From Paenibacillus taiwanensis DSM 18679 (GTDB lineage: Bacteria; Bacillota; Bacilli; Paenibacillales; Paenibacillaceae): 64,000 nt of DNA. The notes below the pieces were generated by a model, which made no database searches, was not told the origin of the DNA, and saw only the letters and a program-made list of their open reading frames with translations. Below are positions 1-64,000 of the stretch, one piece after another (the first letter of the stretch is position 1; each line of letters starts with the position of its first letter). The stretch spans positions 282,379 to 346,378 of the forward strand of contig NZ_KE384307.1 in the NCBI RefSeq assembly GCF_000425125.1. The letters run 5' to 3'. Position numbers and translations under genes: made by a program.

Positions 1-1525
1 GTTAGATAGATTAAATTTGAATAATGAAATAAAAAGCACAATATTTCCATTTGATTGGGAGTTTAATAATAACGTACAAACATTTAATATTATTATAGGA
101 AATCCTCCTTATGTGACAACCGAAGATATGATTAATGTCCTGCCTAAAAAGGAAGTAACTATTTATAAGAGGAAGTACACAACATCTTATAAGCAGTTTG
201 ATAAATATTTTCTGTTCGTAGAGAGGGCTATTCAGAAACTTCAGGATGGTGGAGTGTTGTGTTATATTATTCCTCCAAAGTTTTCAAAGATCGCTTCTGG
301 AGTTCACTTAAGAGAATTATTAACCCAAAATCACTATGTTTCGGAGTTTATTGATTTTGGTTCAACCCAGTTATTTGGACACAAAAAGGTTCTTACCTAT
401 AGCTCTATTTTGACTGCGAAAAAAGAACCGCAAGAGGAATTCACATTTGAAGAAGTAGATGATTTGCAAGAATGGTGGGCAAATCAAAGTAATCCAGAAT
501 ATCTGAAAAGGAAATCATTTCCTAATTATGTACTGAGTAAAGCCCCTTGGATACTAGTTACGAATACATTCCAAGCACAGCTACTCGAAAGATTGTATGA
601 GAACTCAATTAAACTGATCGATATCACAGAAGTTCTAAATGGAATTCAAACAAGTGCGGAAGATGTGTATCCTTTTGGTAAAAAAGAGATAACAAAGGAA
701 ACAAATACTCATTATGAGATTTCGAGAAACGGAAAGAACTATAACATCGAGAAACAAATTGTGCGACCCTATTTCAAGCCAATTGGTAAGGAAAGAGGCA
801 AGGGGTCATATGATCATGAATTCCCAAGTATGTTATTGATTTTCCCTTATGATGCAGATGGGAATCTTTACAGTCAAGAGACCATGGAAAGTAAATTTCC
901 AGGTACATGGGAATATTTGAATAACTACTATGAACGTTTAGTACCGAAGCATTTATCAATTTGTAATAAAGGAAGAGATGTACCCCATGCGACTGCAGAT
1001 ACATGGTATCATTATGGTCGAAGTCAGCATTTCAAGAGTTTCAATAATCGAGATAAATTAATTGTAAAGGTTATGAAAAACTCCTCTCCACTATATTGGA
1101 TGGATAGAAATGATATGCTAATAGCTTCAGGGGGGACTGCTGGCTATGTGGCTATTGCTCAAAAGGAAGATAGCCCGTATGCATTGGAATACATCCAAGC
1201 TGCACTGAGTCACCCGGCATATCAGGCATTGAGTTCCATTATTGGCAGTGATTTTGATGGTGGTTTCAATGCCACAGGAACTGCTGTTCTGTATGACATG
1301 CCAATTAGAAAAATTAACTTTAATGATTCGCGGCAAGTTGAGCAATATAATGATATAATTAAATCCTCGCAGAACATATACGATATTAATGACAAGCTAT
1401 CTGTAAGACAAAGCATAAGAGATGAAATTAGTCTACTACGGGAAAAGGAACAACTTATAAATAGAATCCAAAGCCACATTACTGAAATCTATGATCTAGA
1501 CGAGATAATGAAGGTATTACAATGA
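1..1525 (+). CDS. Eco57I/TaqI-type adenine-specific DNA methyltransferase, 5' truncated by window edge
   Basis: The reading frame is open back to base 2, so the true start lies outside the window; a TTG at 17 is only the first in-window start codon. The motif IV signature of N6-adenine methyltransferases (GNPPYV) appears about 30 residues after it, preceded by FDWEF, the arrangement seen in Eco57I-like type IIG proteins. The remaining ~450 residues fit a TaqI-like target-recognition region and end in a charged coiled-coil-like tail. SAM-binding motif I is not visible and would be in the missing upstream part. It lies 14 bp before a second methyltransferase, so the two probably form one restriction-modification unit. 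Whether a nuclease domain is fused upstream cannot be seen. The DNA is clearly AT-richer than the rest of the window, which suggests transfer. Confidence 0.8.
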   Translation, partial: LDRLNLNNEIKSTIFPFDWEFNNNVQTFNIIIGNPPYVTTEDMINVLPKKEVTIYKRKYTTSYKQFDKYFLFVERAIQKLQDGGVLCYIIPPKFSKIASGVHLRELLTQNHYVSEFIDFGSTQLFGHKKVLTYSSILTAKKEPQEEFTFEEVDDLQEWWANQSNPEYLKRKSFPNYVLSKAPWILVTNTFQAQLLERLYENSIKLIDITEVLNGIQTSAEDVYPFGKKEITKETNTHYEISRNGKNYNIEKQIVRPYFKPIGKERGKGSYDHEFPSMLLIFPYDADGNLYSQETMESKFPGTWEYLNNYYERLVPKHLSICNKGRDVPHATADTWYHYGRSQHFKSFNNRDKLIVKVMKNSSPLYWMDRNDMLIASGGTAGYVAIAQKEDSPYALEYIQAALSHPAYQALSSIIGSDFDGGFNATGTAVLYDMPIRKINFNDSRQVEQYNDIIKSSQNIYDINDKLSVRQSIRDEISLLREKEQLINRIQSHITEIYDLDEIMKVLQ

Positions 1526-1539
1526 TAAGGGTGAGTTAA

Positions 1540-3231
1540 TTGAAATTGAAGGCCCAAAATTCGGACCAAAAACTGAGGGGTGGGTACTATACTCCAGAAG
1601 AGTTAGCAGACTTTATTATTCGATGGGCACTCCACAATGAACAATCATTGAGGGCTTTTGAGCCGAGCTGTGGTGATGGAGTATTTTTAGAAGCTCTTGT
1701 GAAACATCCACGCTTTTCCCAACTCAATTGTGTCGCGGTAGAATTAGATAAAGAAGAAGCAAAAAAAGCTAAAGAGAAAATGCAGTTATATTCTAATGTA
1801 GAGGTCCTCAACAAGGACTTCTTCTCTGTCTATGAGCACTACAAAAATGACCTGAGTGGCAAGAGTCAGGGGTTTGATGCGATTGTCGGGAATCCTCCAT
1901 ATATACGTTATCAGTACTTAAGTTCCGAACAACGTGTTGCACAAGCCGATATATTAGTCACGAATGGTATGAAATCAAATATGCTCATTAATGCGTGGGT
2001 ATCATTTGTTGTGGCTTGTGTAGAACTTCTTAATGACAATGGAAGGATTGGAATGGTTATTCCAGCAGAGTTGCTACAAGTGGCTTATGCAGAGGATCTA
2101 AGGTTATTTTTAATCAATAACTTATCTTCCATTACTGTAATTACATTTGAAGAGCTTGTTTTCCCAAATGTCCAGCAAGAGGTGGTCTTGTTGCTTGCTG
2201 AAAAGGATAAAGAGGCATCTTCCAAATCGAAGAGTTCAATTAGATTAATTGAATTGAAGAACTTGGATTGTTTAACCGAAAGAACATTAGATCTGGAACC
2301 TATTGAATATCAACAGGCCATGAAGGATAAGAATAAATGGACAAGATATTTTCTGGACATTGATGAAACAAATTTAATTTATCAAATCCAAATGAATAAC
2401 CGCTTTGTAGCTTTCTCAGAAATTGCTGATGTTGACATTGGGATTACAACAGGCAATAATAGTTATTTTTCTGTAAGTAAAGCCTTAGTGGATGAGTATG
2501 AATTGCATGATGTTACTCGTCCGCTAATTGGGAGGAGTTCCCATGCCAGCGGTCTTTATTTTACTGATGAAGATTGGAAAAAGAACGTAAACAAAGGAGT
2601 AGACGCATATCTAATTGATTTTCCTGATACTCCTTACGAACACTATCCTAATTTGCATAGATATTATATTGAACTTGGTGAACAAGAAGGAGCAAATAAA
2701 GGGTATAAATGTAGTATACGAGATAGGTGGTATCGTGTTCCATCAATCTGGGCTCCGGATGCATTTTTTCTACGTCGAAATAATATGTTCCCGAAGTTTG
2801 TATTAAATGATATAAATGCGGTTAGTACAGACACGATGCATCGAATTAAGTTTAATGAAGGTCTAGACAGGGACAAAATTTTACTTTCTTATTATAACAG
2901 TATTACATTTGCTTTTACTGAGATTGAGGGTAGGAGTTATGGAGGTGGTGTACTAGAAATCTTGCCAGGCGAATTAGAGAAAATCATGCTGCCGAATCTT
3001 CAGGGAATGGATGCAAGAGTTGTGAAAGATTTACTCCTTAAGATAGATGCAGCGATTAGAGGAAATATTGATATTGAACCTGTGCTAGATGAGGTGGATA
3101 AGAAAGTATTGATTGAATTTATCGGAATCGATGAGAAAGTAGTCACAACGTTCCGACAGATATGGAAAAAGTTGATGTATAGACGTTTGAACCGTAAAAG
3201 GAGATCAACCAAAAATTCAGTCGTTAGATAA
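1540..3231 (+). CDS. N6-adenine DNA methyltransferase (Eco57I/TaqI-like), complete
   Basis: A 563-residue class I SAM-dependent DNA methyltransferase. Motif I is visible as FEPSCGDGVFLEAL near residues 40-53 and catalytic motif IV as GNPPYIRYQ near residue 120. The C-terminal half is a TaqI-like DNA-recognition region. A TTG start is chosen because AAGGGTGAG precedes it. The gene begins 14 bp after the upstream methyltransferase, so both are probably co-transcribed. Two methyltransferases side by side suit an asymmetric recognition site methylated strand by strand, or a methyltransferase plus a fused nuclease-methyltransferase. The region is AT-rich and borders an insertion sequence. Confidence 0.85.
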   Translation: MKLKAQNSDQKLRGGYYTPEELADFIIRWALHNEQSLRAFEPSCGDGVFLEALVKHPRFSQLNCVAVELDKEEAKKAKEKMQLYSNVEVLNKDFFSVYEHYKNDLSGKSQGFDAIVGNPPYIRYQYLSSEQRVAQADILVTNGMKSNMLINAWVSFVVACVELLNDNGRIGMVIPAELLQVAYAEDLRLFLINNLSSITVITFEELVFPNVQQEVVLLLAEKDKEASSKSKSSIRLIELKNLDCLTERTLDLEPIEYQQAMKDKNKWTRYFLDIDETNLIYQIQMNNRFVAFSEIADVDIGITTGNNSYFSVSKALVDEYELHDVTRPLIGRSSHASGLYFTDEDWKKNVNKGVDAYLIDFPDTPYEHYPNLHRYYIELGEQEGANKGYKCSIRDRWYRVPSIWAPDAFFLRRNNMFPKFVLNDINAVSTDTMHRIKFNEGLDRDKILLSYYNSITFAFTEIEGRSYGGGVLEILPGELEKIMLPNLQGMDARVVKDLLLKIDAAIRGNIDIEPVLDEVDKKVLIEFIGIDEKVVTTFRQIWKKLMYRRLNRKRRSTKNSVVR

Positions 3232-3353
3232 GCGCCGCGTGATCATCACCAAATCTCAATCCACAGCAGTCATATAATCATTACATCATCTAAGAGAGCC
3301 TTTACAGTACTTAGGGGACTGACCCCCGTCTGTGAGACAGGGATCAAAACACC

Positions 3354-4210
3354 TTACAAGTTTAAGCAAGCCAGTTGTCGGTATTGTACCGGCGACTGGT
3401 TATTTAATTTCTTTTGAATACGAATTGAATTATAATAGTTAATGTATACTCGAACGGTCTGTTCAACGATTGCCGTCGTTGTACAGGTCAGTCCTTCGAG
3501 ATAGAACGTTTCAGACTTGAGCAGAGAATGGAACGATTCGATGGTGGCATTATCAGCGGGTGTTCCCTTAAAGTACATGCTCATGGTAATGCCTTTTTCT
3601 TTTACAGCCTCTTGATAAGCTTGAGACGTATACACGCTGCCCTGGTCACTGTGCAACATCATACCTTGCTGAGCTGGAAGCTGATTTAGCGTATCTAAAA
3701 CAAAGGATGTATCTTGTGTATCTGCAATATTGTAAGCGACAATCTCTCCGTTGTACAAATCTAAAATGCTCGATAAGTACAATGTCTTATGACCAAATGG
3801 CAAATAAGTAATATCCGTCACTAGCTTTTGCATAGGTTCTGTTGCTTGAAATTGGAGCTTGAGCAGATGTTCTGCAACTTGTGCAGGTTGACCCGTTCGT
3901 TTACGTTTCTTCACTTTTTTACACGGCATTGCAGTTGCTCTCGTTGCATGATTCGTTGAACCCGTTTATGATTCATTTGCTGCTGCTCTAAACGGAGCAG
4001 TGCTGTGATTTTTCGATATCCATACCTGAATTTATGTTGGCTGTATAGCTCACGTATTCTCTCCACGATGTTGGATTCATTCATGTTCTTTTTTCTGGAT
4101 TTCCAGCGGTAATATGTCGAACGCTGGACTCCTAGCCATGCACAAGCCTGTGTAATACTCAATTCACCTCGCAAGGACTCTATACAGGATACTACGAGTT
4201 CTGCTTCCAC
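3354..4210 (-). pseudogene. IS3-family transposase OrfB, split by an internal -1 frameshift
   Basis: The first part (3911-4210, GTG start, 99 aa) carries the HTH_21-like region (RIRELYSQHKFRYGYRKI) and stops at TGA 3911-3913. The second part (3354-3929, 191 aa) carries the rve integrase core. It contains all three DDE acidic residues in context: TDITYLPF, HSDQGSVY and TIESFHSLLK. Joined in the -1 frame the two give a normal ~290-residue OrfB. The junction is GTAAAAAAGTGA, which contains a second A-AAA-AAG heptamer in the correct phase. It may be a one-base contraction of an A7 tract (inactive copy or sequencing error) or a second programmed frameshift. Confidence 0.8.
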
Positions 4211-4512
4211 CGCCTCTCCAACTCCTTGTACTTTTTTAGCACATCCAACTGCTGCTTAAGATAACGATTTTCTAGTTTCAGCATCTCCACTTCCGAAGTA
4301 ACTTCACTACCTTTACCATAGCTGTATTGTTTGCCAACAGGTTGCTCTAGTCTATGCATTTCACCATTTCTACACCATCTCATCCAAGTTTTTAATTGTG
4401 TTTTGTTTCGTATATTAAGCTGCTCCATAACCTCTTTCACTGGAATACCAGCTAATCTCATCTCAATAGCTTTCATCTTTATTTCTTTTGGATAACTCAC
4501 TCTCGTTGCCAC
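4192..4512 (-). CDS. IS3-family transposase OrfA (helix-turn-helix and leucine zipper)
   Basis: A 106-residue protein starting at GTG with an N-terminal HTH_Tnp_1-type helix-turn-helix (SYPKEIKMKAIEMRLAGIPV) and a C-terminal heptad leucine-zipper region (EVEMLKLENRYLKQQL). In this family OrfA binds the terminal repeats. Near its end the sequence A-AAA-AAG lies in the zero frame (codons AAA AAG, encoding the KK before YKELER). This is the canonical -1 slippery heptamer that makes the OrfAB transposase. OrfB continues in the -1 frame, as expected. Confidence 0.88.
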   Translation of the reverse strand: MATRVSYPKEIKMKAIEMRLAGIPVKEVMEQLNIRNKTQLKTWMRWCRNGEMHRLEQPVGKQYSYGKGSEVTSEVEMLKLENRYLKQQLDVLKKYKELERRWKQNS

Positions 4513-4607
4513 GACAAAACACCCCCAAGATTCTCTCTATATCTTACGACATAGTAGATTTCACTTGAAGGTGTTTTGATTTGTCTCACGCTATGGGGTC
4601 AGTCCCC

Positions 4608-5132
4608 CAGTTACTACAAGGGTTTTCTTTTTTGATGTAAGAGTAGTTAATAATGTATTAACTACCAATCAACTTTTATAGAGGCTCTCATTAGTTTTCC
4701 GAACTTTTGGGATGCCTCTTTTCTTTTTTACTTTGTTATGTATAAATGAATTCTCGTGTTTTTACGTCATCTGTTTGACCAAGTCTGTAAATGATCTATT
4801 CTATGCTGAAACCTGCTTCGGCAAAAAGGGGTGCTTGGATGTGCCGTAGTGAATGAAAAGTCAGCTTCTAGTATTTTTACCAGTGTCAAAAAGAATGCTT
4901 TGATACGCTTGCTGAAGCTAGTGGTACTACGTGAAGAGCTGATATACTTGAATCGATATATCTGGGACACAATCTCATCTTAATGGATTTAAAAGAACTT
5001 GTGAAATATCAAAAATCACTAATAAATGTATCTTTTTGTTATATTCTAAATATCGATGGGAGGAGATACCAATCAAATTACTATCTCAGGCTTATTCAAT
5101 ATTATTGTTCGTCATTTCTGGCATACCGAGAT
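4608..5132. other. Intergenic region between IS and broken secreted-protein gene; possible decayed fragment
   Basis: No intact gene is supported. A terminator-like hairpin lies at 4680-4729. Between about 4795 and 4982 one plus frame stays open and reads like protein (it includes GVLGCAVVNEKSA and LREELIYLNRYIW, ending at TAA), but it has no start or RBS and the upstream reading is in another frame. It may be a remnant of a degraded gene; I do not recognise it. Confidence 0.3.
4680..4729 (+). terminator. Rho-independent terminator candidate
   Basis: AGAGGCTCTC at 4680-4689 pairs with GGGATGCCTCT at 4709-4719, with one bulge, followed by a T-rich tract. It could have been the original terminator of the methyltransferase operon, now separated from it by the IS. 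Confidence 0.45.
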
Positions 5133-5867
5133 TTATGAATAATTTTGATCGATGTGGTATTCAATATTTATCGGCCGCAGTACACTATTTACTGGAATGT
5201 ACTTGGTCTCCGTAACTCGGCCTTGATATATATTACCAGTGTATTCGTCGTATGCATCATATTGGACAACTGTAGTATCGTATCTGTCGTAGTTGATAGC
5301 GCCATAATAGTTACGCGTTGTGTAAGGGGAGCTTTCTGGAGGTCCTGAATAGGTCTCTGTTGTCCCATATTTTTTTTCACTGTACCTGATACGGAACCGG
5401 TCAAGCTTAACTTCACGAGGTTCAAAACATTTACTTTGTACGTCCCACTTATGGACATAGTGCCACTCACTTCTAACGTATCTGATCTTTGATATGTTTT
5501 GCCTTTTGCGACGCTTGCGAGCAGCTTTTGATTATGGATAGGTCCTACTGAATATCCGACTATTTGCGCTCTTCCCTTAACATACGATGATCCTACGTAT
5601 ACTCTTCGATCACCGCCGAGAGTCGAGAACTCACTGAAGCAGAGGGTCTACAAACTCTACTCGCGCATTCATATCAATTGGTAATTCATACCCAGTTATT
5701 GGAGATGCATGGCCTCCTGAAGCAAGTGCATCATGTGGTATCGTTTGGAAATCAAGTGATACTACGTAGTCCGGGGTTGTCTCAACAACATTGGTTTGGG
5801 CTGCGGTTCCTGTTCCTAACGAATCGAGCATACATGCACACAACAACAATACTGCGATCTTCTTCAA
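5133..5867 (-). pseudogene. Secreted protein gene broken by two compensating frameshifts
   Basis: A TTG start at 5867 has AGGAGG 9 bp upstream and opens a signal peptide (MKKIAVLLLCACML...). The frame stops at 5631-5633. The adjacent frame is open from about 5650 through 5378 and reads as ordinary secreted protein (FSTLGGDRRVYVGSSYVKGR, then beta-rich SGTMSISGTYKVNVLNLVKL). At an A8 run (5370-5377 on plus) coding sense passes to a third frame. That frame is Tyr/Asp-rich (RNYYGAINYDRYDTTVVQYD) and ends at TAA 5133-5135. The net shift is zero, so the ends share a frame while the middle does not. I do not recognise the family. Either a decayed gene or two assembly errors. Confidence 0.6.
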
Positions 5868-6045
5868 TTTTTCAATCCTCCTATAATTACATAATATGTT
5901 ACATGTATATGTATTACAAGGTTACTAAACACAACAGTGCATTAACTGTGGCGTTCCTCATCTCGCTTTTTATATGCCCATTTACAGGAAAAATTCTCCT
6001 TATGTCGAAGTTGTTATAGGATAGTCATCATGGGAGGTTATTGTA

Positions 6046-6783
6046 TTGGCAAGAAAAAAGAGTAAAGCTAAACAACAAGAGGAATTGATTCATGGGATAC
6101 TAGGACTCTCAATACTTACTGCGCTTTTTGGAACCTTTAATGCTACTCATTCCTGGACAGCAGCAATCATTGTATGTGGAGCTGTGCTTGCTGTATTCGT
6201 GACCGTGACCGTTCTAATTCAAACGAAGAAATCCGAACGCTTAAAGAGGTCTGGCATAGCAGAGATCGATAAAATGGACGGTGTTCAATTTGAAAAGTAC
6301 CTCGGGCATTTGTTTACTGCACATGGCTACAAAACCAAAGTTACAAATGCATCAGGTGATTATGGTGCCGACCTACTCATTTCAAAGGGGAATCAAAAGA
6401 TTGTCGTACAGGCAAAAAGATATAGCAACAATGTTGGATTAAAAGCTGTTCAAGAAGCCCAAGCATCAATCGCATATTATTCAGCAAATGAAGCTTGGGT
6501 CATAACGAATAGTGACTATACAGCAGCAGCCTATGAATTAGCTAAATCAAACCATGTTCGCTTAATAAACCGTGCCGAATTAATTGAAATGATTTTAGCT
6601 GTTAATACAGATGCAGCTCCGATCGCAAAGGCTGTGATTGCAGATAGTCCAGCAAAAGAGACGGCTTGTCCAAAATGTAACGCTAATTTGGTGGTTCGTA
6701 AAGGTCCGAAGGGTAGATTTTATGGTTGTAGTCGTTATCCAAAATGTCGCCATACGCAACAAGTCGATCCAAGTTCAACTTAG
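6046..6783 (+). CDS. Membrane-anchored Mrr-type restriction endonuclease with C-terminal topoisomerase-type zinc ribbon
   Basis: 245 residues, TTG start with GGGAGG 8 bp upstream. Two hydrophobic segments (about 17-32 and 38-58) are followed by an Mrr_cat-like nuclease domain at about 75-185. Its catalytic pattern is GADL (D109) then QAKRY (Q122, K124). A zinc ribbon with CPKC...GCSRYPKC (about 208-234) resembles topoisomerase I C-terminal zinc fingers. Mrr-like enzymes cut modified DNA. Membrane-anchored versions are common in Firmicutes and their targets are mostly unknown. It is a stand-alone gene near the methyltransferases and could be a defence function, but no link is shown by the sequence. 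Confidence 0.82.
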   Translation: MARKKSKAKQQEELIHGILGLSILTALFGTFNATHSWTAAIIVCGAVLAVFVTVTVLIQTKKSERLKRSGIAEIDKMDGVQFEKYLGHLFTAHGYKTKVTNASGDYGADLLISKGNQKIVVQAKRYSNNVGLKAVQEAQASIAYYSANEAWVITNSDYTAAAYELAKSNHVRLINRAELIEMILAVNTDAAPIAKAVIADSPAKETACPKCNANLVVRKGPKGRFYGCSRYPKCRHTQQVDPSST

Positions 6784-7116
6784 TGAGCTATCCATTGCGT
6801 GCGTTTGATTACATATGTATTCCCTGAGAAATTTAGAATCGCTGTTATTTAATATGGATTTAAAAAACAGGAAGACAACAAACGACCCAGCCTAGGATAA
6901 AAGCTGCCCGAGGCTGGGTCGCGAAGCAAATAAGGTTATATGCGACTGAGCGTAAGTGAGGTATAGAGTAGAGATGCACACCCGTCTAGCTTTAATCGTC
7001 AGCAGGAAGTCTCTTAGCGTGTATGAACTGAACTACAGCTGTGCTTCTGTTTTATCTTCAATTGGTCATGTAGAAAGCAAAGCTTGTAGATAGTAATAAT
7101 CTATCATAGGGGATGA
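6784..7116. other. Intergenic region between convergent genes
   Basis: Only a strong hairpin (6884-6920) is visible; no further coding or RNA signal was found. Confidence 0.5.
6884..6920 (-). terminator. Hairpin terminator between convergent genes
   Basis: GACCCAGCCT at 6884-6893 pairs with AGGCTGGGTC at 6911-6920 (10 bp). On the minus strand it is followed by GTTTGTTGTC and later TTTTTT, so it probably ends the 7117-7950 transcript; on plus the T tract is poor. Confidence 0.6.
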
Positions 7117-7950
7117 TTAGAAGTCGAGATGGAAGTGATCCGCATGGGTGGAGTCTTGGATGAGCTTAGTGCTAGTTAGACCGTAGGTATTACTAAAGCG
7201 AATTTTGGTTACGCTTGCGTTTGCAATCGCAATTTCGAGAAATTTCTTTTCTTGCGCTGCCGTCATGGCAGTAGTGCCAAACCTGTTGCGAATGTCGAGG
7301 TTTTTGCCGTTTTGGTGACCTGCATGCTCTGGAGTATCCACGCCATCGATGAGGCTGCCGTCATTAATTTCGAGCTTTTTGCTGTACGTGGAATAAAAGC
7401 TGGAGGCAAGTTGATCCAATGCGGTCTTTGTTGCGGATGTTACCCAGCTATGATCGAGCTTATAGGTCGCATCAGCAGCAATTCCAGCTGTAGTATCGTT
7501 GTAATTGATGTAATGGGAGGTATCTTTCAGACGAACATACCCAACAGGAGAAGAACCGATGGCACCATGCAGCGCATTGCGGCTTCCAGCCCCGTAAATA
7601 CCATCCGATGTCAGTCCTTTTACCGTTTGAAATACTTTAAGGTTATCTTTGGTCGCTTGGTCGAAATAACCATTTGTGCTCGTAATATGGGCGACACCTG
7701 CAAAGTAACTTTCGTTGCTGCCATATGCTCTCCAATCTTTTAGATTCTGCTTGAGTACAGCGATCTGAGCATGCGTTTGTCCAAATGCGTAAGTGCTTTG
7801 GAAGCTCGTGCCGTATTTCGTGTTAGATGCAGCAGTACCAACAGCAGCCACATTGTTATGACCAGCAGCTGCAAAAGCACTTGAAACGACGGATAACATG
7901 AGGACACTAGAGACGGCCAATGCTACAGACAGACGAGATTTCTTGTTCAA
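7117..7950 (-). CDS. Secreted peptidoglycan-binding protein with Hedgehog/DD-peptidase-fold C-terminal domain
   Basis: 277 residues, TTG start with GGAGGG upstream. A Sec signal peptide (about 1-28, ending AFAAA) is followed by a PG_binding_1-like repeat (about 60-130; FDQATKDNLKVFQ...GLTSDGIYGAGS). The C-terminal region (about 160-277) has the metal-ligand pattern of the M15/M74 fold: HAGHQNGKNLDI (H212, D219) and HADHFHLDF (H269, H272, H274). This suggests a zinc-dependent murein peptidase working in the cell wall. The exact bond cleaved cannot be told. Monocistronic, with a terminator at 6884-6920. Confidence 0.72.
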   Translation of the reverse strand: MNKKSRLSVALAVSSVLMLSVVSSAFAAAGHNNVAAVGTAASNTKYGTSFQSTYAFGQTHAQIAVLKQNLKDWRAYGSNESYFAGVAHITSTNGYFDQATKDNLKVFQTVKGLTSDGIYGAGSRNALHGAIGSSPVGYVRLKDTSHYINYNDTTAGIAADATYKLDHSWVTSATKTALDQLASSFYSTYSKKLEINDGSLIDGVDTPEHAGHQNGKNLDIRNRFGTTAMTAAQEKKFLEIAIANASVTKIRFSNTYGLTSTKLIQDSTHADHFHLDF

Positions 7951-8164
7951 CGATTATTCCCTCCAATAGTATAAAAATGTAATCATACTATCCATATAGT
8001 AGATTCACCTCGAATGGTATCATAAATCAAATCGTATACACATAGGATAGAATGACAGATACTGTCGAAGTCGTTAAAGAAATCGTATAGATGCTGTATC
8101 TATCGATAACACGTTTTAGGAGAGATGAATACAAAACAGATGACAATGAAAAATGTGTAAAATT

Positions 8165-8302
8165 GTACTCGTGTACTCAGGTCATTAGGAAGTGCGGTAG
8201 TTCCGAATAGTTACCATTATAAGTGTAGTGGAAGCCGTAACTTTATGCTTCCAGCCACAAGAACCCACCTCGAAAAATAGACGAGCGTGGGTTTTGTTTT
8301 TT
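8165..8302 (+). ncRNA. Candidate structured small RNA ending in an intrinsic terminator
   Basis: The terminator at 8262-8302 does not follow any plus-strand gene. Immediately upstream are further stems (GGAAGC...GCTTCC around 8230-8252, and GGAA...TTCC around 8190-8207). This arrangement suggests a short independent transcript. Its 5' end is a guess and I could not assign it to a known RNA family. Confidence 0.3.
8262..8302 (+). terminator. Rho-independent terminator
   Basis: AACCCAC at 8262-8268 pairs with GTGGGTT at 8287-8293, extended inward by CTCG/CGAG, and is followed by TTGTTTTTT. It isolates the biosynthetic cluster from upstream transcription. Confidence 0.8.
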
Positions 8303-8476
8303 ATACGTATCACGACTGATCACGAATGGTCAGGCCTTCACTACCGACAAGAGCATACCCCGAACTATTGACCAAAGTTCAAACTACAGCATCCTCATAA
8401 GCGGAAACGTTCAAAAGCGCAAGGGTGAATTTTTTTCACCCTCCCGAGATGAAAGGAGCAGTGTTATCCTGATTTT

Positions 8477-8542
8477 AGGAAACGAAATGCCATGATCTTA
8501 CAATATGATGCATGTCTAGACTTTTTTCTAGGCTCGTTTCCT
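8477..8542 (+). promoter_or_regulatory. Spaced inverted repeat in the cluster leader
   Basis: AGGAAACGA at 8477-8485 is exactly complementary to TCGTTTCCT at 8534-8542, ending 28 bp before the first cluster gene. A second perfect hairpin, AGGGTGAA/TTCACCCT with a five-T loop, lies at 8422-8442. Either could be an operator or a leader RNA structure. Inference from symmetry and position only. Confidence 0.35.
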
Positions 8543-8570
8543 GCTACTTATTCGGGGTAGGGGGGATTTT

Positions 8571-10067
8571 GTGAAAATATCTTTTGTTATTCCTTCGTAT
8601 AACTCGGCTCCTCACTTGGTACAAGGCTTAACTTTTTTAGCGTCACAGCAGCTTGACCAAGAGCTTGAAATGGAAGTGATCGTCGTAGATGACGGCTCGT
8701 CAGATGGAACAAAGGAAGCGGTAGCCTCATTTCACGCACAGTTTCACAATCTTCTTTATCTGTTTCGTCCAAGAGATGAACTGTCGAACCGTGCCAGAGC
8801 AAGAAATATAGGACTAGAGCAGGCGAGTGGCGATCTCATTTGCTTTTTAGATGCAGGTATTGTTGTGCCGTCTACCTTTACAAAAGGGATTGCAGCTCAA
8901 TATGCAACAACAGCATCCGTTACCTCCCGCTTGGTACTGCTGCACGTCATCTATGGTGTACCTTTAGATACGGATAACTCGGGTTTAAGCGCGATTGAAA
9001 ATTTAAATCCCTATAACTTTCAGCAATGGGTGGAACAGAACAAAGACGCCTCCATCTGGCAAGATTATCGTGAGCCTACGTTTAAAATGCTGCGGGATCG
9101 GCTCGATGGCTTGCCTGCTCCGTGGGAATTCGGGTTAGCAGGAGCAATAACGGTACCTGCATCTTTAGCGCGACAAGTAAATGGATTCGATGACACATTT
9201 ATGGGCTGGGGGACAGAGGACATCGAATTTGCGTATCGGCTATATCTTGCTGGGGCATCCTTCCGTGGTGAGAGACAAGCTTACGCGCTTCATCTGCCTC
9301 ATCCCACATCATTAACCGAGCAAAAAATGTTATCTGACCGCAACAACCGTATTCGGATGCACCACAAGCACTACCGCATGGAAACAGAGCTGTTTGTATA
9401 TTATCAAGGACTGCTCATCGGGCCTGTACTCGAAAAAATGCATCAGCTAGACCTCACACACCTATGGCCTGCCAATACAGTTTCAGCGCTAACCCTTAAT
9501 GAGATTAGAAACAAGTATATAAGGGGTACAAGCAGGTCCCTACTACTTGGCATCGAACAGCCAGCTGTCGCAAAAGAACTGAATACCAGTCATCTATTTG
9601 CCCATCGACAAAAGAGCTATGAGCAGTTGACTAAGGAACTGGAAGGACAACAAACGTTCCATCTGATCGGATGTGATACCCCTTTTACAGACCACTTCTT
9701 TGATGTCGTTATTATGACGGATTATATCCGAGTGTTTCACCCTTACATGCAGCGTATGTTGTTGCAGGAATTGCATCGCATTGCTCGGCAGGTGGTTTGG
9801 ATTCATGGGGATGATCATATGCCAGCATGGGCGAGTGAGACGCTGATGGAGCAAAATAAAATTGATGTTCCATCCGTTCTGGCACGTTTTCAGCCGGATA
9901 TTTACATCGTCTCTTCTGGTTTGCGAAAAGGACATTTAAAAGAGCGTAATTATTGGTCATCGATTCAGGACGTGACGGATTTATGCGCTGAATTAAACAT
10001 TCCTATTCATTTGGAAAATATCATAACTGGAACGCAGGCTGTTGGGGAATCGATAGATGTTCATTAA
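8571..10067 (+). CDS. Glycosyltransferase family 2 (GT-A) with methyltransferase-like C-terminal extension
   Basis: 498 residues, GTG start after a GGGGGG-type RBS. The N-terminal ~280 residues are a GT2 domain: SFVIPSYNSAP start, nucleotide-binding VVDDGSSDGT (D40, D41), a FLDAG metal-binding segment, and a GT7C-like acceptor region FMGWGTEDIEFAYRL near 214-228. The C-terminal ~200 residues contain a stretch resembling the post-motif region of SAM methyltransferases (FFDVVIMTDYIRVFHP then LLQELHRIARQVVWI), but no clear SAM-binding glycine motif, so it may be degenerate. It is first in the cluster and probably adds a sugar to the cyclitol or acyl product. Confidence 0.8.
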   Translation: MKISFVIPSYNSAPHLVQGLTFLASQQLDQELEMEVIVVDDGSSDGTKEAVASFHAQFHNLLYLFRPRDELSNRARARNIGLEQASGDLICFLDAGIVVPSTFTKGIAAQYATTASVTSRLVLLHVIYGVPLDTDNSGLSAIENLNPYNFQQWVEQNKDASIWQDYREPTFKMLRDRLDGLPAPWEFGLAGAITVPASLARQVNGFDDTFMGWGTEDIEFAYRLYLAGASFRGERQAYALHLPHPTSLTEQKMLSDRNNRIRMHHKHYRMETELFVYYQGLLIGPVLEKMHQLDLTHLWPANTVSALTLNEIRNKYIRGTSRSLLLGIEQPAVAKELNTSHLFAHRQKSYEQLTKELEGQQTFHLIGCDTPFTDHFFDVVIMTDYIRVFHPYMQRMLLQELHRIARQVVWIHGDDHMPAWASETLMEQNKIDVPSVLARFQPDIYIVSSGLRKGHLKERNYWSSIQDVTDLCAELNIPIHLENIITGTQAVGESIDVH

Positions 10068-10170
10068 AAATGAGTTTGTAGCGAGGGTTACGGTAATTAA
10101 ATGCAAGTTGAGTGACAAAGCGCCAATCTGGTGTGAAATGTTAGCAACCTTATATGAGGGGGATATGTGA
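10057..10170 (+). CDS. Possible 37-aa small protein between GT2 and the first ACP
   Basis: An ATG at 10057 overlaps the end of the glycosyltransferase gene. The frame runs 37 codons and its TGA (10168-10170) directly abuts the ATG of the acyl carrier protein. Its tail contains the ACP's GAGGGGGA ribosome binding site. A TTGGGG precedes the start. Position suggests translational coupling, but the peptide matches nothing I know and it could be chance. Confidence 0.3.
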   Translation: MFIKNEFVARVTVIKCKLSDKAPIWCEMLATLYEGDM

Positions 10171-10437
10171 ATGATAACAAAGGTGGATGGATTAAAAAAC
10201 TTTATTGCAAGCATTTGCCAAGAAAAAATGAATATCGCCATTCCGGAAGTGATTGATACAGAGGGGGCTGTGGAGACGGTATTTCAGCTGGATTCGATCT
10301 CGATGTTTGAGTTAATCGTTAATCTGGAAGATAAGTACGATACCAAAGTGCCCGACGATGATATCGAACGGATTGGACGGATGAATTTACATGAGCTGTG
10401 TAATTATTTCGAAGAGCGGACAGTAGCTCATGGATAA
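10171..10437 (+). CDS. Acyl carrier protein 1 of the cluster
   Basis: An 88-residue acidic helical protein with the phosphopantetheine attachment motif LDSIS (S42), followed by the MFELIVNLEDKYDTKVPDDD helix typical of ACPs. ATG start after GAGGGGGA. It is expected to carry acyl intermediates as thioesters after activation by a housekeeping Sfp-type transferase; none is encoded here. It overlaps the ketosynthase gene by 8 bp, so the two are probably translated together. Confidence 0.9.
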   Translation: MITKVDGLKNFIASICQEKMNIAIPEVIDTEGAVETVFQLDSISMFELIVNLEDKYDTKVPDDDIERIGRMNLHELCNYFEERTVAHG

Positions 10438-11644
10438 ATCCGTAGTCATTACGGGCTTAGGTGTCATTACTCCGTTTGGCAAAGGATTAGAGGCAATTCG
10501 CAGTTACACGTTCGCAGGACGGCACGGCTTCACGGACATTGAGAGCTTCTCAACCGCGCTAAACCATGCAAAGCGAGGCGGCGAATTAAAAGATAGGGAT
10601 CGTACCTTCCGCGCCTTCAGTCGATATTGCATCGACGAAGCATTGGCAATGGCAGGGCTTGATCGAACGAAGAATCAAGAGCTGTTAAAAGACGCCGTCG
10701 TAGCGATCGGTAATGTGGGGGAAGGCATCGGGCTAGAACATTATTATCAGACACAATACAGCAGCGAGACGGGCGCTGAGTTGGGGCTGCAAGCTGCCGT
10801 GGACGTGGATGATCCGCTCATCCGCCAGCGCGATCCTTTCCGCGCGGCAGAAGAGGCGGCAGCGTACATAGGCTCCACAAATGTCCGCATTGCATTTTCC
10901 AACGCCTGCGTAGCATCTGTAAATGCGATTGGCTACGGTTATGAGCAGATCCGAAAAGGCAGAGCCTCGTGTGCACTGGTAGGCGGCATTCATGTTTTGA
11001 ATCCGTTTGTGTTTCACAACTTTGATTCAAACCGTGCGATGGCAAGTGATGTCGTGCGCCCCTTCTCGCTTGAGCGCGACGGCTTATTAATAAGTGACGG
11101 GGCAGCTATGCTCCTGCTGGAGTCACGTGAACGCGCGCGGCAAAGGCAGGCGAGGCCGCTTGCTGAGCTATTAGGCTGGGGTCTAAGCGCAGATGGATTT
11201 CATGTGACGCAGCCGCATCCTGAAGGAAACGGTCTGGCAAGAGCGATGCAGGCTGCTCTACGCAGTGCCCATTTGTCCCCTGCGGACATTGATTATATAA
11301 ATGCGCATGGGACAGGTACGCCGCTGAACGACCGCAGCGAGACAAAAGCCGTCAAGCAGGTATTTGGCAAGGAGGCATACCGTCTTCCTGTCAGCTCCAC
11401 CAAATCAACGACAGGCCATATGCTGGAAGCGACAGGAGCTGTAGAAGCGGTCATTAGCATAGTTGCACTTATGGATCAGCAGATTCCACCGACAGCCAAC
11501 TATGGCACGCCGGACCCTGAGCTGGATCTCGATTACGTGACAGAGGGTGTCAGAGCAGCGCCGCTTCATATGGTTATGTCCAATTCTAGTGCATTTGGCG
11601 GGAACAACTGCTCCTTGATTTTGGGGAAAGGGGAGGTTGGATGA
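10430..11644 (+). CDS. Beta-ketoacyl-ACP synthase (FabF/type II PKS ketosynthase alpha)
   Basis: 404 residues, the normal length for KAS II. The complete catalytic set is present: C160 in SNACVASVN, H293 in NAHGTGTPLND, K325 and H330 in SSTKSTTGH. It condenses an acyl primer with malonyl-ACP. Divergence from housekeeping FabF, the flanking ACP, and a Cys-less partner overlapping by ATGA at its 3' end point to a KS/CLF pair as in aryl-polyene and other type II PKS clusters. Confidence 0.92.
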   Translation: MDKSVVITGLGVITPFGKGLEAIRSYTFAGRHGFTDIESFSTALNHAKRGGELKDRDRTFRAFSRYCIDEALAMAGLDRTKNQELLKDAVVAIGNVGEGIGLEHYYQTQYSSETGAELGLQAAVDVDDPLIRQRDPFRAAEEAAAYIGSTNVRIAFSNACVASVNAIGYGYEQIRKGRASCALVGGIHVLNPFVFHNFDSNRAMASDVVRPFSLERDGLLISDGAAMLLLESRERARQRQARPLAELLGWGLSADGFHVTQPHPEGNGLARAMQAALRSAHLSPADIDYINAHGTGTPLNDRSETKAVKQVFGKEAYRLPVSSTKSTTGHMLEATGAVEAVISIVALMDQQIPPTANYGTPDPELDLDYVTEGVRAAPLHMVMSNSSAFGGNNCSLILGKGEVG

Positions 11645-12348
11645 TTCAGGCACAACGAATTTCAATTTTGAACGGCGAACAGCTAGCAGCGTTCAACACA
11701 CATTATCGAATTACGGGTCTGCATCAACAGACAGGGGTGTTGGAGTTGGCTTCATTAAGAGGTTTTATTCGCTCACCGTTCAGCCCGCTTATTTATACAA
11801 GTGCAACAGAAGTTTCAACACAAGCAGGCCTTACCGAGCCAACGATTTCTGACACGCAAAAAGGCATTATTCTAGGCAGCATGTTTATTGATGCAATGAC
11901 AGAGGAAGAGCAGTGGAAGGATTTGCTGGCTGGCAAAAAAATAAGCCCTATCATGTTTCCGCAGATTGTACCAAGCTCCATTGTTGGTTTTGTAAATAAA
12001 CAATTGTCCATCCAAGGACCGATGACCTGCATAAGTCCTAGCCCAGAGACAGATGGAGCAGGAATTATGTTGCGGCAAGCTGCGGACTGGATTGAAGATG
12101 GTCTTGCGGATATCGTGCTTGTGGTGTTATGCGATGTCCCTTCGCGCCGTGCGAAGCAGTGGGCGCTTGATACAACAACTGGTGTTCATGTGAGCGGAGA
12201 GCTGGCAGGGGGTGTCGTCAGCTGGGTGATGGAGTCTGAGGAGCATGCTGCTAGACGGGGAGCAGCGTCCGTATGTACGGTGCAAGAGTTGTACGATCAG
12301 CTTCAGCCTCCAGGTGGTGTTGGCATGGCCCGACAGTTCTGGACATAA
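11641..12348 (+). CDS. Ketosynthase-like chain-length-factor protein lacking the active-site Cys
   Basis: 235 residues, about half a ketosynthase. It resembles the short ketoacyl-synt_2 (chain-length-factor-like) proteins of aryl-polyene clusters. The region QIVPSSIVGFVNKQLSIQGP corresponds to the KS segment before the nucleophile, but where TACAS is expected the sequence reads SPSPETDGAG, so no Cys is present. It overlaps the ketosynthase by ATGA. It is inferred to be the non-catalytic partner controlling chain length, or possibly a decarboxylase-like primer subunit. Confidence 0.72.
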   Translation: MIQAQRISILNGEQLAAFNTHYRITGLHQQTGVLELASLRGFIRSPFSPLIYTSATEVSTQAGLTEPTISDTQKGIILGSMFIDAMTEEEQWKDLLAGKKISPIMFPQIVPSSIVGFVNKQLSIQGPMTCISPSPETDGAGIMLRQAADWIEDGLADIVLVVLCDVPSRRAKQWALDTTTGVHVSGELAGGVVSWVMESEEHAARRGAASVCTVQELYDQLQPPGGVGMARQFWT

Positions 12349-12364
12349 AGGGGAGTGTTAAGGA

Positions 12365-13813
12365 ATGAAGCTGATGACGCGGCATGATGATCATCCGGCC
12401 ATTCAGGTTGGAAGCTGGACCCAAAGTTATGCGGAATTGCAACGTGCAGTACACGATAAAATGGAGCTGCTGCAATCATTAGACAATAAATCTGGAAAGG
12501 TGGCTCTCGACCTTCCTGATTCAGGTACGTTTTTGGAATGGGCATTGGCTGCATGGGGCAGTGAGCAGTGCATCATGATTCTGGACCAACGCTTAACAGC
12601 AGCAGAAAAAGAAGCGCGTCTGCAACAATATCGGCCCGCAGTTGTCATTGGCTCGGATACAGGGGCGGGAGTGGCACCCACATTTCAAGTGGAGGTTCCT
12701 TATCAAGTTCGTCTTTGTTCCGAGCAGGAAGAAGCACCTGATAGCAACACGCTACAGGAGACGAAGCATCATCAACTGGCGCTTGTTCTTTTTTCTTCGG
12801 GATCAACAGGGATTCCAAAGCTGATCAGACGAGACCGTGCTTCTTTGCTGACGGAATGGTCAAGCTACAGCGAGGAAGAGGGATCTCCGAATGAACATGC
12901 ACGTGTGCTTTGCCTCGTTCCGGTCAGTCATACGTTTGGGCTGGTATCGGCAGTCGTGCATACGTTAAGATGCGGCGGAACGATAGTGTTCCCCGAAATG
13001 ATCAAGCCGCGAGCTATCGTAGATCAGATAGCGGAGCAGTCGATTACACATATGTACGGCGTAGCATTCCATTATCAGCTGCTACTAACCGAACTGGAGC
13101 AGCGCCGACATATGTTGCCTGGCAAGCTTCCGCTTATGTTGTGTTCCGGCGGGCCTCTTCCTGCACAACTGTTGCAGCAATATGAGGACAAGCTGCACGT
13201 TGGCATCGGACAGCAGTATGGTATGAGCGAAGTCGGCTACATTGCCGTGAATTTTCGCGCCTTACATCCAGGCTCCGTTGGCAGCATCGCCAAGCATTTG
13301 TCGTGGATAATTGATGAAGAGCGGCAATTAGGCATTGAACTGCCATGTTCACCTTATGTAACACAGCAGCATAATTGGATTCCTCATCAAGAAGCCTCGT
13401 CTAACCGTGTTCAGCCTGCTGAAGGGATTTTGCTTACGGAGGATTTGGTGTCAATGGATGAGTCTGGTTGTCTTACCATTACGGGACGTGCCAATGATCT
13501 TGTTAGCATCGGCGGTTTAAAAGTAAAAATAACTGAAGTGGAGCATACACTGCGAGGACACCCGGACATCCACGATTGCTGCGTAATAGCTCTTCCCCAC
13601 CCGATTTATGGACATATACTGGAAGCTTTTATCGTATGGGGACCGGAGCGATGGCTGTCTTTTGATCAGCTTACGCAGTGGTTAAAGCAGCACTTGGCGG
13701 ACTACAAAATTCCTCGTAAATTTCGTGTCGTGGAGCATATTCCTACCTCGGCGGCAGGCAAAATTTTAAAAGGACAATTAATGAAGGAGATTGCTTATGA
13801 ACGTTCTCGATGA
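12365..13813 (+). CDS. AMP-dependent acyl/aryl-CoA (ACP) ligase, ANL superfamily
   Basis: 482 residues, ATG start after AAAGGGGAG. Adenylation motifs are in order: LFSSGSTGIPK (about 142-152), the GQQYGMSE core (about 285), the hinge GRANDLVSIGGLKVK (about 378), and the catalytic lysine in SAAGKILKG near the C-terminus. It should activate a carboxylic acid as acyl-AMP and load it onto one of the two ACPs. In aryl-polyene clusters the equivalent ligase supplies the primer. The next gene (ACP2) overlaps it, which suggests ACP2 is the acceptor. Confidence 0.88.
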   Translation: MKLMTRHDDHPAIQVGSWTQSYAELQRAVHDKMELLQSLDNKSGKVALDLPDSGTFLEWALAAWGSEQCIMILDQRLTAAEKEARLQQYRPAVVIGSDTGAGVAPTFQVEVPYQVRLCSEQEEAPDSNTLQETKHHQLALVLFSSGSTGIPKLIRRDRASLLTEWSSYSEEEGSPNEHARVLCLVPVSHTFGLVSAVVHTLRCGGTIVFPEMIKPRAIVDQIAEQSITHMYGVAFHYQLLLTELEQRRHMLPGKLPLMLCSGGPLPAQLLQQYEDKLHVGIGQQYGMSEVGYIAVNFRALHPGSVGSIAKHLSWIIDEERQLGIELPCSPYVTQQHNWIPHQEASSNRVQPAEGILLTEDLVSMDESGCLTITGRANDLVSIGGLKVKITEVEHTLRGHPDIHDCCVIALPHPIYGHILEAFIVWGPERWLSFDQLTQWLKQHLADYKIPRKFRVVEHIPTSAAGKILKGQLMKEIAYERSR

Positions 13814-14042
13814 GATCAGACAGATGGTGACGGAGTCCGATTTGTTTTCGAGCTTGGATCAGGAATTAGGAGCAGATGACCCCATTCATTTGGATTCGAT
13901 GTCCTTAATTTGGCTGATCACCAAAATAGAAGAACGTTATTCGATTCAAATTGATTACCGCACAGAAAATCTCGCTTATTTTGAAAGCATGCAGTCAATT
14001 TCCACCTATATCGATCTTAGGCTAAGAGGTGTTGAAACATGA
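13797..14042 (+). CDS. Acyl carrier protein 2 of the cluster
   Basis: 81 residues from the ATG at 13797, chosen over a TTG at 13791 because AAGGAG lies at 13784-13789. The phosphopantetheine motif is LDSMS (S34), followed by the LIWLITKIEERYSIQID helix. It overlaps the 3' end of the ligase gene and is coupled to the next gene by ATGA. Two ACPs in one small cluster suggest one for priming and one for elongation, as in aryl-polyene clusters. Confidence 0.88.
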   Translation: MNVLDEIRQMVTESDLFSSLDQELGADDPIHLDSMSLIWLITKIEERYSIQIDYRTENLAYFESMQSISTYIDLRLRGVET

Positions 14043-14887
14043 AGTGGACGATGACAACCGTTTCTTTTCGTTATCATTTGCACTCGTTTGCTGACCTGAT
14101 GAAGTTTGCGGCGGATGCTGGCTTTCAAGGGATCGAGCTGTGGGAGCCTCATTGGATTCGGCACTCTGAGGCCATCCTCGCCTATGTTCAAGCCCACAAG
14201 CGGGATGCGATTCCGATCCGTGTCTTAAGCGGGTATCAAGACTTGACTGACCTGACACAACCTGTGCAGCAATGGCAGCAGCAGCTCAGACATAAATTAG
14301 AGGTGTGTCAGCAGCTAAACATTCCTGTACTGCGCCTGTTTACAGGTCAAATGTCAAGCGCGGAGGCAAACGATGATGTCTGGCGAGCGTGGCTGGATCG
14401 TCTGGATACGCTTGAACTCATGGCTCGTGACAGACAGGTACAGGTTGTATTCGAAACGCATCCCGGTACGCTGCTGGATCAGCCGGATGCTGTAGATCGC
14501 TTCGTGAAGGCTGTCACAACGAGAAGGTGGCAGCAGATCGGCCTTAATTTCGACGTATACCATGTTTGGGAATTCGGTGTTGATCCACTCGACTATATGC
14601 AGCGCTGGTTTTCGGCCGTTAAACATATTCATCTCAAAAATGCGAGCAAACGGACGTCGCAGTTTATATTTGGAAACGTGTATCACCCAGCGGGTAATTA
14701 TTCGGACTTGACCGAGCTTCAGCAAGGCCAAATTGACATCCTGCCGATTATGCAGTACGCCTCTGACAGCGGATATCACGGAGCAGTAACGTTAGAGTGG
14801 TTTGGTCTGCCCTCTTGTGAGCAATATCAGCGCGAGCTGGCTTATTTGGGACAAGTTCAACTCCCTGTCAAGCAGGTGCTCTTATGA
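14039..14887 (+). CDS. Sugar phosphate isomerase/epimerase (IolI/IolE-like TIM barrel)
   Basis: 282 residues of the xylose-isomerase-like TIM-barrel family (AP_endonuc_2). Likely metal ligands lie on successive strand ends: E139 (VVFETHPG), D172/H175 (NFDVYHVWEFG), H206/H208 (VKHIHLKNA) and E263 (VTLEWFG). Relatives act on inosose, keto-sugars and hydroxypyruvate. In this cluster it could rearrange or dehydrate the cyclitol ketone, or supply a modified sugar. The substrate cannot be read from sequence. ATGA coupling on both sides places it firmly inside the operon. Confidence 0.8.
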   Translation: MKWTMTTVSFRYHLHSFADLMKFAADAGFQGIELWEPHWIRHSEAILAYVQAHKRDAIPIRVLSGYQDLTDLTQPVQQWQQQLRHKLEVCQQLNIPVLRLFTGQMSSAEANDDVWRAWLDRLDTLELMARDRQVQVVFETHPGTLLDQPDAVDRFVKAVTTRRWQQIGLNFDVYHVWEFGVDPLDYMQRWFSAVKHIHLKNASKRTSQFIFGNVYHPAGNYSDLTELQQGQIDILPIMQYASDSGYHGAVTLEWFGLPSCEQYQRELAYLGQVQLPVKQVLL

Positions 14888-15312
14888 CGGAAGTGTTATC
14901 CGTTCTGCCTCATCGCAGCCCGTTCCTGTTCGTTGATCGGGTCGTAGAATGTGTTCCAGGGGTGATGGCTAGAGGATATAAACAGATCACCATCAATGAA
15001 TGGTTTTTTGCTGGACACTTTCCTGATGACCCGATTATGCCTGGCGTGCTGATGACAGAAGCGATTGCACAGCTATCGGCTTTTGCTGCTTCACCTCATG
15101 AGGGAGGGGCGCGGCGCGGTATGATTGCGTCGGTTGGCCGTACCAAGTATGCAGGTATAGTGAAGCCAGGTGACCGTTTGGATCTCTACTTCGAGATCGT
15201 GACACAGAAAGGCGCATTTACGAAAGGGAACGGAACAGCTTCTGTCGAGGGAAAAGTTATGGTTACGGTGGAGGACTTGATCATCTATACCGAGAAGGGG
15301 GAGAGTCCATGA
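14884..15312 (+). CDS. FabZ-like 3-hydroxyacyl-ACP dehydratase (hotdog fold)
   Basis: 142 residues, close to housekeeping FabZ length. It begins with the LPHRSPFLFVDRV signature. The catalytic pair is H45 in AGHFPDDPIMPG and E59 in LMTEA. It should dehydrate beta-hydroxyacyl-ACP to trans-2-enoyl-ACP. With no enoyl reductase in the cluster, repeated rounds would leave a conjugated polyene. No ketoreductase is encoded, so FabG of primary metabolism is presumably shared. ATGA overlaps on both sides. Confidence 0.9.
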   Translation: MTEVLSVLPHRSPFLFVDRVVECVPGVMARGYKQITINEWFFAGHFPDDPIMPGVLMTEAIAQLSAFAASPHEGGARRGMIASVGRTKYAGIVKPGDRLDLYFEIVTQKGAFTKGNGTASVEGKVMVTVEDLIIYTEKGESP

Positions 15313-16550
15313 AAGTGCTGCTTGTGACTAGCAACTGGACGGAGACGTTGGGCCACGTAGTACGTGGCATTGCTATCGCCGAACAACTATTAAAACAAGG
15401 CCATCAGGCAGCCTTTTTATGCCCAAAGTCATATCGGGAGCTGCTACCACAGCAGGCAGCTTGGTATGAATCGGCACCTAAGCCGAGCTTCACGAACAAA
15501 AATTATTTTGGCCTGCACACGTACGAAGACATTTTGTTCGCCTCGGGCCATACTGAACCGCAGCAAATCAGATGTACCGTGGAGCGAGAACGTGAAGTGA
15601 TACGGGAATATGTACCGGATATTATTTTGAACGACGAGCAGTTCACGATTGGAATATCGGCCAGTTTGGAGCATGTGCCTGTCGCTTCAATAGTAACGTG
15701 GCCGCTACATCCCAACTTCCGCTCACCACAGGAGCCGGACATCCCGCTTCGGGATATGATGCTGCGCCGACTGCGCAGCAGTTGGAATCAAGTGCTGGCA
15801 CAATACGAATTGCAGCCAGTTGCGCATTTAAGCGAGCTGTTATTTCATCGCAGCTCATTGCTTATCGCACCAACAAGTCCATCCTTGGAGCCAGAGCTTG
15901 CTCATCAGGAGACACGTGTACATTACGTCGGGCCTCTAGCCCCGCAAGGCAAATTTGCCGAAGTCCCACCTTGGATGGACGCCCTCCATCATCCAAGCTC
16001 TGAACGAGCAACTGTATTTATTTACTTGTCCTCTCTCCCGTTTGGCATGAATACGATCGACAGCTTTGAGCTGCTAGCTGACAGCTATCGGGGGACTAAC
16101 ATACAAGCTGTTTTTGGCATCGGTAAATTTAATGAGGCTACAGAACAGCAGTTGCGACGATTGGAAGGGCCTAATTTACGCTTTGAGCGATTTGTGCCTG
16201 GTGAAGCGATGATGGCACGAGCCCAGTTGGCGATATTTCCAGGCACACACAGTATGATGGTGTCGGCAGCCAAGTACGGGGTGCCGTGTCTATTGTTTCC
16301 TGACTTTTTCGAAAGAGCGTACAACGCCAGTTGTCTGGAACGGGTGGGTCTTGGCTTCATTTGTGAAGCGGATGGCTTAACGAGTGAACGTATCCGCGAG
16401 CTATCACAGCAGCTCATATCCTCTCGTGGTGAGCATACGCGTGCGCTACAAGTGCAAGTCGAGTTAAATGCGCTCGGAGGGGCAAGCAAGGCTGTCGCAC
16501 ATCTGGATACGTTTGTTCAGGAACAGCACGTTAGCAGCCATTTCGGATAA
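15309..16550 (+). CDS. GT1-type (UGT/MGT-like, GT-B) glycosyltransferase
   Basis: 413 residues. The N-terminus MKVLLVTSNWTETLGHVVRG has the nucleotide-loop and candidate general-base His (H16) of macrolide-type glycosyltransferases. The C-terminal donor domain contains RFVPGEAMMARAQLAIFPGT followed by AAKYGVPCLLFPDFFERAYN, equivalent to the HGG...GvP..v.P.. signature, with PGTHS replacing HGG. It is likely the second sugar-adding step in the pathway, using an NDP-sugar. No sugar-nucleotide genes are present nearby. Confidence 0.82.
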   Translation: MKVLLVTSNWTETLGHVVRGIAIAEQLLKQGHQAAFLCPKSYRELLPQQAAWYESAPKPSFTNKNYFGLHTYEDILFASGHTEPQQIRCTVEREREVIREYVPDIILNDEQFTIGISASLEHVPVASIVTWPLHPNFRSPQEPDIPLRDMMLRRLRSSWNQVLAQYELQPVAHLSELLFHRSSLLIAPTSPSLEPELAHQETRVHYVGPLAPQGKFAEVPPWMDALHHPSSERATVFIYLSSLPFGMNTIDSFELLADSYRGTNIQAVFGIGKFNEATEQQLRRLEGPNLRFERFVPGEAMMARAQLAIFPGTHSMMVSAAKYGVPCLLFPDFFERAYNASCLERVGLGFICEADGLTSERIRELSQQLISSRGEHTRALQVQVELNALGGASKAVAHLDTFVQEQHVSSHFG

Positions 16551-16564
16551 AAGGAGCGCAAGAC

Positions 16565-17521
16565 ATGAATCTGGTGACGACCTATAACTGTGTCATTGCT
16601 ACAATCTACAATTATTTAACACACGTACAGAAACTTGAATTTGAACTGGAAGCACTTATTTTTAGCCCACCCTTTTTTAAACTGGTTACTTCATACGATG
16701 GCTTTTTAACATCCGCGCCATTTGAGGAAGTTGTGACGCCTTTTTTGCAGCGTGCCGATTGCCGCATGGTGTTTCCGGATGTAAGCAGTCCGCAGACAGC
16801 TATCGCGTATGCGCATGAGCATTTACGCACGAAGGGCATCGTACCAGTAGCTATTAATTTGCGCTATGATGTGCTCGAACCGCTGCCCTTCGACAACGAT
16901 GCATGGCACATTCATATCATCGTTGACCGAGAAGGGACGGGCAGGTTCAAAATGTACGACCAGTTCGAGGATAAATATTATGTAGTGGATGAACAACATC
17001 TGATGAAGGCGATCGATACGCCGTTTAACTATAGAAATTCAGGACAATTTACACCATTTATGCAGATGGAAGTGAACGATAGGGAAGCTACACAGCGTAA
17101 GCTTGTGACCGGCAGTAGTGGACTGTCCAGCTTGCGGCACGCTGTCGAGCATTATCCGCTGCACATCAATTTGCATATGGGAAGTATGTTTTTTGACGGT
17201 ATATCCCGGTACGCGGTGGAAAGACCTAAAGATTCTGACATTTATAAGCTGATGAACTATCCCCATATTATTTGTAAAAGTCGTCATTTTGTTGCCGAGT
17301 ATGTGAAGCGCTCTATAGGAGGCAATCTGACAGGAATGGGCGGAGTGGAGCAGTTGCAGAGCGGCTGGGAAAGGTTTCGCCGACTGCTTGGTATGGCTTT
17401 GCATCGCCAAGAACGTGAGGCGTTCACTCGTTTAACCAAACAATACGAGCAATTAATATACCTCGAACTACATTGTCTGCAGGAGGTTATGAGCCAATAT
17501 GAAGCTAGTATCGACGTATAA
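16565..17521 (+). CDS. BtrH-like papain/C39-fold acyltransferase candidate, paralogue 1 (intact triad)
   Basis: 318 residues, the first of three tandem paralogues sharing the opening TYNC, the block INLRYDVL.P.PFDND and the block IDTPFNYRNSGQFTPFMQ. A Cys-His-Asp arrangement like BtrH N-terminal and C39 peptidase folds is visible: C9 near the N-terminus, H117 in WHIHIIVD and D132 in MYDQF. BtrH of butirosin biosynthesis moves an acyl group from an ACP to an aminoglycoside. Given the ACPs and aminocyclitol enzymes here, an ACP-to-amine acyl transfer is a reasonable inference. The family assignment rests on motif spacing, not an alignment. Confidence 0.55.
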   Translation: MNLVTTYNCVIATIYNYLTHVQKLEFELEALIFSPPFFKLVTSYDGFLTSAPFEEVVTPFLQRADCRMVFPDVSSPQTAIAYAHEHLRTKGIVPVAINLRYDVLEPLPFDNDAWHIHIIVDREGTGRFKMYDQFEDKYYVVDEQHLMKAIDTPFNYRNSGQFTPFMQMEVNDREATQRKLVTGSSGLSSLRHAVEHYPLHINLHMGSMFFDGISRYAVERPKDSDIYKLMNYPHIICKSRHFVAEYVKRSIGGNLTGMGGVEQLQSGWERFRRLLGMALHRQEREAFTRLTKQYEQLIYLELHCLQEVMSQYEASIDV

Positions 17522-18461
17522 TTGCATACTCGCCAGCGTGTATAACTACATCACTCAAGCGTATCCCCTTTCCTTTCAACTGGAGACGCTGCTCTTTAAC
17601 CCTGACTTCCTAAAGCTTCAGCATTTGTATACGAAGCTGCTGCTGTCTCATCCCTATGATGTGTCCAAACGATTTGTGACGGAGATCGGGGGGACGATTG
17701 AATTTCCGAATGTACGCGATGTAGCAGGCGCGGTGGCATATGCGGATACGCATTTGCAGCATACTGGCGTGCTGCCAATCGCTATTAATTTGAAGTATTC
17801 TGTGCTTGATCCCGCACCTTTTGATAATGATTTTTGGAATTTTCAAATGGTAGTGGAGCGGAGCGACGAGCAGCATTTTATCATGTTTGATATGTTTCAT
17901 GGGACAAAATATACCGTTAATATGCATCATTTCTCCAATATGATCGATACACCGTTTAACTATCGTAATGAAGGGGAATTCACGCCCTTTATGATCATCC
18001 ACATTCCTGATGTTGAGCATACTCGGCACTTGCTCTTGCAAACGAACATAACAGATCGTTTGCTGGGTGCGTTGCAGGCTTACTCACCCGCGCACAATCT
18101 GGCTGAGGGCTGCGCCTTTATCGAATATATTCGGAACGCTTTCTTGAAGGAGGAAGTAACCGATCTTCATGATGAGGTGTATCGAATTATGGGCTTTCAA
18201 ATTATTATTTCCAAGAGCAGAGAGCAATTGCTGAACAGCGCAGCAGCTATCGGCATTCCAATCACAGAGGAAGATCGTGAACTTGTGAAATGGTGGGAGA
18301 CGTTCAGGCTCCAACTTGCAATGACAATCAACAGGCGCGAGGCAGAAGGATACGAGCATTTACTCTGGATGTATCGCGATCTGAATCGTCATGAGACGCT
18401 TGTTGTTGAGCGATTGGAGCAGCAAATTGTGCTGATGCAGACAAAGGGGGCTGCACAGTGA
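17499..18461 (+). CDS. BtrH-like paralogue 2, catalytic His position lost
   Basis: 320 residues, overlapping paralogue 1 by 23 bp, with AGGAGG upstream. It keeps C9 (TYNCILASVYNYI) and D131 (IMFDMF), but the segment equal to WHIHIIV reads WNFQMVV, so Gln116 stands where the His should be. The block IDTPFNYRNEGEFTPFM is well conserved. It is either catalytically impaired, with a scaffold or acceptor-binding role, or uses a different mechanism. The ~150-residue C-terminal helical half is also shared with its neighbours. Confidence 0.55.
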   Translation: MKLVSTYNCILASVYNYITQAYPLSFQLETLLFNPDFLKLQHLYTKLLLSHPYDVSKRFVTEIGGTIEFPNVRDVAGAVAYADTHLQHTGVLPIAINLKYSVLDPAPFDNDFWNFQMVVERSDEQHFIMFDMFHGTKYTVNMHHFSNMIDTPFNYRNEGEFTPFMIIHIPDVEHTRHLLLQTNITDRLLGALQAYSPAHNLAEGCAFIEYIRNAFLKEEVTDLHDEVYRIMGFQIIISKSREQLLNSAAAIGIPITEEDRELVKWWETFRLQLAMTINRREAEGYEHLLWMYRDLNRHETLVVERLEQQIVLMQTKGAAQ

Positions 18462-19415
18462 ATGACACTCACACATGCTTATAATTGTGTGTCCGCAGCT
18501 GTGTATAACATGCTCGTTGTGAACTATAAATTCCGGTTTCCTTTTGAGCTGATGAGTATGTCCTCTTCCTTTTTTGAGCTGTTTGTTGATAAGGGACGGT
18601 TAAGCTGCGGTTCTCCCATTCATCGTGCTAACGATTTTCTGGTGCAATTCGGCACACGTATTTACTACCCCGATATGTTAGACGTGAACGGAGCAATCGC
18701 CTACGCGCAGCACTATTTAGACCGACGGGGCGTCCTGCCGCTATCGATTAATTTGAAATATGATACGGCATCACCCAAGACGTTTGACGATGATCACTGG
18801 CATTTTCATCTATTAGTGCGTAAGTCGGAACAAAATAAATTTATGATCTTTAATTTATTTAATGGCGATTATTATGAGGTTTGCGAAGCACACCTGGCCA
18901 AGCTGATCGATACCGCATTTAATTACCGCTATGCGCAGCAATTTACACCTTTTATGCAGTTGGAACTGGAAAATTATGAGCTGGCACAGGCTGTGCTTGG
19001 ACGTGACAATGACAGAGTTGACATGCTCCGACACGTGCTGAAACATTACCCGCTTGAATCCAATCTGGATGAGGGCCGTGACTATTTACAAGCGTTGACT
19101 GCGTATATTCATTCGGGTGAACGCCAGCTCCATTATGAGCATCAAGTGCTGGATTACCAGCGCATCGTGACGCGCAGCAGGGAGTTGGTTCGGAATTATC
19201 TCTGGTCCTGTGATGAGGGAGAGTCAAGTAATACCGCATTTCAGACTGTTGTGCAAGAATGGGATGCTTTCCGCAATAAATTGGCAATGGCTTTAATGCG
19301 GAGAAGCAGCACGGATATGGCTGCCTTGCAGGGGCATTACGAACAGTTGATTCAGTTGGAATACAACACGTTAAGCAATGTCATCACCCTAGTTGAGGCT
19401 GCAAAAACAAGATAA
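18462..19415 (+). CDS. BtrH-like paralogue 3, Asp replaced by Asn
   Basis: 317 residues, ATG immediately after the stop of paralogue 2, RBS AAAGGGGG. It keeps C9 (AYNCVSAAVYN) and H116 (WHFHLLVR), but the third triad position is Asn131 (IFNLF), as in papain-type Cys-His-Asn enzymes, so it may still be active. It shares IDTAFNYRYAQQFTPFMQ. Three consecutive diverged copies suggest a heteromeric complex or separate acylations at different positions. Confidence 0.55.
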   Translation: MTLTHAYNCVSAAVYNMLVVNYKFRFPFELMSMSSSFFELFVDKGRLSCGSPIHRANDFLVQFGTRIYYPDMLDVNGAIAYAQHYLDRRGVLPLSINLKYDTASPKTFDDDHWHFHLLVRKSEQNKFMIFNLFNGDYYEVCEAHLAKLIDTAFNYRYAQQFTPFMQLELENYELAQAVLGRDNDRVDMLRHVLKHYPLESNLDEGRDYLQALTAYIHSGERQLHYEHQVLDYQRIVTRSRELVRNYLWSCDEGESSNTAFQTVVQEWDAFRNKLAMALMRRSSTDMAALQGHYEQLIQLEYNTLSNVITLVEAAKTR

Positions 19416-19443
19416 GCATTTATACACGAAGGGAGCGCTTCTA

Positions 19444-20418
19444 TTGCCAGTCATTCAAGTGGACAACTTGTTTAAAAAATACGATAAAGCACCGTTTCCG
19501 GCGGTTCGCAATCTGTCTTTTCAGGTGGAGCAAGGGGAAATATTTGGTCTGCTCGGCCCAAACGGCGCAGGAAAAAGTACGACCTTTAAAATGTTGACCA
19601 CGCTGCTCGAACCGACGGAAGGTTCCATACTTATTTTAAATCGGGATACGATGACTTCACAGAAAGCGATTCGAGAGCATATCGGTTATGTTTCTCAGAT
19701 TGGTGGACACGATCATCAATTAACAGCGTATGAGAACTTGCGTTGGATCAGCAAGCTGTATCACATCCCACGCAAGCAAATGAACGACAGAATTATGGAA
19801 GTGCTGGACTATGTCCATCTACTGGAAGTGAAGGATAACTTGCTAATGACCTTCTCGGGAGGGATGAGACGGCGTTTTGAGATCGCGACAGCTTTGCTGC
19901 ATCATCCGAAAATATTGTTTCTGGATGAGCCTTCCTCCGGCTTGGACGTAGAGCATCGTTATCAATTGTGGCATGTGCTGGAGCGGCTCAAAAGGGAGCA
20001 GAACATGACTGTATTTCTAACTACGCATTACTTGGAGGAAGCCGATCGCCTATGCGACCGAGTCATGATTATTCAAGAAGGCCAATGTGTATGTCTAGGT
20101 GAGCCTGAACAGCTCAAGCAAGAAGTAGGCGGCGACCAAATTTATATTACAGTGGCAGAACATTCGTCAGTGATTACGGAAGAAGAACTGCACAGTAAAC
20201 TGCTGGAGGCGCATGAGCAGCTGGTTATAAAACGAATTCAACTAAATGAGGCCTGTACGGAGCTGCGTTTCTGGGTTGATCAGGGTCACCGTCAGGTTAC
20301 GCCGATTCTCGATTTGTTAAGCCATTATGACGTACAGATCACCTCGGTACGTGTCACGCAGCCGACGTTGGATGACGTTATGCTGCAATATACACAAAGG
20401 AGTATTCAATATGCTTAA
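19444..20418 (+). CDS. ABC transporter ATPase (DrrA-like drug/natural product exporter)
   Basis: 324 residues from the TTG at 19444, preferred over an upstream TTG inside the previous gene because GGGAG lies at 19431-19435. Walker A (GPNGAGKST), signature FSGGMRRRFEIA, Walker B ILFLDEPSSGLD and the switch His (LTTHYLEE) are all intact. The C-terminal ~90 residues match the DrrA-type extension ending in QPTLDDVML. It pairs with the ABC-2 permease that overlaps it by 8 bp. Likely role: export of, and self-protection against, the cluster product. Confidence 0.92.
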   Translation: MPVIQVDNLFKKYDKAPFPAVRNLSFQVEQGEIFGLLGPNGAGKSTTFKMLTTLLEPTEGSILILNRDTMTSQKAIREHIGYVSQIGGHDHQLTAYENLRWISKLYHIPRKQMNDRIMEVLDYVHLLEVKDNLLMTFSGGMRRRFEIATALLHHPKILFLDEPSSGLDVEHRYQLWHVLERLKREQNMTVFLTTHYLEEADRLCDRVMIIQEGQCVCLGEPEQLKQEVGGDQIYITVAEHSSVITEEELHSKLLEAHEQLVIKRIQLNEACTELRFWVDQGHRQVTPILDLLSHYDVQITSVRVTQPTLDDVMLQYTQRSIQYA

Positions 20419-21208
20419 TTGGAAATGGCTTTGGTTTGATTTTAGCGGCATCTTTTGGCGGAGCCATGCTCAATTGGTCAAGCTGCCGATATACTTGCTG
20501 ACCAGCATTGCGACACCTTTAATCTGGCTCTTGCTGTTCAGCCAAATTTTTCAGCCTGTCATTCATACCGGACAGTTTAGTGAGTTTGGGGACAATTATT
20601 TGTTGTTTTTTGCACCAGGCGTTGTGGTTATGACCACTTTGTTTGGCGCAGGGTGGTCGGGTATGGGAGTGCTGGCTGATATCTCGACAGGTGTCATTGA
20701 GAAAATTATTTCGACGCCGTCGAACCGTTCAGCCGTTATTTTAGGCAAACTTTCTCATCAGGCTATGGTTATTATTATGCAAGCCGTTATTGTAATGGTC
20801 ATTGCGATATTGATGGGCGCGCAAGGAAGCTTAAATATCGGTACAGCGCTAGGCATTGCTGGATTCGGTTATTTAATGTCGATTGGTATTGCGGCCATCT
20901 CGTATGGTGTTGCACTGCTAGTGCGCCATACGGACAGTATGATGGTCGTCGTAAATTTATCGCTAATGCCGATGCAGTTTTTATCCAGTACGATGATGCC
21001 GATGAGCTCTTTGCCAAAATGGATTCAAGTGGTGTCCTATTTTAATCCGGTTGATTGGTATGTCGTTGTTGTCCGTACGTTATGGCTGAAAGGATGGGAA
21101 TGGGACATTTTGCTTCGACCAGGCTTATGTATATTCGGTTTATCGATTGCAGGTATGATCTTCTGCTCGTATGTGTTTAATCGGGCGTTAAGCGGAGATT
21201 GGAGGTAG
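20411..21208 (+). CDS. ABC-2 type permease (DrrB-like)
   Basis: 265 residues from the ATG at 20411, with AAAGGAG just upstream; longer starts would lie inside the ATPase. About six membrane segments are visible. A conserved ABC-2 stretch lies in the middle (GVIEKIISTPSNRSAVILGK), and LMPMQFLSSTMMPMSSLPKW precedes the last helices. It is the membrane partner of the DrrA-like ATPase. It is followed 5 bp later by the cyclitol synthase gene. Confidence 0.9.
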   Translation: MLNWKWLWFDFSGIFWRSHAQLVKLPIYLLTSIATPLIWLLLFSQIFQPVIHTGQFSEFGDNYLLFFAPGVVVMTTLFGAGWSGMGVLADISTGVIEKIISTPSNRSAVILGKLSHQAMVIIMQAVIVMVIAILMGAQGSLNIGTALGIAGFGYLMSIGIAAISYGVALLVRHTDSMMVVVNLSLMPMQFLSSTMMPMSSLPKWIQVVSYFNPVDWYVVVVRTLWLKGWEWDILLRPGLCIFGLSIAGMIFCSYVFNRALSGDWR

Positions 21209-21213
21209 CTGAT

Positions 21214-22353
21214 ATGACACATAAAGTGCGAACGATCCAATTTGGTTCATATCAATATGACTTTTGGTATGGCAAGCATGTGATTTCACAGCTGTCCTCA
21301 TGGTTTGCGAAACAGGACACGATGCCAAGCAGCTTTGTTCTAATTGCAGATACAGGCATACCGCCGCGTATATTGGAAGAAACCAGCATGGAGTTGGGGC
21401 GGGTCGGGAATGTGCATGTGCTCAGATTTGAGCCTGGCGAGGAGCACAAAAATTTGGCGACCGTCGCGCAGTTGTGCGAGCAAGTGATAGGCCTTGGCGC
21501 AGATCGGCGCACCGTTATGGTGGCGGTTGGTGGTGGTGTTACCGGGAATATCGCGGGCATGGTAGCGGGGATGTTGTTCCGCGGCTTGCCGTTAATTCAT
21601 GTGCCAACAACGTTAATGGCCGCGTCTGATTCGGTGCTGTCTTTAAAACAGGCTGTCAATTTGTCTAGCGGCAAAAATCTAGTCGGTTTTTATTACGCAC
21701 CGCGCATTGTATGTGTAGAACTGGGCTACATTACAAGCTTGCCTGTCCGCGAAATACGAGCGGGTCTGTGTGAAGTAGTCAAAAACATATTAACGATTGC
21801 GCCAGAGGAGAGCGAACGGTTTAAGGCTATCTTTCGGTCAGACCATCACTATCATACAAGCGAGTTAGGGGACATTATCGATTTTTGTATTCGGGCTAAA
21901 AGTACCGTGATGCGCGAAGATCCGTTTGAGAAAAAAAGCGGTCTTATTTTGGAGTATGGGCATACGATCGGGCATGCGCTGGAACTAGCTTCGAAGGGGC
22001 AATACAATCACGGTGAAAGTGTTGCCTTTGGCATGCTGTGTGCGGCCCGAATTGCAGAGAAGTTGGGACTGCTAAGTCGAGAGGCGGTTAATCTGCACTA
22101 CGAGCTGTTAAATCAGATTGGTGCTTGGATTCAGCCAAGTCAGGAACTGCTGCCTGCTATTGAGCACATTTTACATTCCGACAACAAGCGGGGCTATCGT
22201 CAGAATCGCACTGGTTATACGGGCATGGTGCTGTTGCAAGGACTAGGTCAACCAGCAATGCAGCACGAATCCTACATTACGTTAGTACCAAATGAGCTTA
22301 TTCATGAAGTTATGCAAGAACAAATTCGATTGAAGCAAAGTGTGGTGAGTTGA
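21214..22353 (+). CDS. 2-deoxy-scyllo-inosose synthase (BtrC-like, dehydroquinate-synthase fold)
   Basis: 379 residues from ATG 21214 (GGAGG at 21201-21205). The NAD-binding block AVGGGVTGNIAGMVAGM (from about 104), the following HVPTTLMAASDSVLSLKQA and SSGKNLVGFYYAPR closely follow what I recall of BtrC of butirosin biosynthesis. Expected zinc ligands are E197 (GLCEVVKN), H250 (EYGHTIGH) and H266 (NHGESVAF). The enzyme converts glucose-6-phosphate to 2-deoxy-scyllo-inosose, the committed step to 2-deoxystreptamine aminoglycosides. A housekeeping AroB is less likely because the context is aminocyclitol-specific and the SLKQAVNLSSGKN segment is DOI-synthase-like. Related C7-cyclitol synthases remain a minor alternative. 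Confidence 0.88.
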   Translation: MTHKVRTIQFGSYQYDFWYGKHVISQLSSWFAKQDTMPSSFVLIADTGIPPRILEETSMELGRVGNVHVLRFEPGEEHKNLATVAQLCEQVIGLGADRRTVMVAVGGGVTGNIAGMVAGMLFRGLPLIHVPTTLMAASDSVLSLKQAVNLSSGKNLVGFYYAPRIVCVELGYITSLPVREIRAGLCEVVKNILTIAPEESERFKAIFRSDHHYHTSELGDIIDFCIRAKSTVMREDPFEKKSGLILEYGHTIGHALELASKGQYNHGESVAFGMLCAARIAEKLGLLSREAVNLHYELLNQIGAWIQPSQELLPAIEHILHSDNKRGYRQNRTGYTGMVLLQGLGQPAMQHESYITLVPNELIHEVMQEQIRLKQSVVS

Positions 22354-22354
22354 C

Positions 22355-23641
22355 ATGGTGGCACCTATTCGAACCAAAAGCTGGCCAACCTGGCCAATGG
22401 CAGACGAGGCTACTCGGCAAGAACTGCTCGATGTGCTTGACGGCGGCAGGTGGGCGATCAGCGGTGCTTATATGGGCAGGGAGTCGAAGGAGCAGCAGTT
22501 TGCCGCTGCCTTCGCCCAATACAATCGTATTGAGCATTGTCTGACGCTGGATCACGGTACTTCTGCCCTAATTGCTGCCTTGGAGGCGCTTGAGATCGGT
22601 TATGGGGATGAAGTGATCGTGCCTGGCTTGACCTGGATTGCCCCTGCTGTTGCTGTTTTATCGGTTAATGCAATTCCGATTATCGTTGACATTGAAGCAG
22701 ACACATTTTGTATGAGTCCTGATAGGGTGCGCGAAGCCATTACTCCGCGGACAAAGGCGATTCTTCCTATTCATATGTATGGCAGCATGGTAGACATGGA
22801 CGCGATTATGGAGATCGCTGCCCAATACAATCTGTATGTGATTGAAGACTGCGCTCACAGTCATGGGTCCATCTGGCGCGGCCAACGGGCAGGCACGATC
22901 GGCGATATAGGCGCATTCTCGATGCAGCAGGGCAAGGTGCTAACCTGCGGCGAAGGGGGTGCGGCCATTACGAAGGACGCAAAAATATTAGCCAAGATGG
23001 AGGCGTCCGCTTGGAACGCACGGACCAAGCTGCCGGATGCAGAGCTGAGGCTTGGGGCGATGCAGTTAAGCGAGACAGGCGGCCGCTTTGGCACTAACCG
23101 CTGCTTGTCGGAGTTTCAAGCTGCGATTTTGCTGGCGCAGCTTCGCAAGCTCGATGACCACCACGATATCCGCGCAAGTAATGTGCGTTATCTTCATGCA
23201 CATTTGCGTGAGATTCCAGGTGTGCTCACGATGCGCACACAGCCACAAGTTGATCGACAATCCTATTATGGATTTGTCGTAAAAATCGAGGCTGATGTCT
23301 TCGGCAGCACAGCCAGCCAGACGATTCTCAACTTGCAGCACATGCTTGGCTTAGGCGCTTACTATTTGCATGAACCTTATATTCCGCTGCATCGTAATCC
23401 GCTCTACAAGCCACATCCCACGCGGCACAAGTTGGGAGAGCCCTACACGAGCGCACTGTGCACAGAGCGCTTTAGGCTTCCGCAATGTGATGCGGCTTAC
23501 GATTGTGGCATCGTATTTCATCATGCTGTGCTGCTTGGAGATACAGAGGACATGGAGCACATTGTAGAGGCGTTTCGTGTGCTGTACCGATATGGGAAGG
23601 AAGGCCTATTAACCGACAAGTGTATTCATAGTTTACAATAG
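22355..23641 (+). CDS. L-glutamine:(2-deoxy-)scyllo-inosose aminotransferase (BtrR/StsC-like, DegT family)
   Basis: 428 residues, one base after the cyclitol synthase stop. It is a PLP-dependent DegT/DnrJ/EryC1/StrS aminotransferase: catalytic Lys194 in SMQQGKVLTCGEGG, PLP-ring Asp165 in VIEDCAHSHG. The N-terminal SWPTWPMAD and RWAISGAYMGRESKEQQFA are characteristic of inosose aminotransferases. Predicted reaction: transamination of 2-deoxy-scyllo-inosose to 2-deoxy-scyllo-inosamine. In butirosin the same enzyme also does the second transamination after a dehydrogenase. No such dehydrogenase is visible here. Last gene of the cluster. Confidence 0.88.
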   Translation: MVAPIRTKSWPTWPMADEATRQELLDVLDGGRWAISGAYMGRESKEQQFAAAFAQYNRIEHCLTLDHGTSALIAALEALEIGYGDEVIVPGLTWIAPAVAVLSVNAIPIIVDIEADTFCMSPDRVREAITPRTKAILPIHMYGSMVDMDAIMEIAAQYNLYVIEDCAHSHGSIWRGQRAGTIGDIGAFSMQQGKVLTCGEGGAAITKDAKILAKMEASAWNARTKLPDAELRLGAMQLSETGGRFGTNRCLSEFQAAILLAQLRKLDDHHDIRASNVRYLHAHLREIPGVLTMRTQPQVDRQSYYGFVVKIEADVFGSTASQTILNLQHMLGLGAYYLHEPYIPLHRNPLYKPHPTRHKLGEPYTSALCTERFRLPQCDAAYDCGIVFHHAVLLGDTEDMEHIVEAFRVLYRYGKEGLLTDKCIHSLQ

Positions 23642-23917
23642 ATTCATATGATCATAAGCTGTAATGTTTCTTGATTACAGCAGGAGGGGGATGGTATGGC
23701 ATGGACAGAATCAGCTTAAATTGGCTATTGTGTACCGTCAACCCATCCCTTTCTTATGAACATGAAGCTAATACGTAAAAAACTGACAAGCAGTGAAATC
23801 AGCTCACGAAAGGGTGTGAAGTATAATCGGTCATCTCATGCGTTATGGCATAACGAATAAGTGGAAAAGGTAGTGAGAAAAGCAATTTTCTTCTTATCAT
23901 AAGGAGGTCGTTTTTCT
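23642..23917. other. Leader region of the two-component system
   Basis: CTGTAAT/ATTACAG hairpin at about 23660-23680 without a T tract. A strong AGGAGGGGG (23682-23690) precedes only micro-ORFs (22 codons from 23691, 7 codons from 23696). A TATAAT lies at 23822-23827 with no good -35 box. A tiny leader peptide is possible but unproven. Confidence 0.3.
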
Positions 23918-24496
23918 ATGAATAAAATTAAAGTGTTGTTGGTAGAAGACGATCCGTTCTGGATAAAGCATATCGTTTATGACCTCAATCAGGAAGTGGA
24001 CATCGTGGTTGCCTCGACAGCATGTACGAAGGAGGAGGCAGTTGACGCAGCACTTCATGCTGATATCGATGTGGTTCTGATGGATGTGGAACTGAATCCG
24101 AATCAACGTGACGGCCTATATGCCACGCAGGAAATTACGACTCGGACGGACTGTAAGGTCATTATGATGACCTCTTATCAGGAGCGCAGCATCATTATGG
24201 ATGCTTTTGATATGGGAGCTGTTAATTACGTGACTAAGGAGCATTATTCAGATATTGTGGATGCGATTCGTGCTGCGCATGCTGGCCATTCGTCGATACA
24301 TGGCTGCTGTGCAGACGTACTGTTGGTGGAATGGAGATTACGATGTTTGTCGCGGTCGGAGCGGGAAGTATATGATTTGAAAGAGCAAGGATTCAAGAGC
24401 CATCAGATCGCCTCTATGCTTCATAAGTCGTTGGACACAGTGAAAAGCCAGATCAAAAGTATCGGCAGAAAAAGAACAAAGACATTGAGTGATTAG
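23918..24496 (+). CDS. NarL/LuxR-family response regulator
   Basis: 192 residues, start preceded by AAGGAGG. Receiver domain with acidic pocket VEDDP (D11, D12), phospho-acceptor D56 in VVLMDVELN and Lys in NYVTKEH. The C-terminal helix-turn-helix (about 140-190) has the GerE-like pattern LSRSEREVYDLKEQGFKSHQ. It is transcribed toward a sensor kinase 3 bp downstream, and directly follows the aminocyclitol cluster, so it may be its pathway regulator. Confidence 0.88.
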   Translation: MNKIKVLLVEDDPFWIKHIVYDLNQEVDIVVASTACTKEEAVDAALHADIDVVLMDVELNPNQRDGLYATQEITTRTDCKVIMMTSYQERSIIMDAFDMGAVNYVTKEHYSDIVDAIRAAHAGHSSIHGCCADVLLVEWRLRCLSRSEREVYDLKEQGFKSHQIASMLHKSLDTVKSQIKSIGRKRTKTLSD

Positions 24497-24499
24497 AAA

Positions 24500-26061
24500 T
24501 TGGTCAAAATCGCCGCAAAACGAGCAATTCTGTTGACAGTTATTTTTCTTTTCCTGCTGCCGCTTCTTTTATTTCGGGGTGTTTCTCCATATGAGAACTT
24601 TCCTTATGAGAACTTTCATTGGATGAGCACTGATCACTCGGCAATTAGCACACAGGCTTTCCTTCGGCAAGATCTGAGCAAATTTGGCTTGGCGGTTATT
24701 TACGTAAGTTTAGCTGTTTTTTTTTATTTGTATTTAAGCAAACGAGGAAGCAGTATGTGTATTTGTATTTTATGATATTGTTATGTGGGCTTGCTAATTA
24801 TATGATCGCTATGACAGGCATTAAATGGTCGTTTAGCAGCTTTTTTATCGTCTGGTTCAGCTTGAAACCGTTTCCGATTTTACTCAATATGATGGGGATA
24901 CCCGTCGTCTTTTTTTTATTCGTGGATCAAATGTTCGATCGGTCTGTGCTGCGATGTAAAGGTTGGCTCTGGCGGGCATATGCAGTCTGTGGCACCGCAC
25001 TGCTGCTTTTGTACGTTATTGACCTCATTCGATTGCCCCTTGTCATATTTATATTTGTTACGAGCGTGCTGATCGGTTTAAGTTATGTGTTAAGCTGTAG
25101 CTTGGCTGAATTTACACGATTAACTAAGGACGGGAAATGGTTTGTTGCAGGGCTATGTATGATGTTTATAGGCAGTATGCATGATACGCTGGTGCTTGTA
25201 CAAATTATTCGACAGGGAACCCTGATATCGCATTGGGGAACGGCCGGACTAATCTTTAGTGTACTTGTCATTTTTGGTCGACAATGGATGGAGAGAGGGG
25301 TGAAGGAGGTGAATTTGAAAGGCTGTATGACCATCGGCCCAAAGGAAGCTTCCACCGCTTTATCGGTTACGTCCATCGTTAATCATTCTATTAAGAACGA
25401 GATGAACAAAATTCAATATTTAGCTGATCAATTAAAGAAAGCGCTAGGCGATCTTCCTTATGGTACGGCATCACAATCCGTTGACGAGCTGTATCGAATC
25501 ACCAACCATGTTCAGGAAATGGTAAACAAAATACGCCAATTCAGCGCTGACATCGTATTACACGAGGAAGCTATTGAAATGGATATGCTGGTTGATGAAG
25601 CCTTATTATTAATTCAGCCTTACGCAGAGCAGCATCGTGTTCAGATGGTGAAAAGCACAGATTTGCATCAACAAAAGCTGATCGTGCGCTGTGATTCCGT
25701 TTACGTAAAAGATTGTATGGTCAACTTGTGTTTTAATGCAATAGAAGCTATGAAACCTGATATGGGGCTGCTCCAAGTCCGTATTGCTGCCTATAAGAAG
25801 GGCGCAATGATCGAATTTCGTGATAATGGAACCGGCATCTTGCCTACAGAGCTCGCACGTATTCAAGAACCCTTCTATACAACAAAAAAGAAATCTACCC
25901 ATTTTGGGCTCGGTCTAAGTTACTGTCAGCAGGTGATGGCGAAACATGATGGGCAGCTGAAGGTGGAAAGTCAGTATGGTGTAGGGACAAGTGTGGCCCT
26001 TTATTTTCCTAAGTCACGCACACGACTCGTTCATTTGAATTATGAAAGATCCGAACGATAA
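24500..26061 (+). pseudogene. Sensor histidine kinase interrupted by a frameshift in a T9 tract
   Basis: The first frame (24500-24775, TTG start) encodes a membrane segment, an external loop and the beginning of a second membrane segment. The second frame (24757-26061) encodes more membrane segments and a kinase core: H-box region SIVNHSIKNEMNKI, N-box CFNAIEAM, G-boxes FRDNGTGI and HFGLGLSYC. Reading passes smoothly between them at the T9 run (24717-24725), giving AVFFLFVFKQTRKQYVY if one T is gained. The gene could be inactivated, phase-variable, or a sequencing artefact. The second part may also be translated alone from ATG 24757. Partner of the response regulator. Confidence 0.75.
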
Positions 26062-26170
26062 AAGTAATAACGCTAATCATTTTAAATGATAAAAAAGGCT
26101 AGGAGGATAAAGGGACTAGGGGGGCCAGTGCACAAATAAACTGTATAGTTTGGCATCAAATTGAACGGAT

Positions 26171-26205
26171 AAGAGCTGCTGCATATAAAGCGGCTTTTAT
26201 TTTTG
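26171..26205 (+). terminator. Rho-independent terminator after the two-component genes
   Basis: AGCTGCT at 26174-26180 pairs with AGCGGCT at 26189-26195 (one mismatch-type pair), followed by TTTATTTTTG. Confidence 0.6.
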
Positions 26206-26241
26206 TCTGGCGACGGCTGCCTCATACGTTCGATGTTAAGA

Positions 26242-26270
26242 TTGACAGCTTTGTGGAGAAGTAGTAAATT
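26242..26270 (+). promoter_or_regulatory. Sigma-A promoter candidate for the ROK regulator
   Basis: TTGACA at 26242-26247 and TAAATT at 26265-26270 are separated by 17 bp. A palindrome downstream suggests control near the start site. Confidence 0.45.
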
Positions 26271-26286
26271 TAGTTTTGAACTTATT

Positions 26287-26309
26287 AAAATACTTTTAAA
26301 AAGTGTTTT
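26287..26309 (+). promoter_or_regulatory. Palindromic operator candidate, probably ROK autoregulatory site
   Basis: AAAATACTTT (26287-26296) and AAAGTGTTTT (26300-26309) form a near-perfect inverted repeat with one mismatch, between the likely transcription start and the GTG start of the ROK regulator. Confidence 0.5.
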
Positions 26310-26326
26310 ATAAATTGAGGTGTAAG

Positions 26327-27352
26327 GTGAAACCAATTAGCGGAAGCGCACCTGTGATCAAACAGATTAATACGAATCTTGTACGTCAAATGTTAAAAAC
26401 CAAGGGAAGTGCCACCAAGCAAGAAATCGCGTGGGCAACCGGTTTAAGTGTCGTGACGGTTAATACGATATTGAGGTCACTTGTCAAGCAGGGAGAAGTA
26501 ACAGAGTCCGGTCTTACTCCTTCCTTGGGTGGAAGACCTGCGATGAGGTTTGCCTACCATTCGGACTATGCACTGGCCCTCATCTTGTATCCTTTGGAAA
26601 GAGAGGGACGCATTCAAGTTCATGCGACGGTCGTTAATTTGTCTCGTGATCCTGTTTTCGAGACAGAGGTGGACGTCGATCAGCTAGATTTGGCTCAATT
26701 GGAGTCTATAATGGATCGACTGCTTGCCGATTATCCTGCTATTCAGGCGATTGGTCTTGGTTTGCCGGGGGCGGAGCATGAGGGGAAGATGATTGTATCC
26801 GATTATCAATCGTTGCTTGGTGTCTCGCTCTCTACGCATTTGTACAGCAGATATAAGCGCCCCATCATTATTGAAAATGACGTGAATGCAGCAGTTATAG
26901 GCTTCAGCACTCGACAGCATGTAGCCTTGGAGCAGACCGTAGTTTATTTCTATTTTCCACAACGGCATCCACCTGGGGCGGGAATTTTTATGAATGGCAG
27001 GCTGCATAAGGGAAAAGGCAATTTCGCTGGCGAAGTTGCGCACATACCGCTTGGCATCCCGTGGGGAGACAGCACACTGTCAGCTACTTTTGATACGTGG
27101 TGCTGTGCAATCGCGAAGCTTACCGTTGCAGTATCCAGTGTGCTGAATCCCGATCTAGTCGTGTTGTGCGGATACGGAATTAAACAGGAGCATGTCAAGG
27201 CGGTCGTAGATCGATGCAGCACACAGCTTCCTCCAAGTGTTATGCCTCATCTGCACCACTCGGAGGATTTTGCAGCCGATTATTTGAGCGGCATGATTGT
27301 GCAGACGCTAGATACATTGGAAACGGGTCCTATACTGCAACAGAAACGATAA
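26327..27352 (+). CDS. ROK-family transcriptional regulator (NagC/XylR type)
   Basis: 341 residues from GTG 26327, chosen because GAGGTG precedes it and the protein then begins at the usual N-terminal helix (IKQINTNLVRQML). A winged helix-turn-helix (about 20-75; TKQEIAWATGLSVVTVN) is followed by a ROK sugar-kinase-like domain (IGLGLPGAEH, IENDVNAAVIGF). The CxCGxxGC zinc motif of classical ROK proteins is missing, so it is probably a pure sensor. It lies 18 bp before an MFS transporter that it likely regulates. Confidence 0.85.
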   Translation: MKPISGSAPVIKQINTNLVRQMLKTKGSATKQEIAWATGLSVVTVNTILRSLVKQGEVTESGLTPSLGGRPAMRFAYHSDYALALILYPLEREGRIQVHATVVNLSRDPVFETEVDVDQLDLAQLESIMDRLLADYPAIQAIGLGLPGAEHEGKMIVSDYQSLLGVSLSTHLYSRYKRPIIIENDVNAAVIGFSTRQHVALEQTVVYFYFPQRHPPGAGIFMNGRLHKGKGNFAGEVAHIPLGIPWGDSTLSATFDTWCCAIAKLTVAVSSVLNPDLVVLCGYGIKQEHVKAVVDRCSTQLPPSVMPHLHHSEDFAADYLSGMIVQTLDTLETGPILQQKR

Positions 27353-27370
27353 AGGCGGTTTTATTTCATC

Positions 27371-28564
27371 ATGGCAACGCTATTTTTAGTTATTATTTAT
27401 TTGGCTTTTATTAGCTTAGGTTTACCAGACTCGTTGTTAGGAGCGGCGTGGCCGGTCATGCGAATGGATTATGGAGCACCGATCGAGACGGCAGGCATGC
27501 TCTATATGATTATAGCTGGCGGAACGATCGTATCCAGTCTAGCAAGCGGAATGGTACTTAAACGTTTTGGGACTGGGCAAGTAACCTTTGTAAGTTGTGT
27601 GCTGACAGCAGGGGCATTATTCGGGTTCTCGATTGCCCCTTCGTTGATCTGGCTATTTCTATGTGCGATCCCTCTTGGCTTGGGAGCTGGTGCAGTGGAT
27701 GCAGGCTTAAACAATTACGTAGCGACACACTATAAGGCGCATCATATGAGCTGGCTGCACTGCTTCTGGGGCGTTGGCGCTACCATTGGCCCGATCATTA
27801 TGTCTTATTATATTTCTAGTGAACAATCGTGGAGAAACGGTTATACGACTATTTTTATTGTGCAGCTTGCACTGGTCGTGCTGCTGTTCTGTACACTGCC
27901 GCTTTGGAAACGAGTATCACCAGAAAGTCGTAATGAAAAAAGTAATGACGGGGGGGATGCGGCTCCTGAGGGAGCAAACGAGCACAAGGCACGTACAAAC
28001 CCGTTAAAGATTAAGGGCGTAAAGTTAACGCTCGCATCCTTCCTGCTCTATTGCGGCGTAGAATCCACTGTCGGCTTGTGGGGAGGCAGCTTTCTTGTCA
28101 ACACCAAACAACTCTCTGCCGCCACAGCCGCACAATGGGTATCCTTGTATTATGCGGGTATTACAGTGGGCAGACTGATAACCGGATTTGTAACCTTTAA
28201 AGTCAGTAATCGTCTATTAATTCGATCGGGACAGATGATTGCGCTTGTCGGAACTGTGCTTCTTGTTTTGCCGCTGCCGACTCCATTTTCCTTGGTTGGT
28301 TTCATTATGATTGGCCTCGGATGTGCACCTATTTACCCTTGTCTGCTGCATGAGACACCTACCCGATTCGGCAAAGAGCAGTCCACTGGTATTATGGGCT
28401 ATCAAATGGCAGTTGCGTATACCGGAAGTACTTTTTTACCCCCGCTTTTGGGGTGGGTGATCGGTTATACGACAACAGGTGTGATTCCATATTTCGTGCT
28501 AACATACATTGTGCTTATGTTTATTGGATCTGAGCAGGTCAATCGGCTGATGAAAGCGCGTTGA
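27371..28564 (+). CDS. MFS transporter (FucP/sugar-type)
   Basis: 397 residues with about twelve membrane segments and a central charged loop (about 185-210, rich in Glu/Asp/Asn). Start at ATG 27371, 18 bp after the ROK regulator. The substrate is not identifiable; the ROK neighbour and the YfkF/FucP-like layout suggest a sugar or sugar derivative. Confidence 0.8.
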   Translation: MATLFLVIIYLAFISLGLPDSLLGAAWPVMRMDYGAPIETAGMLYMIIAGGTIVSSLASGMVLKRFGTGQVTFVSCVLTAGALFGFSIAPSLIWLFLCAIPLGLGAGAVDAGLNNYVATHYKAHHMSWLHCFWGVGATIGPIIMSYYISSEQSWRNGYTTIFIVQLALVVLLFCTLPLWKRVSPESRNEKSNDGGDAAPEGANEHKARTNPLKIKGVKLTLASFLLYCGVESTVGLWGGSFLVNTKQLSAATAAQWVSLYYAGITVGRLITGFVTFKVSNRLLIRSGQMIALVGTVLLVLPLPTPFSLVGFIMIGLGCAPIYPCLLHETPTRFGKEQSTGIMGYQMAVAYTGSTFLPPLLGWVIGYTTTGVIPYFVLTYIVLMFIGSEQVNRLMKAR

Positions 28565-28641
28565 GCTGTGGATGAGGAGTTGAGGCAGCATTACGATGAT
28601 AAAGAAGTATAGGCATGTCTCAAGATGTGCTGCCCCTCCGA

Positions 28642-28670
28642 TTGACAAAAAAATTTTAATTCAATATACT
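28642..28670 (+). promoter_or_regulatory. Sigma-A promoter of tyrS
   Basis: Perfect TTGACA at 28642-28647, 17 bp spacer, TATACT at 28665-28670, immediately upstream of the T-box leader. Confidence 0.9.
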
Positions 28671-28676
28671 GTCTGT

Positions 28677-28940
28677 AATCTAATAAACGATGTACGTTGA
28701 AGGAGATTAGTAGCAGCTTTGTCCCTGTTGCCAGAAAGCTGGGGGTTGATGGAACCTAGCACACACAAACCTGCGAATTACACTCTGGAGTATCTTGGGT
28801 AATGCTAAGCGGAATGGCAATCGATATTTTGCCGAGAGTGGCATAAATGACGTCAGCAGCGTCGTTGGTGCAATCTGGGTGGTAACACGGTTAATCAATC
28901 GTCCCTGTGTCTACAATAGACAAGGGGCGTTTTTTTGTGT
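28677..28940 (+). promoter_or_regulatory. T-box riboswitch, tyrosine-specific
   Basis: A stem I with the GGGTTGATGGAACC distal element (28742-28755) and GAATTAC-ACTCTGGAGT (from 28775) places a UAC tyrosine codon in the specifier loop. The T-box sequence appears as GGGTGGTAACACGG (28877-28890), a variant of GGGTGGTACCGCG. A terminator hairpin (28900-28930) is followed by seven T (28930-28936). Uncharged tRNA-Tyr should stabilise the antiterminator and switch on tyrS. Confidence 0.92.
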
Positions 28941-29040
28941 TTATATCGGTCCCGATTTGGCCTATGGAAACAACAAGATTACATGGATTCATGCAATGAT
29001 AGGCATTTATTTATTCAGATCAGTTAAGGAGTGGTCAATC

Positions 29041-30300
29041 ATGAACATTATTGATGAGTTAGAATGGCGCGGGGCGATTAACCAGCAAACGGACGCGGAA
29101 GGATTACGCGAGCTAGTAGAGAACAAGCAGATTTCTTTGTACTGCGGGGTTGATCCCACTGGTGACAGCATGCATATTGGACATTTAATTCCATTTATGA
29201 TGATGAAACGTTTCCAATTGGCAGGACATTGTCCTGTAATCTTGATTGGCGGAGCGACGGGAACGATTGGAGACCCGAGTGGACGTCAGACGGAGCGACA
29301 ATTGCAGACGATGGAACAAGTACAGGCCAATGTAGACGCGCTAACGGCACAGATGAAGAAGCTGTTTGATATCGACGGCAGCAACTCGTTAAAAATGGTC
29401 AACAACTACGACTGGACACATCAGCTTAACGTCATTGACTTTTTGCGCGACTACGGCAAAAACTTCAGCGTGAATACGATGCTGGCAAAAGATATCGTCG
29501 CGAGCCGTTTGGATAGTGGTATTTCCTTCACGGAATTTTCTTACCAAATTTTGCAGTCGATGGATTTCCACCATCTGTACAAGCATGAAGATGTGCAATT
29601 GCAAATTGGTGGCTCTGATCAATGGGGGAACATTACAAGTGGCTTAGACTTGATTCGCAGAAAAGAAGGACCAGAAGCAAAAGTATTTGGCTTAACGATT
29701 CCATTAATGCTTAAAGCGGATGGTACGAAGTTCGGCAAGACTGCTGGTGGAGCGGTATGGCTTGACGCAAACAAAACAACACCGTTTGAATTTTACCAGT
29801 TCTGGGCAAATACAGATGATCGCGACGTCATCAAATATTTGAAATTTTTTACGTTCCTCGACAAGGAAACGATCGATCAATTAGAAGAAAAAGTACAAAC
29901 GGAGCCGCACAAGCGTGAAGCACAGAAAGTGCTAGCGGAAGAAATGACCAAGTTTGTTCACGGGGAAGCATTGTTAATCCAAGCGAAGAAAATTACAGAA
30001 GCGTTGTTCAGCGGGGACATTAAATCATTGACTGCTGATGAGATCGAGCAGGGCTTTAAAGATATGCCAACGTTCCACGCCTCAAAAGAAACGATGAACA
30101 TTGTAGATTGGCTAGTGGAACTAGGTATTGAGCCATCCAAGCGTCAGGCCCGTGAAGATATTACGAAGGGCGCTATCTCTATGAATGGAGAGCGTGTTAC
30201 GGATGTGGGCATGGACGTGAGTGTGGAGCTTGCCTTTGACGGTCGATTTATTATTATTCGCAAAGGAAAGAAAAATTACAGCTTGGTCCGAATAAGCTAG
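29041..30300 (+). CDS. tyrS: Tyrosyl-tRNA synthetase
   Basis: 419 residues from ATG 29041 with AAGGAG at 29026-29031. A longer frame upstream runs through the T-box and is not real. Class I features are present: HIGH at 45-48, the KFGKT version of KMSKS near 231, tyrosine-pocket residues in the GGSDQWGNI block, and a C-terminal S4 RNA-binding domain (about 350-419; PSKRQAREDITKGAISMNGE). Charges tRNA-Tyr with tyrosine. Controlled by the tyrosine T-box upstream and followed by a terminator. Confidence 0.98.
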   Translation: MNIIDELEWRGAINQQTDAEGLRELVENKQISLYCGVDPTGDSMHIGHLIPFMMMKRFQLAGHCPVILIGGATGTIGDPSGRQTERQLQTMEQVQANVDALTAQMKKLFDIDGSNSLKMVNNYDWTHQLNVIDFLRDYGKNFSVNTMLAKDIVASRLDSGISFTEFSYQILQSMDFHHLYKHEDVQLQIGGSDQWGNITSGLDLIRRKEGPEAKVFGLTIPLMLKADGTKFGKTAGGAVWLDANKTTPFEFYQFWANTDDRDVIKYLKFFTFLDKETIDQLEEKVQTEPHKREAQKVLAEEMTKFVHGEALLIQAKKITEALFSGDIKSLTADEIEQGFKDMPTFHASKETMNIVDWLVELGIEPSKRQAREDITKGAISMNGERVTDVGMDVSVELAFDGRFIIIRKGKKNYSLVRIS

Positions 30301-30341
30301 CTGGCGAAAAGTTATCGCGGTGTAGACCTATATAACCCGAA

Positions 30342-30387
30342 GGGGACTGTCGTAATGCCGCTAGGCACTGCCGCAGTCCCTTTTCTT
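30342..30387 (+). terminator. Rho-independent terminator of tyrS
   Basis: GGGACTG at 30343-30349 pairs with CAGTCCC at 30374-30380, followed by TTTTCTT. Confidence 0.8.
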
Positions 30388-30437
30388 ACAAGTAATAACG
30401 TGAACGCTTCATGAGCGGGTACTGACCTGCGTGAACA

Positions 30438-30475
30438 TAAGGCTCCCTCTTGACTAAAAAACTAGGGGAGCCTTA
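30438..30475 (-). terminator. Hairpin downstream of the 30489 gene
   Basis: TAAGGCTCCC at 30438-30447 and GGGAGCCTTA at 30466-30475 are perfect complements. The T tract is poor on both strands, so termination strength is uncertain. Confidence 0.5.
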
Positions 30476-30488
30476 GTTGACGCGGCAA

Positions 30489-30923
30489 CTAGTCTGAGTA
30501 GGCTCTGGCAGCAAAGCTTTCAGGACCGATTCGTTTAAGCTTGGAGGACCTTGTATTTGTCGTGGATACAAACGCTTGATAAATGAGGAAGCCTGGATTC
30601 GGGGGCAAGTAATCTACACCGCTAGCTGAAGCGACGTTTCTTATCGCACACTTATGGTCATCCCCTGCCACACCGCTATGCTGGGTCTGGAATACGAGCA
30701 CGGCATCATCACCTACACCACGGTAAATACTAATGAGAAAACTGCTAGTTTTTACATAGCTGAACTCCAGTGTATAGTCGAATTCAACTCTTAGAGTAGG
30801 GCCTGTATTCGAAGTATCCAGACCAAGGGTCCCAAACAATTCGGGGGTCTTCGTAATTGGAATGTCGAGTTCTCCGAGAACACTGGAGTTCAAGGAAACT
30901 TGTTCGTCCACTAATCTAGCCAA
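30489..30923 (-). CDS. Hypothetical 144-aa protein, probably beta-sandwich
   Basis: TTG start with AAGGAGG 9 bp upstream. No signal peptide or membrane segment. The sequence alternates hydrophobic and polar residues (TLRVEFDYTLEFSYVKTSSF) with several Gly/Asn turns, suggesting a beta-sandwich or jelly-roll. It contains one Cys. Isolated gene with its own hairpin. I do not recognise the family; spore-surface or phage-like structural proteins have this look, but that is a guess. Confidence 0.7.
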   Translation of the reverse strand: MARLVDEQVSLNSSVLGELDIPITKTPELFGTLGLDTSNTGPTLRVEFDYTLEFSYVKTSSFLISIYRGVGDDAVLVFQTQHSGVAGDDHKCAIRNVASASGVDYLPPNPGFLIYQAFVSTTNTRSSKLKRIGPESFAARAYSD

Positions 30924-31033
30924 TTGAACCTACCTCCTTTTTATGCTCCTAATACTGTATGGAGGTGTATAACTTTAAGCTTGGATACAAGTCACGAGTT
31001 AGCTAAAATTAGCAACCCAATTTATTAGCAGGC

Positions 31034-31903
31034 CTATTCTTTCACCGCACCTAATACAATTCCGTGCACAAAATATTTTTGCAGAAATGGGTAGATGGCC
31101 AAGATGGGTATAAGGCTAATAAATATTTGCGCCGACTTTACAGTGCGTTGGGACAGCTTTTTAACCGTTTCAGGGTCCATGTTCGAAAAGTCGGTTTGCA
31201 CCACTATCGTTTGCAGCAGCGTAGCAAGCGGCAGCTTCTCTACTTCTCGCATATAAATGAGGCCGTCAAAATAGGCATTCCAATGGCCAACGATAATAAA
31301 CAACGTAATGGTTGCTATTGAGGGCATTGATATAGGCAAATATACACGCAGGAAGGTTTGAAAGTGATTCGTCCCATCAATGACAGCCGCTTCTTCCAGT
31401 TCTCTTGGAATGTTGCGAAAAAAGTTTAGCATCAAAATAATATTATATACACCTACCAGACCTGGCAATATTAGCGCCCACAAGGTGTTGATTAAGCCAA
31501 GTTTCGTAATGAGCATGTACCCCGGAATAATACCGCCGCTAAATAGCATCGTAAATATAAAGTACCACATATATACATTTCGTCCGCCGAGTACCTTCTC
31601 TTTGGAGAGTGCATAGGCGGCACAGGTGGTAACCGTCATGCTGAGGGCCGTGCCCAGAACCGTTCTTTGAACGGAGATCCACGTGGAGTTTAAGAAATTC
31701 GGGTTGTCAAATGTCTTCTGATAGGCCTCAATCGTAAAATCTTTTGGCCAAAACGTAATTAAGCCTGCATTCGCCGGGGCGGGTCCGCTAAAGGACACCG
31801 CCATAAGGTGAACAAGCGGCAATATACATAGAATAGATAGCGTAATGAGAAAGAGGTGGTTGCATGCCGAGAAGATTCGATAGCCTGTTGTCTTATGATA
31901 CAT
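31034..31903 (-). CDS. Carbohydrate ABC transporter permease (LplC/YtcP-like)
   Basis: 289 residues with six membrane segments. The EAA loop that contacts the ATPase reads EEAAVIDGTNHFQTFLRVYLPIS, interrupted here only by description: E-E-A-A-V-I-D-G followed by the LPIS end. N-terminal LCILPLVHLMAVSFS is typical of CUT1 family LplC proteins. It is 21 bp after its partner permease. No ATPase is encoded at this locus, so a shared MsmX-type ATPase is presumed. Confidence 0.9.
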   Translation of the reverse strand: MYHKTTGYRIFSACNHLFLITLSILCILPLVHLMAVSFSGPAPANAGLITFWPKDFTIEAYQKTFDNPNFLNSTWISVQRTVLGTALSMTVTTCAAYALSKEKVLGGRNVYMWYFIFTMLFSGGIIPGYMLITKLGLINTLWALILPGLVGVYNIILMLNFFRNIPRELEEAAVIDGTNHFQTFLRVYLPISMPSIATITLFIIVGHWNAYFDGLIYMREVEKLPLATLLQTIVVQTDFSNMDPETVKKLSQRTVKSAQIFISLIPILAIYPFLQKYFVHGIVLGAVKE

Positions 31904-31924
31904 AATAGTGGCCTCCCCTTTATA

Positions 31925-32887
31925 TTAAAATATGCGATAGTTAGCGAATCGGTAGGCGAGCAGGTACGAAATAACGATCAGGATGAGACTAATAAATGAT
32001 TTTAAGAGGCCGACCGCAGTTGCGAAGCTGAACTGGCCGCTTAGCAAGCCTTCACGATACACAAATGTATCGATAATATCCGCTTTGTCATAAACGAGCG
32101 AGTTGTACATATTAAAAATTTGATCAAAGTTAGCGTTCAGTACGCCACCTAGCGCTAAGGTGCCTACTACGATCAAAATGGGCATCAACGCTGGAATCGT
32201 AATATGAAGTGTTTGCCGCCAGCGGTTGGCGCCGTCCACCTCAGCTGCTTCATACAACGAAGGATTCACACCTGCTAAAGCGGCCAGAAATACGATCGTG
32301 CTAAAGCCAAACTCTTTCCACACATCACTTACGATGACAACCCCGCGAAACCAATTGCCTTCTCCAAAGAAGAAGATCGGTTTAATGCCGAGCAGCCAGG
32401 TCAAAAATTGATTGACGATCCCGGTCTGTGAAAGCATATCCATGAGGATACCGGCTAGCACAACCCAAGATAGAAAATGCGGCAAGTAGACTAGCGTCTG
32501 GATAGATCGTTTGATGATCGATTTTCGTACCTCATTTAACAGCAATGCGAATACAAAGGGAACGACTAGATTTAACACCATTTTAATAACGGCAAAAAAT
32601 AAGGTGTTGCCTACGATTTGGAGGAAGTAATCATTTTGCAGCATATATCGAAAATGCTCCAGTCCTACCCATTCTGAGCCAAACAGGCCGTGCTTGGGCT
32701 TGTAGTGTTGGAACGCCATCAAGATGCCTGACATCGGAATATAAGCAAATATAAAAGTGAATACGACAGCCGGAAGTACCATCAGATGCAGCATCCACGT
32801 ATGTTTTCGAAGTGGACTGACGAAGGGTTTCATGTGTTTCGTATTGGTAGATTTGGAAGGCTGAGCGGTTGGAACAGTTTGGTTCAT
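31925..32887 (-). CDS. Carbohydrate ABC transporter permease (LplB/YteP-like)
   Basis: 320 residues from ATG 32887, with GGGGG just upstream; a longer in-frame start at 32923 is less likely. Six membrane segments and an EAA-type loop (LYEAAEVDGANRWRQTLHI). Partner of LplC-like above. Transcribed divergently from the sensor kinase at 33022, so the 134 bp between them should hold both promoters. Confidence 0.9.
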   Translation of the reverse strand: MNQTVPTAQPSKSTNTKHMKPFVSPLRKHTWMLHLMVLPAVVFTFIFAYIPMSGILMAFQHYKPKHGLFGSEWVGLEHFRYMLQNDYFLQIVGNTLFFAVIKMVLNLVVPFVFALLLNEVRKSIIKRSIQTLVYLPHFLSWVVLAGILMDMLSQTGIVNQFLTWLLGIKPIFFFGEGNWFRGVVIVSDVWKEFGFSTIVFLAALAGVNPSLYEAAEVDGANRWRQTLHITIPALMPILIVVGTLALGGVLNANFDQIFNMYNSLVYDKADIIDTFVYREGLLSGQFSFATAVGLLKSFISLILIVISYLLAYRFANYRIF

Positions 32888-33021
32888 GAAAGGTGCCCCC
32901 TTTTCGAATGAATGCGGTTTCATATATACTTCATCTTACTAGTCAGCCTAGAGAGTGCCTATATGGCTTTGTTAGGCAGGTAGGAATTCATTAGGCAATT
33001 GCATGGAAAAGAGGGGGACAG

Positions 33022-34755
33022 ATGAAATTTCGTGGTAACCTGTTCAAAAAGCTGAACTTTGGGCTTGCAATGATCTTCTTTATTATTGTTGTTGTTTACG
33101 GAATCGCTCATCAGCGTACAACGACGATATTACAAGACGAAATACGCCGCTCCAGCTTGCAGAAGCTGATGCTGCTGACAGAGGAATTGGACAGCAAGGT
33201 GCGTCAAATGACAGACTTCCAGCTAACGTTGTTGACCGATTCTACGGTGAAACGATTTGCATCTATTTCAATGGAGGCTTTAAATTATGACCGGATCGAA
33301 AATCGCAGGTCCATACAGGATAAACTCGCATACAAAGAAAATACGTTTGCCCAGTGGAAAAGCGCCTATGGAATATACTCCGTGCTGAATCAAGAATTGA
33401 TTGCACTTGACAGTAACCTATTTCAAGAAAGCTTATTCCAACATCATTTAACAGCCCGCTGGGTATTACGACAAAATGAGCCCTCCGCAGACCGAAGTTT
33501 TTATCGCTTCACGTTAGATGGTATTATCCGTGAGCGAGCAGCGAGCCCGCATGCGACTACGATTGTAGGTGCATCATTTCCGGAATCTAACATCCGTGAG
33601 ACGTTGGATCGGGCGATGGCGCATAATCGTGGCCATACGATTTTGTATTACAGTCAGGATGAGTGGATTGAAGGGAGTGGGGCAGACACTTTTATGACCC
33701 AACTTGTCGTTAACAATTTGCAGGGGAGGGAACGGGGGTCAACTTTTCAATATGTATTTAAGGCTAACGGACAGCAGTATTTGGTTACGGGAGTTAAATC
33801 AAACAGTCTCGATTGGTATATGGTCGATAGCAGGTTGCTTGATGATGCTATGAAGCCGTTGGCCGTAGTAAATGGTCTTTTTTATGGAGTGCTAATTGTG
33901 TTGTTTCTATTAACCCTGTTTATGTCTTTTACTGTGCATCGTCATGTGCTTGCGCCTCTTAAGACATTGATGCGTGGGCTTAAAAGCATTCAATCTGGAC
34001 AGTATGCTGTTCAGATTCAGACCAATCGTAACGACGAGTTTACTTTTGTGTTTGATCGATTTAATGAGATGAGTAAAGACATGAAGGCGTTGATAGAGAA
34101 CATTTTGATGGAGCAGTTAAGAACGAAGGATGCTTATTTAAAGCAGCTTCAGGCGCAGATCAATCCTCATTTTTTATACAACTGCCTTGGTTTTATCATT
34201 AATATGGTTGAGATGAAGCAAGATCAAACAGCTATTACGATGGCACATAATTTAAGTGATTATTATCGATACATGACACGTACAGATATTTCGGAAGTGA
34301 TGCTGAAAGATGAAGTGACCGTAGTCAGCAGCTATCTGGACATTCAGCGGATGCGATTTTCACGTTTGCACGTCGAGATCGATATCGATGAATCGCTGCA
34401 CAACTTAATTGTCCCGCGGCTAATTATACAGCCTGTCGTGGAAAATGCCGTTGTGCACGGCATTAGCAGCTTGATGCGGCCAGCTTATATCCGTATTTGC
34501 GGAGGGCGGTCTGGTCAACGGGCGTGGATTGAGGTTGAAGACAACGGCAAGGGCTTAACGGATGAGCAGCTTGCGTTATTGCTGCAAGCCGTCACAGCCA
34601 CGGACAATCCGCAGATAGGATATGGCCTGTGGAATGTCAGGCAGCGACTTCTGTATCGTTATTCGGAAGGGGCTGCCGTAACGATTAGGCAAGCGAATCT
34701 TCACGGACTTGTCGTTCGCCTAGAATGGAGTGTTCCAGACCAGATGCATAATTAA
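33022..34755 (+). CDS. YesM-type sensor histidine kinase
   Basis: 577 residues, RBS GAGGGGGA. Two membrane segments (about 14-30 and 290-312) enclose a ~260-residue external sensor. A HAMP region (to about 360) is followed by a His_kinase domain with QINPHFLYN (phospho-acceptor H383) and a HATPase domain (ENAVVHG, EDNGKGL). It phosphorylates the YesN-like regulator 43 bp downstream. In this family these systems respond to extracellular oligosaccharides via neighbouring binding proteins. Confidence 0.93.
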   Translation: MKFRGNLFKKLNFGLAMIFFIIVVVYGIAHQRTTTILQDEIRRSSLQKLMLLTEELDSKVRQMTDFQLTLLTDSTVKRFASISMEALNYDRIENRRSIQDKLAYKENTFAQWKSAYGIYSVLNQELIALDSNLFQESLFQHHLTARWVLRQNEPSADRSFYRFTLDGIIRERAASPHATTIVGASFPESNIRETLDRAMAHNRGHTILYYSQDEWIEGSGADTFMTQLVVNNLQGRERGSTFQYVFKANGQQYLVTGVKSNSLDWYMVDSRLLDDAMKPLAVVNGLFYGVLIVLFLLTLFMSFTVHRHVLAPLKTLMRGLKSIQSGQYAVQIQTNRNDEFTFVFDRFNEMSKDMKALIENILMEQLRTKDAYLKQLQAQINPHFLYNCLGFIINMVEMKQDQTAITMAHNLSDYYRYMTRTDISEVMLKDEVTVVSSYLDIQRMRFSRLHVEIDIDESLHNLIVPRLIIQPVVENAVVHGISSLMRPAYIRICGGRSGQRAWIEVEDNGKGLTDEQLALLLQAVTATDNPQIGYGLWNVRQRLLYRYSEGAAVTIRQANLHGLVVRLEWSVPDQMHN

Positions 34756-34798
34756 AGCATTCTCACCACAGAAACAGGCAGGAGAAGGAGAGTGACTG

Positions 34799-36433
34799 AT
34801 GAGAAACTTGCTGATCGTAGACGATGAAGCTCATTGGGTGGACAATCTGGCTGATCATAAGCCTTGGAATGAACTACAGATTGATGTGGTACATAAAGCG
34901 TACTCTCCGTTTGAAGCGTTGGAGCTAATCGATATTTATCCGATCGATCTTGTCCTTACGGATATATCGATGCCTGAGCTGTCGGGGCTGGAACTAATAG
35001 AAGAGATCAAGAAACGGAAGCCCGACACAGTTTGTTTGCTCTTGTCCGGCTATTCGGAGTTTGAATATGCGAAGCAGGCGATGCGCTTGGAGGCATTTGA
35101 TTATTTGCTTAAACCTATAAAGGATGAGGAATTATTTCGTGTTGTCAATAAGGCTGTTCAGCAATTAGAGCAGCGAGATGCGGATAAAGGTGTGTATCAG
35201 AAGCTCCAGCACAGCTTGCAAGAGAACTTGCCGCTTATTCGTAGTCATTTGCTGCGGGAATGGCTTATCGGTCAAGGGCATACGAGCCGATGGAAGGATC
35301 AAGCGGAACGCTACCAAATTCCTTTTGCGGAGCAGCGTGATGTGTGGATGATGCTGATTCGGCTCGAAAATGAATATCAGACAGCGTCTCATCATCCAAC
35401 AACAGATCGTAACTGGGTAGAATTTGCGGTGCTTAATATAGCAGAGGAATGGTTGTCACCAGACTTTGAAGTATGGGGCTGCCGCGAAGATCACGGTTAC
35501 ATCGTGCTGCTGCTTCAGCCGGCTGACAGCGGGTTCGCGTCTGCTGAGGTCCGCCGCTTGCTGGAGCACATGATGCTCGGATTGCAGCAGAAGCTGAAGT
35601 CGATCGCCAAGGAACCAGTGTCACTGCTGCTGACTAGAGAGCATACGTTTCCGACGGGAGTAAGGTCTGCGTATGAGCAGGCACTAATCGACTTCAGGCG
35701 ACAGGTGGGTGAACGACAGGAGCTAATTCTGCTTGAATCCGCTGCTAGGCATCCTGCGGCCAAATCTATGCGCGCGCTTCACACGACGCCGACGCTGCTG
35801 CAATTGCTGGAGATGTCCCAATGGGAATTGGCAGCGCAGCGTTTGAGCTATATTTTTGCAGAGTTATCGGAACAGTGGCAGCAATCCTACGAGCATGTCC
35901 TGATTGCGGGAATGGAAATTAGTACAGCATATATGCAGCTTATTCATCGAAACGGCCAATATTTGACCGATTTAAGCCCAGAGCTGATGTCATCCTTTGA
36001 CAATGGAGCACCTTTCCGTTCGATCCAGGCGCTTGAGCAATGGTCATACGACATGTTACGGCTCATTCAGCAGGTACAGAGAGCAGAAGTACAGAGCAGC
36101 CGACAGAGTACGATTCGTAAAGTCCACCAATTTATTGAGCATCATCTGCATAAGGACGCTTCATTGCGGGCGATTGCTGATGAAGTTCATATGCACCCCA
36201 CTCATTTATCGAAAATATATAAGCTGGAAACGGGTCAAAGTCTAAGTGAGTACATGATGAATGTCCGTATGGACAAAGCCAGCAGGCTGCTCACGGAGAC
36301 AGCAAAGCGTATTTATGAAATCTGTGAACTAATCGGCTATTCGGACCCTGCTTACTTCATCAAAGTGTATAAAAAATATTATGGCATGACACCACAAGAA
36401 TATCGGGAGCGGCATAAGCAAACTTGCGAGTAA
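34799..36433 (+). CDS. YesN-type response regulator with AraC DNA-binding domain
   Basis: 544 residues. Receiver domain with D9/D10 area (VDDEAHW) and phospho-acceptor D55 in LVLTDISMPE. A ~270-residue middle region is followed by an AraC-type double helix-turn-helix at the C-terminus (about 440-540; ASLRAIADEVHMHPTHLSKI and YSDPAYFIKVYKKYYGMTP). Likely activates the adjacent transporter and glycosidase genes. Confidence 0.93.
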   Translation: MRNLLIVDDEAHWVDNLADHKPWNELQIDVVHKAYSPFEALELIDIYPIDLVLTDISMPELSGLELIEEIKKRKPDTVCLLLSGYSEFEYAKQAMRLEAFDYLLKPIKDEELFRVVNKAVQQLEQRDADKGVYQKLQHSLQENLPLIRSHLLREWLIGQGHTSRWKDQAERYQIPFAEQRDVWMMLIRLENEYQTASHHPTTDRNWVEFAVLNIAEEWLSPDFEVWGCREDHGYIVLLLQPADSGFASAEVRRLLEHMMLGLQQKLKSIAKEPVSLLLTREHTFPTGVRSAYEQALIDFRRQVGERQELILLESAARHPAAKSMRALHTTPTLLQLLEMSQWELAAQRLSYIFAELSEQWQQSYEHVLIAGMEISTAYMQLIHRNGQYLTDLSPELMSSFDNGAPFRSIQALEQWSYDMLRLIQQVQRAEVQSSRQSTIRKVHQFIEHHLHKDASLRAIADEVHMHPTHLSKIYKLETGQSLSEYMMNVRMDKASRLLTETAKRIYEICELIGYSDPAYFIKVYKKYYGMTPQEYRERHKQTCE

Positions 36434-36532
36434 CACCAACAAACTCTTATCAAACATAACAAACCCTTATGGAAACGCATACATCGGGTTGATAAGATGA
36501 ACCTATCTACAACATAAGGGGGAGATATACAG

Positions 36533-38218
36533 ATGGTCAACAAGGGGAAAGGGCTTAAGCTGTTGTTGATTAGCATACTGACAATAAGCATGCTCGCGGG
36601 CTGTTCCGACTCCAATCACGATACAACTGCACCGAGCACAGAACAACCTGCGGTGGCAGACATTAAGATCAAAGATGGCAAGTATGCCGTTCCCGTTGAG
36701 GTTACTAGTGTAGGACGCCAGCGTAAATATACAAAGGGTGACACTAAGGATAACAATGTGCACAGTCGGTGGGCTGAGCAGCGTCTAGGTATTAAAATCA
36801 ACAACATTTGGGAGCCGGCCAATACGGACCAGTACAAGCAAAAATTGCAGCTGGCTTTGTCCTCAGGTGAAGAGATTCCTGATTTTGTTCCTTATTATGA
36901 TGACCCTGTCGTCATAGGCCAGTTGATCGATTCGGAAGAGTTTATGGCGATTGATCATCTGTTTGACGCATATGCCTCGCCTATTTTGAAAGAGCATGCC
37001 AAACAGCATCCTGAAATTTGGTATCCGTACATAAAAGAGGGTAAAAAGTACGCGCTGCCGATTCTGGAAAATCTGGATAATGACAATACGGCACTTTGGC
37101 TGCGGGAAGACTGGATGAACAAGTTAAAACTGACAGCACCTCAAACGATTACTGATTTGGAGCATATCATGGATCAGTTCAAGCATCATAACCCTGACGG
37201 GCTTGCTCCTGATAACGTATTTCCACTGACGGGTGCTATGAAGAGTGGGTATAACGGCTGGATGGGTTCATTGGAATGGGTATTTGCGGCTTATGGCGAA
37301 GTACCCGAACAGTGGAACATGGGCGAAAATGGTCAACTGCAATACGGCTCGATCCATCCAGGTACTAAGCAGGCATTACAAAAGCTGCATGAGTGGATGG
37401 AGAAAGGTTACATTCATCCGGATGCGGCTTTGTGGGATGAAGGGAAATCTGCTGAAATTTGGACAAAAGGCAGCGCGGGCATATTACCAGGTGCACAGTG
37501 GATTCCCGATTGGCCTGCACCTGATTTGACTAAAAATGTGCCGCATGCACAATACAAGGCTTATCCGATTCCCGCCGGTCCTGACGGCAAAATCGGCACC
37601 AAGTGGAAGAGCAGCACAGGTGCTAACGGCAACGTGCTAATTAGTAAAAAGGCAAAGCATCCGGAAGCTATTTTTATTTACTATAATTATTTGCTTGAGC
37701 ATTATGCGAATCCGCCAGTTGGCGGGGAGTTCGAATTTGGTTTTGCCAAGGGGTATGACTGGGACGTAGTGGATGGCAAACCAACAAGTGATCCTGCGAA
37801 CATTCCGGACTACAACAACGAGTTTATGTTTATTACGGGCTTTAACAACAATCAAGCAGTCATTCCAGACTTGTACATGAGTACTCTGGTTAAGCTGGCC
37901 GAGGGCAAGAAGCCAGAGACACCGTATGAGAAGCTGCTTGCACAGAAGCGCAAGCCGGAAAATTGGTACGGTGCCAAGGTTGTGATGGATCAAAAGGACA
38001 TTCGACGTAAAAATTATTTTAACGGTGCTCCAACGCCTACCATGCAGAGCAAATGGAATTTGCTGCGTCAATCCGAGTTTGAAACCTTTAACAAAATTAT
38101 TTATGGCAAACTGCCGGTTGATGACTTCGATACGTTTGTGGAGAAGTGGAAGCAGAATGGCGGCGAGCAAGTGACAAAGGAAGTAAACGAGTGGTATAAG
38201 GCTGTAACGATTAAATAG
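36533..38218 (+). CDS. Oligosaccharide-binding lipoprotein (LplA/YtcQ-like)
   Basis: 561 residues, RBS GGGGGAG. Lipoprotein signal with lipobox LAGC (C24). Family 1 extracellular solute-binding fold of the long LplA type, with Trp-rich ligand-site segments (NTALWLREDWMNKL, GAQWIPDWPAP). It delivers an oligosaccharide to the divergent permeases at 31034 and 31925. Same strand as the sensor and regulator. Confidence 0.9.
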   Translation: MVNKGKGLKLLLISILTISMLAGCSDSNHDTTAPSTEQPAVADIKIKDGKYAVPVEVTSVGRQRKYTKGDTKDNNVHSRWAEQRLGIKINNIWEPANTDQYKQKLQLALSSGEEIPDFVPYYDDPVVIGQLIDSEEFMAIDHLFDAYASPILKEHAKQHPEIWYPYIKEGKKYALPILENLDNDNTALWLREDWMNKLKLTAPQTITDLEHIMDQFKHHNPDGLAPDNVFPLTGAMKSGYNGWMGSLEWVFAAYGEVPEQWNMGENGQLQYGSIHPGTKQALQKLHEWMEKGYIHPDAALWDEGKSAEIWTKGSAGILPGAQWIPDWPAPDLTKNVPHAQYKAYPIPAGPDGKIGTKWKSSTGANGNVLISKKAKHPEAIFIYYNYLLEHYANPPVGGEFEFGFAKGYDWDVVDGKPTSDPANIPDYNNEFMFITGFNNNQAVIPDLYMSTLVKLAEGKKPETPYEKLLAQKRKPENWYGAKVVMDQKDIRRKNYFNGAPTPTMQSKWNLLRQSEFETFNKIIYGKLPVDDFDTFVEKWKQNGGEQVTKEVNEWYKAVTIK

Positions 38219-38305
38219 TGTTAAGAGTGGAGCACGGCAAATTAGCAGTGCTCCGCTATATTGAGAGCTGCTCACAAGTTGAGGCCGGATGATGGAGGGA
38301 GTTGT

Positions 38306-40279
38306 ATGCGTAATAGATTGCCGCAGCAAATGCCAGCTGGTTATTTGCAGCCTACGTTTGAGATCAAGCAAGTAAAGGAACATTTTATTGCCTTTCAAAG
38401 CGGCATACCCGTCCCCACTTTTGAACCGCAACACCGACAAACCTTATCTTTAAACGGTGTCTGGCGCAAACAACGTTTTGCTGCTGATCATGACCAATCA
38501 CTGGCTCCGCGCAGTATGAAGTGGATAAGCGAGGTAGAAATAGAGGCAGAGGGCCGCACAGCCCCTCAATATGATGATTCCGCATGGAGTACAATCGAAC
38601 TTCCAGGACCGGAAAACCGAATGACAGGTGAGGAGTTTCCTGCCGGAGCAGAGCGGTATGAGGATGGAGTGTGGTACCGTCGAACGTTCCAAGTTCCTCT
38701 CAATTGGCTGGAAAAGGCGGTTACTTTAAAAAGTTTAGGGATTAGCTATATATGTGATATTTGGATTAATGGTCAGTGGGCAGGCTATCACGAGGGCGGG
38801 TTTACGCCGTTTGCGTTAGATGTAACGCCTATGCTGTGTGAAGGAATGAACGGGGTCTCAATCCGAATAGACAACCCCCCTTGGGGAAGCCGTGTAGATA
38901 TGATTCCTGCCAGAGTAGATACAGACTTCTTTAACTACACAGGTGTCATACAGGATTTGTATTTGGAGGCGGCTTCAACTATCCATATCGCACGCCTCGA
39001 TGTTGTTCCACAGGATGAGCTCGGACATCTGATTGTAAAGGGAGTTGTTGAGAATCGTGCCGCTACTGGTGCACGGGTTACGCTTGAAGGTAAACTTTAT
39101 GAGGCGACAACTGTAACCGATCAGTTGCTAGCATCTCCCAATGCAGACGATATTCGGGCATCTGCTGTGGCAATTGATGATTGGGACCCGCGAAGCATTG
39201 AGCTAGAGCCTTGGCAAAGTCGGGTAGTAATATGGCATCTCCATGTCCAGCAGCCCAAGCTATGGGCGATGGAGCACCCTCATTTGTATGTTGCCAAGCT
39301 TAGCTTACAGGGAGAGCAATTGGAGCAGCACGATCAACTTGCCACTCAGTTTGGTGTTCGGACGATTCGGACGTCAGGCACGCAAATTGAGCTGAACGGG
39401 CAATCTCTGTTTTTGCGTGGTGTTGCGCGGCATGAAGAGTGGCCAATCTTTGGCAGGACAGCTGCTTGGGAGCGTATCAAGAGCGATTTGATACAAATCC
39501 AGCAATTACACGCAAATATGGTGCGGACCGCTCATTACCCGAATCATATTCATACGTATCTGTTGACAGATCGGCTCGGCTTGGCAGCGATGAGCGAGAT
39601 ACCGCTATGGCAATTCGAAACGATTCATTATGAGGTACAGGAGCAGAAACGGCTCGCAGATCAAATGTGGCGCGAAATGATATATTCACAATATAATCGT
39701 CCGTCGGTGCTCATATGGAGCACACAAAATGAAAGCAAAGATGTAAAGCTGCGTAAACTATATAATGAGCGACTTGTTTCTGATGTTCGAACCAAGTATG
39801 CGGACGGTCGTTTAATTACGCAGAGCGCCGCAGCGGATCAGCCAGGGGCACATGATGAGTCGATGAAACCGCTTGATGTGGCGGCATGGACGATGTATTT
39901 TGGCATATTCCACGGGGGGACGGCTTATGAGGGCACAAAACAGTTTTTGGAGAAGGCCCACAGCATGTGGCCAGACAAGCCGATTCTTAATACAGAGTAC
40001 GGGTATTGGAGCAGAGTAGACGATAGCGACGCTGAAAAACAGGCACAGATGTATCGCGATACACTGCAAGCACTGTTAGCGTATGCGACCGTCAATGATG
40101 TTGGAGAGCCGCAGACTGGCGGTTATGTTGCTGGTATTGATTATTGGCCTATGTATAACTGGTATGTGAATCACAGCCAGTGGGTTCAGACGATGGGGCT
40201 ATATCATATGGACCGTCTCCGTGAAAAGCCAGTAAAGTCATTGCTGCAGCAAGACTACAGAAGACTGGCGGGACGATAG
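38306..40279 (+). CDS. Glycoside hydrolase family 2 (beta-glucuronidase/galactosidase-like)
   Basis: 657 residues from ATG 38306 with GGAGGG upstream; no signal peptide, so cytoplasmic. Sugar-binding jelly-roll (about 60-230), immunoglobulin-like domain, then TIM barrel. Acid/base E476 in STQNESKD and nucleophile E564 in LNTEYGYW are both present. It probably hydrolyses the oligosaccharide imported by the adjacent ABC system. The exact sugar specificity cannot be told. Last gene of the locus. Confidence 0.88.
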   Translation: MRNRLPQQMPAGYLQPTFEIKQVKEHFIAFQSGIPVPTFEPQHRQTLSLNGVWRKQRFAADHDQSLAPRSMKWISEVEIEAEGRTAPQYDDSAWSTIELPGPENRMTGEEFPAGAERYEDGVWYRRTFQVPLNWLEKAVTLKSLGISYICDIWINGQWAGYHEGGFTPFALDVTPMLCEGMNGVSIRIDNPPWGSRVDMIPARVDTDFFNYTGVIQDLYLEAASTIHIARLDVVPQDELGHLIVKGVVENRAATGARVTLEGKLYEATTVTDQLLASPNADDIRASAVAIDDWDPRSIELEPWQSRVVIWHLHVQQPKLWAMEHPHLYVAKLSLQGEQLEQHDQLATQFGVRTIRTSGTQIELNGQSLFLRGVARHEEWPIFGRTAAWERIKSDLIQIQQLHANMVRTAHYPNHIHTYLLTDRLGLAAMSEIPLWQFETIHYEVQEQKRLADQMWREMIYSQYNRPSVLIWSTQNESKDVKLRKLYNERLVSDVRTKYADGRLITQSAAADQPGAHDESMKPLDVAAWTMYFGIFHGGTAYEGTKQFLEKAHSMWPDKPILNTEYGYWSRVDDSDAEKQAQMYRDTLQALLAYATVNDVGEPQTGGYVAGIDYWPMYNWYVNHSQWVQTMGLYHMDRLREKPVKSLLQQDYRRLAGR

Positions 40280-40467
40280 GGATTGGGTGCGGTAGTTAAT
40301 CCCATCACTTGTATATCGGTTGAATCGGCTTGCTTGTTGTTTAATGGCTGTCTGAGGTCGTAACCATCTCATTTCCACATAGCTTATCCATTTAGCAATA
40401 TCAAATTCAAGTTATCACGCAAAAGTTTGTCTCTCGCTCGGTTTGTGATCTGCTACAATGAAGGGGA

Positions 40468-40495
40468 ACTGACGTAAACTTGCGCTTACGTCAGT
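40468..40495 (-). terminator. Hairpin after the 34-aa gene
   Basis: AACTGACGTAA at 40468-40478 and TTACGTCAGTT at 40485-40495 are perfect complements; on minus it is followed by a modest T/C tract. Confidence 0.5.
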
Positions 40496-40507
40496 TGACT
40501 GAACTGT

Positions 40508-40612
40508 CTATTCCTCAGCCAGCTCACGGAATGATTTAATTTTTCCGTGTGCATGTGGAGTTTGCTTGCGAATTTTATTCGCATTTTCTCGACGGTTTTT
40601 TGGAATGGACAT
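40508..40612 (-). CDS. 34-aa basic small protein
   Basis: ATG at 40612 (minus) with GGGAG at the right distance. The peptide starts MSIPKNRRENANK and ends KSFRELAEE; it is strongly basic in its first two thirds. Size and composition resemble small spore or ribosome-associated peptides, but I cannot name the family. A hairpin (40468-40495) follows. Confidence 0.55.
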   Translation of the reverse strand: MSIPKNRRENANKIRKQTPHAHGKIKSFRELAEE

Positions 40613-40836
40613 GTTTGAATCTCCCTTCAAAAATAAAGATGAGTGCTGCAAAGTAATCCGTGAGCAAGGTGCGGCGAACTTGTGACACGGATGTGAATAT
40701 AGAATCGACGTGATGACGCTGCTTTATTCGTACAAAAGTTTGGGAGTGCTGAAAAGCAGACGTTAAGTGAGCCTTTATGTAATGTTGTTGTGCTTTGTAC
40801 TTAGATTTTAGGTTTAGTCAACTTAGGTTTATTAGC

Positions 40837-40865
40837 AAGCGCCTGCTCATGTTGAGCAGGCGCTT
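40837..40865 (-). terminator. Strong hairpin terminator of the CotD-like gene
   Basis: AAGCGCCTGCTCA and TGAGCAGGCGCTT form a perfect 13 bp stem with a 3-base loop, starting 38 bp after the stop of the minus-strand gene. Confidence 0.75.
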
Positions 40866-40902
40866 CTTATCTACAATTGGGCTCTAATGAACAAAATGGG
40901 GA

Positions 40903-41250
40903 TTAGCGACGGCCTCTACGTTTGTTACGCACGCCACAGTTAACGTCTTTTACATTGTAGGAACAGAAGTGCTGAGGTACTGGAATCGTATGGTGTTGGT
41001 TGACAATATTAACAGGGTGAACGATAGGCTGAGTTGCTGTATGGTAGAAGTTTTTGTATATCGTTTGTTCTGGGGCTACGATCGGATTGAGAGGGCCTGT
41101 GGAAGCGGGGCTGACCATACTAGGATTCATATTTGGTCCCATTCCTGCACCTGCACTTGCAGGACTAATCATATTAGGGCTCATGCCATAAGGTGAGACG
41201 CCACCCATATTTGGTTTGCTAGGACCACAACCGCAAGAATTACGTTTCAT
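40903..41250 (-). CDS. CotD-like spore coat protein
   Basis: 115 residues, Met/Pro/Ser/Asn-rich N-terminal half with SP.M.P/SPAS-type repeats and a C-terminal CotD-like signature: HPVNIVNQHHTIPVPQHFCS, then Cys and a basic tail RNKRRGRR. RBS AGGAGATG-type. CotD proteins are inner spore coat components made late in sporulation by the mother cell; this supports an endospore former. Confidence 0.75.
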   Translation of the reverse strand: MKRNSCGCGPSKPNMGGVSPYGMSPNMISPASAGAGMGPNMNPSMVSPASTGPLNPIVAPEQTIYKNFYHTATQPIVHPVNIVNQHHTIPVPQHFCSYNVKDVNCGVRNKRRGRR

Positions 41251-41428
41251 TTGCTCACATCTCCTTTTCAGAAAGTACTATAGGATACGCACTCCTCTGA
41301 ATAGCTGCTTGTTCATTTGTCTTGACCGAATGAAATGCGGCGTTTTCCTTATTTTTAATATGATTCCGTTTACGTTAATATAAAGACTAGACAATTACTA
41401 CAGCTAGAAGTCTAACGAGGAGAATGAT

Positions 41429-42598
41429 ATGTACAACTTTGATGGAATGATGGACAGAAGAAGGTTGAATGCAATTAAAGCTACGCCTCAGCATACATTG
41501 CAGCTAGACTGTATTCCGCTATGGATTGCTGATATGGATTTCCCTGCTGCAAAAGAAATACACAATGCGCTAATGCAGCGCATGAACATTCCGAATTATG
41601 GCTATACGTTATGTACGGACTCCTATTATGAGGCAGTGACAGGTTGGATGCAGCGCCGTCATGCATGGGATGTGAAGCATGACTGGGTTCTGACCACTCC
41701 AGGGGTCATTCCGGCAATGGCGTTTGCGGTGCGATCGATCGTCAAGCCTGGCGAAAAGGTCATGATTCAGCCACCAGTATATCCGCAATTCGCAAGAATG
41801 ATCCAACTAAACGGTGCCGAACTGGTTACAAATCCGCTAAAGTTGGTCAATGGGCGTTATGAGATTGATTTTGAGGACTTTGCGTTAAAAGCGCAAGATC
41901 CTGCCCTGAAATTATGCTTCCTATGCAATCCTCACAATCCGGTAGGCAGAGTGTGGTCGCGGGATGATCTAAAGCGGCTCGCGGATATATGTTTGGAGAA
42001 CGATGTCATCATCTTCTCGGATGATATTCACCACGACTTTGTCTACGGCCCAAATCCGTATATTCCGATCGCGTCGTTATCGGAGGAAGTGTCTCAGATT
42101 ACGATTACAGCAACTGCACCGAGCAAGACGTTTAGCCTTGCGAGCTTTAAGATGGGAAATATCATCATCCAGAATGAAGCGCTTCGCAAGGCGTATAACG
42201 TCGCTATTAACAGTGTGGGCTGCACGAGTCTGGATGTGGGCGCGATTGAGGCTACAATCGCTGGTTATACCTATGGTGAGCAATGGCTGCAAGCAGTTAT
42301 ACAATACTTGGAGCAGAACAATGCTCTGATTGATTCTTATATCGCCGCAAAAATGCCAATGGTGAAAACTGTCGCATTGGAAGGCACATATTTAAAGTGG
42401 CTCGATTTTCGTGCGCTCGGCATGAATAACAGCGAGCTTGAATCTTGGTCGCTTACACAGGCCAAGGTGTGGTTAAGTGAAGGTTATACTTTTGGAGTGG
42501 AAGGAAGCGGATTCAAGCGCTTAAATATGGCATCGTCGCGCAGTGTGATCCAGGAAGCGCTGGAACGGATGGAGCGAGCCATACATGCTCTTTCATAA
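41429..42598 (+). CDS. patB: PatB/MalY-type C-S lyase (cystathionine beta-lyase), class I/II aminotransferase fold
   Basis: 389 residues, RBS CGAGGAGAA. N-terminal IPLWIADMDFPAAKEI is characteristic of MalY/PatB; the PLP Lys lies in ATAPSKTFSLASFKMG, and CNPHNPVGRVW and the FSDDIHHDF segment fit the cofactor pocket. It cleaves cystathionine or related cysteine conjugates to a thiol, pyruvate and ammonia. Monocistronic. Confidence 0.92.
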   Translation: MYNFDGMMDRRRLNAIKATPQHTLQLDCIPLWIADMDFPAAKEIHNALMQRMNIPNYGYTLCTDSYYEAVTGWMQRRHAWDVKHDWVLTTPGVIPAMAFAVRSIVKPGEKVMIQPPVYPQFARMIQLNGAELVTNPLKLVNGRYEIDFEDFALKAQDPALKLCFLCNPHNPVGRVWSRDDLKRLADICLENDVIIFSDDIHHDFVYGPNPYIPIASLSEEVSQITITATAPSKTFSLASFKMGNIIIQNEALRKAYNVAINSVGCTSLDVGAIEATIAGYTYGEQWLQAVIQYLEQNNALIDSYIAAKMPMVKTVALEGTYLKWLDFRALGMNNSELESWSLTQAKVWLSEGYTFGVEGSGFKRLNMASSRSVIQEALERMERAIHALS

Positions 42599-42651
42599 AG
42601 TAGCACCATAAGCATCAGATGCATCAGACTGCCTTATACAATACAATGTTG

Positions 42652-42686
42652 GAAGGTCTTCGGCTAACGTCTGGGGACCTTTCTTG
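42652..42686 (+). terminator. Terminator between convergent genes
   Basis: AAGGTC at 42653-42658 pairs with GACCTT at 42676-42681, followed by TCTT; serves the patB transcript. Confidence 0.55.
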
Positions 42687-42704
42687 CTGGGACAGGCTAA
42701 TAAA

Positions 42705-43217
42705 TCATGCAGAGGAAGCTGCACTGCTGTGAGGGGATCTGTCTCTGTCAGATTTAGATCTGAGCTTGCTAAGTAAATAATAATCTAATCCTATGCGGCC
42801 TGCGTTTGTATGTGCAACAAGAACAAACATAGACAGTATAATCATAATCGGGCTGCTGCTAATCGTTCCGCTTAAGAGGAAAGACATATTCATGACGATG
42901 CCAAAGAAAGCAGCTGTTTTCGTTAATACGCCTAACAGGAGACCGGCGCCAACCAGAATTTCACCCCATTGTACCATGATGCTGAATAACCCTGCATTCG
43001 GTAATGCGACGTGTTCGAGAAAAGATGCCCACCAGCCTTGGACAATGGGACGCTCACCAGTTGCTTTGGCCAAGGCACCGTTTAGAAATCCAGTTGCATC
43101 AAACGATCCGCCTGATATTTTGCCGAGCCCTGCTGATATCCAGGTATAGCCCAAGTATAGCCGGATCAAAAACAGAAAAGCTGAAGCCCACAGGTTCCTC
43201 CTTAAAAATTCGATCAT
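42705..43217 (-). CDS. DoxX-family membrane protein
   Basis: 170 residues, four membrane segments, RBS GGAGG. DoxX pattern: FLIRLYLGYTWISAGLGKI at the start and ILVGAGLLLGVLTKTAAFFG in the third quarter. Members are often linked to oxidative or redox-lipid functions; the exact role is unknown. Single gene. Confidence 0.88.
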   Translation of the reverse strand: MIEFLRRNLWASAFLFLIRLYLGYTWISAGLGKISGGSFDATGFLNGALAKATGERPIVQGWWASFLEHVALPNAGLFSIMVQWGEILVGAGLLLGVLTKTAAFFGIVMNMSFLLSGTISSSPIMIILSMFVLVAHTNAGRIGLDYYLLSKLRSKSDRDRSPHSSAASSA

Positions 43218-43805
43218 TATTAATTCCTCCTTCGACTTTTTAAAATTTAGCCAAATTTTTTGGCTGCATGATCACTGTAAAGCTCTTGGAGAAGAAATTC
43301 AAGGTGTTTGGAGAGCTATTTTGTACAAAAATTCATTTTTTTGCATGGAAATTTAGTAGTTCTTTAGGTACAGTAACCTCGCGATGTATAGTCTCCAAGA
43401 ATTATACCGCTTAAATTTTGTAGAATATAACTACCACTTTTTGTTATAGTCTTGCTGTCTCATATTATCCATTTCTTGTTTAAAGTAGTCGGATGTATGA
43501 AAAGAAAGTAGAACATTGTCCCGACTAAATTAAGACTACAGTCATAAGTGATCTAATGGAAAACGTATACATTTGTATATGCATTCATCTACACCGCCGC
43601 TTGTGTTACTAGGTATGATGAACCTTTCGAGGAATGTTGGCATTTAGTAAGATATGGACAAGAGTGTGTTATGAACAATGATGCATATGAGGGGAGACAT
43701 ATGCGGTTGTTCAACTCTTAAGCAAAGCTCATCAAGTACAGTCAGCTTATCCAAAAGTAAGTTTCACCAGGCGATATACTACGAATGAATAAGGAGATTG
43801 ATCTG
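43218..43805. other. Intergenic region between divergent DoxX and LPMO genes
   Basis: 588 bp, AT-rich. It contains a short perfect hairpin, AGCCAAA/TTTGGCT, at 43249-43265 near the DoxX start, and no supported gene. Both promoters must lie here; no strong consensus was seen. Confidence 0.5.
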
Positions 43806-45542
43806 ATGTTGACAAAAAGATTGTGGAAAACAAATGTTTCAACGCTTTTAGTAACGATGGGATTGGTGGCAGTTGGTGCAGCAACAACTTTTGCTTTTGC
43901 AGATACTGCATCAGCACACGGGTATATTGAGGGCCCTGCTAGCCGCGCCTTATTGTGCAAGCAAGGTGAAAATAAATCTTGCGGCGCGGTCCAATATGAA
44001 CCGCAAAGCGTAGAAGCATTAGGCAACTTTCCAGAAGGCGGACCTAAAGATGGTCAAATAACGGGCGGCGGAATCTTTCCAGAGCTGTACGAGCAATCAG
44101 CTAACCGCTGGTCTAAAGTTACGATGAATGGCGGCAAAAATACGATCTCCTGGCACCTGACAGCTCCACATAGCACGAAGGAATGGAAATATTACATTAC
44201 AAAAAAAGATTGGGACCCGAGCAAGCCATTAAAACGTGCAGATCTCGAACAAATTGCATACTTTGATGATGGCGGCAAAAAACCGCAAACAAAAGTTTCT
44301 CATGAAGTAAATGTACCAAAAGATCGTAGCGGATATCATTTAATTCTTGGTGTTTGGGAAATTGCAGATACACCGAATGCCTTTTATCAAGTTCTGGACG
44401 TCAACCTTGTGAACGATGGTTCCGAAGTTCAGCTTCCGACAGTACCAGGCAACGTAGTTTCGCCATCGCAAACGACAACGAGCATTGAGCTTAAATGGAA
44501 TGTATCCTCGGCTTCCGCAGGTATCAAATGGTACGAATTGTACCGTAATGGCAAACTGCTAGGGACTACAACAGCGCCATCCTACACGGATAAAGGTCTA
44601 ACGCCAACTACAGCTTACACATACACAGTAATCGCTGTGGATGGAGCAAACAATCGCTCGGCCGCTAGCAAGCCGTTGTCGGTCAGCACTAAATCACCAG
44701 TGGTTGATAAAGAAGCCCCTTCTGTTCCAACTAACGTAAAAGCGCCTCATCAGATGGAGACAGGGATTCATCTAGTCTGGACAGCCTCTACTGATAACGT
44801 AGGTGTGGCTAAGTATGAGGTATACCGTGACGGCAAACTGGTAGGTACAGTTGCAGAACCGTCCTTTATGGATAGCGGACTGACACCGGCAACCACATAC
44901 ACGTATACCGTTGTAGCTGTGGACGAAGCAGGCAATCGTTCTGGAGCAAGCGCCCCATTTGTAGTAAGTACAAAAGCAGCTGTAGTCGATAAAGAAGCAC
45001 CTACAGTTCCAGGTAACGTCAATTCCACTGCACAGACAGAGTCAAGTATAACCTTGTCTTGGAGTGTATCCTCCGATAATGTTGGTGTAGCTAAATATGA
45101 AGTGTATCGGAATGGCCAATTGGTTGGCTCCTCGACACAGCCTTCCTTTGTAGATAACGGTTTAACGCCGGATACGAAGTATACGTACACTGTGGTAGCT
45201 GTAGATGCAGCGGCTAACCGTTCAGCAGCAAGTGCAGCTGTTGAAGCAAGTACAAAAGCCAAAACGCAATTCACCACGTGGGATCGCAGTAAAGTATATC
45301 TCGGTCGCGATCGTGTCACCCATAACGGTTTGGAATATGAAGCCAAATGGTGGACACAAGGGGATGAGCCAGGGGCATCGGATGTGTGGAAAGTAGTTAG
45401 CAATGTGACATTGGAGTGGAACAAAGCGACTGCTTACGATGGACAAGCTAAGGTAACTTACCAAAGTAAAGTATATCAAGCCAAATGGTGGACAAAAGGT
45501 GAAACACCAGGCGCATCGGATGTATGGGTGCTCGTAAAGTAA
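43806..45542 (+). CDS. Secreted chitin-active LPMO (AA10) with three FnIII and two CBM5/12 modules
   Basis: 578 residues from ATG 43806 (AAGGAG upstream). A signal peptide ends at ...TASA so the mature protein starts with His38, the copper-binding N-terminal histidine; the second histidine of the brace is H122 in TAPHST. AA10 domain to about 210, then three fibronectin III repeats (about 218-305, 313-400, 410-495). Two C-terminal CBM5/12-like modules follow, each with a YEAKWWTQGDEPG/YQAKWWTKGETPG pattern. It oxidatively cleaves chitin. Similar proteins are virulence factors in insect-associated Paenibacillus. Confidence 0.93.
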   Translation: MLTKRLWKTNVSTLLVTMGLVAVGAATTFAFADTASAHGYIEGPASRALLCKQGENKSCGAVQYEPQSVEALGNFPEGGPKDGQITGGGIFPELYEQSANRWSKVTMNGGKNTISWHLTAPHSTKEWKYYITKKDWDPSKPLKRADLEQIAYFDDGGKKPQTKVSHEVNVPKDRSGYHLILGVWEIADTPNAFYQVLDVNLVNDGSEVQLPTVPGNVVSPSQTTTSIELKWNVSSASAGIKWYELYRNGKLLGTTTAPSYTDKGLTPTTAYTYTVIAVDGANNRSAASKPLSVSTKSPVVDKEAPSVPTNVKAPHQMETGIHLVWTASTDNVGVAKYEVYRDGKLVGTVAEPSFMDSGLTPATTYTYTVVAVDEAGNRSGASAPFVVSTKAAVVDKEAPTVPGNVNSTAQTESSITLSWSVSSDNVGVAKYEVYRNGQLVGSSTQPSFVDNGLTPDTKYTYTVVAVDAAANRSAASAAVEASTKAKTQFTTWDRSKVYLGRDRVTHNGLEYEAKWWTQGDEPGASDVWKVVSNVTLEWNKATAYDGQAKVTYQSKVYQAKWWTKGETPGASDVWVLVK

Positions 45543-45585
45543 GCATATTGCTCGTTAGCGTCCTAAATAACGATTACATGTAAGC

Positions 45586-45657
45586 AAGCCGCTTCGATCT
45601 CGTCATACGATAACACAATTTTCGGTTATCGAATAAGGCGAGGAGAGGCGGCTTTTA
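45586..45657 (+). terminator. Terminator after the LPMO gene
   Basis: AAGCCGC near 45586 pairs with GGCGGCTT near 45646-45652 around an inner CGATAAC/GTTATCG hairpin, followed by TTTTATAT. Confidence 0.6.
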
Positions 45658-45674
45658 TATGATGATACCATCAG

Positions 45675-46280
45675 TTAATCTACTTTGGCACCGTATGATC
45701 GAGCCATTACTACAGCTTGTGTGATATCAAGGCGCACGTCCTTGATGTCAATTGACTTAAAGTCAACACCATCAACGATCGCTCCCCTGAGATCTGCGCC
45801 TTTAAGTTTAGTTTTGCCAAGCCGTACACGAGTCAGATCAGCATCTCTAAGATCTGCTTTTTCGAGATTGCATTCATACAAGTCTGCCTCCGTCAACTTC
45901 ACGTGTCGAAGCTGCTGCTTGACCAGATTGGCATGCCGCAAATTCGTGTAAGACCAATCGCCGCCTTGAATCGTTATACCATCCAACTGGGCATTGGCAA
46001 AGTCGGATCCTGTCATTTTACATTCCTCAAACTTGGCTACAAATAAGTTCGTGCCGCTAAATATACAATTCGTAAAGGCGGAGCGTGTATGTACAGAGGC
46101 GTTTAACACGGCACCGGTGAAGTCACAGTTTATAAAGTGGCAGCTTGTTGTCCATACTTCTTCCATATGAGCACCGCGGAAGCGGCAGTTGGTAAATGTA
46201 CAGCCCCGCAGTTCGCCATCCCGCAATTCTTTATGACTAAAATCTACTTCCGTATATTGTTGCTCTATATATTGGTACAT
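45675..46280 (-). CDS. Pentapeptide-repeat protein
   Basis: 201 residues with A(D/N)LXX-type repeats throughout (for example LEKADLRDADLTRV, LKGADLRGAIVDG), forming a right-handed quadrilateral beta-helix. Length and layout resemble Qnr-like proteins that protect DNA gyrase, but the repeat family is broad and no resistance is claimed. RBS AAGGAGCG. Single gene. Confidence 0.88.
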   Translation of the reverse strand: MYQYIEQQYTEVDFSHKELRDGELRGCTFTNCRFRGAHMEEVWTTSCHFINCDFTGAVLNASVHTRSAFTNCIFSGTNLFVAKFEECKMTGSDFANAQLDGITIQGGDWSYTNLRHANLVKQQLRHVKLTEADLYECNLEKADLRDADLTRVRLGKTKLKGADLRGAIVDGVDFKSIDIKDVRLDITQAVVMARSYGAKVD

Positions 46281-46513
46281 TCATAACGCTCCTTTGAAGT
46301 AGAAAAGTTAATCTGTCCGAGTTTACCAAACAAATGCTTTTGTTGACTGCATTCATTTTATCAGCTTGCATAAATCTCATGCAATTAGAGATATACATAC
46401 AACGTCTGTCGTTCTAATGTGTATTACAAGTTATAGATGAGAGATGGGCATACGGGGGCAGGTCTATATGTGCCATTTCATACGTCCAGTCTTATCAAGA
46501 AAGGGTGATTCAG

Positions 46514-47191
46514 GTGCGTTATGAAATATTGTACGAAGGTGCATTTCCGCTCTTGCAGATTGGATTAGAGCATGGTGAGTCCATTAAAGCAGAATCAGGT
46601 GCAATGGTGTCAATGAGCCCGAATATTGAGCTGCGCGGTTCGATGGAAGGCGGTCTTATGAAAGGATTAGGCCGGATGTTGAGCGGGGAGAAGTTTTTCT
46701 TTCAAGAGCTGACATCTCAGCAAGGTTATGGGCAGGCTACACTTGCACCGGCTTCTGTTGGTGGAATTACGGCGGTTGAGTTGGATGGAAGCTATTCACT
46801 TTTTGTACAAAAAGACGGATTTCTTGCTGCAACGAGTGGTATTGAGGTGTCTACGAAGATGCAGCGCCTAGGCAAAGGTTTGTTGTCAGGTGAAGGTTTT
46901 TTTATCATTGAAATTAGTGGGCGTGGTACAGTGTTCCTATCCTCATACGGCGCCATTCATCCGATTCAGCTAGGACCAGGAGAAGAGGTTGTAATTGATA
47001 ACGGTCACTTGGTTGCTTGGCCTAGTTACATTGACTATAAGCTAGAGAAATCATCAAAAGGATGGATATCTTCTGTTACGAGCGGTGAGGTGCTTGTTTG
47101 CCGCTTCCGTGGAGAAGGATCGGTGCTTATCCAGACACGTAATCCACGAGGCTTTGGCCAGTGGGTGCAGCAATTTATTCCGAGCAAATAA
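46514..47191 (+). CDS. AIM24/TIGR00266-family protein
   Basis: 225 residues from GTG 46514 (AAGGGTG upstream); an in-frame GTG at 46505 is less likely. Double-psi beta-sandwich pattern with AESGAMVSMSPNIELRGSMEGG and GEKFFFQELTS, typical of the AIM24 family. Function of the bacterial members is poorly known. Confidence 0.87.
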   Translation: MRYEILYEGAFPLLQIGLEHGESIKAESGAMVSMSPNIELRGSMEGGLMKGLGRMLSGEKFFFQELTSQQGYGQATLAPASVGGITAVELDGSYSLFVQKDGFLAATSGIEVSTKMQRLGKGLLSGEGFFIIEISGRGTVFLSSYGAIHPIQLGPGEEVVIDNGHLVAWPSYIDYKLEKSSKGWISSVTSGEVLVCRFRGEGSVLIQTRNPRGFGQWVQQFIPSK

Positions 47192-47213
47192 AATGGTTAG
47201 CAACACAACAAAG

Positions 47214-47240
47214 CACCTTGCCCATAGCAGGGTGTTTTGT
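47214..47240 (+). terminator. Terminator after the AIM24-like gene
   Basis: CACCTTGC at 47214-47221 pairs with GCAGGGTG at 47227-47234, followed by TTTTGT. Confidence 0.65.
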
Positions 47241-47306
47241 CATAGAAATAATCGACATGTGCGCAGGGAATATGTAAACAATGGTTTTTAAAGGGAGTGA
47301 ACAGAC

Positions 47307-47822
47307 GTGCTTTCTGAAATTGCGGATCATATTCAACCAGGTCTTAAAGTATTGTTTGTGGGCTTTAATCCTAGCCTTCGCTCTGGTGAGACAGGTCATC
47401 ATTACGCTAACCCACGCAACCGTTTTTGGACTATTTTATACCGCTCTGGATTGACAGAGCGCCTGTATCATGCAGCCGAGGATCAAGATTTGTTAGCACT
47501 CGGCTACGGATTTACCAACATTGTATCTAGGCCGACAAGGACTGCTGCCGAGATTTCGACTGCGGAATATGCTGAGGGGCGAATCAAGCTCTTACACAAA
47601 ATAACGTTGTCGCAACCGCAAGTGGTCTGCTTTGTAGGCAAAGGTGTCTATAAGGCGTTTAGCGGTAAGGATGCTGTATGGGGATATCAGGCTGAGCCAA
47701 TAGTGGAAGGGACCTTGGTATTTGTTGCGCCATCCTCGAGTGGGCTGGTCAGAATGAAGCTAGAAGAAGTAATAGATATCTACCGACGGTTAGCAATAGG
47801 GCTTACACGGCCAGATCGTTAG
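47307..47822 (+). CDS. mug: G/U mismatch-specific DNA glycosylase
   Basis: 171 residues, GTG start with AAAGGGAG upstream. Motif 1 GFNPSLRSGETGHHYANPRN (about 19-38) and motif 2 region VAPSSSGLVRM (about 149-159) are diagnostic of the Mug/TDG family, with the Asn of GFNPS activating water. It removes uracil and ethenocytosine opposite guanine. Confidence 0.94.
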   Translation: MLSEIADHIQPGLKVLFVGFNPSLRSGETGHHYANPRNRFWTILYRSGLTERLYHAAEDQDLLALGYGFTNIVSRPTRTAAEISTAEYAEGRIKLLHKITLSQPQVVCFVGKGVYKAFSGKDAVWGYQAEPIVEGTLVFVAPSSSGLVRMKLEEVIDIYRRLAIGLTRPDR

Positions 47823-47897
47823 CTGGCAAAATAACGAACACTTTTTTATGTGGCATTCTATTTAAACACGAGTAAAATAACCTATCATTTTATCCAA

Positions 47898-47910
47898 GAT
47901 ATGGTATAAT
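47898..47910 (+). promoter_or_regulatory. Extended -10 promoter candidate for the TPR gene
   Basis: TGGTATAAT at 47902-47910 is an extended -10 element 34 bp before the ATG; the -35 region is poor. Confidence 0.5.
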
Positions 47911-47943
47911 ACTCGTAGTTTAATAGAGGGTGTGAATAAATAG

Positions 47944-48618
47944 ATGAGTAAATTATTAGGGTTTGGATTGTTATATTGGTTATTTGGTAATCCATTTATC
48001 GCTATTATTGTCATGCTAATTATTGCGTACATGCTGGAGCGCAGGTTTGTTGGTCTCTCTCCCAGTTTCATTCGGCCGATTAAGCGAATGCAGCGAATTG
48101 GGAAGCTAAAGCAGGAACTAAATGCAAACCCACACGATGTAACTCTAAAGCACGAATTGGGACGGCTGCTGCTTGAACGCAAGCGTTATCGGGAAGCAAG
48201 AGAAGTATTGGAGCCGATTCAAGATCGAATGGAGCATTCGGCTGAATATTGGGACGACTTGGGAACAAGTTATATCCATACCGATGACGAAGCGAAGGGA
48301 ATACAAGCGATTCAGCAGGCGCTGGACATAAATGCACGTGTGAAATACGGACAGCCTTATTTGCGGCTCGCGGCTTTGTTTGCCCGTACCGATAAGGACA
48401 AGGCACTTCAGGCCTTGCAAGAACTGCATACGTTGCATTCTTCATCGTGTGAGGCCTATTATCGAATGGGACTGCTGTATGAAGAGATGAGCCGTAACGA
48501 TGACGCCAAGCGCTCATGGAACGAGGCGATTAACATCTATCGCGCGCTACCGAAGTACATGCGTCGGAAGGAAAGGGCCTGGATGCTTCGTAGCAGGTTA
48601 AAGGCAATGGGCTCATAG
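47944..48618 (+). CDS. Membrane-anchored TPR protein
   Basis: 224 residues with an N-terminal membrane segment (about 10-30) and tetratricopeptide repeats from about 58 (DVTLKHELGRLLLERKRYRE; EYWDDLGTSYIHTDDEAKGI; EAYYRMGLLYEEMSRNDDAK). Likely a protein-interaction adaptor; partner unknown. Confidence 0.85.
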   Translation: MSKLLGFGLLYWLFGNPFIAIIVMLIIAYMLERRFVGLSPSFIRPIKRMQRIGKLKQELNANPHDVTLKHELGRLLLERKRYREAREVLEPIQDRMEHSAEYWDDLGTSYIHTDDEAKGIQAIQQALDINARVKYGQPYLRLAALFARTDKDKALQALQELHTLHSSSCEAYYRMGLLYEEMSRNDDAKRSWNEAINIYRALPKYMRRKERAWMLRSRLKAMGS

Positions 48619-48900
48619 GACTGAGGGATTGCTGACAAATTACACATGTCCTAATGGTGTAGCAGGGGAAGAAGAACGAGTGGTTCAATTTGCGTTTGGA
48701 AACGTTTTACCAATTAGATTGGGGTGGATGGTCGAGGATATAGGAGCATTATTCTAAATGGGGATAGCTCTGCTGCTCTCAACCAAGCTCAGCGTAGGAG
48801 ATACGCGAGTATGCTTTTACACTGCATTTTCTTAAAGCGGCGATGTTCGTTATACTTGAATAGTCCTATTAGGAAAACTTTACTAAGAAGGAGTGATTCG

Positions 48901-49083
48901 GTGTTATTAGCGGAAGCGGAACGTCGTCATGAAATTATGAAGCGCAACATTCAACAATATGTGGTGCAGGAAAATCAGGTTGGTTTGAGCAATCAAGAGC
49001 AGTTTTTGTTCAACTCAATGATTAAACAATTTCATCAGACTATGCATGAAGCTCATACCCCAAACGAACCTGATTCGTTTTAA
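48901..49083 (+). CDS. 60-aa hypothetical helical protein
   Basis: GTG 48901 with AAGGAGTG upstream; a longer in-frame extension has no RBS. The protein is charged, Gln/His-rich and helical (AERRHEIMKRNIQQYVVQEN). Family unknown. A terminator follows. Confidence 0.65.
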   Translation: MLLAEAERRHEIMKRNIQQYVVQENQVGLSNQEQFLFNSMIKQFHQTMHEAHTPNEPDSF

Positions 49084-49145
49084 TCTCCTATCGGTTACGG
49101 TTTTCTGTTCAGTTCTATTTACGATATACATGCAACGCGTTTGAG

Positions 49146-49180
49146 TCTCTAATCTCGTGTAGATTAGAGGCTATTTTTTT
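49146..49180 (+). terminator. Rho-independent terminator
   Basis: CTCTAATCT at 49147-49155 pairs with AGATTAGAG at 49161-49169, followed by seven T. Confidence 0.85.
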
Positions 49181-49225
49181 GCAGTGGAGGCTGCAAAAAA
49201 AGCCATAAAATGATGAGGCGCAGCC

Positions 49226-49993
49226 TTACTTCACGGCGATGTAGATTTCTACTTGCGCTGCTTCTGGATCTCTACTGCGTTCGTTATACAATTCGAAGTC
49301 GCCTGTATAAGTACGCACATGACCAGTCTGCTGCGACCAGTGCCATATCGCTTGCCAAGCTTCGACGACTACTTCAACAAGGGGCCCAGTCCGTGTGACA
49401 AACACAGCATAACGTGCTGCTGGCACCTCAATTACATCTGCTTGACCCGCTTCTGGCAAGGCGTTATCGGCGTGCTGTTGCTTCATTGTATATTCCGTAC
49501 CGATTACATAATCGTACGCTCCTGAGGCGTCACTTTCGTAATTCGTATATAACGCGTATATTGGTTGCGTAGGCGGACTTGACTGCTGTGCCCAAAAGTC
49601 CGCCCATAATCCCGCAATAACACCATTGCCTGACATTTCCTGCAAGTTAGTTGTGCGTGCGCGAGTACCGCTAATATAGAAGCGTTCAAATGTTTCAAAT
49701 CTGACAGGGGCCAGCTCGGGAATTGGACGCCCACCTTCTTGCGCTTGCCACCGTTTGAGCGATGGCAGCGAGTTCTCCAGTAAATTTTTTGCTTCCTGCT
49801 CTGGCATTCCCTCCCCAACCAAAATAGGCAAGCAGAATTGAATCATATCTGTAATTTTGAAATCAGGTTGAGTAAATGCGCCATCCTGGTAGCAATAATG
49901 ACAATATTGTGGCTCTAGCTTTCCTTGTGAGGTTGTTCCGTACCATTTTTCATTTTCCATTGGCATTCCGCAGCTTTGGCAATAAAGGGTCAT
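49226..49993 (-). CDS. Zinc-ribbon plus GyrI/AraC-effector-binding-like protein
   Basis: 255 residues from ATG 49993 (AAAGGAGACAAGG upstream), preferred over an in-frame start at 50038. N-terminal zinc ribbon CQSCGMPM...YCHYCY (about 5-33), a helical segment, then a GyrI-like small-molecule-binding domain (about 110-255). Likely a stress or ligand sensor; its target is unknown. Downstream of a WYL regulator on the same strand. Confidence 0.82.
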   Translation of the reverse strand: MTLYCQSCGMPMENEKWYGTTSQGKLEPQYCHYCYQDGAFTQPDFKITDMIQFCLPILVGEGMPEQEAKNLLENSLPSLKRWQAQEGGRPIPELAPVRFETFERFYISGTRARTTNLQEMSGNGVIAGLWADFWAQQSSPPTQPIYALYTNYESDASGAYDYVIGTEYTMKQQHADNALPEAGQADVIEVPAARYAVFVTRTGPLVEVVVEAWQAIWHWSQQTGHVRTYTGDFELYNERSRDPEAAQVEIYIAVK

Positions 49994-50122
49994 TGTCCTT
50001 GTCTCCTTTGTATTTACGAATGTTATTCGTTCACTCATGAACTAGCAATAACGAAGCAGTTGCAGTTCATAAAACGAGTATAACGGAAGAGACCTGACAA
50101 CTGATTGTCAGGTTTCTTGAAG

Positions 50123-51073
50123 TTATTTTAAGGGGGCTTCCTCATACAATTGTTGAATTTGGTGAGCCATAGCCCGAATGCGTTCCTTTACATGAATCGG
50201 TTTAATGACGGTTACATTTGGGCCAAAGGACAGCAGGAAGCTGTACAACCACTCGTCTTCAGGATATTGCAGTTCCACTCGCAAAGAGCCATCAGCAGCA
50301 GTATACAGCTCATCAACTCCGAACCTTTCTTCCGCTATATACCTAGCTTGTGGTGTAAACGCAAGGACAAGCCGAATGAGATTATCGGCTTTGTGCCATT
50401 CTTCATCCCAAGGCTGTGCTTCCAAATCGATCGGACGGCGATGAAACGGTACCTTTGTCGAATTTAACTGTTTGATGCGGTGTAGTTTAAAAAAGCGGAA
50501 TGCTTGCCTTTGTGTGCAATAGGCATACAAATACCACTTCTGGCCTTTCATCACTAGAGTATGAGGTTCGACGGTTCGCTCTGTGACGGACCCGGCTGAA
50601 TCACAATACATAAACGTTATTTGGGTTAACGTCTCAATGGCCTGCTTCAACAGCGCGAATTTCTCCTCAAACTTATTGTGGTTGCCCCACGGCGTGAGGT
50701 CAATTCGATATTGACTGGTTTTAAACTGAAACGTCTCGGCCTGTGCAGGCGGAATGAGACTATGGATCTTCTCGACCAGCAATTGGGTGCTGTCGGTATG
50801 ATGGGCGGAAGCTAAGCTTTGCAAGGCAGTAACGATGGAAGCCAACTCATCGTTATTTAAAAGGCTGCGATCAAGCTTGTAGCCTTCTGCGATACGGATA
50901 CCACCGTTTGATCCTTGTTGTGTCACAATCGGGATACCAGCCATGTTTAGTGAATCAATATCGCGGTATATCGTACGTACCGAAACTTCAAATAGTTCAG
51001 CCAAATCTTTCGCTTGTACGGAACGGCGATTTAACAGGACAATGACAAGCGATAGCAAGCGATCAATTTTCAT
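50123..51073 (-). CDS. YafY-type transcriptional regulator (HTH_11 and WYL)
   Basis: 316 residues. DeoR-like winged helix at the N-terminus (RRSVQAKDLAELFEVSVRTI) and a WYL domain (about 135-300; GQKWYLYAYCTQRQAFRFFK), which is thought to bind ligands or nucleic acid ends. Possibly controls the zinc-ribbon gene downstream. 44 bp after the stop of the AraC regulator. Confidence 0.9.
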   Translation of the reverse strand: MKIDRLLSLVIVLLNRRSVQAKDLAELFEVSVRTIYRDIDSLNMAGIPIVTQQGSNGGIRIAEGYKLDRSLLNNDELASIVTALQSLASAHHTDSTQLLVEKIHSLIPPAQAETFQFKTSQYRIDLTPWGNHNKFEEKFALLKQAIETLTQITFMYCDSAGSVTERTVEPHTLVMKGQKWYLYAYCTQRQAFRFFKLHRIKQLNSTKVPFHRRPIDLEAQPWDEEWHKADNLIRLVLAFTPQARYIAEERFGVDELYTAADGSLRVELQYPEDEWLYSFLLSFGPNVTVIKPIHVKERIRAMAHQIQQLYEEAPLK

Positions 51074-51117
51074 AGTTGTTAGGCCTCTTATCTTCCATTC
51101 ATCATTTTAAAATGGGG

Positions 51118-52311
51118 TTATTCCTCATCTGTCGATACTTTTCCAATACTCTGTCTACTTTGTCTATATGTTGTCGGTGTCATCGCAAACTTTTTGCGGA
51201 ATAGCTGCGCGAAATGACGTATATCCTGATATCCGATCCGAGCTGCAATATCTGCAAGTCTTAACTCTGTGCTGGACAATAGCAGCTTCGCTTGATCCAT
51301 ACGAAGCTGGATCAAGTAATCTTTAAAGCCTTGTCCTGCCTTTTGTTTGAACAGCTGACTGAAATAGACGGGGTTCAGATAAACGTAGGCTGCCAACCGT
51401 TCCAAGGACAAGTCTTCGTGAAAATGAGCTTTCATGTATTGTACTGCAAGCTCGATCGCACGTTCACCGCCCCATTCCTTGGGCGCATAGACTTGTGCAG
51501 CAGCACTCAACCTTAGCTGCCTTAATTGCTCGGGTATTCGTTCAAAGTCAGATATCTGGGGCGAGTGAAGCACGTGATAGGGAACCTTTACGATCCGTTT
51601 TAATTGAGCTTTAATGGATTCCGTCAAATTTAGCATATCACATGCAGAGTGCAACGTCACAAGCCCTAATACATTCTGCTTATCAAAGCTGACAACAAAT
51701 CCGTGTCCATGCTGATCGATTAATTCCGCTAGCACGTTCTCAACCATAAAATGCTCGACATGTGTACTACGGTCACTATTCAGACTTACCATGAGAAGAT
51801 GGAACATAGTATGGCGCTGTATGAGGGGCTGCATATCAAAGCAGCCGATATCAAGACCGGACGCCCAACGCTGAAAGATGGCTTCGCGTAAATATTTTAT
51901 GCTGGATTTTAACTCGGCAGCATCTAAAGATAAGGCCGCTTCATTTTGCCATTCACCATACAGTTTGTCGATAACACTCATTATTCGCTCTTTGCCAATC
52001 GGCTTGAGCAAGTAATCTTTAGCCCCTAATCGAATAGCCTCTTGTGCGTATGCGAACTCCGAGTGGGCGGAAATTACGACCCACTTTATACGGGGCGCTC
52101 GTTCAAAAAACAGTCTCATAAGCTCCAAGCCGGTCATACCTGGCATTAAAATATCCGTCACTACCAGGTCAATCGTGTGTGAGCGAAGCACTTGAACAGC
52201 CTCTTCAGGTGAAGCTGCGATGAATAAGCGAACGGCAGGCGCATACTGTTGAATTGTTCGTGCCATGCCCTCGCGAATGACCTTTTCATCGTCTACAATT
52301 AAAATGTTCAT
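51118..52311 (-). CDS. AraC-type response regulator (YesN-like, short form)
   Basis: 397 residues. Receiver domain with VDDEKV and phospho-acceptor D53 (VVTDILMPG), a ~150-residue linker, and a C-terminal AraC double HTH (LSLERLAAYVYLNPVYFSQL and IGYQDIRHFAQLFRKKFAMT). Follows its kinase by 43 bp in a sugar-transport operon. Confidence 0.93.
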   Translation of the reverse strand: MNILIVDDEKVIREGMARTIQQYAPAVRLFIAASPEEAVQVLRSHTIDLVVTDILMPGMTGLELMRLFFERAPRIKWVVISAHSEFAYAQEAIRLGAKDYLLKPIGKERIMSVIDKLYGEWQNEAALSLDAAELKSSIKYLREAIFQRWASGLDIGCFDMQPLIQRHTMFHLLMVSLNSDRSTHVEHFMVENVLAELIDQHGHGFVVSFDKQNVLGLVTLHSACDMLNLTESIKAQLKRIVKVPYHVLHSPQISDFERIPEQLRQLRLSAAAQVYAPKEWGGERAIELAVQYMKAHFHEDLSLERLAAYVYLNPVYFSQLFKQKAGQGFKDYLIQLRMDQAKLLLSSTELRLADIAARIGYQDIRHFAQLFRKKFAMTPTTYRQSRQSIGKVSTDEE

Positions 52312-52354
52312 AAGTGGCTCCCCTTACCAGATGATGTTTCAATACCGGAATCAG

Positions 52355-54232
52355 CTACTTTGTTGAAGGTAATCGGTGTCCTGTGCCCTTATATGGCAGC
52401 GGCATGACGAGCCGAATTGACGTACCTTGTTCGTGCTTACTATCCAGTTGGATGCCAAAGCTCTCCCCATACATCAGCACGAGCCTGCGATGAACGTTAA
52501 GCAGCCCCACCCCTTTTCGGCCTTTTAGTTCCATTGTAGTTGTGGCGGTTAGCTCTGTGTCAGGCTTTACCGCTTGCAGTGTGATGTGACGTAATGCTTC
52601 TTGCAACTCGGCTAGACGGTCCGCGGCCATACCAATGCCGTTATCTTGAATAATAATATGAAGTGCATCGTCTGAAGCTTGGCAGTAGACGTTTAATTTA
52701 CCCATTCCTGATAAAGGCTCCAGCCCATACTTAACCGCATTTTCAATTAGTGGTTGAAGTGTCATTTTAGGCAGTGGAGCATCCAAATACTGCTCATCCA
52801 TATGAATATACAGTTCTAGCCTGCCTTCTAGGCGAGAGGCAATTATCGTTAAGTAATGGCGCATTTGCGCCAGTTCCTCCCTTAACGTCACTTGAGAACA
52901 ATTGTCCCAGTTGCTGCTGTAACGGAACAGATGGGATAGGGACAGCACAACGTTGCCTAGTCTATCATTTTCTTTCTCGTCTAGCATCCAATAAATCATA
53001 TCCAGTGTGTTGTATAGAAAATGTGGATTTACTTGCGACTGGAGTGCTTGAAGCTGTGCATTTTTCTCGCTGATCGAAGAGACTTTCACTCGTTCAATCA
53101 ATTCGTCCATTCGCTTGACCATTTGATTAAAGGAAGATACCAAAATATTAATTTCATCATAAGACTGTACTTGAAGTTCGCCTTTAAAGTGGCCTTTTTC
53201 CACACGCCGCATCTCTTGGATGAGCCGTTTTAAGGGGGAGGATATCGTTCGTGAAACAAATACAGCCAAAGCCATTGCCACCAAGATGAAGATTGAAATA
53301 ACGAGCAATAAATAATTTTTCGTCTGATCCAGCTCCACATTCAGATCCTTCTCTGGTGTTTCACTATATACGATCCAATCAGCCATACTTGGCTTGGCGG
53401 CAACGAGCATATCGTTCATTTGGTCGTTCACAAGTGTATCGCGTGATAGCAGCAAGTTGGCCAGCTTGGCATATGAAAGAGACGGTGCCTGCTGCCGATC
53501 TGATGCTGTTCGGTCACGATTTGGAGTCGAACGGTTATTGGTGGAGGCCACAACGACACCGTCTCGAGCTAAAATGGTGACGCTGCTATTCGCGCTTAGC
53601 CTTAAATTATCCAGTGCGGACGTAATAGGGGCAGAGTCCATTTCGACTAATACAATGCCAATTGGTTTATGCTGGGTCAGGTCGTACATTTGACGTCCAA
53701 AAGCAAATACCGATCGGGTCTCCATCTTGTCAATGACAGATTGATCGTATACACCAAGCCAGATCAATTCTCCGTTAGACTGCTTAATCTGGCGGTACCA
53801 CGGACTTGACGTATAGTGTTGATCTATTGCATTAATGTAATTTTCATAGCTGTAAAAAGAACCACTATAGGACATCACATGAATACCTATTATATCTTTG
53901 CGGGAATAGTAGATTGCACCGAGTAAATTGGTAATTGTACGTGTATTAATCATGCGCAGCGCTGAATCCGTGACCCGAGTATCGGCTAAGAGACGCTGAA
54001 TATCCAGATTCCCAGTGATCGATTTGGTTAAGCTGTCATAGCCTTTCAAAAGCAGATCATAATAGCTGACGGTTTGTGATACACTCTTCTCTGCGATACT
54101 GCTGATTTTCGTATGAAACAAGTCGGTTGCACGCTTGTAGTAGAGTAATGACACGATGAGCAGCAGACTCATCATGCTAATAAATAATAAAATAAACAAC
54201 CGACCGTGAATGGTGCGAAAGCCGCGTGCCAT
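52355..54232 (-). CDS. YesM-type sensor histidine kinase (second system)
   Basis: 625 residues. Signal/membrane segment near 15-35, a dCache-like external sensor, a second membrane segment (about 305-327), HAMP, QVNPHFLYN with phospho-acceptor H404, and HATPase with ENAVKYG and QDNGIGM. Paired with the regulator at 51118. Upstream, 68 bp away, are the two permease genes. Confidence 0.93.
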   Translation of the reverse strand: MARGFRTIHGRLFILLFISMMSLLLIVSLLYYKRATDLFHTKISSIAEKSVSQTVSYYDLLLKGYDSLTKSITGNLDIQRLLADTRVTDSALRMINTRTITNLLGAIYYSRKDIIGIHVMSYSGSFYSYENYINAIDQHYTSSPWYRQIKQSNGELIWLGVYDQSVIDKMETRSVFAFGRQMYDLTQHKPIGIVLVEMDSAPITSALDNLRLSANSSVTILARDGVVVASTNNRSTPNRDRTASDRQQAPSLSYAKLANLLLSRDTLVNDQMNDMLVAAKPSMADWIVYSETPEKDLNVELDQTKNYLLLVISIFILVAMALAVFVSRTISSPLKRLIQEMRRVEKGHFKGELQVQSYDEINILVSSFNQMVKRMDELIERVKVSSISEKNAQLQALQSQVNPHFLYNTLDMIYWMLDEKENDRLGNVVLSLSHLFRYSSNWDNCSQVTLREELAQMRHYLTIIASRLEGRLELYIHMDEQYLDAPLPKMTLQPLIENAVKYGLEPLSGMGKLNVYCQASDDALHIIIQDNGIGMAADRLAELQEALRHITLQAVKPDTELTATTTMELKGRKGVGLLNVHRRLVLMYGESFGIQLDSKHEQGTSIRLVMPLPYKGTGHRLPSTK

Positions 54233-54300
54233 AACGATGAACCCCTTTCAGGATAACAATGGACACCTTTTCCACACTTGTATTCGACGTATGCTTCATT

Positions 54301-55182
54301 TCATCCTTTAACGGCTCCTGCTACCATTCCCTTTGTAATTCGCTCCGACAATAAAAAGTAAATAAGGATGACGGGCAATGCACCTAACACGAGGAAAGCC
54401 CCGATTGCGCCATAGTTGACGGAGTACTGACTGACGAAGCTGTAAATGCCAAAGGGCAGTGTCTTTAACCGTTCGGATGAGATAAAGGTGGCGGCTAAAA
54501 TGTATTCATTCCAAATCGTAATAAATGTTAATATACATACCGTCATAATAGGCGGCAGCGAAATCGGAACGATAATAGATCGGAATGTCCGGTAGACGCT
54601 AGCCCCGTCCATCACGGCGGATTCCTCCAATTCATACGGAATCGATTTCATAAATCCACTTAATATAAAGACAGCAATTGGCGTGGAAAATGCAATATAA
54701 GGTAGAATGAGCGATAAATGTGTGTTCAAAATGCCAATATGTTTAAACATGACCATCAGTGGCAGCAAGGTGGACTGGAGCGGGATCATCATGCCGACAA
54801 GAAACACCGTCATTACGGTCTGCCCGTAACGCCAGCGAAAGCGAGTGATGGCATAGGCGACCATAGTGCTTAGTACGATGACAGCAGCCATCGTGATGGA
54901 AGTAACGATGACGCTGTTCCATAAGTATTTAAAATATTTCCCGCCCTGCATAGCATTCACATAATTGTGCCACTGGACGACAGCAGGCAGTGAGAAGAAG
55001 CGGCCGGACAAAATTTCTTCGTTGGTTTTTAACGAATAAAGGAGCAACCAGAGCAATGGGTATACTTGCGTGACAAACAAGACGGACAAGAGCGTCATGA
55101 CGCACCCTTTTTTCCAGGACCAGTATGGCTTGTGCTTGATCGGAAGCGACTTGGCTGCTTCCAAACGTAATGGATTGTTCAT
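54301..55182 (-). CDS. Sugar ABC permease 2 (CUT1, MalG/AraQ-like)
   Basis: 293 residues from ATG 55182 (AGGAGTGA upstream); an upstream TTG at 55200 is less likely. Six membrane segments. The EAA loop reads ELEESAVMDGASVYRTFRSI and the C-terminus SERITKGMVAGAVKG fits MalG-like proteins. Confidence 0.93.
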   Translation of the reverse strand: MNNPLRLEAAKSLPIKHKPYWSWKKGCVMTLLSVLFVTQVYPLLWLLLYSLKTNEEILSGRFFSLPAVVQWHNYVNAMQGGKYFKYLWNSVIVTSITMAAVIVLSTMVAYAITRFRWRYGQTVMTVFLVGMMIPLQSTLLPLMVMFKHIGILNTHLSLILPYIAFSTPIAVFILSGFMKSIPYELEESAVMDGASVYRTFRSIIVPISLPPIMTVCILTFITIWNEYILAATFISSERLKTLPFGIYSFVSQYSVNYGAIGAFLVLGALPVILIYFLLSERITKGMVAGAVKG

Positions 55183-55201
55183 ATAGGTCACTCCTGACAA
55201 A

Positions 55202-56092
55202 TTAAGATTGACGCTTTTCCAATGTGCGGAACAACGTATTGATGATTAAGGTTGAAATAAGGCACAACAGCACGAGGAACACGGCGATCGCGCTGCCGTA
55301 TCCGTATTTCATCGATAAGAAAGACATGTTGTACATGTGTGTAGAAATAACATCTGTGGCGTGTGCAGGCCCTCCCCCTGTCATGACCATAATTAGGTCA
55401 AATGCTTGCAAAGAGCCAATAAAGGCTAATATGATCGAGATTTTGAATACGGGAATCATTAATGGAAACGTAATGTGACGGTCGGCTGTGAACCCTACAG
55501 CCCCGTCTATTTGTGCTGCTTCATAAATTTCACTCGGGATGCTCGTGACCCCCGTAAACTGGATCAGTACGTGGTAGCCTAGATACTGCCACAACGCAAC
55601 AAAGTACAGTGCGATCATGGCCACATCAGGCTCGGTGAGCCAGGATTTCGTCCATGCCCCGAGCCCAAGGGTGATTAATATTTGATTTAGCATCCCGCCC
55701 ATTGAAGCGGGGTCATATATCGTTTTCCACAGTTGACCGATAATAACGACAGATAAAATAACAGGCAGGAAGTAGCTGGAGACAAGAAAGTTAGGGCGCT
55801 TTAAGTAACGACACAACAAGATGGCGACGCATAATGCAACAGGGATTTCGGCCATTGAAAATACAGCAAACAGCAACGTGCGCTTGACGGACGGCCAGAA
55901 CACCGCATCGATAGTAAACAGCGCCTTAAAGTTGTCAAGGCCCACAAATACTGCCTGGTTAATGCCATTCCAATCAAGCGTTCCGGTATAAACAGAGACA
56001 AGTATCGGGACAAACACAAGCGCTGTGTAGAGCAGGAGACAAGGGAGCACGAAAACAGCGATCGTACGGGCTGGAACTTTTAACACATTCAT
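55202..56092 (-). CDS. Sugar ABC permease 1 (CUT1, MalF/UgpA-like)
   Basis: 296 residues, six membrane segments, EAA loop EIYEAAQIDGAVGFTADRHI, and a TGGGPAHATDVISTHMYNMSF-type region before the last helix. Transcribed after the binding protein. No ATPase in the operon. Confidence 0.93.
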   Translation of the reverse strand: MNVLKVPARTIAVFVLPCLLLYTALVFVPILVSVYTGTLDWNGINQAVFVGLDNFKALFTIDAVFWPSVKRTLLFAVFSMAEIPVALCVAILLCRYLKRPNFLVSSYFLPVILSVVIIGQLWKTIYDPASMGGMLNQILITLGLGAWTKSWLTEPDVAMIALYFVALWQYLGYHVLIQFTGVTSIPSEIYEAAQIDGAVGFTADRHITFPLMIPVFKISIILAFIGSLQAFDLIMVMTGGGPAHATDVISTHMYNMSFLSMKYGYGSAIAVFLVLLCLISTLIINTLFRTLEKRQS

Positions 56093-56200
56093 AGTTGAAG
56101 CCTCCTTGAAACTGAACTGGAAAATTGAAAAACAGAACTAGCGATAAAAAAAGGTGAAAGGGAACAGGTGCCCCCTCTCACATGGTGTTTTTCCGCTTAT

Positions 56201-57565
56201 TTAGGGATTGTTCGCCGCAAAAGCTGCTTGGTGCTCGGCAGCGACTTCTTTCGCCTCTTTTTTCTGTACAAATAAGTTCTGGATACTCGTCAAGTGGACC
56301 TGAGCTGTGCTTGGATTCATCATATTATCAAAGGCGAGATCACCGCCTTTTACATTTTCAGCGAGCTTGAGCAAGTTCATGGCCAGATCCGAGTAACCTG
56401 CCGCTTTAAAGTCTCCGTCTACTTTTTGAGCAAGGCCGACTGCATTTTTAAGGTCGAAATTTACTTTTGGGTAATGCATCATAAAATAATGTAAAAATGC
56501 TTTTGCCTCTTTTAAATGTTTACTGTGGGCAGAGATGGCAAAGGCGCTTCCAGGGGCAAGCATGTATTCATCGACATTGCCCTTACCGCTAACCGTAGGA
56601 AACTTAAAGGCGTCAATTTTGCCTGCTACAGAGGAATCATCAATCCCGCCTGTGGCCCACGTTCCCATAAAGTACATAGCTGCCTTGCCTGATTTAAACA
56701 AGTTCTCGCCTGCGTTGTAATCAAAAGAAGTCGCGCCATCCTGAAAAGCGCCTGCCTGAACAAGATCCTGAAACTTATTCACGGCCTCTTCAAAGGCCGG
56801 ATCGTTAAACGTACGTTTTTTGTCCAGAACATCTTGTAAAAAGCCAGGGCCTCCATTTGTGCGCAGCAGGATGTTCATAAACAAAAAGGAGCCGGTCCAC
56901 GAATCTTTTTCACCAATAACCATTGGTTGAATGCCCGCTGCCTTTAATGTTTTCACAACGTCAATCATCGCTTCAAACGTTGTTGGCACCTCAACACCGG
57001 CTTGAGCAAACATGTCCTTGTTGTAATAGACGACGGCGGTGTTGTTGCCATCCGGCAGCGCATATACGTTGTGATCAAAGGTGTAATAATCCAGTATGCC
57101 CGTAAGAAACGTATCCTTGAGGCCGTTTTGATCCAGTATGTCATTCAAAGGAGCCAACAATCCAGCATCCACGAACGGCTTCATTTGTTCGCTCGGATTA
57201 ACGATTGTAATGTCGGGCACCTCCTTGGATGCTGCTTGTGTCTTTAATTTCAACTTCTGCTGATCCGTATTTAAAGAATCCAGTTCAATGTTGATGTTTT
57301 TATTTGCTGATTCGAAATCGCTTACAATTTTCATCATCATTTTGTAGGAGGGTGTGTTCGGATCAGGATAGATGTTCTGGAACGTAATGGTCACTTGTTC
57401 TTGTGTGCTTTGCTCGGACTGCAAAGAGGTAGATTCATCTGATGTTATTCCTTTACTAGCTGTCGGAGATGTATTTGTTGTATTGCCGCCGCAAGCCGAC
57501 AAGCTTAACGTTAACATGAAGACCAGTGTGAGGCGCAAAAACGGATGTGGCTTTGTTGTTGCCAT
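56201..57565 (-). CDS. Sugar ABC transporter substrate-binding lipoprotein
   Basis: 454 residues, lipobox LSAC (C25). Family 1 solute-binding protein: NIYPDPNTPSYKMM, LPDGNNTAVVYYNKDMFAQAG, and a late YFMGTWATGG. First gene of the minus-strand transport/two-component operon (binding protein, two permeases, kinase, regulator). Confidence 0.92.
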   Translation of the reverse strand: MATTKPHPFLRLTLVFMLTLSLSACGGNTTNTSPTASKGITSDESTSLQSEQSTQEQVTITFQNIYPDPNTPSYKMMMKIVSDFESANKNINIELDSLNTDQQKLKLKTQAASKEVPDITIVNPSEQMKPFVDAGLLAPLNDILDQNGLKDTFLTGILDYYTFDHNVYALPDGNNTAVVYYNKDMFAQAGVEVPTTFEAMIDVVKTLKAAGIQPMVIGEKDSWTGSFLFMNILLRTNGGPGFLQDVLDKKRTFNDPAFEEAVNKFQDLVQAGAFQDGATSFDYNAGENLFKSGKAAMYFMGTWATGGIDDSSVAGKIDAFKFPTVSGKGNVDEYMLAPGSAFAISAHSKHLKEAKAFLHYFMMHYPKVNFDLKNAVGLAQKVDGDFKAAGYSDLAMNLLKLAENVKGGDLAFDNMMNPSTAQVHLTSIQNLFVQKKEAKEVAAEHQAAFAANNP

Positions 57566-57914
57566 TGTGTAGTCCCCCTTCGTTCGAATATATCTTTATT
57601 ATCTGTGCACAGACATGGAGGAACAATGCGTGAAAATTAGGATGTTAGGTGGGGTTTCTTAGGAGGTTATACAGGCATGGCTTAGGAGTCCTCATTAATT
57701 ACTCTCGAGAGTTGCTCTTATTAGTGGCTCCATACTTTCTGCAAGAAAGAAGTCCATAATGTGTATTCCTTTGGAAAATACTTCATCATTTATATGTGAA
57801 ACATTTTACAGATAAGCACCGTCTAGGGGGAGAACAACAGGATACTTAGCCATATTCATAACTTTAACCTGCTTGAGCACTACCCTTAATCACACAAACA
57901 TGGAGGAATGACAA
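57566..57914. other. Divergent promoter region
   Basis: 349 bp between two divergent genes. No gene, repeat or clear consensus promoter was found beyond the RBS of each flanking gene. Confidence 0.4.
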
Positions 57915-59117
57915 ATGAACAAAATGTACAAAGTGTTGACAACCGCATCTATACTGGCAATGGCAGCTATGCCGTTAGCAGCAAGTGCGCAGAACAGCGT
58001 ACCTGTTGAGCGTAATTCCACCGTACAACAACAAAAAGCGGTACCAGGTACAATGGGATTTATTACCGATTTTGTGAATGATCATACAGGTAAATGGATT
58101 ACAGTAACAGGTCGTGGCGTTGCTGCCACTGATCAAAGTGAAATGGTGTTAGCTCTTACCCAAAACACAAAGATTATTGACTCTAAAGGAAAAACAGTAC
58201 CTCTAAAAACGATTATCGATGAGAAAAAGGTCGTTAAGGCATTTTATGCAGCTAACCAATCCGATGCAGCACGTGGAACGGCTTTGACACTGGTCGTACA
58301 AGATCATAGCTTTGCAGCTATTTTAGGCAAAGTAACGGAAGTGCGCGAGAATGGGATCGTCGTTAAAGGGGCAGATCTCTACAATATGAACATGGAAACG
58401 ATCGTTCTTCATTTTGCACCTAAAGCGCAGCTTTTAGATCAGGACGGTAAAGCAATCAAGGCTGGTGATATTCAACCAGGCATGACGGTTAAGGCTTTTT
58501 ACGGTCCTGCGGTAGCAATGAGCCTGCCGCCACAATCAACTACCAATTACGTTATGGTAGATACAACCAATGTACAGGCAGAAGCCCCGGGAACGGCGGG
58601 TATCATTACGAACGTTACGGATGGTAAGTTGACCGTCATTGGCAAGCCGCTTGAAAAAGGCGGCGTGAACTATGTCGTCCTCAGCGTAGACGAGCACACT
58701 CGTATTGTGAGTGAGGATGGAAAACCTTTAACTAAAGAAGCTTTAAAGACCGATGTTCGTGTAGAAGCGCATTATGGCGAGGTGCTTGCTGCCATCTATC
58801 CGGCACAAACACATGCAGACTCTATCGTCGTTAAAACGGCGGAAACGAAAAAAATCGAAGGTACAATTGTAGAAACAGATCGTGCAGGCGAAGGACAAGT
58901 ATATGTAAATGTTGGTGATGATCAATCAATTACTAATGATGTGATCTTAAACATCACGAAAGAGACGACGGTGATTCCTGTACTTGGCGGTGATATCCAG
59001 TTAAAAGCGGGTATGAAAATAGTAGCCTATCATTCTCCAATCATGACAAAATCGCTGCCTGGCATAACAAATGCTGAAATTGTTATCGTAACGGCAGATG
59101 GAAAATCGTCTAAGTGA
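57915..59117 (+). CDS. Secreted four-repeat beta protein of unknown function
   Basis: 400 residues, RBS GGAGG, Sec signal peptide ending ASAQ. After it come four degenerate ~85-residue repeats (about 45-130, 130-222, 222-312, 312-398). Each opens with G.I....DG....V.G and ends with an extended KA(F/H)Y...V segment; examples are GTMGFITDFVNDHTGK, AILGKVTEVRENGI, GTAGIITNVTDGK and KIEGTIVETDRAGE. Likely OB- or beta-barrel-type modules exported to the cell surface. Family not recognised. Confidence 0.75.
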   Translation: MNKMYKVLTTASILAMAAMPLAASAQNSVPVERNSTVQQQKAVPGTMGFITDFVNDHTGKWITVTGRGVAATDQSEMVLALTQNTKIIDSKGKTVPLKTIIDEKKVVKAFYAANQSDAARGTALTLVVQDHSFAAILGKVTEVRENGIVVKGADLYNMNMETIVLHFAPKAQLLDQDGKAIKAGDIQPGMTVKAFYGPAVAMSLPPQSTTNYVMVDTTNVQAEAPGTAGIITNVTDGKLTVIGKPLEKGGVNYVVLSVDEHTRIVSEDGKPLTKEALKTDVRVEAHYGEVLAAIYPAQTHADSIVVKTAETKKIEGTIVETDRAGEGQVYVNVGDDQSITNDVILNITKETTVIPVLGGDIQLKAGMKIVAYHSPIMTKSLPGITNAEIVIVTADGKSSK

Positions 59118-59164
59118 TCGCCTCTTCTTTCTTTACTACTGATCAGACATATGGCTAGATGAGA

Positions 59165-59210
59165 GAGAGCAGTTTGTTCCTAAAATAGGAGCAGACTGCT
59201 CTTTCATTTT
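59165..59210 (+). terminator. Rho-independent terminator
   Basis: AGAGCAGT at 59166-59173 pairs with ACTGCTCT at 59195-59202 with further inner pairing, followed by TTCATTTT. Confidence 0.75.
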
Positions 59211-59303
59211 AAAAAATTTGTTATAATACACACATACAGCACAGCAGCATATTACCGAAGGGCTGTACGTCAAGCAATTCCTTTACAAAAAAGGGGGATT
59301 CGT

Positions 59304-61010
59304 ATGGATGTAGACAAAAGGATCGAACTTTTGGAAGCCAAGGTCAATCACTTGGAGAAAGAACTGGAAATGCTTCGTGAAGCTGTGCCTGGCATACAGT
59401 TAAAACAGTCCAAACAAGCTAATCATAATAAAAATTTAGGCTTGCTTTTGACGATGTCAGACGTTAAACCAGTGGGGCAAAACATACCGCATCCACAAGG
59501 GCCTGCGGAGCAGCCAAAGCGGGACACGGATTGGGAACATCTGATTGCTAGAGTATGGCTGCCCAAAATATTTATTGTGGTGCTGCTGCTCGGTGTGCTG
59601 TGGGGGTTTATGGCTGCTTCTTCTGCCGGAATTATTACAGAGCCCGTTCGCTGCGCATTGGGGATTGCAGCGGCTGTGTTGATGTATGTCTTGGGTTTAA
59701 AACAAATGCGGAGCAGGCGCGTCGGACTGGGGCAGGTGCTGCTAGGTGGAGCGAATGTAATTTTGGTGTTGTCGTTATTTGCCGCCCATATGTTATACAG
59801 TCTTATCCCATCGACACCTGCCTTTCTTTTATATGTGCTATCCATTGGTATCGGAGTATGGACGGCCACACGTTATCGCTCTCAAACTTTGCTGATTACG
59901 ATTATGCTGTCGGGGTATTTGGTGCCTTTTCTGGTCGTTTCGACTTCGCCTAATCCTTGGGTGTTCGCAGGGTATGAGACGTCACTATCTATCCTTTTAT
60001 TACTGATCTCGGTTGCCTTCCAATTTCGTATAGCGGTATCCTTAGCAGTTGGTATGCTGCATGTACCTCTATTTTTCGCATATGTATCAGGCTCCTTTGA
60101 TGATAGCCGCTATGTATTTATGCTGGCCGTTATGGTGCAGCACGCCGTATTTTTCCTTGTCTCGTTGTGGCTAACGTATCGTCAGCGATTTGTACAAAGC
60201 AGAACGCTATTTACCGGATTCGTGCTAATGGCGATGTGGCTGTTTGTCATTTATGCGCATCCCACAGGTACGATGTACGCAACTATGCTTGCGGTATGGA
60301 CTATTTTGTATACGTTGACTGCCCTCTGGGTGTACAGCCCTAAGCGCCCTGCAATCGCTTATATAGCAATTGCTACATTAGGCTGGCTGCTATGGCTGCT
60401 GTATATCGTACAGGCTGAATATGCGGCAGCGGCTGTTATAACAGAAGGCGCGATTGCGTTTGTAATGGGTGTGCTTCTGCGCAGCAGGATTCAGCAAATA
60501 ATGGGCGCCATCATATTGTTGTTTGGTACTATTGGACTGTTACAATCTCCGATTATGGACGTATTGTCGCCAGAGTCGTTGTCCTGGATCGTATTGCTGA
60601 CGATTGTACCTTTCCTGTACCGCTTCATAAGGAAACGTCAGGAGCCACGCAGCTTATTGCCATTTGTACAAGGGTTCATGTGGGCGGAAGCGCTGCTGAT
60701 TCTCTACTTTATTTCACAGCTTACCGAAGTGGTCATGATGACCTATACGTACGATTTACGCCACCTTGCCTTGTCTGGTGTATGGATCGTATATGCCATT
60801 ACGGTCATTATTGTAGGTGTGATGTTTAACAAACGCAAAGTAAGGCTTGCAGGTTTACTGTTTCTCTTTTTAACGTTAGTCAAAATTATTTTTGTGGATA
60901 TGCCTGGCGTATCTGTGGGGGTCAGAGCTGTATTATTTATCGCTCTTGGCGCAGCAGGGATCGTAGTGTCGCGCTTAATGTACCGACAGAAAACGGATCC
61001 GTCCTCGTAA
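59304..61010 (+). CDS. DUF2339-like polytopic membrane protein
   Basis: 568 residues. A short N-terminal coiled coil (about 4-30) is followed by roughly 14-16 membrane segments. Near the end, LFLFLTLVKIIFVDMPGVSV matches the DUF2339 signature. Role unknown; some relatives are linked to the envelope. Followed by a terminator. Confidence 0.8.
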   Translation: MDVDKRIELLEAKVNHLEKELEMLREAVPGIQLKQSKQANHNKNLGLLLTMSDVKPVGQNIPHPQGPAEQPKRDTDWEHLIARVWLPKIFIVVLLLGVLWGFMAASSAGIITEPVRCALGIAAAVLMYVLGLKQMRSRRVGLGQVLLGGANVILVLSLFAAHMLYSLIPSTPAFLLYVLSIGIGVWTATRYRSQTLLITIMLSGYLVPFLVVSTSPNPWVFAGYETSLSILLLLISVAFQFRIAVSLAVGMLHVPLFFAYVSGSFDDSRYVFMLAVMVQHAVFFLVSLWLTYRQRFVQSRTLFTGFVLMAMWLFVIYAHPTGTMYATMLAVWTILYTLTALWVYSPKRPAIAYIAIATLGWLLWLLYIVQAEYAAAAVITEGAIAFVMGVLLRSRIQQIMGAIILLFGTIGLLQSPIMDVLSPESLSWIVLLTIVPFLYRFIRKRQEPRSLLPFVQGFMWAEALLILYFISQLTEVVMMTYTYDLRHLALSGVWIVYAITVIIVGVMFNKRKVRLAGLLFLFLTLVKIIFVDMPGVSVGVRAVLFIALGAAGIVVSRLMYRQKTDPSS

Positions 61011-61013
61011 TGA

Positions 61014-61060
61014 AATAAGCCGTTGTCGCTTCTAAGTAGAAGAGATGACGGCTTATTTTG
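61014..61060 (+). terminator. Rho-independent terminator
   Basis: AATAAGCCGT at 61014-61023 pairs with GACGGCTTATT at 61047-61057, with inner pairing, followed by TT. Confidence 0.75.
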
Positions 61061-61189
61061 GTTGGAGCTCTATTCATAAGAAGCGGGTCTTCCTTGTAAA
61101 CGTAAGGGTTTCGTAAGAATTAAGAAACAAAAAAGAAAAGATTGTTATTTAAAGTAGAGCATAGGAAGAAACAGCAAAAAGAAAGAGAG

Positions 61190-61372
61190 ATGGTACGAGT
61201 GATTAAATCAAAACAAGTGCTGAAATGGACATTTATGATCAGTGTAATTGCGATGTTAATAGATGGAGTTCTCTATTCAATGTCGGGTGCTAAGGGGACA
61301 CTCGTGGCGCTTGGAGTTGCCATTGTTCTCAGTGTAGTGAGCGGGCTAGGCTTGATCGTTAACCGAAAATAA
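61190..61372 (+). CDS. 60-aa membrane protein
   Basis: Two membrane segments (about 10-30 and 35-55) joined by a short polar loop; basic N-terminus. The start is uncertain (ATG 61190 or GTG 61199); the RBS is GA-rich. No family recognised. Confidence 0.6.
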   Translation: MVRVIKSKQVLKWTFMISVIAMLIDGVLYSMSGAKGTLVALGVAIVLSVVSGLGLIVNRK

Positions 61373-61552
61373 GGACTGTAAGGGTTTATGTGTATGCAAA
61401 CGTCATATAAACGTTCGATAAAATTGGTGAGGCAATTTCTTGTCCCTATATTTGGTATGACCGCGGGGCAAGGCAGGAGCGAGTTACGAAGCAAGTTTAT
61501 GTTCGCCGACCGTTCATTCGAGCGTTTGGCAATTAGCCACATATAGAAAGCG

Positions 61553-62158
61553 GTGAATGTATTGAGTGTCGTCAGAAGAGTAATTAGAAATGGATCACAA
61601 TACGGATGGATGTTGTGGGAATCCATGTTTGACCACATCACTCGTATGAGGAGTGTATCGGTTACGAGATATGGCATATGCAAACTAGTTGTGAAAAAAT
61701 ATCATGGACATAATATTCAGTGCGGCAATGGGGAGTGGATTCGCTCTGGAGATTGGATTGGTGAAATACATTTGGATAACAAGCAAGTGCTGGAAATGTC
61801 ACGTGCTATTGGCTCTGATCGTGCAGCTTTAAGAACAGCGAGAATGCTGCGGACAGCGATTCAACAGATTAGTGATGCTATGGAAAACAGACCGGAGCTT
61901 GCAAATGTATCGGCACTGACGGGAATTACATTGCTGCATCGCGGTATTATTCGTGGTCTAGGCTTTGAGCTTCACCCATTGCCTTCCAAGCTGTTTACGT
62001 TTATTTCGACTTATTATCTTCGCTGTTTGCTAAGAATGCTTCATCCAGAAGGAAAGCAGCGTATCTCGCAAAATACGGAAAAGCTTGTCCCTATGATGCT
62101 CACGATTACGAAGCAGTCCTTATTGGAAAAGCATCGTAAAGTAGGTGTGTCATGCTAA
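61553..62158 (+). CDS. YkoP-like protein
   Basis: 201 residues, GTG start (a TTG at 61562 is an alternative). The pattern GEIHLDNKQVLEMSR followed by a helical region matches YkoP-like proteins, which typically sit beside polysaccharide deacetylases. Overlaps the next gene by 7 bp. Function unknown. Confidence 0.75.
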   Translation: MNVLSVVRRVIRNGSQYGWMLWESMFDHITRMRSVSVTRYGICKLVVKKYHGHNIQCGNGEWIRSGDWIGEIHLDNKQVLEMSRAIGSDRAALRTARMLRTAIQQISDAMENRPELANVSALTGITLLHRGIIRGLGFELHPLPSKLFTFISTYYLRCLLRMLHPEGKQRISQNTEKLVPMMLTITKQSLLEKHRKVGVSC

Positions 62159-63003
62159 GCTTCATATTATGCACATGCTTGCTGTTTCTATTTATTTATA
62201 CGTTATTTCCATTTGTAATGACGAGAGTTTGTGGTATTGGTGTGGCGAATCAAGGTAAGGATCAGAGTAAAGTGGCCTTGACATTTGATGACGGTCCCGA
62301 CCCTTATTATACACCCAGACTGCTTGATCTGTTAAAGGAGCACCGGATAAAGGCGACATTTTTTGTATTGGGCAGCCGAGCTGAATTGTACCCTGATCTA
62401 ATTAAGCGTATGCACACAGAAGGGCATCAGATAGGCATTCATAATTATTTGCACAAATCGAATTGGCTCATGTCGCCATTTTGTGTGAGGCGTCGGCATA
62501 TTGAACGCTCTGCTGATATTGTAGAGCAGATAACAGGTGAACGCCCTACGTTCTATCGCCCGCCTTGGGGGCTGCTTAACCTAGGGGATTTGTTTTTGCT
62601 TCGCAAGTCCTATCGGGTTGTGCTCTGGTCTGTAATGGGACGAGATTGGAAACTGCAGTCGGATACAACGCAATGGAAACGTTCTATCACGCAACAGATA
62701 CAGCCAGGCTCGATTATCCTATTGCACGATTGCGGGAAAACGCTGGGGGCAGATGAAGGAGCCCCAGGACAAATGTTGGCTGGGTTACCCTCTGTGTTGG
62801 AGGACATACGGATTAAAGGCTTCCGCTGTGTTCGTGCCGATGAAATACTAACCAACACGAAGTGTTCTTTTAGCCAACGTTCAGCAAGTATGAGTCCTCG
62901 CACAAAGCTGCTAGGTGGTATTGAACGAGGGGCGAAAGCCTCTTGGCACTATGAGGAGGCTGCTAATGGTGCAGCGGCATACCCCACAGATCCTATACGA
63001 TAA
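62152..63003 (+). CDS. Polysaccharide deacetylase (NodB family)
   Basis: 283 residues. N-terminal membrane anchor (about 1-25). NodB domain: TFDDGPDP (catalytic Asp and metal Asp), metal-binding HQIGIHNYLHKS, RPPWG motif, and a late LLHDCG. It removes acetyl groups from cell-wall or exopolysaccharide sugars. Coupled to the YkoP-like gene upstream. Confidence 0.92.
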   Translation: MLSFILCTCLLFLFIYTLFPFVMTRVCGIGVANQGKDQSKVALTFDDGPDPYYTPRLLDLLKEHRIKATFFVLGSRAELYPDLIKRMHTEGHQIGIHNYLHKSNWLMSPFCVRRRHIERSADIVEQITGERPTFYRPPWGLLNLGDLFLLRKSYRVVLWSVMGRDWKLQSDTTQWKRSITQQIQPGSIILLHDCGKTLGADEGAPGQMLAGLPSVLEDIRIKGFRCVRADEILTNTKCSFSQRSASMSPRTKLLGGIERGAKASWHYEEAANGAAAYPTDPIR

Positions 63004-63249
63004 GAGGTATGACTAGAGCAGACCACAGGGTGATTAGGAGACCCTTAAAGAGTAAGGGGAGTTCATAACGGACAGCAAGCATTCCTAATCTCATTTTATA
63101 AAATGATCCTTTTGTTAAACTTGTCACGCTTGTCAGGCTAGTCTGCATAATTGGCCAAGTACCTACATAGACATGTTATCAGTGATGAAGCCAAGCCGGT
63201 AATTATGCCGTTGCAGGCGTCGAATTTACATGTCAGAGGGGATGATCTC

Positions 63250-64000
63250 ATGCGTCGGATCACATGGGTATTGGCCATCGTGATGAGTGTTACGCTTCTA
63301 TTGGCCGGTTGCGGTCAGAAGGACGCGTCCGCCGTGGTCAAAGAATTGGACCAGAAGATGAGCAAGTTGCAAAGTTATGAAGGCATAGGTACGATGACGC
63401 TTCACTCCGGGCAACAGCCGCTTCAGTACAAAGTAGAGGTGAAGTATCAAGACCCTACCTATTATCGAATCGAGTTGACTAACCCGAAGAAGGATATTAA
63501 GCAAATTGTACTTCGTAATGATGAGGGCGTTTTTGTGCTCACACCCAGTCTGAAGAAAAGCTTCCGTTTCCAAAGCGATTGGCCGGATAACCAGGGACAG
63601 GTTTACTTGTATCAGACGTTGATCCACAGCATATTGGCAGATAATACGCGTCAATTTGCCACGGAAGGTGAAAGTTATGTGTTTGAGGTGGCAGCCAACT
63701 ATCAAACGGATTCGCTGGTGAAGCAGAAAATATGGCTGAACAAAGGTGATTATAAGCCTAAACAGGTTCAGGTGACGGATGCTGAGGCGCGTGTTGTGGT
63801 TGAAATGCAATTTGATCAATTCAATTTTGATAAGAAATTTGACAAGGAAGCTTTTGATATGCAGGCTAACATGACTGCCAGCGCGAATATCGACCCGCTG
63901 CCCATCCTTACTGATGCAAATAAAGAAGGGGCTCAGCACCCTGTCGCCGCAGGTGAGGGCACGAAGGAAGGCGACAAGCCGGTAGCCGCAGGCGAGGGCA
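63250..64000 (+). CDS. LolA/YdcC-like lipoprotein, 3' end outside the window
   Basis: ATG 63250 after GAGGGGATGA; the frame is open to base 64000. Lipobox LAGC (C21), then a LolA-like beta-barrel (DQKMSKLQSYEGIGTMTL; YYRIELTNPKKDIKQIVLR). The visible C-terminus begins a repeat, VAAGEGTKEGDKPVAAGEG. In Bacillus the homologous YdcC lies beside alr and is needed for germination or sporulation. Partial gene. Confidence 0.85.
   Translation, partial: MRRITWVLAIVMSVTLLLAGCGQKDASAVVKELDQKMSKLQSYEGIGTMTLHSGQQPLQYKVEVKYQDPTYYRIELTNPKKDIKQIVLRNDEGVFVLTPSLKKSFRFQSDWPDNQGQVYLYQTLIHSILADNTRQFATEGESYVFEVAANYQTDSLVKQKIWLNKGDYKPKQVQVTDAEARVVVEMQFDQFNFDKKFDKEAFDMQANMTASANIDPLPILTDANKEGAQHPVAAGEGTKEGDKPVAAGEG

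What the first reader, a model, noticed from the sequence alone, without database searches (positions are those of the whole stretch)
8571..23641. Hybrid aminocyclitol / polyene-type II PKS cluster, possibly new
One contiguous, mostly overlapping plus-strand unit joins a BtrC-like DOI synthase and BtrR/StsC-like aminotransferase with an aryl-polyene-like set (two ACPs, KS, Cys-less CLF-like, AMP ligase, FabZ-like dehydratase), BtrH-like acyltransferase candidates, two glycosyltransferases and a DrrAB exporter. The sequence shows all the genes and motifs. That they act together is inferred. The expected product is an acylated (perhaps polyenoyl), glycosylated 2-deoxy-inosamine. I do not know of a described cluster with this combination.
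Basis: partly seen in the sequence, partly recalled or inferred. Interest (0 to 1): 0.95.

Follow-up and report, generated by a model that had tools for sequence, protein, structure and literature searches.

The report
New aryl-aminocyclitol natural-product gene cluster
A gene cluster in Paenibacillus and its relatives joins genes of the kind that make the ring of butirosin-type antibiotics with genes predicted to make a catechol-bearing acyl chain; together they would likely make a sugar-decorated, hygromycin A-like molecule of a type for which I found no description.

The parts
8571..10067 (+). GT2-type glycosyltransferase with an unassigned C-terminal region
   Evidence: Pfam PF00535, PF02709; 86% in ACRRX, 40% in G296; no hit at E 1e-4 in the fetched stretches of G446, G396, G404
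10171..10437 (+). ACP1, acyl carrier protein next to the ketosynthase
   Evidence: PF00550; LDS motif; found in 8 of 8 loci compared
10430..11644 (+). Ketosynthase with Cys-His-His
   Evidence: PF00109+PF02801; motifs NACVAS, NAHGT, GHMLEATG; AmcF model 223 bits, below its 325 cut-off; 8 of 8 loci
11641..12348 (+). Truncated chain-length-factor/CYF-like partner, 235 aa
   Evidence: N-terminal ketoacyl-synt half only; weak AmcG hit 21.6 bits, cut-off 80; low-confidence model (pLDDT 65.6) matches KS folds, TM-score by query length about 0.5; 8 of 8 loci
12365..13813 (+). AMP-dependent aryl/acyl ligase, predicted to load ACP2
   Evidence: PF00501+PF13193; PDB relatives include feruloyl-CoA synthetase and aryl-AMP ligases; 26% to the genome's own AsbC; 8 of 8 loci
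13797..14042 (+). ACP2, carrier protein overlapping the ligase gene
   Evidence: LDS motif in alignment; Pfam only E 0.12; 8 of 8 loci
14039..14887 (+). AsbF-like 3-dehydroshikimate dehydratase, predicted to make protocatechuate
   Evidence: Best PDB match AsbF 3dx5, 111.5 bits; the 11 active-centre residues listed in PMC9324987 read by eye as identical in the alignment; present in 6 of 8 loci, the 6 with DOIS
14884..15312 (+). FabZ/FabA-type dehydratase
   Evidence: PF07977, 103 bits; GHFPxxPxxPG and EAxxQ kept in 8 of 8 loci
15309..16550 (+). GT1 (MGT-like) glycosyltransferase
   Evidence: PF06722, MGT subfamily 71 bits, below cut-off 260; other glycosyltransferase types stand in G296 and G396
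16565..17521 (+). Acyltransferase a (His-type), predicted carrier-protein-dependent amide synthase
17499..18461 (+). Acyltransferase-like b (Asn-type), probable partner without the His
   Evidence: Asn at column 115 in b of 6 of 6 DOIS loci; Asn and His rows split 98/97 in the tree
18462..19415 (+). Acyltransferase c (His-type third paralogue)
   Evidence: Cys9, His115, Asn132; its clade holds only window, ACRRX and P0007 among the 41 rows
19393..20418 (+). DrrA-like ABC ATPase (start codon uncertain)
   Evidence: PF00005; DrrA1-3_C 25.2 bits, just below cut-off 27.4; about 50% relatives in G431, G434
20411..21208 (+). DrrB-like ABC-2 permease
   Evidence: PF01061, 86 bits
21199..22353 (+). 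2-deoxy-scyllo-inosose synthase
   Evidence: BtrC 363 bits; columns of BtrC Lys141 and Glu243 and the DNKRGY motif kept in 6 of 6 loci; the genome's AroB has Asn at the Glu column; tree
22355..23641 (+). L-glutamine:2-deoxy-scyllo-inosose-type aminotransferase
   Evidence: BtrR 417 bits; PLP-lysine motif SMQQGK in 6 of 6 loci
23918..24496 (+). Response regulator, probable cluster regulator
   Evidence: PF00072 + weak HTH; 94% next to the ACRRX cluster
24757..26061 (+). Histidine kinase, probable cluster regulator
   Evidence: PF02518; found at E 1e-40 in 2 of 19 genus genomes, the two with the cluster

Best explanation
The locus encodes a 2-deoxy-scyllo-inosose synthase and its aminotransferase beside an AsbF-like gene, a ligase/ACP/ketosynthase/dehydratase set and proteins of which one has a predicted amide-synthase fold, and is predicted to make an aryl-acyl amide of 2-deoxy-scyllo-inosamine that is then likely glycosylated and exported, a hygromycin A-like scaffold. 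Proposed steps, all inferred from family, motif and fold: (1) DOI synthase and aminotransferase turn glucose 6-phosphate into 2-deoxy-scyllo-inosamine; no second-oxidation gene was found in the locus, so the ring would carry one amine. (2) The AsbF-like enzyme turns 3-dehydroshikimate into 3,4-dihydroxybenzoate; the ligase loads it on ACP2. (3) KS with its truncated CLF/CYF-like partner condenses it with malonyl-ACP1, probably once; FabG borrowed from fatty-acid synthesis reduces and the FabZ-like enzyme dehydrates, giving a dihydroxycinnamoyl-type (caffeoyl) thioester. (4) The His-type papain-fold enzyme, probably paired with the Asn-type partner, moves the acyl group through its Cys to the amine of the aminocyclitol. 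(5) Glycosyltransferases add sugar and the ABC-2 pump exports.
Against: No activity or product is shown. No ketoreductase, malonyltransferase or thioesterase was found in the locus, so FAS help must be assumed. The number of elongations is unknown; the CLF model is poor (pLDDT 65.6). In cispentacin the shortened partner AmcG is proposed to be a cyclisation factor and the pair also closes a ring, so a ring-forming role here is not excluded. Amide linkage rests on a fold match at about 11% sequence identity; a profile search of PDB sequences found no relative (best E 0.063), and the same fold includes AziU3/U2. The ligase's substrate cannot be read from sequence; it matches AsbC only at 26%, and ACP1, not ACP2, is the one that BLASTP aligns to AsbD. 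An AsbF-like gene also occurs beside a KS/CLF set without DOIS in a more distant locus (L061), so that gene is not tied to the aminocyclitol. The eight loci come from five genera, so the co-occurrence rests on few independent lineages. The third paralogue (c) has no assigned step. A BtrN-like dehydrogenase elsewhere in the genome was not searched for, so a diamine ring is not excluded.
Confidence: 0.6

Rival explanations
1. Aryl polyene variant: the KS/CLF pair elongates the 3,4-dihydroxybenzoyl starter several times, and a polyenoyl chain is put on the aminocyclitol.
For: KS, CLF-like partner, FabZ-like dehydratase and ligase are of the type of an aryl polyene or highly reducing type II system (family layout recalled); the dehydratase keeps its motifs.
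Against: The partner is truncated; the AmcF-AmcG complex, whose AmcG is also shortened, adds one C2 unit; no ketoreductase or thioesterase among the ORFs scanned in the locus.
Confidence: 0.22
2. No amide release: the papain-fold proteins do other chemistry (cyclisation or thioester hydrolysis; compare AziU3/U2), or the KS/CYF pair closes a ring as in cispentacin, and the acyl part and aminocyclitol are joined otherwise or are two co-produced metabolites.
Against: Among the 8 loci, absence of DOIS/AT goes with absence of the His-type protein and the AsbF-like gene in 2 of 2, which suggests one product; the two top fold matches are described or proposed as forming amides from carrier-bound acyl groups.
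Confidence: 0.12
3. A catecholate siderophore: the catechol made through the AsbF-like enzyme binds iron, and the aminocyclitol is the scaffold.
For: 3,4-dihydroxybenzoate is a precursor of the siderophore petrobactin (PMC9324987 passages); with three acyltransferase-like proteins more than one catechol could be placed.
Against: The strain already has a petrobactin-type locus; no siderophore uptake gene among the ORFs scanned in the locus; ABC-2 or MFS exporters instead.
Confidence: 0.1
4. Ordinary butirosin-like aminoglycoside cluster with unrelated neighbouring genes.
For: A DOIS and BtrR-type pair and a BtrH protein occur in butirosin-like loci.
Against: DOIS only 47-49% identical to the butirosin-like loci and in a separate group (90/100); no BtrN-like or butirosin side-chain gene found in the locus; KS/CLF/AsbF set conserved with the pair across families.
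Confidence: 0.03

Closest known systems
Hygromycin A (Streptomyces hygroscopicus)
   Same: Predicted three-part layout: aminocyclitol, cinnamic-type acid, sugar (parts of hygromycin A from PMC10949010, part 1 of 3 read).
   Different: Hygromycin A's ring is proposed to come from myo-inositol (Hyg18, Hyg25, Hyg17, Hyg8) with a methylenedioxy bridge added; here a DOI synthase would make a deoxy ring. Different phylum and ring enzymes, so convergence, not membership.
Butirosin (btr) cluster
   Same: DOI synthase and BtrR-type aminotransferase; carrier-protein acyl transfer to an amine of the ring (BtrH role recalled).
   Different: No BtrN-like, ATP-grasp or decarboxylase side-chain gene found in the locus; the acyl chain here would come from an aryl ligase and KS. 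DOIS 47-49% identical.
Petrobactin asbC-asbF module
   Same: AsbF-like dehydratase, ligase, carrier protein and a transferase together.
   Different: Ligase only 26% to AsbC; AsbE belongs to DUF6005 and gave no significant alignment with a, b or c; chain elongation genes added.
Cispentacin AmcF-AmcG (KS-CYF)
   Same: Ketosynthase with a shortened partner, an adenylating loader and an ACP (passages of PMC10698177).
   Different: Both below the NCBIfam cut-offs for AmcF and AmcG; the dehydratase here keeps FabZ motifs; another starter and no ring closure expected.
CtaG (closthioamide) and CcbD/LmbD (lincosamides)
   Same: Same fold with Cys and His; carrier-bound acyl to amine.
   Different: About 11% identity; here paired His-type and Asn-type paralogues.
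Aryl polyene clusters
   Same: Aryl starter ligase, ACPs, KS/CLF-like, dehydratase (layout recalled).
   Different: No ketoreductase found, no full-length CLF, cyclitol genes added.

Membership tests
2-deoxy-scyllo-inosose synthase | Closer to BtrC than to 3-dehydroquinate synthases | tested here: met
   363 bits to 2d2x, next best 136; tree of 11 rows: 3 cluster and 4 butirosin-like rows against 4 AroB-like rows, 100/100
2-deoxy-scyllo-inosose synthase | BtrC Lys141 and Glu243 columns (residue roles recalled) | tested here: met
   SLKQAV and LEYGHT in 6 of 6 loci; own AroB has LNLGHT
2-deoxy-scyllo-inosose synthase | Makes DOI from glucose 6-phosphate | not testable with these tools
   needs an enzyme assay
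BtrR/StsC aminotransferase | Best match to DOI aminotransferases and PLP lysine | tested here: met
   2c7t 417 bits; SMQQGK 6 of 6
AsbF-type 3-dehydroshikimate dehydratase | 11 active-centre residues Y70 R102 E142 H144 D172 H175 H198 K200 F211 Y217 E253 | tested here: met
   read by eye from the HMMER alignment to 3dx5; residue list from PMC9324987
BtrH (PF14399) | Hit to the BtrH_N model | tested here: not met
   no BtrH_N hit for a, b or c up to E 10, while the butirosin-like BtrH of L008 scores 41.5 bits; BLASTP of that BtrH to a gives E 6e-4 in a set of nine
CtaG/CcbD-type papain-fold amide synthases | Shared fold over the full length with Cys and His | tested here: met
CtaG/CcbD-type papain-fold amide synthases | Catalytic His in the b protein | tested here: not met
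   Asn115 in b of 6 of 6 DOIS loci
Cispentacin KS-CYF | NCBIfam AmcF and AmcG cut-offs | tested here: not met
   223 of 325 and 21.6 of 80 bits
Cispentacin KS-CYF | Partner lacking the C-terminal KS half | tested here: met
   235 aa, only the N-terminal Pfam domain
Aryl polyene cluster | Ketoreductase and full-length CLF (recalled) | tested here: not met
   no such Pfam hit among the ORFs scanned in 8571-28564
Butirosin/2-deoxystreptamine aminoglycoside cluster | Second oxidation step (BtrN or dehydrogenase) in the cluster (recalled) | tested here: not met
   no such Pfam hit among the ORFs scanned in the locus; rest of genome not searched
Hygromycin A cluster | Inositol-derived ring (Hyg18/Hyg17 type) | tested here: not met
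   no PF01408 hit among the ORFs scanned in the locus; DOIS instead

The most novel reading that the evidence does not exclude
A new antibiotic scaffold family: glycosylated dihydroxycinnamoyl amides of 2-deoxy-scyllo-inosamine that copy the hygromycin A layout by a wholly different route, built by a shortened KS/CYF pair on a protocatechuoyl starter and closed by a two-subunit amide synthase in which a His-type enzyme works with an Asn-type pseudo-enzyme, spread and re-tailored across the Paenibacillus order.
Probability: 0.3. Interest if true: 0.88.

Novelty: new variant of a known kind. Interest (0 to 1): 0.72.

Why it matters
DOI synthase is the hallmark of 2-deoxystreptamine aminoglycosides (recalled); here it sits in a small type II PKS-like aryl pathway instead. 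If the predicted product is right, Gram-positive bacteria convergently make a hygromycin A-like compound, a ribosome-binding scaffold with selective activity against the Lyme spirochete (PMC10949010). The paired His-type/Asn-type amide-synthase-like proteins are a testable enzyme arrangement. The eight loci give a ready set for linking gene exchange (glycosyltransferase, exporter, DOIS presence) to product change.

Tried and rejected
AroB-like housekeeping origin of the cyclase: rejected. IolE, hydroxypyruvate isomerase or similar role for the TIM barrel: weaker than AsbF (iolE 50 bits, cut-off 290; AsbF 111 bits, an IolE chain 30). Kinship of a/b/c with the genome's own AsbE: no significant alignment. 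Sequence profile of a/b/c against PDB chains: nothing credible. TyrS at 28909-30300 as a spare self-resistance copy: rejected, one match in the genome. Papers naming such a cluster or product: six search listings showed none; held 361 and 71 papers, of which only 20 each were listed. antiSMASH, MIBiG and BiG-FAM were not available. Dropped rows: the G396 CLF was misread (wrong start, 16 aa) and is not used, its CLF is shown; P0006 and P0009-P0012 were left out as copies of rows already in, and P0036 as a fragment. An early note that the G431 acyltransferase is closest to c was wrong; the tree puts it with the Asn-type rows. Six more distant KS/CLF/ligase loci (L059-L064) gave no hit to DOIS, aminotransferase or a/b/c in the fetched stretches and are not among the eight loci counted. 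Families missing from the VIA-align list are not taken as excluded.
Full report
WHAT IS THERE. The window lies at G000:C2:282379-346378 of a 5.2-Mb genome. From 8571 to 23641 the plus strand carries GT2, ACP1, KS, truncated CLF, AMP ligase, ACP2, a TIM-barrel protein, a FabZ-type dehydratase, a GT1, three tandem acyltransferase-like proteins (a, b, c), an ABC-2 exporter pair, a DOI synthase and an aminotransferase. Most neighbours overlap or lie within about 25 bases; the gaps are 103 bases after the GT2 gene and 276 after the aminotransferase. A response regulator and a histidine kinase follow. Promoter-like matches are no more than shuffles give (22 against 25.6 +/- 5.2) and terminator-like ones little more (19 against 14.3 +/- 3.6), so operon structure rests on gene spacing.

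THE CYCLITOL PAIR IS REAL. The cyclase gives 363 bits with BtrC (2d2x) and 136 with the best 3-dehydroquinate synthase. It keeps the columns of BtrC Lys141 and Glu243 and the DNKRGY motif in 6 of 6 loci, while the genome's own AroB, on another contig, has Asn at the Glu column. In a tree of 11 rows, 3 cluster enzymes (window, ACRRX, G296) and 4 Paenibacillus loci of butirosin-like type stand together against 4 AroB-like rows (100/100), and the two DOIS groups are separate (90/100). Of those four loci only L008 was checked for butirosin-type neighbours (BtrH, ACP, ATP-grasp, GGACT). Identity to them is 47-49%. The aminotransferase gives 417 bits with BtrR.

THE MISSED GENE. The TIM-barrel protein 14039-14887 best matches AsbF (3dx5, 111.5 bits; next an IolE chain, 30 bits). 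PMC9324987 (passages seen) lists the AsbF active centre as Tyr70, Arg102, Glu142, His144, Asp172, His175, His198, Lys200, Phe211, Tyr217 and Glu253; reading the alignment by eye I find all 11 identical. AsbF turns 3-dehydroshikimate into 3,4-dihydroxybenzoate. The same genome also has a petrobactin-type locus at C1:655-662 kb with two IucA/IucC genes and AsbC-, AsbD-, AsbE- (DUF6005) and AsbF-like genes. Its AsbF is only 31% identical to the window's, so the window copy looks like a separate, dedicated enzyme. This makes protocatechuate the likely starter for the adjacent ligase and ACP2.

THE ACYL CHAIN. The KS has Cys-His-His. Its partner is 235 aa, with only the N-terminal ketosynthase half. 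NCBIfam hits include AmcF (223 bits, cut-off 325) and AmcG (21.6 bits, cut-off 80), both below membership. In cispentacin synthesis the AmcF-AmcG pair adds one C2 unit and then cyclises, AmcG being proposed as the cyclisation factor, and FabD and FabI are recruited from fatty-acid synthesis (passages of PMC10698177). The dehydratase here keeps the FabZ motifs GHFPxxPxxPG and EAxxQ in 8 of 8 loci. No ketoreductase was found among the ORFs scanned in 8571-28564. One cycle with FabG would give a caffeoyl-type thioester; more cycles would give an aryl polyene; a ring closure is a third possibility. The data do not decide. The CLF model is poor (pLDDT 65.6) but its fold matches are ketosynthases, first the actinorhodin KS/CLF entry (E 1e-7, TM-score by query length 0.50).

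CONSERVATION. Paenibacillus sp. ACRRX (G014) holds all 18 genes, regulators included, at 77-99.6% identity in the same flanks. G296, whose b protein is 100% identical to a Paenibacillus cellulosilyticus protein, holds the core in the same order: KS 59%, ligase 46%, AsbF-like 44%, DOIS 54%, aminotransferase 56%; here a GT5/GT4-type glycosyltransferase stands in place of GT1 and an MFS pump in place of the ABC pair, and c is absent. A profile search found members in 7 of 392 genomes drawn from the order (including the window and ACRRX) and 3 of 388 drawn from the family (E 1e-10); the earlier single-protein search gave 3 of 394. G446 (P. athensensis by an identical protein and contig length), G396 and G404 hold ACP1, KS, CLF, ligase, ACP2, AsbF-like, dehydratase, a, b, DOIS and aminotransferase. 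In G396 and G404 the order differs; in G396 the glycosyltransferase is of the Glycos_transf_1 type and an MFS pump and a LuxR-type response regulator lie upstream; no exporter was identified for G446. G431 (contig length equal to that of Paenibacillus sp. HGH0039) and G434 hold two GT2, ACPs, KS, CLF, ligase, dehydratase, GT1, ABC pair and one Asn-type protein, but no DOIS, aminotransferase, AsbF-like gene or His-type protein in the fetched stretches. So among the eight loci, DOIS, aminotransferase, AsbF-like and His-type protein are present together in 6 and absent together in 2. The eight were found through the DOIS or acyltransferase genes, so the presence of some acyltransferase in each is partly by selection. 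They represent five genera, so this is suggestive rather than a large statistic. Against an exclusive tie, the more distant locus L061 has an AsbF-like gene beside KS/CLF without DOIS. The pattern supports one product in which the AsbF-derived acyl group and the aminocyclitol are joined by the His-type enzyme.

REGULATION. The histidine kinase is found at E <= 1e-40 in 2 of 19 genus genomes, the same two that hold the DOI synthase.

COMPARISON AND NOVELTY. The predicted product resembles hygromycin A in its parts (PMC10949010, part 1 of 3 read) but would use a different ring pathway, so it would be convergence. It is not a member of the butirosin, aryl polyene, cispentacin or hygromycin A types by the tests in Membership tests. 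Literature searches (listings, two of them capped) showed no paper on such a cluster in the held open library; subscription papers and BGC databases were not searched. Shown: genes, motifs, a predicted fold, conservation. Inferred: every reaction, the order of steps, the product.

Noticed in passing
window 28688-30300: T-box leader (Rfam RF00230, 95.4 bits) before a tyrosyl-tRNA synthetase; the genome search gave no second match, so it looks ordinary.
   Followed up: yes
window 1540-3231 and 6046-6783: Eco57I-type restriction-modification methylase and an Mrr-like restriction endonuclease upstream of the cluster.
   Followed up: no
G000:C1:655-662 kb (L030): Petrobactin-type locus (two IucA/IucC, AsbC-, AsbD-, AsbE/DUF6005-, AsbF-like) in the same genome; DUF6005 matches in 9 of 19 genus genomes, one of them a fragment with stops.
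   Followed up: partly
L061 (G072:C9:52000-68000): Another cluster with AsbC-like, AsbF-like, KS, truncated CLF-like (255 aa), ACP, ligase, glycosyltransferases, a protein that by eye is PabAB-like and one that by eye resembles BtrH, without a DOIS hit.
   Followed up: partly
L059, L060, L062, L063, L064: KS plus shortened CLF plus ligase cassettes recur in other genomes of the family at about 41-42% (KS) and 29-35% (CLF, ligase), products unknown.
   Followed up: partly
L007 and L094 (contig NZ_KE150412.1, 3272876 bases): Paenibacillus sp. HGH0039 carries both a butirosin-like DOIS locus and, roughly 115-125 kb away if both sources number the contig alike, the DOIS-less sister of this cluster.
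   Followed up: no
P0028/P0031 (contig of 43322 bases): A Verrucomicrobia MAG encodes a His-type/Asn-type pair of the same acyltransferase family, far outside Paenibacillus; gene context not seen.
   Followed up: no
window 8571-10067, residues about 330-498: The GT2 protein has a C-terminal region without Pfam hit that by eye recalls a degenerate methyltransferase.
   Followed up: no
window 18462-19415: The third paralogue c has Asn instead of Asp at column 132; its clade holds window, ACRRX (both with ABC pair and DOIS) and P0007, whose context was not seen; its role is unexplained.
   Followed up: partly
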